Below, one piece after another: positions 1 to 36,796 of a stretch of 36,796 nucleotides of DNA. Under the pieces are notes generated by a model that was not told where the DNA came from, made no database searches, and saw only the letters and a list, made by a program, of their open reading frames with translations. Positions within the stretch are counted from its first letter, which is position 1. Every line of letters starts with the position of its first letter. The position numbers and the translations under genes are program-made. Origin of the DNA: Bacteroides sp. (lineage in GTDB: Bacteria; Bacteroidota; Bacteroidia; Bacteroidales; Bacteroidaceae); the NCBI GenBank assembly GCA_017471925.1, contig JAFURM010000039.1:1-36796 (forward strand). The letters run 5' to 3'.

Positions 1-898
1 AATGAAGAAATCAGACACAGATTAGCCGCTGAAGGACTGATTATCTGCAAACAGAAATTATCAGAACTATTCAAGAACCCTTTCTATTGTGGTTACATGG
101 CTCACAAATTCTTGCAAGGGGATATCATCAAAGGTAATCATCCTGCCCTTATATCAGAAGAAATATTTCTTAAGGTCAATGGTGAGCTAAGTAAGAATCA
201 TAGTGGATATGAGAAAAAAAATTGATAAGGATTATGCACCTCTATTGGGAACTATCAAATGCCCATGCTGTGGTAAAACCTTTCTGCAAGTATTTCTACG
301 AAAATGAGAAAGAAGTTTGGACGTAATGACATTGGTTATTATGTATGTAGTCGCAAGGGCTGCAAATATAACAGTTCAACACGTAATGTACATGAAGCAT
401 ATGAAAGAATTCTAAACAAGTATATACATACTATCAGATAAGGTATCACAGCTTTTGAAATTACAGCTTATAATGACCTTCAATGAATTGAACAAGGAAA
501 ACCAAGAAAGGGCTAAAGCAATCAAGAGCAATATTAAGAAGAAGGAAAAAGAATTGGAACAGGTAGAAACAAATTATGCACTTTGCAATGATGCACGCAA
601 ACAAGCTATCTGCGACAAGGTTATTAAAAGATTGGATGAAGAAATTAGAGATTTGAACAATGAATTCGACAAAGTGAATACGGGAATATTGAACCTCGAT
701 AAATACCTCGATTTTGCGTTCAAAATGCGTAATAACCTATTTGAAATGTGGCAGTTACAAGGATTAGAGGGAAAAAGACGATTGCAAAATCTCGTTTTTC
801 CCGAAGGATTTATCTATGACAAAAATAAAGCTGATATTGAACCTATCAGAGTCAACGAATTCTTTTTGCTAAACTACTCATTTTCAAATGGTAACAGT

Positions 899-940
899 AA
901 TAAAAATCAAAGGACGAGCTGCGAAAATCACAGTTCGTCC
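899..940 (-). terminator. Intrinsic terminator of the tRNA-Gly/tRNA-Leu unit
   Basis: Bases 912-921 pair with 931-940 as a 10-bp stem with one G-U pair and a 9-base loop. Read on the minus strand, the stem is followed by a T-rich tract (complement of 899-911). It sits 7 bases past the 3' end of tRNA-Leu, as expected for a tRNA operon terminator. Confidence 0.75.
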
Positions 941-947
941 CTTAGAG

Positions 948-1032
948 TACTCGAAGCGGGACTTGAACCCGCACAGCCGCAATGGCCAAGGGATTTTAAG
1001 TCCCTCGTGTCTACCGATTCCACCATTCGAGC
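948..1032 (-). tRNA. tRNA-Leu (anticodon TAA)
   Basis: The minus strand folds as an 85-nt class II tRNA. The acceptor GCTCGAA pairs with TTCGAGT, the discriminator base is A, and the T-arm contains GGTTCAAGTCC. The anticodon loop CTTAAAA gives anticodon TAA, and there is a long variable arm typical of leucine tRNAs. CCA is not encoded. It lies 23 bases downstream of tRNA-Gly and is probably cotranscribed with it. The recombinase remnant ends against its 3' side. Confidence 0.95.
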
Positions 1033-1055
1033 ATCCTTATGAAAAAAGAATCAAG

Positions 1056-1128
1056 AGCGGAAAACGAGACTCGAACTCGCGACCCCAACCTTGGCAAGGT
1101 TGTGCTCTACCAACTGAGCTATTTCCGC
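1056..1128 (-). tRNA. tRNA-Gly (anticodon GCC)
   Basis: The minus strand gives a 73-nt cloverleaf. The acceptor GCGGAAA pairs with TTTCCGC, the D-arm contains AGCTCAGTTGGTAGAGC, the anticodon loop is TTGCCAA (anticodon GCC) and the T-loop is GTTCGAGTC. The discriminator is T, and CCA is not encoded. It is the first gene of the two-tRNA unit. Confidence 0.95.
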
Positions 1129-1149
1129 AGGCTTTTCGTAGAACGGGTG

Positions 1150-1181
1150 CAAAGATAAAGGCTTTTGGAGTATCTGCCAAA
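1150..1181 (-). promoter_or_regulatory. Bacteroides-type promoter for the tRNA unit
   Basis: On the minus strand, TTTG (complement of 1178-1181) is followed after 20 bp by TATCTTTG (complement of 1150-1157). This matches the Bacteroides -33 TTTG / -7 TAnnTTTG consensus. It lies about 22 bases upstream of the tRNA-Gly 5' end. It is the best-formed promoter in the window. Confidence 0.75.
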
Positions 1182-1196
1182 TTTTGCACTCACTTT

Positions 1197-2192
1197 TTAC
1201 GCATCCAAAATGGCATTTACCAACGCCAGTTCCTCCGCCGAGAAGTCCTGATTCTGCAGGGCCTGAAGGTTATTGCCCAATTGGGAGACAGAACTTGCTC
1301 CCACAATGACCGAGGTGACACGCTCATCCTTCAACACCCAGGCCAATGCCATCTGAGCCAGGCTCTGACCACGACGTTGGGCCAGTTCATTCAGCCGGAT
1401 GGCCCTTTCTACCTTATCGGCCGTAACCTGATCGGCTTTCAGGAAACCGGTAGTACGGGAGGCACGGGAACCCTCGGGGATACCGTGCAGATACCTGTCG
1501 GTAAGCAGGCCTTGCGCCAAGGGAGAGAAGGCGATGAAACCAGAGCCAACAGAAGCCGCCAGCGGAAGGGTCTCTGCCTCAACGGCACGATCGAACATGC
1601 TGTAGCGGTATTGGCTAATCAGACAGGGTGTCCCTGCCTCAGCAAGCAGTTCATAAGCCTTACGAGCCAAGTGAGGCGGATATTTGGAGATGCCTACATA
1701 GAGAGCCTTGCCTTGACGGACTATATCACTCAAGGCCTGCATGGTTTCTTCGACAGGGGTCACCCCATCGTAACGATGACTGTAGAAGATGTCAAAATAG
1801 TCCAAGCCCGTGCGGCGCAGACTCTGGTCAATGCTGGCCATCAGATTTTTGCGCGAGCTGTTGCCACCATAGGGTCCCGGCCACATCTCATGCCCGGCCT
1901 TGGAGGAGATAATCATCTCGTCTCTATAACTGCGGAAGTTCTCTTTCAGAATGCGGCCGAAATTGCTTTCGGCACTGCCAGGAAGAGGACCATAGTTATT
2001 GGCCAGGTCAAAATGGGTCACACCGTGGTCGAAAGCGTACTTCACCATATCGGTAGCCACGCCAAAATCATCCACACTGCCGAAATTATGCCACAGACCC
2101 AAAGAGATACGGGGCAGTGCAAGGCCACTGCGTCCACAATAGCGATAGTCCATCCGGGTATACCGCTCTTCCGAGGGAGAATATGTCACCAT
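1197..2192 (-). CDS. Aldo/keto reductase, YghZ/Gpr-like (L-glyceraldehyde 3-phosphate reductase family)
   Basis: A 331-aa cytosolic NADPH-dependent aldo/keto reductase. The catalytic tetrad is visible at D62 and Y67 (FDLANNYG), K98 (ISSKAG) and H139 (FYSHR). The match to E. coli YghZ/Gpr is close over the whole length (RYCGRSGL, SLGLWHNFG, MWPGPYGG, SPLAQGLLT, VTSVIVGAS), and that enzyme reduces L-glyceraldehyde 3-phosphate and methylglyoxal. The frame is open 31 codons further upstream, into argH. The ATG at 2192 is chosen because the protein then starts MVTYSPSEERY, aligned with the E. coli N-terminus, and begins 28 bases after the argH stop. It probably reads as the last gene of the argH transcript. 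The in vivo substrate is not certain. Confidence 0.9.
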   Translation of the reverse strand: MVTYSPSEERYTRMDYRYCGRSGLALPRISLGLWHNFGSVDDFGVATDMVKYAFDHGVTHFDLANNYGPLPGSAESNFGRILKENFRSYRDEMIISSKAGHEMWPGPYGGNSSRKNLMASIDQSLRRTGLDYFDIFYSHRYDGVTPVEETMQALSDIVRQGKALYVGISKYPPHLARKAYELLAEAGTPCLISQYRYSMFDRAVEAETLPLAASVGSGFIAFSPLAQGLLTDRYLHGIPEGSRASRTTGFLKADQVTADKVERAIRLNELAQRRGQSLAQMALAWVLKDERVTSVIVGASSVSQLGNNLQALQNQDFSAEELALVNAILDA

Positions 2193-2220
2193 ATATTTCA
2201 CAAGTTTTGTAAGTCCGACT

Positions 2221-3561
2221 TCAACGTCCCAGCAAGCTCTTCTCGGCCTGCTCCATCGTTTCAAAATTGAATCCACGGACCACATCTTCCATCAAAGCAG
2301 TGATCCGGTCATTGCACAAGTTGCCGATGCTGCCCTCGTGGGTGTGGTGCACCTGTTTGTCATGCGTAAAGTTGCCGGCCTCAATGTCCAGACCCACTTT
2401 CTTGTAGGCATCACGGAAAGGCATGCCTTCGCGAGCCAGGCGGTTCACTTCCTCCACGCTGAATATATAGAGATACTTGTCGTCATTCAGGATGTGCTCG
2501 TTCACCTTTATCTCATTCATGATATAGGTCGTCATCTGCAAGCAGTCCTTCAATTCCTGGAAAGCGGGCAGGAAGACCTCCTTGATGATTTGCAGGTCAC
2601 GGAAATAGCCTGAAGGCAGGTTGTTGGCAATCATCATGATCTGCTGGGGCAATGACTGAAGTTTGTTGCACTTCGCCCTGGTCAGTTCAAAGACATCGGG
2701 ATTCTTCTTATGGGGCATGATGCTGGAACCGGTGGTACAATCATCTGGCAGCTTCACGAAGGCGAAGTTCTGACTGTTGAACAGGCAGGCATCAAAGGCC
2801 AGTTTAGAAATGGTGCCGGCAATCGTAGCCAAAGTAAAAGCCACATTACGCTCCATCTTGCCACGTCCCATCTGGGCATAGACCACATTATAGTTCATGG
2901 AATCAAATCCCAACAGGCGGGTAGTCATGGTGCGGTCCAAGGGGAAAGAAGAGCCATAACCGGCAGCCGAACCAAGCGGGTTACGGTTACACATCCGGAA
3001 AGCCGCCTGCAAAAACATCATGTCATCCACCAGACTTTCGGCATAGGCACCGAACCAAAGGCCGAAGGAGGAGGGCATGGCAATCTGCAGGTGGGTATAT
3101 CCCGGCATCAGAATCTCCTTGTAGCGTTCACTCTGCCTGATGAGTACATGAAACAACTGTTCCACAGCCTCCGCTACTTCCTTCAGTTGGGTGCGGGTGA
3201 AGAGTTTCAGGTCGAGCAACACTTGGTCATTGCGCGAACGTCCACTGTGGATTTTCTTGCCCACATCACCCAAACGGCGCGTCAGCATCAGTTCCACCTG
3301 AGAGTGTACATCTTCCACTCCCTCTTCAATGACAAATTCACCCTTTTCGGCAGTGGCGTAAATCTGTTTCAGCTCGGCAAGCAACTGCTCCAGTTCCTCC
3401 TTCTCCAACAGTCCGATGCTTTCAAGCATCGTGATGTGGGCCATGGAACCAAGCACATCGTGCTGAGCCAAATAAAGGTCCAACTCTCGGTCACGTCCCA
3501 CAGTGAACCGTTCGATATCCTTATTGACCTGAACATTTTTTTCCCAAAGTTTCTGAGCCAT
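2221..3561 (-). CDS. argH: Argininosuccinate lyase
   Basis: The last step of arginine synthesis: argininosuccinate is cleaved to arginine and fumarate in the cytosol. The 446-aa length is normal. It shows the fumarase/aspartase superfamily blocks: SGRSRND (residues 106-112), the YTHLQ histidine near 157, and the signature GSSIMPHKKNPD (278-289) that carries the catalytic serine loop. The frame is open 23 codons further upstream, but the ATG at 3561 gives the conserved MAQKLWEK start and places it 22 bases after the upstream SRPBCC gene. No other arginine gene is in the window, although pyrE (pyrimidine synthesis) lies two genes upstream. Confidence 0.97.
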   Translation of the reverse strand: MAQKLWEKNVQVNKDIERFTVGRDRELDLYLAQHDVLGSMAHITMLESIGLLEKEELEQLLAELKQIYATAEKGEFVIEEGVEDVHSQVELMLTRRLGDVGKKIHSGRSRNDQVLLDLKLFTRTQLKEVAEAVEQLFHVLIRQSERYKEILMPGYTHLQIAMPSSFGLWFGAYAESLVDDMMFLQAAFRMCNRNPLGSAAGYGSSFPLDRTMTTRLLGFDSMNYNVVYAQMGRGKMERNVAFTLATIAGTISKLAFDACLFNSQNFAFVKLPDDCTTGSSIMPHKKNPDVFELTRAKCNKLQSLPQQIMMIANNLPSGYFRDLQIIKEVFLPAFQELKDCLQMTTYIMNEIKVNEHILNDDKYLYIFSVEEVNRLAREGMPFRDAYKKVGLDIEAGNFTHDKQVHHTHEGSIGNLCNDRITALMEDVVRGFNFETMEQAEKSLLGR

Positions 3562-3583
3562 AGTTTTATGATTTGTGTCCGAC

Positions 3584-3994
3584 CTAATATTGCACCATAG
3601 CCAGCATTTCGGCCATCTTCTCCACACCATCCTGCAAAGGCTTCTGCACCATGGCTTTCATGAAAGGATTCAGTTCCATCCCTATCGTGAGCTTCATCTT
3701 ACACTCATTCTCCGTCACCGGCAGAAGCTGGATCCAAAGATTGAAAGGAAGCGGTGAGGAGGTCGTACCATACTTGATGCACTTGCAAGGCTCCTTTTCC
3801 ACGAGTTGCAAAGATATTTTTCCCACAGGGTCTACCTCCACGGTGATGCTCTCTGCATCAAACGACAAGTTCTTCACCTTGTCGGCGGGCAGGCGGTCCT
3901 TCACTTTCTCCAAATTGGCAGGATTGCTGAGTTTCTCAAACACCGCCTCCTGTGAAGCGGCAACCAGTTTGACATTACTTTCGAATTTAGTCAT
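3584..3994 (-). CDS. SRPBCC (START-like) family protein of unknown function
   Basis: A 136-aa protein starting MTKFESNVKLV. The pattern of N-terminal strand, helix with FEKLSNPANL, several amphipathic strands (ESITVEVD, ISLQLVEKE, KMKLTIGMEL) and a long C-terminal helix is typical of the SRPBCC/polyketide-cyclase fold, a small helix-grip domain that binds hydrophobic ligands. No signal peptide is visible, so it is probably cytosolic. The frame is open 25 codons upstream, but those would run through a terminator-like hairpin, so the ATG at 3994 is preferred. It sits between pyrE and argH with short spacing to argH. The ligand is unknown. Confidence 0.75.
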   Translation of the reverse strand: MTKFESNVKLVAASQEAVFEKLSNPANLEKVKDRLPADKVKNLSFDAESITVEVDPVGKISLQLVEKEPCKCIKYGTTSSPLPFNLWIQLLPVTENECKMKLTIGMELNPFMKAMVQKPLQDGVEKMAEMLAMVQY

Positions 3995-4009
3995 AAAAAG
4001 TCGGTTTAA

Positions 4010-4060
4010 AAAAGACAAAGAAGAACTATTCGAGCAGTATTCTCCCGAACAGTTCTTCTT
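4010..4060 (-). terminator. Hairpin with T tract between pyrE and the SRPBCC gene
   Basis: Bases 4018-4027 pair perfectly with 4051-4060 (10 bp), and 4029-4032 pair with 4046-4049 inside. On the minus strand the stem is followed by TTGTCTTTTTT. It looks like an intrinsic terminator for pyrE, but it lies only 24 bases upstream of the next start codon, so it may act as a partial terminator or leader element. Confidence 0.6.
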
Positions 4061-4127
4061 CCTTATCAAAGAGTCTGCTCTGAATCGGTTCGTTCAAAAC
4101 AGGCTCCGACAAATAATGGATAGTTTC

Positions 4128-4766
4128 TCATTTGCCGGCATCCCAATGAGCCGGATCTTTACGCCATTCGTTCAAGGTCTCCACATCTTCAGCCTCAATA
4201 TAGCCGGTGCGCAGAGCCACTTCCAGAACAGCCTCGTAGTTGGTGAGCGTCACCAAAGGCACCTTGGCTTCCTTAAAGGCTTTCTCTGCAACGGGGAAAC
4301 CGTAAGTGTAGGCAGCAACCATACCGATAACCTCGCATCCGTCGCGACGGATGGCATCCACAGCCTTCAGACTGCTGCCACCGGTAGAAATCAGGTCTTC
4401 CACCACAACCACTTTCATGCCGGGGCGAAGTTCACCTTCAATCAGGTTCTCCAATCCGTGATCCTTGGGAGTGGAGCGTACATATACAAACGGGAGATTC
4501 AAGGCATCGGCAACCAACGCTCCCTGAGGAATAGCACCAGTGGCCACACCGGCAATAGCATCGACCTGACCGAAACGTTCCTGAATCAGACGTGTGATTT
4601 CAATCTTCACAAAATTACGTAGAGAGGGGTAAGAAAGCGTCTTACGGTTATCACAATAAAACGGAGACTTCCAACCGGATGCCCATGTAAAGGGATTGGC
4701 AGGCTGCAACTTGATTGCCTTTATCTTCAGCAATTTTTCTGCGAACAATCTTTCCAAAGTTTTCAT
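4128..4766 (-). CDS. pyrE: Orotate phosphoribosyltransferase
   Basis: Converts orotate and PRPP to orotidine 5'-monophosphate in pyrimidine synthesis. The 212-aa length is standard. The PRPP-binding signature VVVVEDLISTGGSS is at residues 119-132. The phosphoribosyltransferase core shows VDAIAGVATGAIPQGALVA, and the catalytic loop contains RSTPKDHG. The ATG at 4766 gives MKTLERLFAEKLL; an upstream in-frame start 14 codons earlier would overlap the candidate -7 element and is rejected. It has its own promoter-like sequence at 4796-4803 and a downstream hairpin at 4018-4060, so it may be its own unit or lead the pyrE-SRPBCC-argH run. Confidence 0.97.
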   Translation of the reverse strand: MKTLERLFAEKLLKIKAIKLQPANPFTWASGWKSPFYCDNRKTLSYPSLRNFVKIEITRLIQERFGQVDAIAGVATGAIPQGALVADALNLPFVYVRSTPKDHGLENLIEGELRPGMKVVVVEDLISTGGSSLKAVDAIRRDGCEVIGMVAAYTYGFPVAEKAFKEAKVPLVTLTNYEAVLEVALRTGYIEAEDVETLNEWRKDPAHWDAGK

Positions 4767-4795
4767 AGCGAATAAACTATTTGATAAATTTGGCA

Positions 4796-4803
4796 CAAAA
4801 ATA
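4796..4803 (-). promoter_or_regulatory. Candidate -7 element for pyrE
   Basis: The minus strand reads TATTTTTG, matching TAnnTTTG, 29 bases upstream of the pyrE ATG. No clear TTTG -33 box is seen at 19-21 bp, only a T-rich tract. Support is therefore partial. Confidence 0.45.
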
Positions 4804-4844
4804 CGCAAAGGGAACGGAAATAGAAAAAAGAAAGCTAATATTTT

Positions 4845-5342
4845 TCACTCTTCGCACGCATTTTCGCCAAATTCGCCGTCATTTTCTTCGGGAATATTCA
4901 GACAATGACAAATATCTTTCATCTCAAATCCACGGCTAAGCGCAAAGCGTATCAGTTTTCCATTCAACTCATATTCATTCTCGGCACGCACGCTCTTCTT
5001 TTTAGCCGCCAGCAGCTTGTTCAATACGGCCTGGTACTCTCCCTCGTCTATCTCGGCCAGAAAGGGCTTGTAGACCAGCGGAGAGATTTTCTTCAGCTGC
5101 AGGGCCTGCCCTATCTTCACCTTGCCCCATTTGTCGAAACGGAACTTGTCGTTGATGAAGGCTTTGCAGTAACGCTCTTCGTTGATATAGTTTTCTTTCA
5201 CCAGATGATCGGCAACGCGGTCTATCGTCTCATAGGGAATACCCCATCGCTGCATCTTCTCCACGGCTTCGGCCCGGCAATGTTCGCCTGCCGAACAATA
5301 GGCTGCCAGCTTATTCAAAGCTTCAGATTCTGTCATATCCAT
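4845..5342 (-). CDS. recX: Regulatory protein RecX
   Basis: A 165-aa all-helical protein of the RecX family, which binds and restrains RecA filaments. The sequence shows the repeated three-helix pattern: ALNKLAAYCSAGEHC with VADHLVKENYINEERYCKAFI, then KWGKVKIGQALQLKKIS, then the C-terminal repeat with LIRFALSRGFEMKDI. The motif YINEERYCKAFI with R(F)D near residue 67 is the RecX core. No recA is nearby. It begins 25 bases after the prmC stop and is probably cotranscribed with it. The tail ENDGEFGENACEE is acidic. Confidence 0.88.
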   Translation of the reverse strand: MDMTESEALNKLAAYCSAGEHCRAEAVEKMQRWGIPYETIDRVADHLVKENYINEERYCKAFINDKFRFDKWGKVKIGQALQLKKISPLVYKPFLAEIDEGEYQAVLNKLLAAKKKSVRAENEYELNGKLIRFALSRGFEMKDICHCLNIPEENDGEFGENACEE

Positions 5343-5367
5343 GTTTATACCTTATTATATTTGTTTC

Positions 5368-6219
5368 CTAATCCATGCAATCCTTCCGTGCCGTCACAAA
5401 ACGGGGATTGCCAAAAGTGTCTTCAAAGAGGGCGATGTCCGCATAGCCCATAGCGGCCAGTTCGGCCTGCAACACCAGACCATACGCCCTGTTAATCTCA
5501 AAGTAGAGCATTCCACCGTTCCGAAGCAATCGCTGTCCCACCTCGGCTATCCGCCGGTAGAAGTAGAGCGGCGACTCATTGTGCGGCACAAACAGGGCCT
5601 CTTCCGGTTCCCATTCCAGCACATTGCGTTCCATCCCCTCCTTTTCTTCCTCCATGATATAGGGAGGATTGCTCACGATGACATCCAACCATCCGGTCTC
5701 TCCGCCCAAAGCGGCAAAGACATCGCGCCGTTCAAAACGGACCGTTGCCTGCAAGCGTTCATTGTTCTCACGTGCCACTTCAAGAGCTGCCTCGGAAATA
5801 TCCCAAGCCCACACTTCCGCTTCGGGCAGGGCCTTGGCGATGGAGATGGCAATGCAACCGCTTCCCGTTCCGATGTCCAGGAAGCGCCGGGCTGTAGCAG
5901 ACTTCTCCAAGAGCATCTCTACCAGTTCGGCTGTTTCCGGTCGGGGTATCAGCACACCGGGCCTCACCAGGAAGTCCCTCCCCAAGAAAGGAGCCTTTCC
6001 CTGTACATATTGCACAGGCTCGAAATTGCATAAACGTGCAAGAATGTCTTCCAAAACCTGCGCATCTTTTGAAGATAATGTTATATCTTTGCCCAGGTAA
6101 TAATCAACCGCACGCTGTCCCAATATCTCACAGCAGACGATGCGCGACAAGGCCGCAGCCTCTCGTGATGAATAATGGTTCTGCAAGGTCTTCCGGATAG
6201 AAGAAACGGTTATATTCAT
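5368..6219 (-). CDS. prmC: Release factor glutamine methyltransferase
   Basis: Methylates the GGQ glutamine of peptide-chain release factors using SAM. The 283-aa protein has the helical N-terminal substrate-recognition domain (EPVQYVQGKAPFLGRDF, LIPRPETAELV at 90-100), the SAM-binding motif I FLDIGTGSGCIAI (113-125), and the catalytic NPPY at 184-187. The ATG at 6219 gives MNITVSSIRKTL; the frame is open 29 codons upstream but would run back across the promoter into ribD. It is divergent from ribD with a 49-bp gap, and recX follows in the same direction. Confidence 0.95.
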   Translation of the reverse strand: MNITVSSIRKTLQNHYSSREAAALSRIVCCEILGQRAVDYYLGKDITLSSKDAQVLEDILARLCNFEPVQYVQGKAPFLGRDFLVRPGVLIPRPETAELVEMLLEKSATARRFLDIGTGSGCIAISIAKALPEAEVWAWDISEAALEVARENNERLQATVRFERRDVFAALGGETGWLDVIVSNPPYIMEEEKEGMERNVLEWEPEEALFVPHNESPLYFYRRIAEVGQRLLRNGGMLYFEINRAYGLVLQAELAAMGYADIALFEDTFGNPRFVTARKDCMD

Positions 6220-6240
6220 TACTTTATCAATTTCAAGGCG

Positions 6241-6248
6241 CAAAATTA
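6241..6248 (-). promoter_or_regulatory. Candidate -7 element for prmC-recX
   Basis: The minus strand reads TAATTTTG (TAnnTTTG), 21 bases upstream of the prmC ATG. The -33 box is not convincing. The divergent 49-bp gap must also hold the ribD start signals, for which no clear -7 box is seen. Confidence 0.45.
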
Positions 6249-6268
6249 GGAATAATTTAAAAAAGAAC

Positions 6269-7318
6269 ATGCCAATGGAAAAAGAAAAATATATGTGGCG
6301 CTGCATTCAGCTGGCCAGGAATGCCTTCAGCACAGCCGCACCCAACCCCATGGTGGGGGCTGTCATCGTACACAACGGGCAAATCATAGGCGAAGGGTAT
6401 CACATCAGGTGTGGCGGTCCTCATGCCGAGGTCAACGCCATCCGCTCCGTCAAGGAGCCGGCTTTGCTGAAGGAGTCCACCATCTACGTCAGTCTGGAGC
6501 CATGCGCACACTACGGGAAAACGCCTCCATGCGCCGACCTCATCATTGAGAAACAGATACCACGCATCGTCATCGGATGCCAAGACCCCTTCTGCAAAGT
6601 GGCAGGCAGAGGCATACAGAAACTGAAGGATGCCGGACGCGAAGTGACAGTCGGTCTGCTGGAAGAGGAATGCCGGAAGCTGATTCATCGCTTCACCACT
6701 TTCCATACGCTGCATCGTCCTTACATCACCCTGAAGTGGGCCGAATCGGCCGACGGCTACATAGACCGCTCCAGGGAGGGAGGCAAGCCCTATCCGCTCT
6801 CCTCACCGCTCAGCAGCATGGCTACCCACAAGAGACGGGCCGAACACAAAGCCATCATGGTGGGCACACGCACGGCCTTGTTAGACAATCCGATGCTATC
6901 AGTACGCAACTGGTCCGGCGAAACGCCTATCCGGGTCGTACTGGACAGACGGCTCTCACTCCCCCACACTCTCCACCTCTTCGACGGTCTCACGCCAACC
7001 ATTGTTTTCACCGAGAAGGAACAGGAATCCACGCCAAACATCAGCTATATCCATGCCGATTTCGGGGAGAATGTGCTCACCGATATCATGAATGCCCTGT
7101 ATGAACGCAACATTCCCACATTGTTGGTCGAAGGCGGCAGCCGACTCCTGCAATCATTCATTGACAGCGGTTTGTGGGACGAAGCCTATGTGGAAAAATG
7201 CCCGGCCATACTGGCAAGCGGAGTCAAGGCTCCCCGCATAGACGGCATCTCCCATACCTGTGAGAAACGTCTCGGACGTTCATTCCTGCACTACATTAAC
7301 AGCACTAAAAACAGGTAA
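6269..7318 (+). CDS. ribD: Bifunctional riboflavin deaminase/reductase
   Basis: Carries out the deamination and the ribosyl reduction that follow GTP cyclohydrolase II in riboflavin synthesis. The 349-aa protein has an N-terminal zinc deaminase domain (H52, E54 in GGPHAEV; C79 and C88 in LEPCAHYGKTPPC) and a C-terminal NADPH reductase domain beginning near ITLKWAESADGYID, with VGTRTALLDNP and LVEGGSRLLQSF. The length matches the two-domain form. An alternative ATG two codons later (6275) is equally possible. It is a lone rib gene here and is divergent from prmC. Confidence 0.95.
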   Translation: MPMEKEKYMWRCIQLARNAFSTAAPNPMVGAVIVHNGQIIGEGYHIRCGGPHAEVNAIRSVKEPALLKESTIYVSLEPCAHYGKTPPCADLIIEKQIPRIVIGCQDPFCKVAGRGIQKLKDAGREVTVGLLEEECRKLIHRFTTFHTLHRPYITLKWAESADGYIDRSREGGKPYPLSSPLSSMATHKRRAEHKAIMVGTRTALLDNPMLSVRNWSGETPIRVVLDRRLSLPHTLHLFDGLTPTIVFTEKEQESTPNISYIHADFGENVLTDIMNALYERNIPTLLVEGGSRLLQSFIDSGLWDEAYVEKCPAILASGVKAPRIDGISHTCEKRLGRSFLHYINSTKNR

Positions 7319-7419
7319 TTTTTCTCCTTTCTACCGTTTATTATCGGCAAAAACAGCCATATTATCTATAATTTTATATAAAACTTCCCCGCAAAGCGAA
7401 TTATAGAGAAAATTGTTCC

Positions 7420-7427
7420 TATTTTTG
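7420..7427 (+). promoter_or_regulatory. Candidate -7 element for the DUF6242 gene
   Basis: TATTTTTG matches TAnnTTTG, 29 bases upstream of the ATG at 7457, within a 138-bp AT-rich gap after ribD. No well-placed TTTG -33 box is visible. The rest of the gap shows only a weak possible ribD hairpin around 7335-7350. Confidence 0.45.
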
Positions 7428-7456
7428 CAACTTGTAAATAAACACTAACTTATCAA

Positions 7457-8806
7457 ATGAGAATAAAGTTTTTATCGATTATCACCGGTATTCTGTTCGT
7501 ATCGATTGCTATCAGTTCCTGCCTTGACTCTGATGAGACCTACGAGATTAGCGCGAATGCAACAGTACAAGCATTTTCCATCGACACCATACATGGGGTG
7601 AAATACCCTTTCACGATAGACCAACTCAACAAGTACATCTACAACGTCGATTCACTGCCCGTGGATGCCGACACCATCATCGACAAGATTCTGATTGACA
7701 CGTTCTTCGTCAGCGGCTATATCACCGCCGGCATCAATGACACCATCCTGAACACATCCGACTCCCTGAACCTGCTTCCTGCCATGAACAAAGGCAAGGA
7801 GGGCATGAAGTTCACCGTCTACGCCGCCGACCTGGTGAGCAAGAACGAATATACGCTGGATATCCGCGTACACCTGCAAGACCCCGATTCTTTGGTATGG
7901 ACTAACATGACCGAGCCTGACGGCGAACACGGCATCCGTCTCACGGACTTTCCGACCGAACCGTTTGCCGACAATCAGAAGAGTGCCACGCTGGGCAACG
8001 ACCTGATGCTCTACACCATCCGGGAGGGAGCGGTCAATGCCTACCGGATTTCCACGTCCAACAACTCTTTCTACCAATGTGAATCTCTGACCGTCAGCGG
8101 ACTGCCCGCAGCAGACGAACTCAAGATAAAAAGCCTCACGAACTTTCAGGAGAAGCTCTACCTGGCAGACAGCAACGGCAACGTTTATGCCACGGAGGAC
8201 GGTGCTTTCTGGAGCAAAGCCGAAGCTCTGAGCGGCAATGTCCTGACGCTGACAGCCGCATTCTCCAACACGCTATCCGCCATCTGCGAAGAGGAGGGAA
8301 TACGCTATTTCTGCACCACGACTTCCGATGCTACGGCATGGGAGCGAGGCAACGAGGTGCCGGTAGACTTCCCCACAGAGAACCTTTGCACTGCAGTCTA
8401 CACCTCGGCCACCGGCATTGAGCAGGCTGTCGCTACCGGTATGCCGACCGGCGAAACCGAGACCATTCCCTGGCTGACCTTGACAGGAAGCGACTGGGCC
8501 AGTCTGGCCACCACTTCCGCAGCCTACTGCCCGGCCTTGACCAACCCCTCCATCATCCACTACAACGGAGAGTTCTATCTCTTCGGCGACGGATTCAATG
8601 CCATCTACTCCTCCCTGACCGGCATCGCCTGGTATGAAGTCGAAGAAAAGTTCATGTTGCCCGAAGCCCTTCAAGGCAGGAGCAACTACTCCGTAAGCAT
8701 AGACAAGAACCATTTCATTTGGATTATATCGGGAGGAGACGATACGGGCACAACCAATCAGGTATGGCGCGGACGTCTCAACAAGCTGGGCTTTGAAAAC
8801 CGGTAA
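7457..8806 (+). CDS. DUF6242-type lipoprotein of unknown function
   Basis: A 449-aa predicted lipoprotein. Hydrophobic N-terminus with a lipobox ISSC (C22), followed by acidic residues (LDSDE) as in surface-exposed Bacteroidetes lipoproteins. The N-terminal 150 residues are strand-rich (FSIDTIHGVKYPFTIDQLN), and the rest shows repeated strand pairs with tryptophans (DGAFWSKAEAL, TGIAWYEVEEKF, NQVWRGRLNKLG), which suggests a beta-propeller. I recall this as the DUF6242 type found beside uppS/bamA in Bacteroides. No catalytic motif is recognised. The location just upstream of the envelope-assembly genes is suggestive only. Confidence 0.7.
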   Translation: MRIKFLSIITGILFVSIAISSCLDSDETYEISANATVQAFSIDTIHGVKYPFTIDQLNKYIYNVDSLPVDADTIIDKILIDTFFVSGYITAGINDTILNTSDSLNLLPAMNKGKEGMKFTVYAADLVSKNEYTLDIRVHLQDPDSLVWTNMTEPDGEHGIRLTDFPTEPFADNQKSATLGNDLMLYTIREGAVNAYRISTSNNSFYQCESLTVSGLPAADELKIKSLTNFQEKLYLADSNGNVYATEDGAFWSKAEALSGNVLTLTAAFSNTLSAICEEEGIRYFCTTTSDATAWERGNEVPVDFPTENLCTAVYTSATGIEQAVATGMPTGETETIPWLTLTGSDWASLATTSAAYCPALTNPSIIHYNGEFYLFGDGFNAIYSSLTGIAWYEVEEKFMLPEALQGRSNYSVSIDKNHFIWIISGGDDTGTTNQVWRGRLNKLGFENR

Positions 8807-8861
8807 TGAGCCACCGGAGAAAGAGCCAATCTCTATATATTAATAAGGAATACATTATTAA

Positions 8862-9599
8862 ATGATGCAACATACAGAGCAGATTGATTTGAACCGGATA
8901 CCCCGACACGTCGCTATCATCATGGACGGCAACGGACGATGGGCCAAGAAGCAGGGCAAAGAGCGCTGCCAAGGTCATCAGGCCGGAGCCGAAACCGTAC
9001 ATGTCATAGCCGAAGAGGCGGCTCGCTTAGGAGTCAAATACCTGACTTTATATACCTTCTCCACGGAAAACTGGAACCGTCCTGCCGAAGAAGTGGCAGC
9101 ACTGATGTCCCTCCTCTTTGAAAGCATCGAAGAAGAGATGTTCATGAAGAACAACATCAGTTTCCGGGTCATCGGCGACATCAAGAAACTGCCTGACAAC
9201 GTCAGAGAACGGCTGACAGCCTGCATTGAGCACACAGCCGCCAACACAGGCATGTGTCTCGTACTGGCACTCAGCTACTCCTCACGATGGGAGTTGACCG
9301 AAGCCACCCGCCAAATCGCCACCTTGGTACAGGAAGGCAAACTGACGCCCGCCGGAATTACAGACGAGACCATAACCCGACAACTGACCACGAGCTTCAT
9401 GCCCGACCCCGACCTGCTCATCCGCACCGGTGGGGAAATCAGGCTGAGCAATTACCTGCTGTGGCAATGCGCCTACTCAGAGCTGTACTTCTGCGACACA
9501 TTCTGGCCCGACTTCTCGGCCCGGGAATTCCAGAAGGCCATCTGCGACTATCAGGGACGGGAACGCCGTTTCGGGAAAACCAGTGAACAAATCAGATAA
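8862..9599 (+). CDS. uppS: Isoprenyl transferase (undecaprenyl diphosphate synthase)
   Basis: Condenses isopentenyl diphosphate onto farnesyl diphosphate to make the C55 carrier lipid for peptidoglycan, O-antigen and capsule. The 245-aa cis-prenyltransferase shows motif [16 protein letters not shown] (catalytic D22), the substrate block [13 protein letters not shown], and motif [23 protein letters not shown] codons at 8862 and 8865 are adjacent and either could serve. It starts 55 bases after the DUF6242 gene and ends 28 bases before the preferred bamA start, so the two are likely cotranscribed. Confidence 0.97.
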
Positions 9600-9627
9600 A
9601 AAGAAACTCATTAATATCCAAACATAC

Positions 9628-12258
9628 ATGCAGTATCGAATACTCTCCATAATAGTGACGTTCTTCTGCCTCTTCGGCTTCACGCTGAGCGGTGTGGCAC
9701 AAGAGACGCAGGAGGCAGAAAAGCCGGTCATCCTCTACTCGGGAACCCCCAAGAAGTATGAAATTGCAGACATCAAGGTAGAAGGTGCCGACAACTATGA
9801 AGACTATGTACTCATCGGTCTGTCGGGCCTTTCCAAGCAGCAGACCATCACCATTCCCGGCGATGATATCACCCAAGCCTGTAAACGCTACTGGCGCAAC
9901 GGTCTGTTCTCCAACGTGCAGATTACGGCCGACAAGATTGAGGGCGACAAGATTTGGCTGACCATCCATCTGGTCATGCGGCCGCGTGTGACGGACATCC
10001 GCTACCATGGCGTGAAAAAGTCCGAGCGGGAAGACCTGGAAGCCAGAGTGGGACTTCTGAAGGGCAGCCAGATTACGCCTAACGCCGTGGACCGCGCCAA
10101 GCTGCTGATCAAGAAGTACTTCGACGACAAGGGATTCAAGAATGCAGAGGTCATCATCGGACAGAAGGACAATCCCGACAAGAAGAACGAAGTGTTCGTG
10201 GAAGTGAACATTGACAAGAAGGAGAAGGTAAAGGTACACAAAATCACCATCGAAGGCAACGAAGCACTCTCGGCCAAGAAGCTGAAACGAGTGATGAAGA
10301 AGACCAACGAGAAGAACAAGTTCCGCAACATCTTCCGCACCAAGAAGTTCGTAGACGAGAACTACGAAGCCGACAAACAGCTCATCATCGACAAGTACAA
10401 CGAGCTGGGCTATCGCGATGCCATGATTGTAGTGGACAGCATATCGCCTTATGATGACCGCACCGTTGATGTCTACATGAGAATCGACGAAGGCCAGAAA
10501 TACTACCTGCGCAACGTCACCTGGGTGGGCAACACGCTCTACCCCTCCGAACAACTGGACATGATGCTCCAGATGAAGAAGGGCGACATCTACAACCAGA
10601 AACTGCTCAACGAGCGTCTGATGTCAGACGATGACGCCATCGGAAACCTCTACTACAACAACGGCTACCTCTTCTACAGCCTGGAGCCGGTGGAAGTGAA
10701 CATCGTGGGCGACTCCATCGACCTGGAGATGCGTATCTACGAAGGCCGCCAGGCCACCATCAACAAGGTGAGCATCAACGGTAACGACCGTCTGTACGAG
10801 AATGTCGTGCGCCGTGAGCTGCGTACCCGTCCGGGCGAACTCTTCAGCCGTGAAGACCTGATGCGCTCCATGCGTGAAATCCAACAGATGGGACACTTTG
10901 ATGCCGAGCAAATCAACCCCGACATACAGCCCCGTCCCGAAGACGGCACGGTGGACATCGGCTATGACCTTATCTCCAAGGCCAACGACCAGGTAGAGTT
11001 CTCGGCCGGTTGGGGACAGACAGGTGTCATCGGCAAGCTGAGCCTGAAGTTCACCAACTTCTCACTGGCCAACCTGTTGCATCCCGGAGAAAACTACCGT
11101 GGCATACTCCCGCAGGGTGACGGACAGACCCTGACCATCAGCGGACAGACCAACGCCAAGTACTACCAGTCCTACAGCATTTCGTTCTACGACCCCTGGT
11201 TCGGCGGCAAGCGTCCCAACGCCTTCTCCGTATCGGCCTTCTATTCCCGCCAGACCGACATCAGCAGCAGCTACTACAACTCGGCCTACTACAACAGCTA
11301 TTACAACAGCTACTATAGCGGCATGTACGGCTACGGCATGTACAACTATGGCAACTACAACAGCTACGAGAACTATTACGACCCCGACAAGTCCATCCAG
11401 ATGTGGGGCTTGGCCGTCATGTTCGGTAAGCGTCTGAAGTGGCCCGATGACTTCTTCCAGATTTCAGCCGAATTGTCGTTCCAGCAATACATCCTGAGCG
11501 ACTGGCAGTACTTCCCCGTAACCGACGGTACCTGCAACAACCTGAGTCTGAACCTCACCCTGGCGCGTTCCTCCATAGGCAACCCCATCTACCCGACCTC
11601 AGGCTCCGAGTTCTCCCTCTCCGTGCAGTTCACGCCTCCCTTCTCCCTGCTGGACGGCAAGGACTACAGCAAGTACAGCACCAGCAACCAGGAAGACATG
11701 AACAAGATGCACAAGTGGATTGAATACCACAAGTGGAAGTTCAAATCAAAGACCTACATCCCCTTGATGGACCCCATGACCACCAAGCGCACACCGGTGC
11801 TGATGAGCCGCGTGGAATTTGGTTTGCTGGGCCACTACAACAAGTACAAGAAGTCTCCCTTCGAGACCTTCGACGTGGGTGGCGACGGCATGACCGGCTA
11901 CTCCAGCTATGCCACAGAGAGCGTGGCCCTGCGTGGTTACGAGAACAGTTCACTGACACCTTACGGCTACGAAGGCTATGCCTACGCCCGTCTGGGTCTG
12001 GAGTTGAGATACCCCTTGATGCTTGAAACAAGTACCAGCATCTATGCGTTAGGTTTTGTGGAAGCCGGTAATGCTTGGCAGGAGGTCAACAAGTTCAATC
12101 CTTTCGAGCTGAAGCGTTCTGCCGGTCTGGGCGTGCGCATCTTCCTCCCGATGATTGGTATGATGGGTATCGACTGGGCCTACGGTTTCGACAAGGTACT
12201 GGGCACCAAGCAGTATGGCGGCAGCCAGTTCCACTTCATCCTGGGTCAGGAGTTCTAA
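9628..12258 (+). CDS. bamA: Outer membrane protein assembly factor BamA
   Basis: The core subunit of the BAM complex, which folds beta-barrel proteins into the outer membrane. With the ATG at 9628 it has 876 aa and a clear signal peptide (MQYRILSIIVTFFCLFGF... cut after VAQ). A GTG 15 codons upstream (9583) overlaps uppS and spoils the signal peptide, so it is not preferred. Several POTRA repeats occupy about residues 40-440 (IADIKVEGADNYED, VTDIRYHGVKKSE, VHKITIEGNEALS, LRNVTWVGNTLYP, INKVSINGNDRLYE). The C-terminal barrel begins near VEFSAGWGQTG and ends in a terminal phenylalanine (HFILGQEF). Residues 546-584 form a striking tyrosine/asparagine/serine/glycine-rich insert, probably an extracellular loop. 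Two ompH genes follow. Confidence 0.97.
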   Translation: MQYRILSIIVTFFCLFGFTLSGVAQETQEAEKPVILYSGTPKKYEIADIKVEGADNYEDYVLIGLSGLSKQQTITIPGDDITQACKRYWRNGLFSNVQITADKIEGDKIWLTIHLVMRPRVTDIRYHGVKKSEREDLEARVGLLKGSQITPNAVDRAKLLIKKYFDDKGFKNAEVIIGQKDNPDKKNEVFVEVNIDKKEKVKVHKITIEGNEALSAKKLKRVMKKTNEKNKFRNIFRTKKFVDENYEADKQLIIDKYNELGYRDAMIVVDSISPYDDRTVDVYMRIDEGQKYYLRNVTWVGNTLYPSEQLDMMLQMKKGDIYNQKLLNERLMSDDDAIGNLYYNNGYLFYSLEPVEVNIVGDSIDLEMRIYEGRQATINKVSINGNDRLYENVVRRELRTRPGELFSREDLMRSMREIQQMGHFDAEQINPDIQPRPEDGTVDIGYDLISKANDQVEFSAGWGQTGVIGKLSLKFTNFSLANLLHPGENYRGILPQGDGQTLTISGQTNAKYYQSYSISFYDPWFGGKRPNAFSVSAFYSRQTDISSSYYNSAYYNSYYNSYYSGMYGYGMYNYGNYNSYENYYDPDKSIQMWGLAVMFGKRLKWPDDFFQISAELSFQQYILSDWQYFPVTDGTCNNLSLNLTLARSSIGNPIYPTSGSEFSLSVQFTPPFSLLDGKDYSKYSTSNQEDMNKMHKWIEYHKWKFKSKTYIPLMDPMTTKRTPVLMSRVEFGLLGHYNKYKKSPFETFDVGGDGMTGYSSYATESVALRGYENSSLTPYGYEGYAYARLGLELRYPLMLETSTSIYALGFVEAGNAWQEVNKFNPFELKRSAGLGVRIFLPMIGMMGIDWAYGFDKVLGTKQYGGSQFHFILGQEF

Positions 12259-12292
12259 CAAGCTAAGTATTAACCCTTAATAACCCGACGTT

Positions 12293-12808
12293 ATGAGAAA
12301 GAGTTTATGGATCATGCTACTGCTGATGCTGACCTGCACGGCAGTACACGCACAGAAGTTCGCCCTGATTGACACCGAGTACATCCTGGGCAGGATTCCG
12401 GCCTACGAACAGGCCAACCGTCAGTTGGAACAATCCTCCAAGCAGTGGCAAAGCGAGGTGGAGAAGCTGTCGCAGGAAGCCAAGGCACTGTATCAAAGCT
12501 ATCAGAACAGCGGCAAGTCGCTCAGCGAAGCACAGCGTGCCAAGAAGGAAGAAGAGATTGTAGCCAAGGAAAAGGCAGCAGCCGACTTGCGTCGCAAGTA
12601 CTTCGGCCCCGATGGTGAACTGGCCCTGCTGCAGGAAGAACTGTTGCAGCCCCTGCAGGACGACATCTATGAAGCCGTCAAGGCCATTTCTAACCAGCGC
12701 GGATATACCTTGGTGCTGGATCGGGCCACAGCCGGAAGCATCATTTTCGCCTCTCCGAGCATTGATATTAGCAATGAAGTGCTCGCAAAGTTAGGATATT
12801 CAAATTAA
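12293..12808 (+). CDS. OmpH/Skp-family periplasmic chaperone, first copy
   Basis: A 171-aa secreted protein with a signal peptide cut after AVHA. The Skp/OmpH layout is present: a strand with FALIDTEYILGRIPAY, a long charged helical hairpin (about residues 40-110, many K/E/Q/A), then C-terminal strands with GYTLVLDRATAGSIIFA. Skp trimers hold unfolded outer-membrane proteins in the periplasm. It lies 34 bases after bamA and probably works with it. The first of two tandem homologues; they are clearly diverged, so this is an old duplication. Confidence 0.93.
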   Translation: MRKSLWIMLLLMLTCTAVHAQKFALIDTEYILGRIPAYEQANRQLEQSSKQWQSEVEKLSQEAKALYQSYQNSGKSLSEAQRAKKEEEIVAKEKAAADLRRKYFGPDGELALLQEELLQPLQDDIYEAVKAISNQRGYTLVLDRATAGSIIFASPSIDISNEVLAKLGYSN

Positions 12809-12813
12809 TTTCC

Positions 12814-12821
12814 TACATTTG
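12814..12821 (+). promoter_or_regulatory. Candidate -7 element for the second ompH
   Basis: TACATTTG matches TAnnTTTG. A weak TTAG at 12791-12794 lies 19 bp upstream as a possible -33 box. The element starts 5 bases after the first ompH stop and is 40 bases upstream of the second ompH ATG. It may give the second copy extra expression. Confidence 0.45.
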
Positions 12822-12861
12822 CACCGTTAACGGATAAACAATCAATTAAATATTAAACATT

Positions 12862-13368
12862 ATGCTTAGAAAAATCGCATTTGTAATCGCCATGTTTGCG
12901 CTCCCCCTGGGAGTGATGGCACAAGCTAAATTCGGACACCTCAGATCCAGCGAAATCATTACCTTGATGCCCAAATTTACCGAGGCACAAGCCAAACTGG
13001 AAGCTATGGGCAAACAATATCAGAGTGAACTGGAGCGCACTGAGGCCGAGTTGAACAAGAAGTATCAGGAGTTCCTGCAGCAGGTAGACTCCCTGCCCAA
13101 GAACATCGCCGAACGTCGCCAGAAGGAGATTCAGGACATGGCACAACGCCAGGAGCAGTTCCAGAAAGACGTACAGCAGACCATGCAACAGGCTCATAAC
13201 AAAGAGATGGAACCCATCTCCAAGGATCTGAACGCAGCCATCGAAGCTGTCGGCAAGGCTGAAGGTGTAGTATATATCTTCGATCTGGATCGAATGCCCA
13301 TCGCATACGTCGGTGCACAAAGCATTGACCTGACAGCCAAAGTCAAGGCTCAATTGGGAATCAAGTAA
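12862..13368 (+). CDS. OmpH/Skp-family periplasmic chaperone, second copy
   Basis: A 168-aa secreted protein with a signal peptide cut after GVMA. Skp/OmpH features: KFGHLRSSEIITLMPKF at the start of the mature protein, a long helical hairpin rich in Q/E/K (QAKLEAMGKQYQSELERTEA, QDMAQRQEQFQKDVQQTMQQ), and the C-terminal block GVVYIFDLDRMPIAYVGAQS. Expected to chaperone outer-membrane proteins alongside BamA. It is followed by a strong terminator at 13399-13466, which ends the envelope block. Confidence 0.93.
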   Translation: MLRKIAFVIAMFALPLGVMAQAKFGHLRSSEIITLMPKFTEAQAKLEAMGKQYQSELERTEAELNKKYQEFLQQVDSLPKNIAERRQKEIQDMAQRQEQFQKDVQQTMQQAHNKEMEPISKDLNAAIEAVGKAEGVVYIFDLDRMPIAYVGAQSIDLTAKVKAQLGIK

Positions 13369-13398
13369 ACGAACAGGAACCCCATTAATTTGCATGAT

Positions 13399-13466
13399 AG
13401 CGGATTACACGGTTAGACACGCGGACAAGGTTCCGTGTCCATCCGCGTAATCCGCTCTCTTTTTTT
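13399..13466 (+). terminator. Strong intrinsic terminator after ompH
   Basis: Bases 13399-13408 pair perfectly with 13447-13456 (AGCGGATTAC / GTAATCCGCT). The apex can form a second stem (GACACG with CGTGTC). The outer stem is followed by a run of seven T at 13460-13466. It ends only 5 bases before the murI start codon. Confidence 0.85.
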
Positions 13467-13471
13467 ACGCC

Positions 13472-14314
13472 ATGCCCCACTCCCTTCCCCACACCCCCGG
13501 CCCCATCGGTGTCTTCGACTCCGGCTATGGAGGACTTACCATTCTGAGCAAGATACGCGAACATCTGCCCCGGTACGACTACATCTACTTGGGCGACAAT
13601 GCACGCACCCCCTATGGCACGCGCTCCTTTGAGGTGGTCTATGAGTTCACCCTGCAGGCAGTGACCAAGTTGTTCGAAATGGGCTGTCCGTTGGTCATCC
13701 TGGCCTGCAACACCGCCTCGGCCAAAGCCCTTCGCAGCATACAGATGAACGACCTGCCCCGCCTCGATGCCTCGCGCCGCGTGTTGGGAGTCATCCGTCC
13801 CACAGTGGAGTGCATAGACAGCCTCACCCGTAGCCGGCACATCGGCGTACTGGCCACGGCCGGCACCATACGCTCGGAATCCTATCCATTGGAGATTCAG
13901 AAACTGACACCCGACATCCGGGTCAGCGGACAGGCCTGTCCCATGTGGGTGCCGTTGGTGGAGAATGGCGAAGCCCAAAGTGCCGGAGCCGACTACTTCG
14001 TGCAGAAGTACATGGACGAGCTGCTCGGAAAAGACCCGGCCATAGACACCATCATCCTGGGCTGCACCCACTATCCCCTGCTGCTGCCCAAAATCAGGCA
14101 GTACACTCCGGAAGGCATCACTATCGTGGCCCAAGGCGAACTGGTGGCCGACAGCCTGCGCGACTACCTGCAGCGGCATCCCGAGATGGACCGACGCTGC
14201 ACGCAGGGAGGCACCTGCCGCTACTTCACCACCGAGGCCGAAGAGAAGTTCAAGGAGTCAGCCTCCACCTTCCTCCGGGAAGAGGTTACCGTAAAACGCA
14301 TTTCCATCGAATAG
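13472..14314 (+). CDS. murI: Glutamate racemase
   Basis: Makes D-glutamate for peptidoglycan. The 280-aa protein shows the entry motif IGVFDSGYGGLT (D16, S17) and both catalytic cysteines: C79 in LACNTAS and C197 in LGCTHYP. The block YLGDNARTPYG is also present. The ATG at 13472 directly follows the T run of the upstream terminator, so a promoter would have to overlap the terminator or the gene relies on read-through; no TAnnTTTG box is seen there. The stop is 2 bases before the proB start, so the pair is translationally close. Confidence 0.96.
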   Translation: MPHSLPHTPGPIGVFDSGYGGLTILSKIREHLPRYDYIYLGDNARTPYGTRSFEVVYEFTLQAVTKLFEMGCPLVILACNTASAKALRSIQMNDLPRLDASRRVLGVIRPTVECIDSLTRSRHIGVLATAGTIRSESYPLEIQKLTPDIRVSGQACPMWVPLVENGEAQSAGADYFVQKYMDELLGKDPAIDTIILGCTHYPLLLPKIRQYTPEGITIVAQGELVADSLRDYLQRHPEMDRRCTQGGTCRYFTTEAEEKFKESASTFLREEVTVKRISIE

Positions 14315-14316
14315 AC

Positions 14317-15435
14317 ATGAAGCAAATACTGAGAAGAATCGCCGTGAAGGTGGGCAGCAACGTGCTGACACGCAAGGACGGCACACTGGACGTGACACGC
14401 ATGTCGGCCCTGACCGACCAGATAGCCGAACTCCACAAGGAGGGACGCGAAGTGATACTCATTTCATCGGGTGCCGTGGCCTCGGGACGCAGCGAGGTAC
14501 ACCCCGCCAAGAAGCTGGACAGCGTGGAGCAGCGCCAGCTCTACTCGGCCGTGGGACAGGCCAAGCTCATCAACCGCTACTATGAGTTCTTCCGCGAGCA
14601 TGGCATTGCCGTGGGACAGGTGCTCACCATGAAGGAGAACTTCGCCACGCGCCGCCACTACCTGAACCAGAAGAACTGCATGACCGTGATGCTGGAGAAC
14701 GGCATCATCCCCATCGTCAACGAGAACGACACCATATCCGTCAGCGAACTGATGTTCACCGACAACGACGAACTCTCGGGACTCATCGCCTCCATGATGG
14801 ATGCGCAGGCCCTCATCATCCTGAGCAACATAGACGGCATCTACAACGGATCGCCGAACGACCCGGCCTCATCGGTCATCCGCGAGATACACCCCAACGA
14901 AGAGCTGTCGGCATACATACAGACCTCCAAGTCAAGCTTCGGCCGTGGAGGCATGCTCACCAAGAGCAACATTGCCCGCAAGGTAGCCGATGAAGGTATC
15001 ACCGTCATCATTGCCAACGGCCGCCGCGAACATATCCTGAACGACCTCATCGCCTGCGAGGAGCACTCCGAAGCTGTAGCAGAAGGCCAGGGCGTGCCCT
15101 ACACACGCTTCATCCCGGCCGAAACGCCCGTCTCCAGCGTCAAGAAGTGGATTGCCCACAGCGGCGGTTTCGCCAAGGGCAGCCTGCACGTCAACGAACA
15201 GGCCGCCGAACTTCTGCTCTCGGAGAAGGCCGTCAGCCTGCTTCCCGTGGGCATCACGGCCGTCGAGGGCGACTTCGAGAAGAACGACATCGTGAACATC
15301 GTCACCCCACAAGGCCGCCACATCGGCGTGGGAAAGGCCAACTGTGATGCCGACAAGGCACGCGAAGCCCTGGGCAAGCATGGCCGCAAGCCCATCATCC
15401 ACTACGACTATCTCTACATAGAACAGCCCTCCTGA
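14317..15435 (+). CDS. proB: Glutamate 5-kinase
   Basis: The first step of proline synthesis, phosphorylating glutamate. The 372-aa protein has the amino-acid kinase domain (IAVKVGSNVLTRKDG, LISSGAVASGR, IPIVNENDTIS, LSNIDGIYNG, GRGGMLTKSNIARK) and a C-terminal PUA domain from about residue 275 (KGSLHVNEQAAELLLSEKA). The frame is open far upstream inside murI, but the ATG at 14317 is the only start that gives the family N-terminus. The last three codons and stop are part of a hairpin stem. The usual partner proA is not next to it here; a PUL begins instead, on the opposite strand. Confidence 0.96.
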   Translation: MKQILRRIAVKVGSNVLTRKDGTLDVTRMSALTDQIAELHKEGREVILISSGAVASGRSEVHPAKKLDSVEQRQLYSAVGQAKLINRYYEFFREHGIAVGQVLTMKENFATRRHYLNQKNCMTVMLENGIIPIVNENDTISVSELMFTDNDELSGLIASMMDAQALIILSNIDGIYNGSPNDPASSVIREIHPNEELSAYIQTSKSSFGRGGMLTKSNIARKVADEGITVIIANGRREHILNDLIACEEHSEAVAEGQGVPYTRFIPAETPVSSVKKWIAHSGGFAKGSLHVNEQAAELLLSEKAVSLLPVGITAVEGDFEKNDIVNIVTPQGRHIGVGKANCDADKAREALGKHGRKPIIHYDYLYIEQPS

Positions 15436-15450
15436 AGCTCTCAGGAGGGC
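15426..15450 (+). terminator. Hairpin overlapping the proB stop codon
   Basis: GCCCTCCTGA (15426-15435) pairs perfectly with TCAGGAGGGC (15441-15450) around a 5-base loop. The proB stop TGA is in the left arm. There is no strong T run after it, so it may be a weak terminator or an mRNA-stabilising 3' end that works with the larger palindrome just downstream. Confidence 0.6.
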
Positions 15451-15471
15451 CTGTAAGGCACTATTTGTACC

Positions 15472-15569
15472 CCGTTTGGACCATACACGTGTGGTCCGTG
15501 GACGAGACATGTGTGGTCCGCGGACGAAACATGTGTGGTCCACGGACCGCACATGTCCCGTCCAAACGG
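15472..15569. repeat. 98-bp imperfect inverted repeat built from 22-bp tandem units
   Basis: The two 49-base halves pair at about 39-40 positions. The outer ends are perfect (15472-15481 with 15560-15569), and the exact centre is GTCCGCGGAC at 15516-15525. The interior is also a tandem array: ACAYGTGTGGTCC-type units start at 15485, 15507 and 15529 (exactly 22 bp apart), with a partial fourth at 15551. It lies between two convergent genes, proB (+) and a GH43 (-), and is followed on the + strand by TTTTTT at 15582-15587. It could act as a two-way terminator. Confidence 0.85.
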
Positions 15570-15585
15570 CATAAACGGTAGTTTT

Positions 15586-16560
15586 TTAATGCTGTTCCAC
15601 CATCTTGATGGTGCCGTCCTCGTTGTAGTAGAGGCGGTCCACACAAATGGAGCGCAACCAGTCGTGATTGGAGAGGGCGCTGTTGTGATAGAAGGCAAAC
15701 CACTCACCCTTGTACTCCACGATGGAGCCGTGGTTGGTGTAGCTGTCCGTAGGTTCCATGTAGATGCCCATGTTCTTCCAAGGGCCCAGCGGGCTATCGC
15801 TCATGGCATAGCGCATGCGGTTGTCTCCACTCACGCCATCCTTCCAGTTGTCGTCATGATTATCCGAGTAGGAGAGGTAGTACTTGCCGTTATACTTGTG
15901 CACCCAGGGGGCTTCGTGGAAGTCTTCCAATCCTTCGATGACCTGCATCTCGCCATCCAGCTCCATCATGTTGTCCTTCAGTTTACCGGCCATGCAACGT
16001 CCGCCGCCGCCATGATAGATGTAGGCCTGTCCGTCGTCGTCCAGGAAGACGCACGGATCAATCAGCGGTTCCAGTCCTTCGATGTAGCCCTGCACGGTGA
16101 AGTTGGCAGCCGGCTCCTTGCTGGTGGCTACGCCAATCTTCCACGAATCGTTCCAGCGCGAGTCGCTGGGGTGCGGAAAGTAGAAGTAATAGGTACCGTT
16201 CTTGTAGACGCAGTCGGGTGCCCACATGAAGCCTCCCTCGGGACGTCCCCACTCCACTTGTGAAGAGTTGAGAATTTCGCCGTGGTCGGTCCAGTTCACC
16301 ATGTCATCGGTGGAGAAGACGTGATAGCGGTCCATCAGGTCGCAACCGCGCGGCGGGTCAATGTCGTGCGAAGCATAGACATAGAGACGGCCGTCTTCCC
16401 AGACGTGTGCCGAGGGGTCGGCCGTGTACATGTGAGTGACAAACGGATTGGGGCCCAGGCTGTCAATACCGCCGGTCTCTGCTGCTGCCTGCTTGCCTTG
16501 TCCGCAGGAGCATACGCCCAACATCAAGGAGAGCGCAAAAGGTAAATAAGAGTAACGCAT
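15586..16560 (-). CDS. GH43-family glycoside hydrolase lipoprotein
   Basis: A 324-aa five-bladed beta-propeller enzyme of family GH43 (beta-xylosidase / alpha-L-arabinofuranosidase type). N-terminal lipoprotein signal with the likely cysteine at C19 (VCSC). The three catalytic carboxylates are visible: D48 (TADPSAHVW), D168 (LIDPCVFLDDDGQ) and E216 (DFHEAPWVHK); H278 in NHGSIVEYKG matches the central calcium histidine. The start at 16560 gives the signal peptide; the frame is open 61 codons upstream into the GH92 gene but has no signal there. It is the last gene of the PUL and nearly identical in many stretches to the GH43 at 21323. The sugar released (xylose or arabinose) cannot be told from sequence alone. 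Confidence 0.9.
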   Translation of the reverse strand: MRYSYLPFALSLMLGVCSCGQGKQAAAETGGIDSLGPNPFVTHMYTADPSAHVWEDGRLYVYASHDIDPPRGCDLMDRYHVFSTDDMVNWTDHGEILNSSQVEWGRPEGGFMWAPDCVYKNGTYYFYFPHPSDSRWNDSWKIGVATSKEPAANFTVQGYIEGLEPLIDPCVFLDDDGQAYIYHGGGGRCMAGKLKDNMMELDGEMQVIEGLEDFHEAPWVHKYNGKYYLSYSDNHDDNWKDGVSGDNRMRYAMSDSPLGPWKNMGIYMEPTDSYTNHGSIVEYKGEWFAFYHNSALSNHDWLRSICVDRLYYNEDGTIKMVEQH

Positions 16561-16616
16561 ATCGTTGAGAATTAATAATTGATAGTTTATAGTTGAATTT
16601 GAGGGGGGAAACGGGG

Positions 16617-18866
16617 TTAGTCCATTGAGGGGGGAACGGCATCGTCGGCAGCGCCCCAGGCTTTGTTGGGCGTATTGCCCATGACGAGCACCAGGGTACC
16701 TCCCTGCATCAGTTCGTCGTGGCTGAACCAGGGTTTGTTCCACTCCTTGCCGTTCAGCGTGGCCGACTGGATGTACTTGTTCTCGGCCGATGCGCCCTTA
16801 GCCTGTATCTCGAAGGTCTTGCCGTTGGCCATGCTGAGCTTGATGTTCTCGAACAGCGGGCTACCGATATTGTAGGCGGGGAAGCCGGGTGTCACGGGAT
16901 AGAAGCCCAGGGCAGAGAAGACCACAAACGAGGTCATGCCGCCCCCGTCTTCATCGCCGGGCATACCCATGAGGTCGTTGCGGAACCAGGTGGTGAGCAT
17001 CTGGCGGATGCGCTTCTGGGTCTTCCAGGGCTTGCCGGCATAGTTATAGAGGTAGGGCACGTGGAGCGACGGCTCGTTGGCCATGGAGAACTGTCCCACG
17101 TTGGCCGTATGGTCGGGAAGCTGGGAAAAGAACTCATACTTGCTGCGTCCCAAAGGCTCGCTGAAGGTGCGGTCCAGGTTGGCCACGAACTGCTCCTTGC
17201 CTCCCATCAGGCTGATTAGGTCGGCCACGTTGTGAGGCACGTCCCAGCGATACACCCATCCGTTGTTCTCGCCATAGAACTCACGGGCACCCATGCCGCC
17301 GGAGTAGCGGTAGTCGAAGGGTTCAATCCAGCGTCCGTTCTTGTCCTTGGGATGGAAGAAGGCGGTCTCGGCATTGTAGACGTTGCGGTAGTTGCGGGCA
17401 CACTGCTTGTAGTAGGCGGCCTCCTCGGTCAACCCCAGGTGTTCGGCAATGAGCGACAGGCACCACTGGTCATAGGCTGTTCCCAGGGTAACGGCAATGG
17501 GCTGACGCTTCTCAAAGCTGTGCACGTTGGGGTCGGTCTCGGCCTCACCCTGCTGCAGGGCGGGGATATAGCCATGCTCCTTGTAGAAGGCATCAATCCA
17601 TCCGGCCTCCTTGCCCGACCACGGTGCCAGCGTCTTCTCCTCAATGGCCTTGCGACAGGCTTCGAAAGCCTTCTTGGCATCCACGTCCAGGCCCTTCACC
17701 AGGGCATCGGCCACGGTGGCTACGGTGTGGTTGGAGTTCATGCGTCGGCTGTCGCCGGTCACTTCGGGGAAGGTGGGCATCCACATGTTGCCCATCTGCT
17801 CGGCCATGCGCAGGAAGGAGGCCAGGATGTCCTCTTCCACCTCGCGGTCCATGATGACACGCAGGGGATGGGCGGCACGATAGGTGTCCCAAATCCAGTC
17901 ATCGGTATAGAAGGGCGTACCTTCGTCTTCATGCACCTTACCGTCGAAGGCACTGAAGTAGCGGCCGTCCTCACTCATGCATATAGGGCGTTCGAAGGTG
18001 CGATAGTAAGACGAGTAGAAGAGCGTCTTGTCGTTATCGCTGCCGCCTGTAAGGGCGATGCGGCCCAGCGTCTCGTTCCAGATGTCACGGCCTTTGGCAG
18101 CCAGGGCCTTCACGTCATAGTCCTGCTGTTCGCGATAGAGGTTCTTCTTGGCCTGCTCTTCGCTGATGAACGACACACCATAGCGCAGGTGTACACTGCC
18201 CGTTCCGTCGGCATAGCGCCACACGGCACAGGCGTCACGTCCCTCTGCACTCTCCTTGGCGGCATTCAGTTTGCCGGCTTCCAGGATGCCGGCTTCGGCA
18301 GGCTGTTCCTGGGTTTCGATGTAGAGGTAGACATTGGTATTGTTGGGCAGCTTCTGATAGCCGCTGATGAAGCCCTCGCCCTGACGGATGGCACCATCGC
18401 GCGTGTTCACCAGCACGTAGGCCGGTTGGTCGGCCTCGAAGTCTATCTGATAGATGGCCGACTGATGGGACAGGGCATAAGTGGCCTTCATGCGGTTGTC
18501 GTTCAGGTCCACTTCAAAGGAGTAAGGCGTCAGGCGTTCGTTGTCATAGTTATAGGCCACGACGGGTTTCAGCTCGCTGCCTTGATAGGGGGTCAGGTTG
18601 AAGGCCGAGCGTTCGCGGTGGTTGGTCACGATGACGGGCAGGCCGTTCAGCAGTTCCGACGTGTAGTCGGCACGCTCGGGATAGACGCGCAGCATACTGT
18701 TGGGCAGCTGCACCGTGGGAAACGTGGGCACCAGCAGATGGCTGATGTTGCCGATATAGGGGTTCACATAGTCCACCGGTGACTTCTGTTCCACCGGCTG
18801 GCTTTCGCTACAGCTTCCCAGCAGGGAGGCTATGGCCACAGAGGCGAATAGACGGAATAGTTTCAT
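16617..18866 (-). CDS. GH92 alpha-mannosidase lipoprotein
   Basis: A 749-aa calcium-dependent exo-alpha-mannosidase of family GH92. Lipobox LGSC (C19). The N-terminal beta-sandwich begins VDYVNPYIGN, and the C-terminal (alpha/alpha)6 barrel holds the catalytic motifs: E533 in the ENNGWVYRW block (likely acid), NEPSLHVPYLYNYAGKPW starting at 597, and GMPGDEDGGGMTSFVVFS at 634-651, where D638 and D640 match the general-base pair described for BT3990. All key residues look intact. Linkage preference (alpha-1,2, -1,3, -1,4 or -1,6) is not predictable here. It lies 56 bases upstream of the terminal GH43, within the enzyme half of the PUL. Confidence 0.95.
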   Translation of the reverse strand: MKLFRLFASVAIASLLGSCSESQPVEQKSPVDYVNPYIGNISHLLVPTFPTVQLPNSMLRVYPERADYTSELLNGLPVIVTNHRERSAFNLTPYQGSELKPVVAYNYDNERLTPYSFEVDLNDNRMKATYALSHQSAIYQIDFEADQPAYVLVNTRDGAIRQGEGFISGYQKLPNNTNVYLYIETQEQPAEAGILEAGKLNAAKESAEGRDACAVWRYADGTGSVHLRYGVSFISEEQAKKNLYREQQDYDVKALAAKGRDIWNETLGRIALTGGSDNDKTLFYSSYYRTFERPICMSEDGRYFSAFDGKVHEDEGTPFYTDDWIWDTYRAAHPLRVIMDREVEEDILASFLRMAEQMGNMWMPTFPEVTGDSRRMNSNHTVATVADALVKGLDVDAKKAFEACRKAIEEKTLAPWSGKEAGWIDAFYKEHGYIPALQQGEAETDPNVHSFEKRQPIAVTLGTAYDQWCLSLIAEHLGLTEEAAYYKQCARNYRNVYNAETAFFHPKDKNGRWIEPFDYRYSGGMGAREFYGENNGWVYRWDVPHNVADLISLMGGKEQFVANLDRTFSEPLGRSKYEFFSQLPDHTANVGQFSMANEPSLHVPYLYNYAGKPWKTQKRIRQMLTTWFRNDLMGMPGDEDGGGMTSFVVFSALGFYPVTPGFPAYNIGSPLFENIKLSMANGKTFEIQAKGASAENKYIQSATLNGKEWNKPWFSHDELMQGGTLVLVMGNTPNKAWGAADDAVPPSMD

Positions 18867-18921
18867 GGGGTGATAGTTGGTAATTGATAATTGATAATTG
18901 ATAGTTAGCTTGTCAACTATT

Positions 18922-19587
18922 TTACTTTTTCTTAGGATGTTTCTTCAGGTAGTTGAACATCTCCAAGGCCATCAGGCAGGAGCCGGTGGCATCGGGATGC
19001 ACGCCGTCTCTCATCAGTTCGGGATGGGTGTCCAGCACGGGGTGCATGTTGATGTACTCCACCTTCATCTTCTTGGCGGCCTTGATGGTGGCCGGCGTCA
19101 CCTGCTCCACGATGACCTCGTCCCAGATGCCGTCGGGGTTCTTCTCAAACGACACGATGGGGGTCAGCAGGATGATGCGCGGCTTCGAGGGCAGTGCGGC
19201 AAAGAGGGCTATCATCTCGCAGGCATCGGCCACGAACTCGTCTAAGTAGGGACGGTTCACCGACTTGCTGTCGTTGCCGCCCAGGTCTATGAAGAGGATG
19301 TCGGGGTTGGAAGCCAGTGCCTCCTTCATGCGTCCCTTGGTCCAATAGGGGAAATCGCCCTTCTTCAGCATGGTGCTGCTGCTCACGCCATAGTTGATGA
19401 CCTCATAACCCGTGCCTAAGAGGCGGCCCAGCTGGGCGGGATAGCAGTCTGTCACGGGATTGGCCGTAGTGCCTCCCTCCGTGATGCTGGCACCGATGCA
19501 CACCACTCTCACGTTCCTCTTCTCCTGGCTACGGGCAATGCCCGTAACCGTCAGGAGGAGAATAAATAAGGTTATAATCTGTTTCAT
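18922..19587 (-). CDS. SGNH/GDSL-family secreted esterase
   Basis: A 221-aa SGNH hydrolase, probably a carbohydrate O-acetylesterase. The signal peptide MKQIITLFILLLTVTGIARS is of the signal-peptidase I type, so it is probably periplasmic. Catalytic blocks: S34 in GASITEGG (block I), G71-type turn in NYGVSSST (block II), N105 in LGGNDSK (block III), and D194/H197 in DGVHPDA (block V). The start at 19587 is chosen for the signal peptide. It begins 10 bases after the CBM6-GH43 stop, so the two are surely cotranscribed. In this PUL it would remove acetyl or other acyl groups that block the glycosidases. The substrate is inferred from context only. Confidence 0.85.
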   Translation of the reverse strand: MKQIITLFILLLTVTGIARSQEKRNVRVVCIGASITEGGTTANPVTDCYPAQLGRLLGTGYEVINYGVSSSTMLKKGDFPYWTKGRMKEALASNPDILFIDLGGNDSKSVNRPYLDEFVADACEMIALFAALPSKPRIILLTPIVSFEKNPDGIWDEVIVEQVTPATIKAAKKMKVEYINMHPVLDTHPELMRDGVHPDATGSCLMALEMFNYLKKHPKKK

Positions 19588-19597
19588 GAATATACGT

Positions 19598-21316
19598 TTA
19601 CTTGATTTTGTTTTCATCCCTTGTCTGCTGCACGATTTCCAGCGTGCCGTCGGCATTGACGGTCAGCTTGTCCACACACACGGAGCGCAGGTTGCCCTGT
19701 CCGGAGTAGTCGCCCGTGTGATAGAAGGCATACCACTCGCCCTTGTACTTCACGATGGAGCCGTGGTTGGTCTCCACACCGGTGGGCTTCATGTAGATGC
19801 CCAGGTCTTTCCAGGGACCCAGCGGAGAGTCTGAAACGGCATAGCGCATGTTGTTGCCGCCGTTGTCGGGACTGTTGTTGTCCGAATGCGACAGGTAGTA
19901 CTTGCCGTTGTACTTATGAATCCAGGTGGCTTCGTGGAAGTCGTGCAGACCGGTCATCCGCTTCACTTCGCCGTCCAGCTTGGTCCAGTCGTTCTTCTTC
20001 AGCTTGGCACCATAGCACTCGCCGCCTCCACCGTTGTAGATGTAGGGCTGGCCGTCGTCATCAATGAAGACGCAGGGGTCAATCTTGGAAGGCATACCCT
20101 CCACGTAGCCCACCACGGTGAACTCCTTGTCGGGATACTTGCTGACGGCAATGCCCACGCGCCAGGTCTTGTCGCGGTTGTTGGGGTCCGTGGGATGGGG
20201 GAAGTAGAAGTAGTAGGTCTCGTTCTCGGGATTATAGGCACAGTCGGGAGCCCACATGAATCCGTCCACGCCCCACCCGGCATGAAGCCTTACGGTAGCG
20301 GCGTTCAGGATTTCGCCGTGGTCGGTCCAGTTCACCATGTCCTCGGTAGAGAAGACGTGGTAGCGGTCCATACGGTCACAGCCCACGGCCGGTTCCATGT
20401 CGTGGGAGGCATAGACGTAGAGCACCTCTTTGCCGTTGATGTTCCACACGTGGGCGGAAGCATCGGCCGTGTAGAGCGGTCCCTTCACCCAGCTGTTGAA
20501 CATGGGCGATTCGAAGTCCACGAACAGGGGGTTCTTCATCGCCTTGGTCACGGGATAGCTGATGGAGGTGGCGGGGTCCTGCCATTCGCCGGTGCGTGTC
20601 AGGACAAACTTGTCCACGTTGCCCGGCGTGCTGGCATAGTACTTCAGCACGTGGGTACCCTTGGTCAGTTGGATGCCTTCGGCCGTCACCTTCTTCGTGA
20701 AGTCGGTCCATCCGCCCTGGGGCATCTCGATGCTGCGGGTCACGCCCCGGCCGTCCACCTCAAAGTAGAAGTAGCCTTCCGAGCCGTCGCCCTTCACGAT
20801 CCAGGTCTCTATGGCATAGCAGCCGGCCTCGGTCACATCGATGGTGTAGCACATCCACTCCTCGGGCTGCACGTCACCGATGTAATAGCCGCCCGAAGCA
20901 CCGCCGTCGCCACGCACGTCCACGTCATGGCTTCCACGGTAGCCGGCTTCCGCACCTTTACTGTCGCGTTCATAGTAGGCCATGTTGGCTGCGCCTTCAT
21001 CAAAGTCCTCGGCCTCCAGCGTGCCCGGCACCTGGTGGGGGCCTTTGTAGGGCGTACCCTTATAAGCCTTCAGGAAAGCCTCGGCATCATAGGTCATGTC
21101 ATGGTCATATTGGTAGGGACCGGTGGGCACGATGGGTTGGGTCGGTCCGTCCGGCTCATCGGGGGTGTCGGGGGTATCGGGAGTGTCCGGTTCATCGGGT
21201 TCCACCACTCCCGGAATCTCGTCATTGCCCCCGCCACATGCCGTCAGGGGGAATAGGGCAATGCTGCAGAAGATGCCGCACAACAAGGCCAGCAGACGTA
21301 AGTTCAGGTTCTTCAT
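19598..21316 (-). CDS. CBM6-GH43 multidomain lipoprotein
   Basis: A 572-aa surface-type enzyme. Lipobox LTAC (C27); a low-complexity Asp/Pro linker with DTP repeats at residues 40-56; a CBM6-like beta-sandwich at about 97-243 (VPGTLEAEDFDEG, GYYIGDVQPEEWMCYTIDV, THVLKYYASTPGNVDKFVL); and a C-terminal GH43 propeller from about 275. Catalytic carboxylates D285 (TADASAHVW), D413 (KIDPCVFIDDDGQ) and E462 (DFHEATWIHK) are all present. It is clearly related to the two short GH43 proteins on either side but more diverged, and it alone has a binding module. It is probably the polymer-facing GH43, with the short ones acting on oligosaccharides. Stop to next start is 10 bases. Confidence 0.9.
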   Translation of the reverse strand: MKNLNLRLLALLCGIFCSIALFPLTACGGGNDEIPGVVEPDEPDTPDTPDTPDEPDGPTQPIVPTGPYQYDHDMTYDAEAFLKAYKGTPYKGPHQVPGTLEAEDFDEGAANMAYYERDSKGAEAGYRGSHDVDVRGDGGASGGYYIGDVQPEEWMCYTIDVTEAGCYAIETWIVKGDGSEGYFYFEVDGRGVTRSIEMPQGGWTDFTKKVTAEGIQLTKGTHVLKYYASTPGNVDKFVLTRTGEWQDPATSISYPVTKAMKNPLFVDFESPMFNSWVKGPLYTADASAHVWNINGKEVLYVYASHDMEPAVGCDRMDRYHVFSTEDMVNWTDHGEILNAATVRLHAGWGVDGFMWAPDCAYNPENETYYFYFPHPTDPNNRDKTWRVGIAVSKYPDKEFTVVGYVEGMPSKIDPCVFIDDDGQPYIYNGGGGECYGAKLKKNDWTKLDGEVKRMTGLHDFHEATWIHKYNGKYYLSHSDNNSPDNGGNNMRYAVSDSPLGPWKDLGIYMKPTGVETNHGSIVKYKGEWYAFYHTGDYSGQGNLRSVCVDKLTVNADGTLEIVQQTRDENKIK

Positions 21317-21322
21317 AGGGCT

Positions 21323-22303
21323 TTACTTTTGGGTTTGTTGAACTGGTTGTTTGGTCTGCTGTACCATCTGGATGGTACCGTCTTCGTTATAGTAGAGCTT
21401 ATCCACGCAGATGGAGCGCAGGTTGCCGTGACCGGAGAGGGCCTTGTTGTGATAGAAGGCAAACCATTCGCCCTTGTACTCTACGATGGAGCCATGGCTG
21501 GTGTCGCATCCGGTGGGATTGAGGTAAACACCCTGATGCTTCCACGGGCCATAAGGTGAGGTACTGGTGGCATAGTGCAGACGGTTCTGCTGGCTGCCGT
21601 CTTCCATGATATGGTTGTCGGCATACGACAGGTAGTAGAGGTCGCCTCTCTTGTGTACCCAGGTGGCTTCGTGGAAGTCTTCCAGTCCCTCCATGGGGCG
21701 CAAAGGTTCTGCCAGTTCCATCATGTTCTCCTTCAGCTTGGCCGCTACGCAGCGTCCGCCGCCGCCATAGTAGAAGTAGGCCTGACCGTCATCGTCCACG
21801 AATACACAGGGGTCAATCATGGCGAAGCAGTCGTCCAGTCCCTCGATGTAGCCCTGCACGGTGAAGTTGGAGGCCGGTTCCTTGCTGGTGGCTATGCCCA
21901 CCTCCCAGGTGTTGTTCCAGTCCGTACCGCTGGGATGGGGGAAGTAGAAGTAGTAGGTTCCATCCTTGTAGGCACAGTCGGGTGCCCACATGAATCCGCC
22001 TTCGGGACGTCCCCAGGGCACCTGTGAGGAGTTGAGGATTTCACCGTGGTCGGTCCAGTTCTGCATGTCGTCGGTGGAGAAGACGTGATAGCGGTCCATC
22101 AGGTCGCAGCCGCGCGGCGGGTCAATGTCGTGGGAGGCATAGACATAGAGACGGCCGTCCTGCCAGACGTGTGCCGAGGGGTCGGCCGTGTACATGTGGG
22201 TGATAAACGGGTTCGGACCTACGGTCAACGATTCTTGTTTCTCGCTTTTGCAGCCCTGCATGGTCACTGCCAACAAGGCCAATGTAATCAATGAATTTCT
22301 CAT
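21323..22303 (-). CDS. GH43-family glycoside hydrolase lipoprotein (near duplicate)
   Basis: A 326-aa single-domain GH43 enzyme with lipobox MQGC (C18) and catalytic carboxylates D41 (TADPSAHVW), D164 (MIDPCVFVDDDGQ) and E212 (DFHEATWVHK). It is a close paralogue of the GH43 at 15586-16560, with long stretches that are almost identical in both protein and DNA. Small differences around the active site (for example GLDDCFAMIDP against GLEPLIDP, and PTGCDTSHGS against PTDSYTNHGS) could shift specificity. The C-terminus is Gln-rich (VQQTKQPVQQTQK). Only 6 bases separate its stop from the CBM6-GH43 start. Confidence 0.9.
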   Translation of the reverse strand: MRNSLITLALLAVTMQGCKSEKQESLTVGPNPFITHMYTADPSAHVWQDGRLYVYASHDIDPPRGCDLMDRYHVFSTDDMQNWTDHGEILNSSQVPWGRPEGGFMWAPDCAYKDGTYYFYFPHPSGTDWNNTWEVGIATSKEPASNFTVQGYIEGLDDCFAMIDPCVFVDDDGQAYFYYGGGGRCVAAKLKENMMELAEPLRPMEGLEDFHEATWVHKRGDLYYLSYADNHIMEDGSQQNRLHYATSTSPYGPWKHQGVYLNPTGCDTSHGSIVEYKGEWFAFYHNKALSGHGNLRSICVDKLYYNEDGTIQMVQQTKQPVQQTQK

Positions 22304-22354
22304 TATAGCTCTTTTTTAATGAATACTTGAAATATGGTTAGGAATATTGTTGGT

Positions 22355-23614
22355 TCAAGGTTGGTTCCACAGCCGCTTGATGGTCTCCTCCTGCGAGTAG
22401 CCCAGGGGGCAGGCTTCGCTCCGGGTGTTGGCGCGATAGTTACCTTCGGTCTCGTTGGGACAGGTTATCATGCGGCATCCGGGCATCTCCAAGTGGCCGT
22501 TCGGGTCGGTCTCCTTTACCCAGCGGTAGGCATACTCCAGCCACTGGTTGCGATAGGCTTCGGGCTGTTGGGCCAGCCAGGAGATTTCGTCCCATCCCCA
22601 CACGAAGTGGGAGTTCAGGTCGGCCACGTTGGGTTGCGGGCCACGGCCGTAGTTGTCAAACTCCACTAAGAAGGGCAGGTGTTCGCAGCTCCATCCGCTG
22701 GGCGACAGACATCCTTCGCTCTTGCCGTAGAGGGCATCCAGATGGTTCACGGCCAACTCGGCCTTATAAGGCTCTTCGGGTATCTCCTTGATGCGCAGGG
22801 GGAAGGAGTTGAAGTCCAGCAGGCTCACGCCATCTTTCACCATGCCGCCATAAGGAGTATGGGCATCGAGGATGACCCACTGCCTGCGGGCATGGGTGCG
22901 GGCATAGCCGCGTATCTTGCCGATAACCTGGGCCCATGCCTCACGCTTCGGGTCGTTCATGCCAATCAGTTCTATCTGCCCCAGGTGGAACGCCTCACAC
23001 CCCACATTGATGTAGGAGCCGGCCAGGTAGTAGAACCAGAGTTGGGTCTCCGTGCGACTGATGTCGGGCACGCTGCTTCCCTTGTGCCAGTGGTCCACCA
23101 TCACACCCTCCTCGTTCAGCATGGCCTCGTAGGAGAAGTTGCGCTCCTCCACCGGCAGTCCGAAGCCCTCAAAGACCCATGCGGGAATCTTCACCTCCTC
23201 CACTTGCGGGGTGATGACTTCGAAGAGGCAACCTTGGATGATGATTTCAGGGTCATAGGCATGGAGGTCGCGGGCAATGCTGTCAGCCGTGTGCCAGAAG
23301 TCAGGCTCGGTGAGGCGGCGTTCCCCGCCCCAGCGGTAGAGGGCACGCCCCAGGAACTTGGCACCCAGTTCCTTCACCATGCGCACGTCGTCAGCATGGT
23401 AGGAGTAGATGCGCCGGCCTTCGGGTCGTTCGGGAATCAGCAGGTAGACCATCGTGATGGAACGATCCAGGTAGTTCTCCAGCGCTTCGCGCGAGATGCC
23501 GTTGGCGTCCATGTGATAGTCCGCAGGCGCTTGTTGCGGTTGGCAGCCGGTGCAGAGCAGTGCCCCTATCGCCAGGCTGCCTATATAGTTCAACAGTTGT
23601 TTCATACGTTTCAT
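22355..23614 (-). CDS. Lipoprotein of unknown family, possible TIM-barrel glycoside hydrolase
   Basis: I do not recognise a named family. The 419-aa protein has a lipoprotein signal (likely C24 in CTGC); a start at M4 (23605) is also possible. The body alternates predicted strands and helices as a TIM barrel would: SITMVYLLIP, AKFLGRALYRWGG, PEIIIQGCLFEVIT, GSYINVGCEAFHLGQIEL, QWVILDAHTPYGG, LPFLVEFDNYG and HFVWGWDEISW. Acidic residues sit at strand ends: E207/E215, D250, E318/D320 and D342/E343, with many aromatic residues, as in carbohydrate-active sites. It lies between GH38 and GH43 genes in the same transcript direction. Most likely a hydrolase of the same polysaccharide; a sugar-binding role is the alternative. 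Confidence 0.6.
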   Translation of the reverse strand: MKRMKQLLNYIGSLAIGALLCTGCQPQQAPADYHMDANGISREALENYLDRSITMVYLLIPERPEGRRIYSYHADDVRMVKELGAKFLGRALYRWGGERRLTEPDFWHTADSIARDLHAYDPEIIIQGCLFEVITPQVEEVKIPAWVFEGFGLPVEERNFSYEAMLNEEGVMVDHWHKGSSVPDISRTETQLWFYYLAGSYINVGCEAFHLGQIELIGMNDPKREAWAQVIGKIRGYARTHARRQWVILDAHTPYGGMVKDGVSLLDFNSFPLRIKEIPEEPYKAELAVNHLDALYGKSEGCLSPSGWSCEHLPFLVEFDNYGRGPQPNVADLNSHFVWGWDEISWLAQQPEAYRNQWLEYAYRWVKETDPNGHLEMPGCRMITCPNETEGNYRANTRSEACPLGYSQEETIKRLWNQP

Positions 23615-23676
23615 TTTGTTCGGTTCTCTATTTCTTCATGCTGCTTTCTCAGGCTGTTCCGCCTCGATGGGCGACG

Positions 23677-26600
23677 TTACCACGCACTGCGCTCCCGGTA
23701 GTAGGGCATCGGTTCCGTCGTCCATTCCACCCGCTTGGTCACGTGGGGCAGTGCCCTCATCTCCGTGGCCGCCTCCGTATCATAGTCGGCATTGTCGGTC
23801 AGCGTCACGGCAAACACCGCGACGGCGGCATCCGTGGGCAACACCAGTTGGCGGGCGTTCCGTGGAATGTCTATGCGCAGTTTGTAGAGGCAGGCGAAGT
23901 TGTAGGAGTCATTGCCTTTGGCCGCACTGTGCTTATGGTCGGCGATGTAGGCCAGAGAGCCTTCCTTGATGTAGCCCTCGCTCTCGCCCTTCCATCCCCA
24001 CTGGCCGTAGAAGCCCGAATAGTAGGGCACCTTCAGCTCGTGCTCCACACCGTCCACCGCAAAGGTGGCCAGACGGTCGCCCTTGATGGAGGTGGCCAGG
24101 ATGAAGAGTTTGTCGGCTCCGTGGTTCTCGGGCAGGAGGATGGTGTCACCGTTGGCCCTCACGTAGTTGAAGATGGCCGGGTCGTTCTGCATCCGGAAGG
24201 AGACGCCGTCCGACACGATACGCTCGGGCATCAGTTCGGCGGCTAAGGAGTTGCCTTCGCGGTCAAAGTCTCCGGCACGGTTGAACTCGTCGGGGGTCAG
24301 TGCCACGGCGTTGTAGGCTAAGGGCACGTCGATGTTGCGGGGCATCTCTAACAGAGGCTGCTCCTTGAAGGTCACTCTGAAGGTGCGGGGCTGGAAAGCT
24401 GTTCCGCTCACCACTAAGCTGTTGCCCTCTATGGTGGCTGCACCCATCTCCTCCTCAATGCCGTTCACCTCCTTTGCTGTGGCCAAGGGGACGGCAAAGG
24501 TGATGCGGGCATTCTCATAGGCAGTGCCGTGGGCCTCGTTGATGCGCACGATGTAGCCCTCGCCGTCTTCGGCCTTCTTGATGGCCTTGATTTCCACCTG
24601 CGGATGGCTGCAGGAGAGGAACGAGTAGCTGCGTCCCAGGTTGCCGGCATGTCGGACGGTCGTGAAGACCGGCATGGGCTGGTTGAAGCAGGTGGCCTTC
24701 ATCGGGATGCCGGCCTCCGTGCGGTTGCCCTGATGGCCCACGATAGCATAGCGGAAGCTGTGATGTCCGTGGTCCTGATGGTCTTGATAGCGGTAGTGCT
24801 TGCCCGGCAGGGGAGTGTGGAAGAGGGTAAGTCTCAGGGTCTGGTCGTCGGGCTTGTCCCAACCATACTTGCAGTCGTTCAGGATGGAGATGCCATAATC
24901 TCCCTCGCGGTCGGTCAGGTCGGCCCATTGGTGGCCCAGGACTTCAAAAGCCTGCTCCGTGTTGTTGCCGCGCTCCACGTGGCCCAGCCCCAGGTCATAG
25001 GCGGCCACTTCGTTGCTCACGGTAGTGGGGAACTCGGCCTTCAGCAGGGCCTTCTCACCGCCCCACTCCACATCGTTGGCTATCTCTATCACGTCGTCAG
25101 CACCGCCTTCGGTCAGCGAGATGCGCTGCACGAACTTGCTGCCCCAGTGGCTGCGTTCCACCTTCAGGGTGGCTCTCAGGGGTCCGTCCTCCTCTACCGT
25201 CACCTTCACGTCACGGGTAATGGAGATGGAGGGGCCGTCCAGCACCTTCTTGTATATTTCCCAGGCGGGGTATTCGGTAGAGAGGTTATCGGTAAACATC
25301 ACGAGCCGGAAAGGCTTGCCCTCCTGCACCAGTTCGCGGTTGTTCTTCTTGTCCAGGATGGAGGCGATGTCGCCATTCTTGTCCAAGGTGATGCGGTAGA
25401 TGCTGTTTTCTAAGGTGTTGGGGGTTGCCTGCAGGGCGGAGGAGGCGGAGGAGCCACCGGCCTTCACGCTGTACACGGCAAAGCTCAGGGGTTCGGCCTC
25501 GGCCACGAAGAGCACTTCGGCCACGCCTTTCTTCCAGCTCACCACCTGGGCCGGCATACGCTTGCCGGCGGGCGAGGTCACGGTGACGCTCTTCACGGGT
25601 TTGGCCATCGCCACTTCGGCTTTCACCAGTTCCTTGCGTCGGGCGGCCACGGGGTTATAGACCACCACCGGCACACCGGCCACCTTGGTGTCCAAGGCAC
25701 GGGCCACGCTGCCCACTGCCGTTGTGATGTGTTCGGCAAAGCGGGTCTGGGCAATCAGTTCATCATTCCAGGAGAAGGTATAGGAGCGGGGGATGCTGGT
25801 GCCCGTCAGGTCGTCATGAAACTGGTGCCACAGGAAGCGTCGCCAGCTCTCGCGCAGTTCGTCGGCCGGATAGGCTTTTCCGCCCAGCAGCTCGGCTACC
25901 ACCGAGGCCCGTTCTGCCGCGTCGGCCAACTGTTCGTTGCGTCGGTTGAAGCGTTTCATGGCGGCCTGGGAGGTGTAGCAGCCCACGCCATGCACATCCA
26001 TCAGCAGTTCACCGTTCCACACGGGCAGTTCGGGATGCTTCTCAAAGGGATAGTAGTCTTCATAGATCTGTCCGGCCCGGGCACTGATGACCTCAATCGG
26101 GCCGTTGCCTTTCAGGGCCTGCTCCATGGAGTAGACCGAGGGAAGCGTGGGCGAACCGCCACGGTCGCCTACACCATAATATGTATAGGATGTATTATTG
26201 GGATCTTGTTTGGAGCGGTTGATGATGCGCTGGTTCACGGTAATGTCGTCATAATAATAAGAGGTGCCATAGCCTCCGGCATCACACACCGCCATGATAC
26301 GTGCCCCGTCTATGCCTTGCCACAGGCCGATGGGGAACGGCATTTTCTTGTTCTCTCCGTAAAAATCGTTTTTTCGCCACTGCAGCTTCTGTGTGGAGAA
26401 TCCCTTCAGCCCGCAGTGGGCGGCGATGGTGGGCAACGTATAGCCGAAGCCGAAGCAGTCGGGCAGGTAGATGTCGTTGCTCTTCACGCCAAATTCGTTC
26501 TTGTAGAAGGTTTGTCCCAAGAGGACATTGCGGAAAAAGGACTCCGATGCGGGGATATTGGGGTCGGTAGCTTCCCAAGCACTTCCCACCACGTTCCATC

Positions 26601-26901
26601 GTCCGGCCTTGATGTACTGTTTCACCCGCTCATACTCTTGGGGGTAATACTCCTTCATCCAGGCATACTTCTGCGCACTTTCAAAGTTGAACACATAGTT
26701 GGGAAAGCGTTCAAAGAGCCAGAAGTTCTGCACCATCGTGCGGTGCAGGTAGTCATCTATGGACTCTCTGACATCCCAGTTCCACTGGGTATCAAAGTGG
26801 GCTGTAGAGACCAGATAGGTCGTATAGGGTTTCTCCTCCTGAGCAGTCAGATGGGTACACGCCACCCCTAAGAGCAACCCGATTAGTGTCGTCTTTCTCA
26901 T
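23677..26901 (-). CDS. GH38 alpha-mannosidase, secreted
   Basis: A 1074-aa zinc-dependent retaining alpha-mannosidase of family GH38. The signal peptide (MRKTTLIGLLLGVACTHLTA) looks like signal-peptidase I, so it is probably periplasmic. N-terminal (beta/alpha)7 domain: zinc ligands H35 and D37 in STAHFDTQW, nucleophile D148 in YLPDCFGFGYTLP, and the WHQFHDDLTGTSIPRSY block with the last zinc histidine. The three-helix bundle contains CYTSQAAMKRFNRRNE. The C-terminal part is a long series of beta-sandwich domains, as usual for GH38. At 1074 aa it is at the long end for bacterial members. It follows the GH99-like gene after a terminator-like hairpin. It should trim alpha-mannosides released by upstream enzymes. 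Confidence 0.95.
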   Translation of the reverse strand: MRKTTLIGLLLGVACTHLTAQEEKPYTTYLVSTAHFDTQWNWDVRESIDDYLHRTMVQNFWLFERFPNYVFNFESAQKYAWMKEYYPQEYERVKQYIKAGRWNVVGSAWEATDPNIPASESFFRNVLLGQTFYKNEFGVKSNDIYLPDCFGFGYTLPTIAAHCGLKGFSTQKLQWRKNDFYGENKKMPFPIGLWQGIDGARIMAVCDAGGYGTSYYYDDITVNQRIINRSKQDPNNTSYTYYGVGDRGGSPTLPSVYSMEQALKGNGPIEVISARAGQIYEDYYPFEKHPELPVWNGELLMDVHGVGCYTSQAAMKRFNRRNEQLADAAERASVVAELLGGKAYPADELRESWRRFLWHQFHDDLTGTSIPRSYTFSWNDELIAQTRFAEHITTAVGSVARALDTKVAGVPVVVYNPVAARRKELVKAEVAMAKPVKSVTVTSPAGKRMPAQVVSWKKGVAEVLFVAEAEPLSFAVYSVKAGGSSASSALQATPNTLENSIYRITLDKNGDIASILDKKNNRELVQEGKPFRLVMFTDNLSTEYPAWEIYKKVLDGPSISITRDVKVTVEEDGPLRATLKVERSHWGSKFVQRISLTEGGADDVIEIANDVEWGGEKALLKAEFPTTVSNEVAAYDLGLGHVERGNNTEQAFEVLGHQWADLTDREGDYGISILNDCKYGWDKPDDQTLRLTLFHTPLPGKHYRYQDHQDHGHHSFRYAIVGHQGNRTEAGIPMKATCFNQPMPVFTTVRHAGNLGRSYSFLSCSHPQVEIKAIKKAEDGEGYIVRINEAHGTAYENARITFAVPLATAKEVNGIEEEMGAATIEGNSLVVSGTAFQPRTFRVTFKEQPLLEMPRNIDVPLAYNAVALTPDEFNRAGDFDREGNSLAAELMPERIVSDGVSFRMQNDPAIFNYVRANGDTILLPENHGADKLFILATSIKGDRLATFAVDGVEHELKVPYYSGFYGQWGWKGESEGYIKEGSLAYIADHKHSAAKGNDSYNFACLYKLRIDIPRNARQLVLPTDAAVAVFAVTLTDNADYDTEAATEMRALPHVTKRVEWTTEPMPYYRERSAW

Positions 26902-26912
26902 GGTGATTTTTA

Positions 26913-26962
26913 GAAAAGAGGGTGTGCCAAAATCTCAATGATTCGATTTTTGACGCACCCTC
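26913..26962 (-). terminator. Terminator-like hairpin between the GH99-like and GH38 genes
   Basis: Bases 26918-26932 pair with 26948-26962 at 14 of 15 positions, and on the minus strand the stem is followed by TTTTC. The stem core GAGGGTG...CACACCCTC resembles the hairpin at 34618-34662. It lies in the 76-bp gap between two same-strand genes, so it probably reduces rather than abolishes read-through. Confidence 0.7.
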
Positions 26963-26977
26963 ACATGAATCAATCAA

Positions 26978-28522
26978 TTATCTTTTCGGCTGACTGGACT
27001 GAAGGTCAATCTCCTTGCGCAACATCTTGCGGGCCTGACCCGTCAACCACAGGTAGTGGTCGGTCTTCAGGTCATCGTCAATGCCTTCGAAGGTGATGGC
27101 CAGCTCCTTTTCGGACTTGCACCAACCATCGGTAGGAGCAGGGTCTACCGGCGCATAGGCCATGAAGACCGTGGATTGCGTGCTCACCTGATAACCGGAT
27201 TTGTTCTTGTAAAGTACCTTCTCGTTCTTCGGGTTGTACACCACATAGTACTCTTCATCGGCAGCATTGCTGGGCACATCACTCTTGTTCAGCACCTTGT
27301 AGATGGCTGTGCCTTCATCAATTTCATCGAACATGGCAATGTAGAGAGCCTCGCAACCGCGACGGATGCAGTTGTGAAGCTGCGTCCAATAGAAGTTACC
27401 CTTCACGCGGGAGTTACGGGTGTAATAGGGGTGCATGTTCAGGTCCGAAGAGCCGGGATGGCAGTGGGGCACATAAATGACCTCGTTCTTCTGACACCAC
27501 TCCAAGTCCTTGGAAACCATGTTGGCAAAACCGCCTTCGTTACCGCCGGTGTTATAGCCGTTGATGTCGCCAAAGCGGCCCACGTACCAGGGCATGATGG
27601 CCTCTACGCTCTTGATGAGTTTGTGCAGACTGGTCTTTCCGGGGGTATAGGTGTCACCACCACCGGCACGCCAGTAGGTGCTGACGCCCAGCAGGATGCT
27701 GTAGCCCATCTCTTTCAGGCCGTCCACCAAGGTCTGGATATCTTCGTTGCTGTAACCACGCTCACTGGGGTTGAAACCCACGCCCCACAAGGCAATCATC
27801 GGCTTGCCGTTCTCGTGCAGGTAATACTTGCGGGTTGTCGCATAGTTGTTGTAGATGGCCTTTGCATCGTCCAGCACCTTCTGCAGACGTTGGGGATTGT
27901 AGCCGCCCAGGTCATACATCACGGCAATGGCACGCTGATACTGGTCGGAGCCGTTCATGGCATTGGCCAACACCTTGTCGAAGTGGTCCTTGCCATCGGG
28001 GTTGTCGATAACCTCGCCTACAAAGCGCTGCATCCACACACCGTCAATGCCATACTCCTGCATCCACTTGAAGTGCAGCAACACGGATGATTCGTCATAG
28101 GCACTATACACCTGAGCCGTCGTCCCGTCGGGATACTTGAACTCCGTGTCATAACCCTTTGTATATTCGCTCATGTCGGGCCACATGTCGATACTGTTGC
28201 GCAGTACGCCCGGCTTGAACATGTCGTTTTCACGGTAGTGATACCATGCGGTATTGGTGTGCTTGGCATGAGAGCAGCCGTCACCGGGGGTGCCGAACCA
28301 GCCCTGATAGCCGGCCATCACCAAGCCACGGTAGGTGGTGTACTCCTTGCCCTCCTCATGGATAGGCACATCGGCACGCGGGTCTTCCGTGGGAGTCTCA
28401 TTTCCCGGCTTTTCGGGTTCAATTGCAGGCGGAATGTAATCTTCATCACTGCCTCCGCAAGCTGCCGTACCCAGCGCCATCAGGGTACACATCATCATAT
28501 AGTAGATTTTCTTCAGAGTCAT
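26978..28522 (-). CDS. GH99-like (GH71/99) lipoprotein, putative endo-alpha-mannosidase
   Basis: A 514-aa lipoprotein (lipobox TAAC, C22) with an acidic/proline linker (residues 25-55), pointing to the cell surface. The TIM-barrel domain shows YRGLVMAGYQGWFGTPGDG, DMWPDMSEY, FKWMQEYGIDGVWMQRF and YIAMFDEIDEGTAIYK. E400 and E403 in the last motif have the same spacing as the catalytic pair E333/E336 that I recall for the GH99 endo-alpha-mannosidase of B. thetaiotaomicron. A C-terminal region of about 100 residues follows. GH99 enzymes cut inside alpha-mannan or glucosyl-mannose chains, but this subgroup is often only called GH71/99-like, so the bond cleaved is uncertain. Probably the endo-acting enzyme of the PUL. 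Confidence 0.8.
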   Translation of the reverse strand: MTLKKIYYMMMCTLMALGTAACGGSDEDYIPPAIEPEKPGNETPTEDPRADVPIHEEGKEYTTYRGLVMAGYQGWFGTPGDGCSHAKHTNTAWYHYRENDMFKPGVLRNSIDMWPDMSEYTKGYDTEFKYPDGTTAQVYSAYDESSVLLHFKWMQEYGIDGVWMQRFVGEVIDNPDGKDHFDKVLANAMNGSDQYQRAIAVMYDLGGYNPQRLQKVLDDAKAIYNNYATTRKYYLHENGKPMIALWGVGFNPSERGYSNEDIQTLVDGLKEMGYSILLGVSTYWRAGGGDTYTPGKTSLHKLIKSVEAIMPWYVGRFGDINGYNTGGNEGGFANMVSKDLEWCQKNEVIYVPHCHPGSSDLNMHPYYTRNSRVKGNFYWTQLHNCIRRGCEALYIAMFDEIDEGTAIYKVLNKSDVPSNAADEEYYVVYNPKNEKVLYKNKSGYQVSTQSTVFMAYAPVDPAPTDGWCKSEKELAITFEGIDDDLKTDHYLWLTGQARKMLRKEIDLQSSQPKR

Positions 28523-28545
28523 AGCCTAATCTTTATCAAGTTATT

Positions 28546-28592
28546 CAAGAAAAGCCGGGAGGAGAAACAGGAAAGCCTATTCCTCTCCCGGC
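28546..28592 (-). terminator. Hairpin between the DUF3823 and GH99-like genes
   Basis: GCCGGGAG (28554-28561) pairs with CTCCCGGC (28585-28592); on the minus strand the stem is followed by TTTTCTTG. The 112-bp gap holds nothing else visible. It separates the binding/transport genes from the first enzyme gene. Confidence 0.65.
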
Positions 28593-28634
28593 CATTCATC
28601 TAATACCAATCTTTTTTACCTTTTCTAATAATAC

Positions 28635-29369
28635 TTATTCAGCCTTAGGAATTTCAATCTTTACCACTTCCGTATAGTTGTACTTCTGGAAAGTATCATC
28701 CACTCTGACACCCATACGTACAAAGTAGGTATATTCAGGCTTTACCCAAACCATAAAGGAATAGGTCTTACTCAAGCCATCTTCTTCTTTATCTACTTTG
28801 TCCCACACTTTATTGATATTTGTCTTATATTTAGCCAACGTAGAATAATGGCTAATGCAGTTTGCTGCGCCACAGAATTGATTCAGGCTAAGGAACGGAC
28901 GAATATCCAAAATTCGCGGCAAGCCCTCCTCTATCGGAGCATAGAAACGACAGGACACTTGTATAGAATCGGGATAAGCTTGTTCCACCTTGAAATCGGT
29001 CAATTTCAGGTAAGGCGTTACCTCAAAATTCTGGGTCAACTTGCTTCCCAGACCTGCACGGATTGTGTCGGCGGGCCACCAAGCTCCTTCAGGCACCATA
29101 TCATACGTACCCTTGAAAAGTTTGGTATTGTTGTATGTTCCATCCTGCTTCACGGGAATATCCTGCGGATCAGGATTCTCCTTGAAGCTCTTTTCCCATA
29201 TACGGACATGACATTCACCCTGGTCAGCCAAGACATTCTCGCCCGTAGTAAGGTCTATGATGCGTCCGGTGAGGTGTGCATCCGGTGCATCGAAGTTATC
29301 CACCTCCATGCATGATGTCACCAAGAGTGCCGATGCACCTACAAACAGACTATAAATTAACTTTTTCAT
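28635..29369 (-). CDS. DUF3823-type lipoprotein, putative surface glycan-binding protein
   Basis: A 244-aa lipoprotein with lipobox VTSC (C20). The mature protein begins MEVDNFDAPDAHLTGRIIDL, the usual opening of the DUF3823 type, followed by a first beta-domain (carboxypeptidase-regulatory-like strands, KQDGTYNNTKLFKGTYDM) and a second strand-rich domain (SIQVSCRFYAPIEEG, YSFMVWVKPEYTYFVRMGV). Such proteins commonly follow SusD and are thought to bind or hold the glycan at the surface. The ATG at 29369 is chosen for the signal peptide; an upstream ATG 16 codons earlier would overlap the SusD stop. No catalytic residues are evident. Confidence 0.78.
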   Translation of the reverse strand: MKKLIYSLFVGASALLVTSCMEVDNFDAPDAHLTGRIIDLTTGENVLADQGECHVRIWEKSFKENPDPQDIPVKQDGTYNNTKLFKGTYDMVPEGAWWPADTIRAGLGSKLTQNFEVTPYLKLTDFKVEQAYPDSIQVSCRFYAPIEEGLPRILDIRPFLSLNQFCGAANCISHYSTLAKYKTNINKVWDKVDKEEDGLSKTYSFMVWVKPEYTYFVRMGVRVDDTFQKYNYTEVVKIEIPKAE

Positions 29370-29403
29370 ACTATGATTACTATTTAATTCTGTATTAATA
29401 CGA

Positions 29404-31383
29404 TTAATAACCATCATTGCGGATTACATTCGGGTTCTTGCTCAATTCACCGCCGGGCATCTGCTCGTAGTACCATCTCTTCTCGAATGTCACCTTACGG
29501 CCTTCACGCTCTACTTCGTTCAGGTAGATATACTTGTTCTCTGAAACCACATAGTAGGGAAGCAGGGTGTGGGCAAACTTTCCATCCATAAACATGACGT
29601 CAGCCACTCTCCAACGACGGAGGTCGAAGAGACGATGGTTCTCGTAGCAAAGTTCACGGGCACGCTCGTCGCGGATGTACTGCAGGTTCTCATCGATTTC
29701 GAAACCATATACTTCCATACCCAGGTCGGCAGGAGCATCCACCATCTGGTGTTCAGTGGCACCGGCACGGCGACGCAACTCGTTCACATGTTCAAAGGCT
29801 TCCTTCTTCAGGTTGTCGTTATTTGTAATAAGGCCCAATTCATAGGCTGCCTCGGCCCAGTTACAGAGCACTTCACCATAACGGAACACCTTCCAGGACT
29901 GTGTACTACCAAAGAGTACACGATCTGCTGCAGCACCGTTGTAGTTCACATACTTACGGATGAAAGCACCTGTACGGGTGTAGCCCTCGTCACCGGTTCC
30001 TTCGCAAAGGCCATACTTACCATTGATTTTCATACCGTCGGTATCTACAGAAGAAGGCTGTGCCGCTCTTACACGATAGGCATTGGTATAATCATTCGTA
30101 CTGGCTTGAACCTCCTCTGTACCATCGGCAGCGGTACCGGGATAGGATTTGTAATATCCGGCCTGGATATCCAGCACCTCACCGGAAACCGACTCGGTCA
30201 TACCGGGGAAGTAGAAATTGGCCCGGCAACGCGGTTCCATTTCATCGGTATCCCAGATGTCTTCCACCCGATCGAAGCGTACCGGATTGCCGTTTTCATC
30301 GGTAATGGCGGGCATTTCATAAAGCCCCATCAGTTCCCAGGTAGGCTGAAGAGCTGCACCTACGTTGCTGGCAAGGCCGGTACCGATAGGCAGTACCATA
30401 GTGTCCCAACAGTGGAACAAACTGGTACCTGACGGTGTAACCGTATTCGGACCATACTGCTTCACAAAGATGTCTTCCACACCGGCTAAGTCACTGATGA
30501 AGACTTCCGTATAAGCCTTCTCTTTGTCTGCACCATCATGCAGTTTGAACCCAGCATCCTGCAGGAACTTGCAAGCATCATAAGCATACTGGAAGAACTC
30601 CTGAGCATGAACAGGATCCATAATCATCAAACCGGCATCTACAGCAGGACCGGTAGTCGTGATATAGCTGCTGTACTTGGCAATAGAACCGGCATACAAC
30701 ATGGCACGGCTCATCAGAGCGGCAGCCGCATAGCGATTGGCACGGGTTACGTTCTTCACATCCGTAGAGCCGTTTTCCATGGCGAACTTCAGGTCTTCAT
30801 AGATAAACTTCCAGGACTCATACTCCGTGTTACGCGGCAGCTGGAGTTCTTCAACCGGAGCTTTCGGGTCGAGCACTCTGTCCACCAAAGGCACACCACC
30901 GTAACGCTTCACAATACCGAAGTAGTAGTAGGCACGCAGAAAGTGAGCTTCGGCCATCAAGGCATTATACTCTGATTCCTTGTAATTATCCTTATAGTTA
31001 GGAAGTTGCTCAATCATGTTGTTGATGTCGCGGATGCGGTCATAGGGCCAGTAGCCCCAGCTGTCACCGTAGGATGTACCACGTCCCACAGCCTCCATAG
31101 CCGCACTGGCGGCACTACTCTTCTGTGCCTGCCACTGGTTGCCACTGTGCCACCCACCGGCATTCACCGTGGCATAACCACGCATGTCACCGCTTTGGCC
31201 ATAGTTGAAGTCCTCAATGGGGCAGTCCTGATAGACCAGCGCCAAGTACTTCTTGACACCATTGTCGGAGGAGAGCAACACATTCTCGTAGAGCAAGCCC
31301 TTGGGTTCCAGTTCCATCTCCTCACAGGCGGTCACTGTCAGGCCCAACGCGGCTGCTGCAAATATGTATTTTAATGTCTTCAT
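29404..31383 (-). CDS. SusD/RagB-family outer-membrane nutrient-binding lipoprotein
   Basis: The 659-aa glycan-binding lid of the SusCD importer. Lipobox VTAC (C20). N-terminal SusD-like region with ELEPKGLLYENVLLSSDNGV; tetratricopeptide-like helices including ALMAEAHFLRAYYYFG and KRYGGVPLVD; and the C-terminal RagB/SusD block with NELRRRAGATEH, RDERARELCYENHRLFDLRRW. Family members usually have 500-650 residues, so this is a large example. It starts 18 bases after the SusC stop. It would sit on the SusC barrel and deliver oligosaccharides. Confidence 0.96.
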   Translation of the reverse strand: MKTLKYIFAAAALGLTVTACEEMELEPKGLLYENVLLSSDNGVKKYLALVYQDCPIEDFNYGQSGDMRGYATVNAGGWHSGNQWQAQKSSAASAAMEAVGRGTSYGDSWGYWPYDRIRDINNMIEQLPNYKDNYKESEYNALMAEAHFLRAYYYFGIVKRYGGVPLVDRVLDPKAPVEELQLPRNTEYESWKFIYEDLKFAMENGSTDVKNVTRANRYAAAALMSRAMLYAGSIAKYSSYITTTGPAVDAGLMIMDPVHAQEFFQYAYDACKFLQDAGFKLHDGADKEKAYTEVFISDLAGVEDIFVKQYGPNTVTPSGTSLFHCWDTMVLPIGTGLASNVGAALQPTWELMGLYEMPAITDENGNPVRFDRVEDIWDTDEMEPRCRANFYFPGMTESVSGEVLDIQAGYYKSYPGTAADGTEEVQASTNDYTNAYRVRAAQPSSVDTDGMKINGKYGLCEGTGDEGYTRTGAFIRKYVNYNGAAADRVLFGSTQSWKVFRYGEVLCNWAEAAYELGLITNNDNLKKEAFEHVNELRRRAGATEHQMVDAPADLGMEVYGFEIDENLQYIRDERARELCYENHRLFDLRRWRVADVMFMDGKFAHTLLPYYVVSENKYIYLNEVEREGRKVTFEKRWYYEQMPGGELSKNPNVIRNDGY

Positions 31384-31401
31384 ATATTCTATCCTTTCGT
31401 A

Positions 31402-34400
31402 TTAGAATTTTAATGTTGCACCGATGTTAAACGTACGGTTCACCGGATAACGGTAGAACAGTGATGAGTCGGCGTTACCGGAGTTGGCACTACCCTGTGC
31501 ACCGGGGCGTTCGGGGTCTATGTTGTCCAGTCCTGTAATGGTCAGCAGGTTATAGGCATTCACATAGACACGCAGGTTCTTGATACCGGCTTTGCTCACC
31601 CATTGTTTGGGCAGGGTGTAACCCAGTTCAAGGGTCTTCAGACGCAGGTAAGAACTGTTCTTGATGCCAGTAGAACCTGTATTGAAGCTGTGACCGGTAG
31701 CGGGATAGAGACCGGATACCCATTCTGTATTGGGATTCCAGGGGTCATCCGTAATGCTCACGGTGTGCCAACGATCCTTGTAGATGTCCAAAGCGGCACC
31801 ACCGTTGAAGGGACCTACTTCGGTGAACACCTCGTCATAGGAGTTATAGACACCGGCCGAGCCTTGCCAGTTCATAGAAAGGTCAACACCTCTCCATGCG
31901 GCACCCAAAGTGATACCGTAGTTGAATACCGGCAGGTTGAATGAAGCCACGGGATGGCGGTCATTGTCATTTACGATACCGTCGCCGTTCCAGTCTTCAT
32001 ACCAGTAGTCACCGGGGAGAGTGCCCTGACCATAGTTGGAACCGGTAGTACCGTGATAACGGATTTGTTCCCAATTGCTGAAACGTCCACCCTCTTCATA
32101 GGCAAACCAGATGTCCTTGTTACGACCAGAGACATTGGTGCGATACCAATTGGCCATAGAATTGCCTGCAGGGCTATCCAGATGGAAATCCCAACGGTTC
32201 TTGGTTGCGGAAACCTGCGCATTTACCCAATAGTCAATATCAAGCACCCTGTTGCGGTGTCCCAAAGAGACTTCCCAACCGAAGGTCTGGTCTTTCTCTA
32301 TGTTCTCCTGAGGCAGAGTAGCACCTACGATATCAGGAACTGTGGCCTGTGCTCTTTCTAACAGTCCGACACGTTTACGCTTGAAGAGTTCAAACGTACC
32401 ACTCAACTTACCGTTCCACAAGTCGAAGTCCAAACCGAGGTTATAGGTCTTAGAGGTATACCAAGTTTTGTCCGGATTAGGAACAGCAGTAGCGGCCACA
32501 CCTGTTACATAGGCACCATTGTAATAGTAACCAATCTTATCTTTGTTGATTTCATAAGCAACGGCAGTTTCCGGATAGGTCGTGGCCGTACCGTCATCAC
32601 CCATCTCGCCGTAAGAGGCACGCAGTTTCAGGTTGGTCATGAAGGGAACCAACTCCTTCATAAAGTCTTCTTCACTGATACGCCAACCGGCAGAAACACC
32701 AGGGAAGAAGCCCCAACGGCCATTGCTCGGATAGCTGGAAGAACCATCGTAACGGAAAGTGAAGTCTACCATGTAGCGACCTTTCCAGTCGTAGTTCAAA
32801 CGTCCCAAAATGGACTGGCGGGTCTTGTCACCGGCACCATACATTGAACCGACCTGCTCTTCATCCTCACCATAGATAAGGTATTCACCGGACAGATTCA
32901 TCACACGCTGTGCATAGAAGCTATCCCAGTTGCTATACTGTTCCTCAAACAGGACAAATGCACCCACATTGTGATCACCGAACTTATTGGCATAGTTCAG
33001 AGAGAGCTGCATCATGGTATTGTAGCTGGGGTTGGTAGTACGCTTCAGGTAGCTGTCGGAGTTACGGGCATAAGAGGCCAATGTGCCATCAGCGTTGGCA
33101 CTGTAAAGATTATAGGCACGCTTGTACTCCGTATTGTTAGAGGCTGCATAGTCGTAGCTATAGAAAGCTTTTGCACTCAGTCCCTTTACACCGGGGATGT
33201 CATAGGTCAACGCCAACGAGCCGTTGAAGTTGTTGCCCTTTTCACGGCGATAACCGGTCAAATCACTGTTGATAACAGCAACGGGGTTGTCGCTTTCCAG
33301 GAATTCCGTGGTATAAGCGGGCAAGCTATGGTCACCGTTCACATAAGCGATGGCTGTAGGCTTGTAGGTCCATGCCTTCTTGTAGACTGCCCAAATGTCG
33401 GTAAAGGGTTGGTTCTTCTCATCAATATAGCCACTCAACTGTACACTGGCCTTCAAACGCTTGGTAATTTGTGCGTCAATGTTGCTACGGAAGTTCCAAC
33501 GTTTGTAGTTCAAGGAACCGCTCTTGTAAGAACCGTTCTGCTTCATGTAACCGATGTTGAAGAAGTATTGAATCTTCTCGGAACCACCGTTCATGCTGAC
33601 GTTATACTGTTCCTGGGGAACATTGCTGTCGAAGAGCTCATCGGTCCAGTTGGTACCACGGTTGCCCGTAGAGCTATAGCCCAGGATTTGATCCCAACGA
33701 TAAGCCGGGTCGGAACGAACGGCATAGTTCTCGTTGAAACGATTCCAGGTTTTCTCATTCATCAACAGCATGTGGTCTGTAGCTGTAGCCGTTTCGGGAA
33801 TATAAAGGAAGTTCTGCCAGCCGTAGTTGGCGGAGAAGGTGATGTCGAACTTACCACCGGTATTGTCACCACGCTTGGAAGTAACCAAAATTACACCATT
33901 AGCAGCACGCACACCATAGATGGCAGCCGAGGCATCCTTCAATACAGAAACCGATTCGATTTCATTGGCATCCATACGGGAGAAGTAACCCTTGTCACGG
34001 GGAATACCGTCTACCACGATCAAAGGCTCACCCATACCACGGATATCAATGGCATTGTCATATTCACCGGGTTGAGCACTGCGCTGGGTGATACGCACAC
34101 CGGGGATTTTACCGGAAAGCATGTTTACCACGTTCTCGTTCTTGGTCACGGCAATCTCCTTGCTGGTCACAGCAGAAACGGCACCGGTCAGGGTGGCCTT
34201 CTTCTGCGTACCGTAACCTACCACAACAACCTCTTCCAAAGTGGTGTTGTCCTCTTCCAGCGTAACCTTCAGGTCGGTCTTGGCTGCCGAAACGATGGCA
34301 TCGGCATAACCGATGAAGGTAATCTTCAGCTTATCCTTGGCAGAAGCTTCAATCTGGAATTTACCATCAATGTCGGTAATGGTACCACGTGACGTGCCTA

Positions 34401-34578
34401 CCACCGTGACATTGGCTCCGATGACTGTCTCGCCTGTCGTGTCATAAACGACACCGCGCACCGTGCGGTTCTGCGCCGATAGCGGCAAGGCCATCAGGAG
34501 GCAAAGAAGCGCAATCATCAACGACTTGCCACAGGCAAATGCACTTCTTGCTATATTGTTAGAATTATATTGTTCCAT
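31402..34578 (-). CDS. SusC/RagA-family TonB-dependent transporter
   Basis: The 1058-aa outer-membrane importer. Signal peptide with a charged N-terminal extension and cut after LSAQ-type site near residue 35; a carboxypeptidase-regulatory-like domain (about 38-107: RGVVYDTTGETVIGANV, ITDIDGKFQI); a TonB-box-type segment EEVVVVGYGTQKK (115-127); the plug (NMLSGKIPGVRI, DIRGMGEPLIVVDGIPR, SVLKDASAAIYGVRAANGV); and a 22-strand type barrel ending in a terminal phenylalanine (NIGATLKF). There is no N-terminal STN domain, so it does not look like a direct sensor for an ECF anti-sigma system. It sits second in the PUL transcript, after a hairpin. Confidence 0.97.
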   Translation of the reverse strand: MEQYNSNNIARSAFACGKSLMIALLCLLMALPLSAQNRTVRGVVYDTTGETVIGANVTVVGTSRGTITDIDGKFQIEASAKDKLKITFIGYADAIVSAAKTDLKVTLEEDNTTLEEVVVVGYGTQKKATLTGAVSAVTSKEIAVTKNENVVNMLSGKIPGVRITQRSAQPGEYDNAIDIRGMGEPLIVVDGIPRDKGYFSRMDANEIESVSVLKDASAAIYGVRAANGVILVTSKRGDNTGGKFDITFSANYGWQNFLYIPETATATDHMLLMNEKTWNRFNENYAVRSDPAYRWDQILGYSSTGNRGTNWTDELFDSNVPQEQYNVSMNGGSEKIQYFFNIGYMKQNGSYKSGSLNYKRWNFRSNIDAQITKRLKASVQLSGYIDEKNQPFTDIWAVYKKAWTYKPTAIAYVNGDHSLPAYTTEFLESDNPVAVINSDLTGYRREKGNNFNGSLALTYDIPGVKGLSAKAFYSYDYAASNNTEYKRAYNLYSANADGTLASYARNSDSYLKRTTNPSYNTMMQLSLNYANKFGDHNVGAFVLFEEQYSNWDSFYAQRVMNLSGEYLIYGEDEEQVGSMYGAGDKTRQSILGRLNYDWKGRYMVDFTFRYDGSSSYPSNGRWGFFPGVSAGWRISEEDFMKELVPFMTNLKLRASYGEMGDDGTATTYPETAVAYEINKDKIGYYYNGAYVTGVAATAVPNPDKTWYTSKTYNLGLDFDLWNGKLSGTFELFKRKRVGLLERAQATVPDIVGATLPQENIEKDQTFGWEVSLGHRNRVLDIDYWVNAQVSATKNRWDFHLDSPAGNSMANWYRTNVSGRNKDIWFAYEEGGRFSNWEQIRYHGTTGSNYGQGTLPGDYWYEDWNGDGIVNDNDRHPVASFNLPVFNYGITLGAAWRGVDLSMNWQGSAGVYNSYDEVFTEVGPFNGGAALDIYKDRWHTVSITDDPWNPNTEWVSGLYPATGHSFNTGSTGIKNSSYLRLKTLELGYTLPKQWVSKAGIKNLRVYVNAYNLLTITGLDNIDPERPGAQGSANSGNADSSLFYRYPVNRTFNIGATLKF

Positions 34579-34617
34579 GTTTAGATTTTCTGTTGATTAA
34601 AAATCTGATAGATGTAT

Positions 34618-34662
34618 AAGAGGTGTGCCAACCGCGATTGTACACACTTGGCACAACCTCTT
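34618..34662 (-). terminator. Hairpin between the 586-aa lipoprotein gene and susC
   Basis: AAGAGGTGTGCCAA (34618-34631) pairs with TTGGCACAACCTCTT (34648-34662) with one bulged base. It lies in the 116-bp gap before susC. On the minus strand only a moderate T tract (ATTTTT) follows after 16 bases, while on the + strand the stem is followed directly by TTTTATTTT. It resembles the hairpin at 26913-26962. No TAnnTTTG box is seen between it and susC. Confidence 0.6.
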
Positions 34663-34694
34663 TTATTTTGAATTCGTTTTCCGACAGGAAGAGA

Positions 34695-36455
34695 TTAGTC
34701 TTTCTTCGGAGCCGGCATCTTAGCCTCAGCCGGAGCAAGACGACGGTTGAAGAAGGCCAGGACGAACTTATCATCGCCAGAAACCAAAGTCTTCACGCCG
34801 TAAGCATATTCAAAGGCTGCAACGATAGCCATACGCAAGCCATAGCCAGTATAGGTATCGGGCAGAGAGATTACACCGGTCTTCTCATCAATAGTCACAT
34901 TCCAAGAAGCCACATTGCTGTAGAAGCCAACAGGATCGTTTACATAGTCATTGGGTTGTCCCATCCAGAAGTCATAGCCATAGCCCTCACCTGCGGAATA
35001 TTCCTTACCGTTTTCATCAATGTACTTGCCATCGGTAGCCACCGTTTCGGGAACATAGATAGCAAAGCCACGATAGAACCAGAAGATACCACGGCCCTTG
35101 CCTACATACTTCTTGCCTTCGTCAGTGAGCTCCAGACGACCGTCATTATTGAAGATAAGCAAATCATCACCGTTGCTTACAGAAGCGCTAGCCCATACAT
35201 CGAAGAACTTATCCTGATTGTTGTGGATAATCGGGAATTCAGTCGTAAAGTTCTGGAAAGCAGCCTGAATGTCAATAGTCTGTGCACCCATTTGGAGATA
35301 CTTCTCACGGCCACCCCATTCACACTCTGAACCGCCTGTAAACATGGTGAAGTCTACATCAGCCAAAGCATCGGAAATCTTCACATAAATCTTAGCCTTA
35401 GTTACATTGTCAGCAACGACATAAACCAAGAAACCGGGTTGTTCAGCATTGTCATTGAAGCTGGTGCCTGGGTTAGCATAGAAGTCCCAAGAACCGTCAG
35501 CGGCCAAGCTCTTGTCGAGGAGTTCCCACTTTTCCTGAGCCTTACCACCGGGCTGTTCGGCATGGGGAGCAACCTGGAACTGTGCATTTTCAGGGAATTG
35601 ATCGAAAAGATCCTTGAAGTTCATCGGAGAGAGGAGCTTCAGACCGTCGATAGTCATAGAGCAGAAACCATTAGCGTCGACTTCTGTGGGCTGGTATTCG
35701 GCCTTGATAGCATAGTCACCAATCTTTTCTGACTCAAAATAGAAGTCTTCAGCAACCTCTACAGTAAAGTAGTTGGAGGTAATCACTGTACCGCTGCAGT
35801 TTACTTGCAGTGCTACAGCGTAACTTGCACCTGCTACAGCCTTAATACCCTTCAAAGGTACTGAAAGATAACCTTCACTTTCTGTCACGTCACCGGCAAT
35901 AACAAACTCGTTGTTGCTGCCAACACTGCGAGTCTTCAATTCAACAACGTCTACAATTGAGAAAGAAGCCTTGCTCAAATCAGAGATAGCAGGTCTGGCC
36001 AAGAATTTAACGGTGGCACCTTCGTTGCCTACGATTACTTTACCGTCGGCATATTCAGGAACATAAACGAGAGAGTTTACAGTGGCACCTGTAGGAATAG
36101 TATATGATGTACCATCTACAGTGATAGTGAAAGAACCTTCACCCTGCTCTACAGTTACAGCAGAACCACCAGCAGTAGAACCACCGGTAGAAGCCTTGAC
36201 ATTAGTATCAATAACGATAGTGGTACCATCACTCAGTTTCAATGTCCATACACCATCTTTGTTTTCTGCACTTACAACAGAAGAACCTGTCGTCAGTGCC
36301 TTGCCCAACTGATCTTTCAGATCGGCATAAGCGCCTTCGAGTACGGCAACTCGGCTTTCGAGTTCGTCAGTGTCATCACCACAAGCGGTGAACGTTCCAG
36401 TAGAAAGAACCAACGCGGCTCCGCAAAGGAGCACATTCCAAAATTGTTTGTTCAT
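34695..36455 (-). CDS. Coiled-coil surface lipoprotein, putative glycan-binding protein
   Basis: A 586-aa lipoprotein with lipobox FTAC (C25) followed by GDDTDE. Residues about 29-56 form a short coiled coil (ELESRVAVLEGAYADLKDQL), as in proteins named DUF4988 or 'PL29 lyase N-terminal domain'. The following beta-hairpin DGVWTLKLSDGTTIVI and the glycine/serine/threonine linker lead into several strand-rich domains (residues about 100-580). No catalytic motif is recognised. The C-terminus is Ala/Pro/Lys-rich (RRLAPAEAKMPAPKKD). It is the promoter-proximal gene of the PUL, ahead of susC, where a binding protein is unusual. The coiled coil could hold it away from the membrane or drive oligomerisation. 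Function unproven. Confidence 0.65.
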   Translation of the reverse strand: MNKQFWNVLLCGAALVLSTGTFTACGDDTDELESRVAVLEGAYADLKDQLGKALTTGSSVVSAENKDGVWTLKLSDGTTIVIDTNVKASTGGSTAGGSAVTVEQGEGSFTITVDGTSYTIPTGATVNSLVYVPEYADGKVIVGNEGATVKFLARPAISDLSKASFSIVDVVELKTRSVGSNNEFVIAGDVTESEGYLSVPLKGIKAVAGASYAVALQVNCSGTVITSNYFTVEVAEDFYFESEKIGDYAIKAEYQPTEVDANGFCSMTIDGLKLLSPMNFKDLFDQFPENAQFQVAPHAEQPGGKAQEKWELLDKSLAADGSWDFYANPGTSFNDNAEQPGFLVYVVADNVTKAKIYVKISDALADVDFTMFTGGSECEWGGREKYLQMGAQTIDIQAAFQNFTTEFPIIHNNQDKFFDVWASASVSNGDDLLIFNNDGRLELTDEGKKYVGKGRGIFWFYRGFAIYVPETVATDGKYIDENGKEYSAGEGYGYDFWMGQPNDYVNDPVGFYSNVASWNVTIDEKTGVISLPDTYTGYGLRMAIVAAFEYAYGVKTLVSGDDKFVLAFFNRRLAPAEAKMPAPKKD

Positions 36456-36536
36456 AATATAAATAAAAGTTAGGAATTATACTTTGGCCGCCTTTGGAGA
36501 GCGACCGTTAATTATCTCTGTTCATAAAGAACGGGG

Positions 36537-36544
36537 CAAAAGTA
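36537..36544 (-). promoter_or_regulatory. Candidate PUL promoter (-7 element)
   Basis: The minus strand reads TACTTTTG (TAnnTTTG), 81 bases upstream of the ATG at 36455. The -33 box is poor (TTAA-like), which fits a promoter that needs an activator. A 5' leader of about 70 bases would follow. The 341-bp region to the window edge contains no credible gene; it holds this box, the hairpin at 36604-36625 and the 23-bp array. Confidence 0.5.
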
Positions 36545-36603
36545 TCGCTTTTATATTAATGAATAGCTTAAAATTAGCTTAATTAAGCCATTATTTTTTC
36601 ATT

Positions 36604-36625
36604 AAACGCCTGAGAAAGGGCGTTT
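36604..36625. terminator. Short GC-rich hairpin upstream of the PUL promoter
   Basis: AAACGCC (36604-36610) pairs with GGCGTTT (36619-36625) around an 8-base loop. On the + strand it runs into TTTTT; on the minus strand it is followed by AATGAAAAAATAA. It could end a transcript entering from either side, and separates the PUL promoter from the repeat array. Confidence 0.5.
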
Positions 36626-36689
36626 TTAACATTTTGAGAGGCAGATTTATTTGGTTCTTCTGCAATTTAGTTGAAAAAGGCAAAGTACT

Positions 36690-36781
36690 TACTTGGCCAA
36701 CGCAGTATATATCCGTTAGCACTTGAAGTATATATTACCTGACCGATGAAGTATATATTACTTGGCCGATGAAGTATATCT
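36690..36781. repeat. 23-bp-period tandem array (AGTATATAT units)
   Basis: AGTATATAT occurs at 36704, 36727 and 36750, and AGTATATCT at 36773: exactly 23 bp apart each time. The 14 bases between are partly conserved (TACYTGRCCGATGA at 36736 and 36759, TACTTGGCCAACGC at 36690, CCGTTAGCACTTGA at 36713). The array may continue beyond the window edge. It lies about 150 bp upstream of the candidate PUL promoter. Confidence 0.85.
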
Positions 36782-36796
36782 GCTCGAAAATGAGAA

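Follow-up and report, generated by a model that had tools for sequence, protein, structure and literature searches.

Among the closest described systems is the sulfated alpha-1,3-mannan locus of Polaribacter sp. Hel1_33_78 and Ochrovirga pacifica, in which a GH99-related endo enzyme (GH195) is combined with GH92 and two sulfatases, in the pathway as outlined in PMC13063451. The same source presents PbSulf1-GH195 as an assayed endo-alpha-1,3-mannanase, the assayed homologue of which is just 36% identical. The Bacteroides thetaiotaomicron loci for yeast alpha-mannan comprise a GH99-fold surface enzyme, GH92 and GH38, and use GH76 and GH125, according to the account in PMC10154615. Tremella polysaccharide is described in PMC11858309 as having a backbone of 1,3-linked alpha-mannose with xylose, glucuronic acid and fucose, and searches of open-licence PubMed Central papers turned up no utilization locus described for glucuronoxylomannan or xylomannan.

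The window, the whole stretch of 36,796 nucleotides of Bacteroides DNA analysed here, contains a gene cluster at 15586-36455 that has a GH99-related protein (GH99L) and a GH92 in common with the Polaribacter/Ochrovirga locus, but instead of the two sulfatases carries three GH43 genes, an esterase, a GH38 and a barrel protein. With the B. thetaiotaomicron loci it shares the GH99 fold, GH92 and GH38, whereas GH76 was not found in the source genome, which is 89% complete, and the motif of GH99L differs.

Gene content and recurrence of the locus

The cluster consists of twelve neighbouring genes, all on the minus strand according to ORF calls and Pfam, with gaps of -127 to 116 bases between successive listed ORFs; with SusC and SusD genes adjacent and the CAZyme genes co-directional, it is a polysaccharide utilization locus. 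The earlier note had listed eleven of these genes (GH92, GH38, GH99-like, three GH43, SGNH, SusCD and lipoproteins), all of which were recovered where it had placed them, and had apparently omitted the twelfth, at 22355-23614. ORFs were called mechanically by script (longest non-overlapping, minimum 90 or 120 aa), and two starts are probably too early, that of the GH43 gene at 15586 (ORF listed to 16743) and that of the esterase (listed to 19656); signal or lipoprotein peptides begin at 16560 and 19587, respectively, which are the likelier starts. The first gene of the run lies 341 bases from the contig end at 36796, which puts whatever part of the locus reaches farther upstream, and a regulator if there is one, out of view. 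Relative loci encode a protein of 859-914 aa close by, which may be the regulator; Pfam was run on two of these proteins and matched Kelch in both.

The run begins with a 586-aa lipoprotein (34695-36455), probably a surface glycan-binding protein, in which DUF4988 (PF16378) scored 23.9 bits, under the cut-off of 30. Its Cys is followed by acidic residues, presumably a surface-export signal, and relatives that are 46-52% identical adjoin SusC in loci L028, L030 and L012. The SusC-type TonB-dependent transporter (31402-34578, 1058 aa) has Plug and carboxypeptidase-regulatory-like domains and is 75-76% identical to that of loci L009, L010 and L012. It is followed by a SusD-type binding lipoprotein of 659 aa (29404-31383; PF07980 132.8 bits, PF14322 80.5 bits) and by a DUF3823 lipoprotein (28635-29417; PF12866 and PF18003), also a probable surface glycan-binding protein.

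Most of the gene set recurs at 46-83% protein identity in B. oleiciplenus, an uncultured Bacteroides and a Mediterranea MAG, and its retention in these three other genomes rules out a chance neighbourhood. In the Mediterranea relative GH99L is fused to GH92 and the SGNH enzyme to a GH43, which suggests that these enzymes act jointly. Larger relatives carry additional GH95, GH3 and GH2, and GH31, GH30 and beta-helix proteins also occur, which would be superfluous for a plain xylomannan. In B. oleiciplenus the proB gene is not directly adjacent to the locus; roughly 8 kb containing further genes separates the two.

The GH99-like protein and accompanying enzymes

GH99L is a lipoprotein of 514 aa (26978-28522), in which the Pfam GH99 match is confined to residues 340-436 and scores 37.2 bits (cut-off 33). 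Confidence in the structure model is low (pLDDT 62.3); in structure comparison GH99 came first, with GH5 beta-mannanases and GH71 at about the same score behind it. Taken together, the profile match and the modelled fold indicate that GH99L is a GH99-type barrel. The catalytic motif of GH99 is given as EW[H/G]E in PMC11025385. GH99L is without this motif and has E-I-D-E within FDEIDEG, with two Glu at the GH99 motif spacing, and its 17 aligned relatives read EIDE, EVDE, EVNE, EMDE, EYDE or EYNE. Two flavobacterial proteins, L075_1 and L076_1, have the domain order sulfatase, GH99-like and T9SS, the same architecture as PbSulf1-GH195, and their Pfam GH99 scores are at or below threshold (30.0 bits in one and 33.7 in the other). 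GH99L is 38-40% identical to their GH domain over aligned columns and 33-35% identical by BLAST (E 1.7e-67 and 1.9e-70). GH99L is probably a GH195-type endo-alpha-1,3-mannanase, by a link that runs through these two proteins and not through published GH195 sequences.

The GH92 lipoprotein (16617-18866, 749 aa) matches the catalytic-domain profile (PF07971, 511.8 bits) with both the general acid Glu and the base Asp present, and the Glu of its YGENNGW and its GDED stretch align with PDB 2wvx/2wvy. Both motifs for alpha-1,2 specificity, under the rule as set out in PMC12858847, are missing from this GH92, where Ser-Gln and Pro-Asn are read instead, and the determinants are likewise missing in all three gut GH92 orthologs aligned; this loss fits an alpha-1,3 specificity without proving it. 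The alpha-1,3-mannan pathway of PMC13063451 employs a GH92 too. In the GH38 alpha-mannosidase (23677-26901, 1074 aa) the N-terminal, middle and C-terminal domains were all matched (PF01074, PF09261, PF07748, PF17677), and the nearest PDB chains are Ams1 and other alpha-mannosidases. GH38, as GH43, is a polyspecific family.

The three GH43 lipoproteins match the GH43 profile (PF04616) at 114.5-146.4 bits: GH43a (21323-22303, 326 aa) at 136.4 bits, the 572-aa protein at 19598-21316 at 114.5 bits over residues 300-558, and GH43c (15586-16560) at 146.4 bits. All three translations contain TAD[PA]S, IDPC and FHEA[TP], presumably the positions of the GH43 Asp/Asp/Glu triad. The best four PDB matches of each include xylosidase or xylosidase/arabinofuranosidase chains; GH43a matched 5glk best and then beta-xylosidases, and GH43c matched 5a8c, 5glk and 3qed. 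With both activities among these neighbours, removal of pentose, either xylose or arabinose, is supported for the GH43s. In the protein at 19598-21316, residues 100-210 resemble PDB chains titled 'carbohydrate binding family 6' (phmmer E 2.6e-9), with 2y8k matched over its residues 343-455. The CBM6 that the earlier note had placed on one GH43 is made probable by this similarity; Pfam listed no CBM6 match at E 0.001.

The SGNH esterase (18922-19587; PF13472 68.1 bits) resembles the C-terminal part of AxeA1, the AxeA1 model scoring 171.6 bits (E 1.8e-50), far under its equivalog cut-off of 700. It carries GASITEG and DGVHPD, which are presumed to be SGNH-type motifs, and an action on acyl or acetyl groups is supported by these similarities. 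The B. oleiciplenus stretch yielded no recognisable SGNH gene; the corresponding position is taken by a protein of 488 aa whose alpha/beta-hydrolase match is below threshold.

The predicted barrel protein at 22355-23614

The lipoprotein of 419 aa encoded at 22355-23614 gave no meaningful match in Pfam, NCBIfam or PDB sequences. An alignment of the window protein with those of 17 of 19 loci (L025 was left out for its split frame and L027 with 79 residues matched; L019, L020 and L023 were represented by the matching part alone) gave only noise when its 18 members were searched against Pfam, as did a PDB profile search with the family. The structure model is a (beta/alpha)8-type barrel of middling confidence (pLDDT 75.3, pTM 0.79), with some stretches under pLDDT 50. 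In 25 sequences, comprising this alignment and seven matches from order genomes other than the window's own (two trimmed to the C-terminal 440 residues), 69 positions are invariant, 17 of them Asp or Glu. Homologues are fused elsewhere to GH99, GH95 or GH87-type domains; a pattern search of the GH99 domain fused to the barrel in L019 found no motif resembling EW[H/G]E or DYGE. From the modelled fold and the invariant residues, the protein is a candidate for a new glycosidase family, and it may instead belong to a CAZy family that has no Pfam or NCBIfam model.

Remote membership of GH99/GH71 was unsupported, profile comparison with GH99L giving a probability of 0.2%. Assignment to GH168, GH114, GH27/36 or GH13 was also unsupported, as the Foldseek and VIA lists resemble those of a generic barrel, with 7-15% identity among the matches listed and none standing out.

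Genome-level co-occurrence with a GH99-like gene is weak, at 3 of 8 carriers of the barrel gene versus 19 of 385 others (p 0.007), or 2 of 7 versus 19 of 385 (p 0.049) without the window's own genome; these counts cover 393 order genomes (barrel gene E up to 1e-3, GH99-like E up to 1e-20) and assume the same draw in both searches. The barrel gene is also found outside mannan-type loci. BLAST against PUL proteins gave no PUL-type neighbour in four of the seven other order genomes that have it (L037, L038, L041 and L042, the stretch of L041 being just 3.5 kb), and for 11 of the 19 named loci the stretch examined showed neither an alpha-mannosidase nor a GH99-type gene, several of these stretches being short and the Pfam scan covering part of the ORFs.

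Substrate, rival readings and known systems

The evidence leans somewhat towards a locus that targets a fungal-type alpha-1,3-mannan (xylomannan or glucuronoxylomannan) that is O-acetylated and substituted with xylose. The backbone is probably alpha-1,3-mannan because of the tie between GH99L and GH195, the GH92 without alpha-1,2 motifs and the Mediterranea fusions; a fungal origin would be in keeping with the Tremella structure. Counting against this reading, no beta-glucuronidase was recognised among the twelve genes. The earlier note had proposed an acylated, pentose-bearing mannan, which is supported and sharpened here to a probable alpha-1,3 backbone; the Tremella- or Cryptococcus-type source and the low content of uronic acid that it also proposed may apply as well. 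Several of its component claims are likewise supported: the GH99-like enzyme as backbone cutter through homology and architecture, pentose removal by GH43 through the xylosidase-titled chains, acyl groups through an AxeA1-like enzyme fused to GH43 in Mediterranea, the lack of GH76, and helpers elsewhere through a cluster of GH99L, GH92, GH3 and a beta-helix protein on the separate contig C52.

In the proposed scheme, the surface lipoproteins (34695-36455, the DUF3823 protein and SusD) would bind the chain, GH99L would cleave the alpha-1,3-mannan backbone where it is exposed, and the CBM6-GH43 lipoprotein would trim pentose outside the cell. After import of the pieces by SusC/SusD, the SGNH enzyme would take off acetyl groups in the periplasm, where the two further GH43s would release xylose (or arabinose) and GH92 and GH38 would remove mannose from the non-reducing end. 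The barrel protein may add another glycosidic cut, and the C52 cluster may assist.

In kiwi and ghatti gums, glucuronic acid alternates with alpha-mannose along the backbone, and the branches consist of arabinose, galactose and fucose. A plant glucuronomannan gum of this kind, with the GH43s acting as arabinofuranosidases and GH99L cutting mannosyl-glucuronic acid bonds, would suit the bifunctional arabinofuranosidases among the PDB chains near the GH43s and the GH95, GH2, GH3 and GH31 added in the B. oleiciplenus relative, but is an unlikely substrate, as the GH195-type homology indicates alpha-1,3-mannan and Pfam recognised no uronidase or lyase among the twelve genes. Just as improbable is an algal alpha-1,3-mannan, xylosylated or partly sulfated (red-algal xylomannan or diatom mannan), that reaches the gut via the diet, despite relatives in Draconibacterium and Galbibacter, which are marine. 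GH195 is known from diatom-mannan degraders, but the pathway described in PMC13063451 has two sulfatases, whereas Pfam found none in the twelve genes or in the scanned genes of the B. oleiciplenus locus.

Fungal galactomannan is a still poorer candidate: PMC10154615 notes that fungal mannan can carry galactofuranose, and the polyspecific GH43s could be galactofuranosidases, yet every one of them has xylosidases among its best PDB matches and the acetyl-esterase-like SGNH enzyme would have no obvious role. Least probable, by a little, is a locus of the ordinary kind for yeast mannan or plant N-glycans; such loci also have GH92 and GH38 (PMC10154615), but the genome yielded no GH76, PNGase, GH18, GH20 and GH29 are missing from the Pfam matches of the twelve genes, and the GH92 is without alpha-1,2 motifs.

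If the xylose-substituted alpha-1,3-mannan is the substrate, the locus would explain the use of jelly-mushroom mannan by gut bacteria, would show GH195-type endo-alpha-1,3-mannanases at work on an unsulfated, xylose-bearing mannan in addition to sulfated diatom mannan, and would put a name to a candidate new glycosidase family that can be tested. It is more tentatively suggested that the barrel protein founds a (beta/alpha)8 GH family that cuts decorated alpha-1,3-mannan and is spread across Bacteroidota, Verrucomicrobiota, Planctomycetota and Lentisphaerota, and that the locus is the first gut system of glucuronoxylomannan type with a GH195-type enzyme for an unsulfated backbone.

Further comparison is offered by three systems. 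The alpha-mannan locus of Salegentibacter sp. Hel_I_6, as presented in PMC9213526, has GH92 alongside GH43, as here, and this weakens the premise, which the earlier note took from the B. thetaiotaomicron loci, that alpha-mannan loci go without GH43; unlike the window it has GH76 and GH125, a single GH43 and no GH99 homolog. The plant N-glycan system of Bacteroides massiliensis combines a GH92 alpha-1,3-mannosidase with a beta-1,2-xylosidase over several loci, but that xylosidase is a GH3, a PNGase is involved, and GH43, the family used in the window, is not named in PMC9522356. PmGH99 of Prevotella melaninogenica, a GH71/99-like protein described in PMC13421300, is, as GH99L, a bacterial GH99-fold protein distant from characterised GH99, but it has a DYGE motif, lies beside GH87 and GH97 and is inactive on yeast cells, whereas GH99L has EIDE.

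Enzyme content and predicted export

Twelve genes, all on the minus strand and separated by mostly short gaps in the ORF calls, span positions 36455 to 15586 of the window. The families that the earlier note had placed here are backed by Pfam, which assigned GH92, GH38, three GH43s, an SGNH esterase, SusD, a SusC-type plug protein and DUF3823; the locus observation is confirmed. The GH99 match of the GH99-like lipoprotein (26978-28522) is partial, yet above the Pfam threshold, and the probable CBM6 region of the CBM6-GH43 protein (19598-21316) was recognised through similarity to CBM6-titled PDB chains only. The twelfth gene (22355-23614) has no family assignment and is apparently absent from the earlier gene list.

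At the aligned motif positions, the window GH92 carries Ser-Gln and Pro-Asn in place of the alpha-1,2 motifs, which are also missing from all three gut GH92 orthologs aligned; the catalytic Glu and the GDED stretch are retained. In PDB comparison the nearest relatives of the GH38 are Ams1-type alpha-mannosidases, a likeness that says little about linkage. For every GH43, the four top-ranked PDB matches include chains titled xylosidase or xylosidase/arabinofuranosidase, although in two of the three the first match bears another title (5a8c, 5glk). The SGNH protein resembles the C-terminal part of AxeA1 (E 1.8e-50), at a score far below the equivalog cut-off. Acidic residues behind the lipobox Cys are a sign of lipoprotein export to the surface. 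Such residues are present in the GH99-like, CBM6-GH43 and DUF4988-type (34695-36455) lipoproteins, which by this rule are predicted to be surface-exported.

A candidate enzyme family

The 419-residue lipoprotein encoded at 22355-23614 may found a new enzyme family. As a single sequence it had no match in Pfam, NCBIfam or PDB, and 18 aligned family members and their profile gave noise only in Pfam and in a PDB profile search. The predicted model is barrel-like (pLDDT 75.3, pTM 0.79) and resembles many glycosidase families but none in particular by structure comparison. Across 25 sequences, 69 residues never vary, and 17 of these are Asp or Glu. The gene occurs in 8 of 393 genomes of the order, the window's own included, and 19 loci emerged from a scan of the genome collection that was limited by pattern and in which 28 stretches matched a pattern. 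Record titles place its relatives in no fewer than four phyla (Bacteroidota, Verrucomicrobiota, Planctomycetota and Lentisphaerota).

Single ORFs join the barrel to GH99 (stretch L019), to GH95 (L023) and to a GH87-type alpha-1,3-glucanase-like beta-helix (L002, within L036; 982 aa). In the Bacteroidales genome concerned (L036:5719-12145), the GH87-type fusion adjoins a GH43-GH95 fusion (1173 aa), with GH99-like, GH3 and GH2 genes and a homologue of the window's GH43 at 21323-22303 (GH43a) nearby. PUL genes were not seen around the barrel gene in L037, L038, L041 and L042, and this speaks against a function bound to a single substrate. In L038, L041 and L042 (three genomes of one genus) it adjoins a conserved gene, sirtuin-like by eye.

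Related loci

In Bacteroides oleiciplenus YIT 12058, SusC, SusD, DUF3823, GH99-like, GH38, barrel, GH43a, CBM6-GH43 and GH92 genes are collinear with the window (57-79% identity). A second GH99-like gene is inserted between the barrel gene and GH43a, and a 488-aa protein with a sub-threshold alpha/beta-hydrolase match occupies the position of the SGNH gene. The locus is flanked by GH3, GH31, a GH43 with an F5/8-type C domain, a third GH99-like gene (by BLAST), GH2, GH95 and GH30; the GH30 and a second GH3 of these surroundings were scanned in the near-identical copies of L010. The locus of a related uncultured Bacteroides ends right next to proB, preceded by uppS, bamA, two ompH-like genes and murI, a setting shared with the window (65-86% identity); proB lies about 8 kb from the locus in B. 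oleiciplenus.

A Mediterranea MAG carries the DUF4988-type, SusC, SusD, DUF3823, GH99-like, barrel and GH43a genes (52-83% identity), followed by a single ORF fusing GH99-like and GH92 modules (1160 aa), with an SGNH-GH43 fusion (533 aa) upstream. GH38 was not found in this stretch and is therefore not core to the locus. Larger related loci occur in Draconibacterium and Galbibacter. At L022:8166-9965, the Galbibacter relative contains a carbamoyltransferase gene immediately upstream of the barrel gene. In Draconibacterium (L011:6850-8172), a neutral-ceramidase-like protein with a sub-threshold Pfam match adjoins GH43 genes; it has relatives in L014 and the Verrucomicrobiales locus L017.

Possible helper genes and proposed substrate

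The source genome (2.87 Mb, 59 contigs, 89% complete), of which the window (G000:C14, 36,796 bases) is one entire contig, gave no match to GH76. It holds four GH92s, three GH95-profile matches, twelve GH88/105-profile rows (two sharing one frame) and one GH115. On its contig C52, GH3, GH92, GH99-like and 948-residue beta-helix proteins are clustered at 2066-10880, and the pathway may therefore be split across two loci, in the window and on C52. The GH99-like protein of C52 matches the Draconibacterium and G230 copies at 66-67%, and the beta-helix protein matches proteins of the same loci at 68-69%.

The proposal of an O-acylated alpha-mannan with pentose branches, of Tremella or Cryptococcus type, is partly supported, with alpha-mannan narrowed to alpha-1,3-mannan: the gene set is consistent with an acetylated, xylose-substituted alpha-1,3-mannan. 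PMC11858309 describes Tremella polysaccharide as having a backbone of 1,3-linked alpha-mannose, its further sugars being xylose, glucuronic acid and fucose. The window genes by themselves would cover mannose, pentose and acetyl, and the extra families of the larger relatives could act on fucose and other branches.
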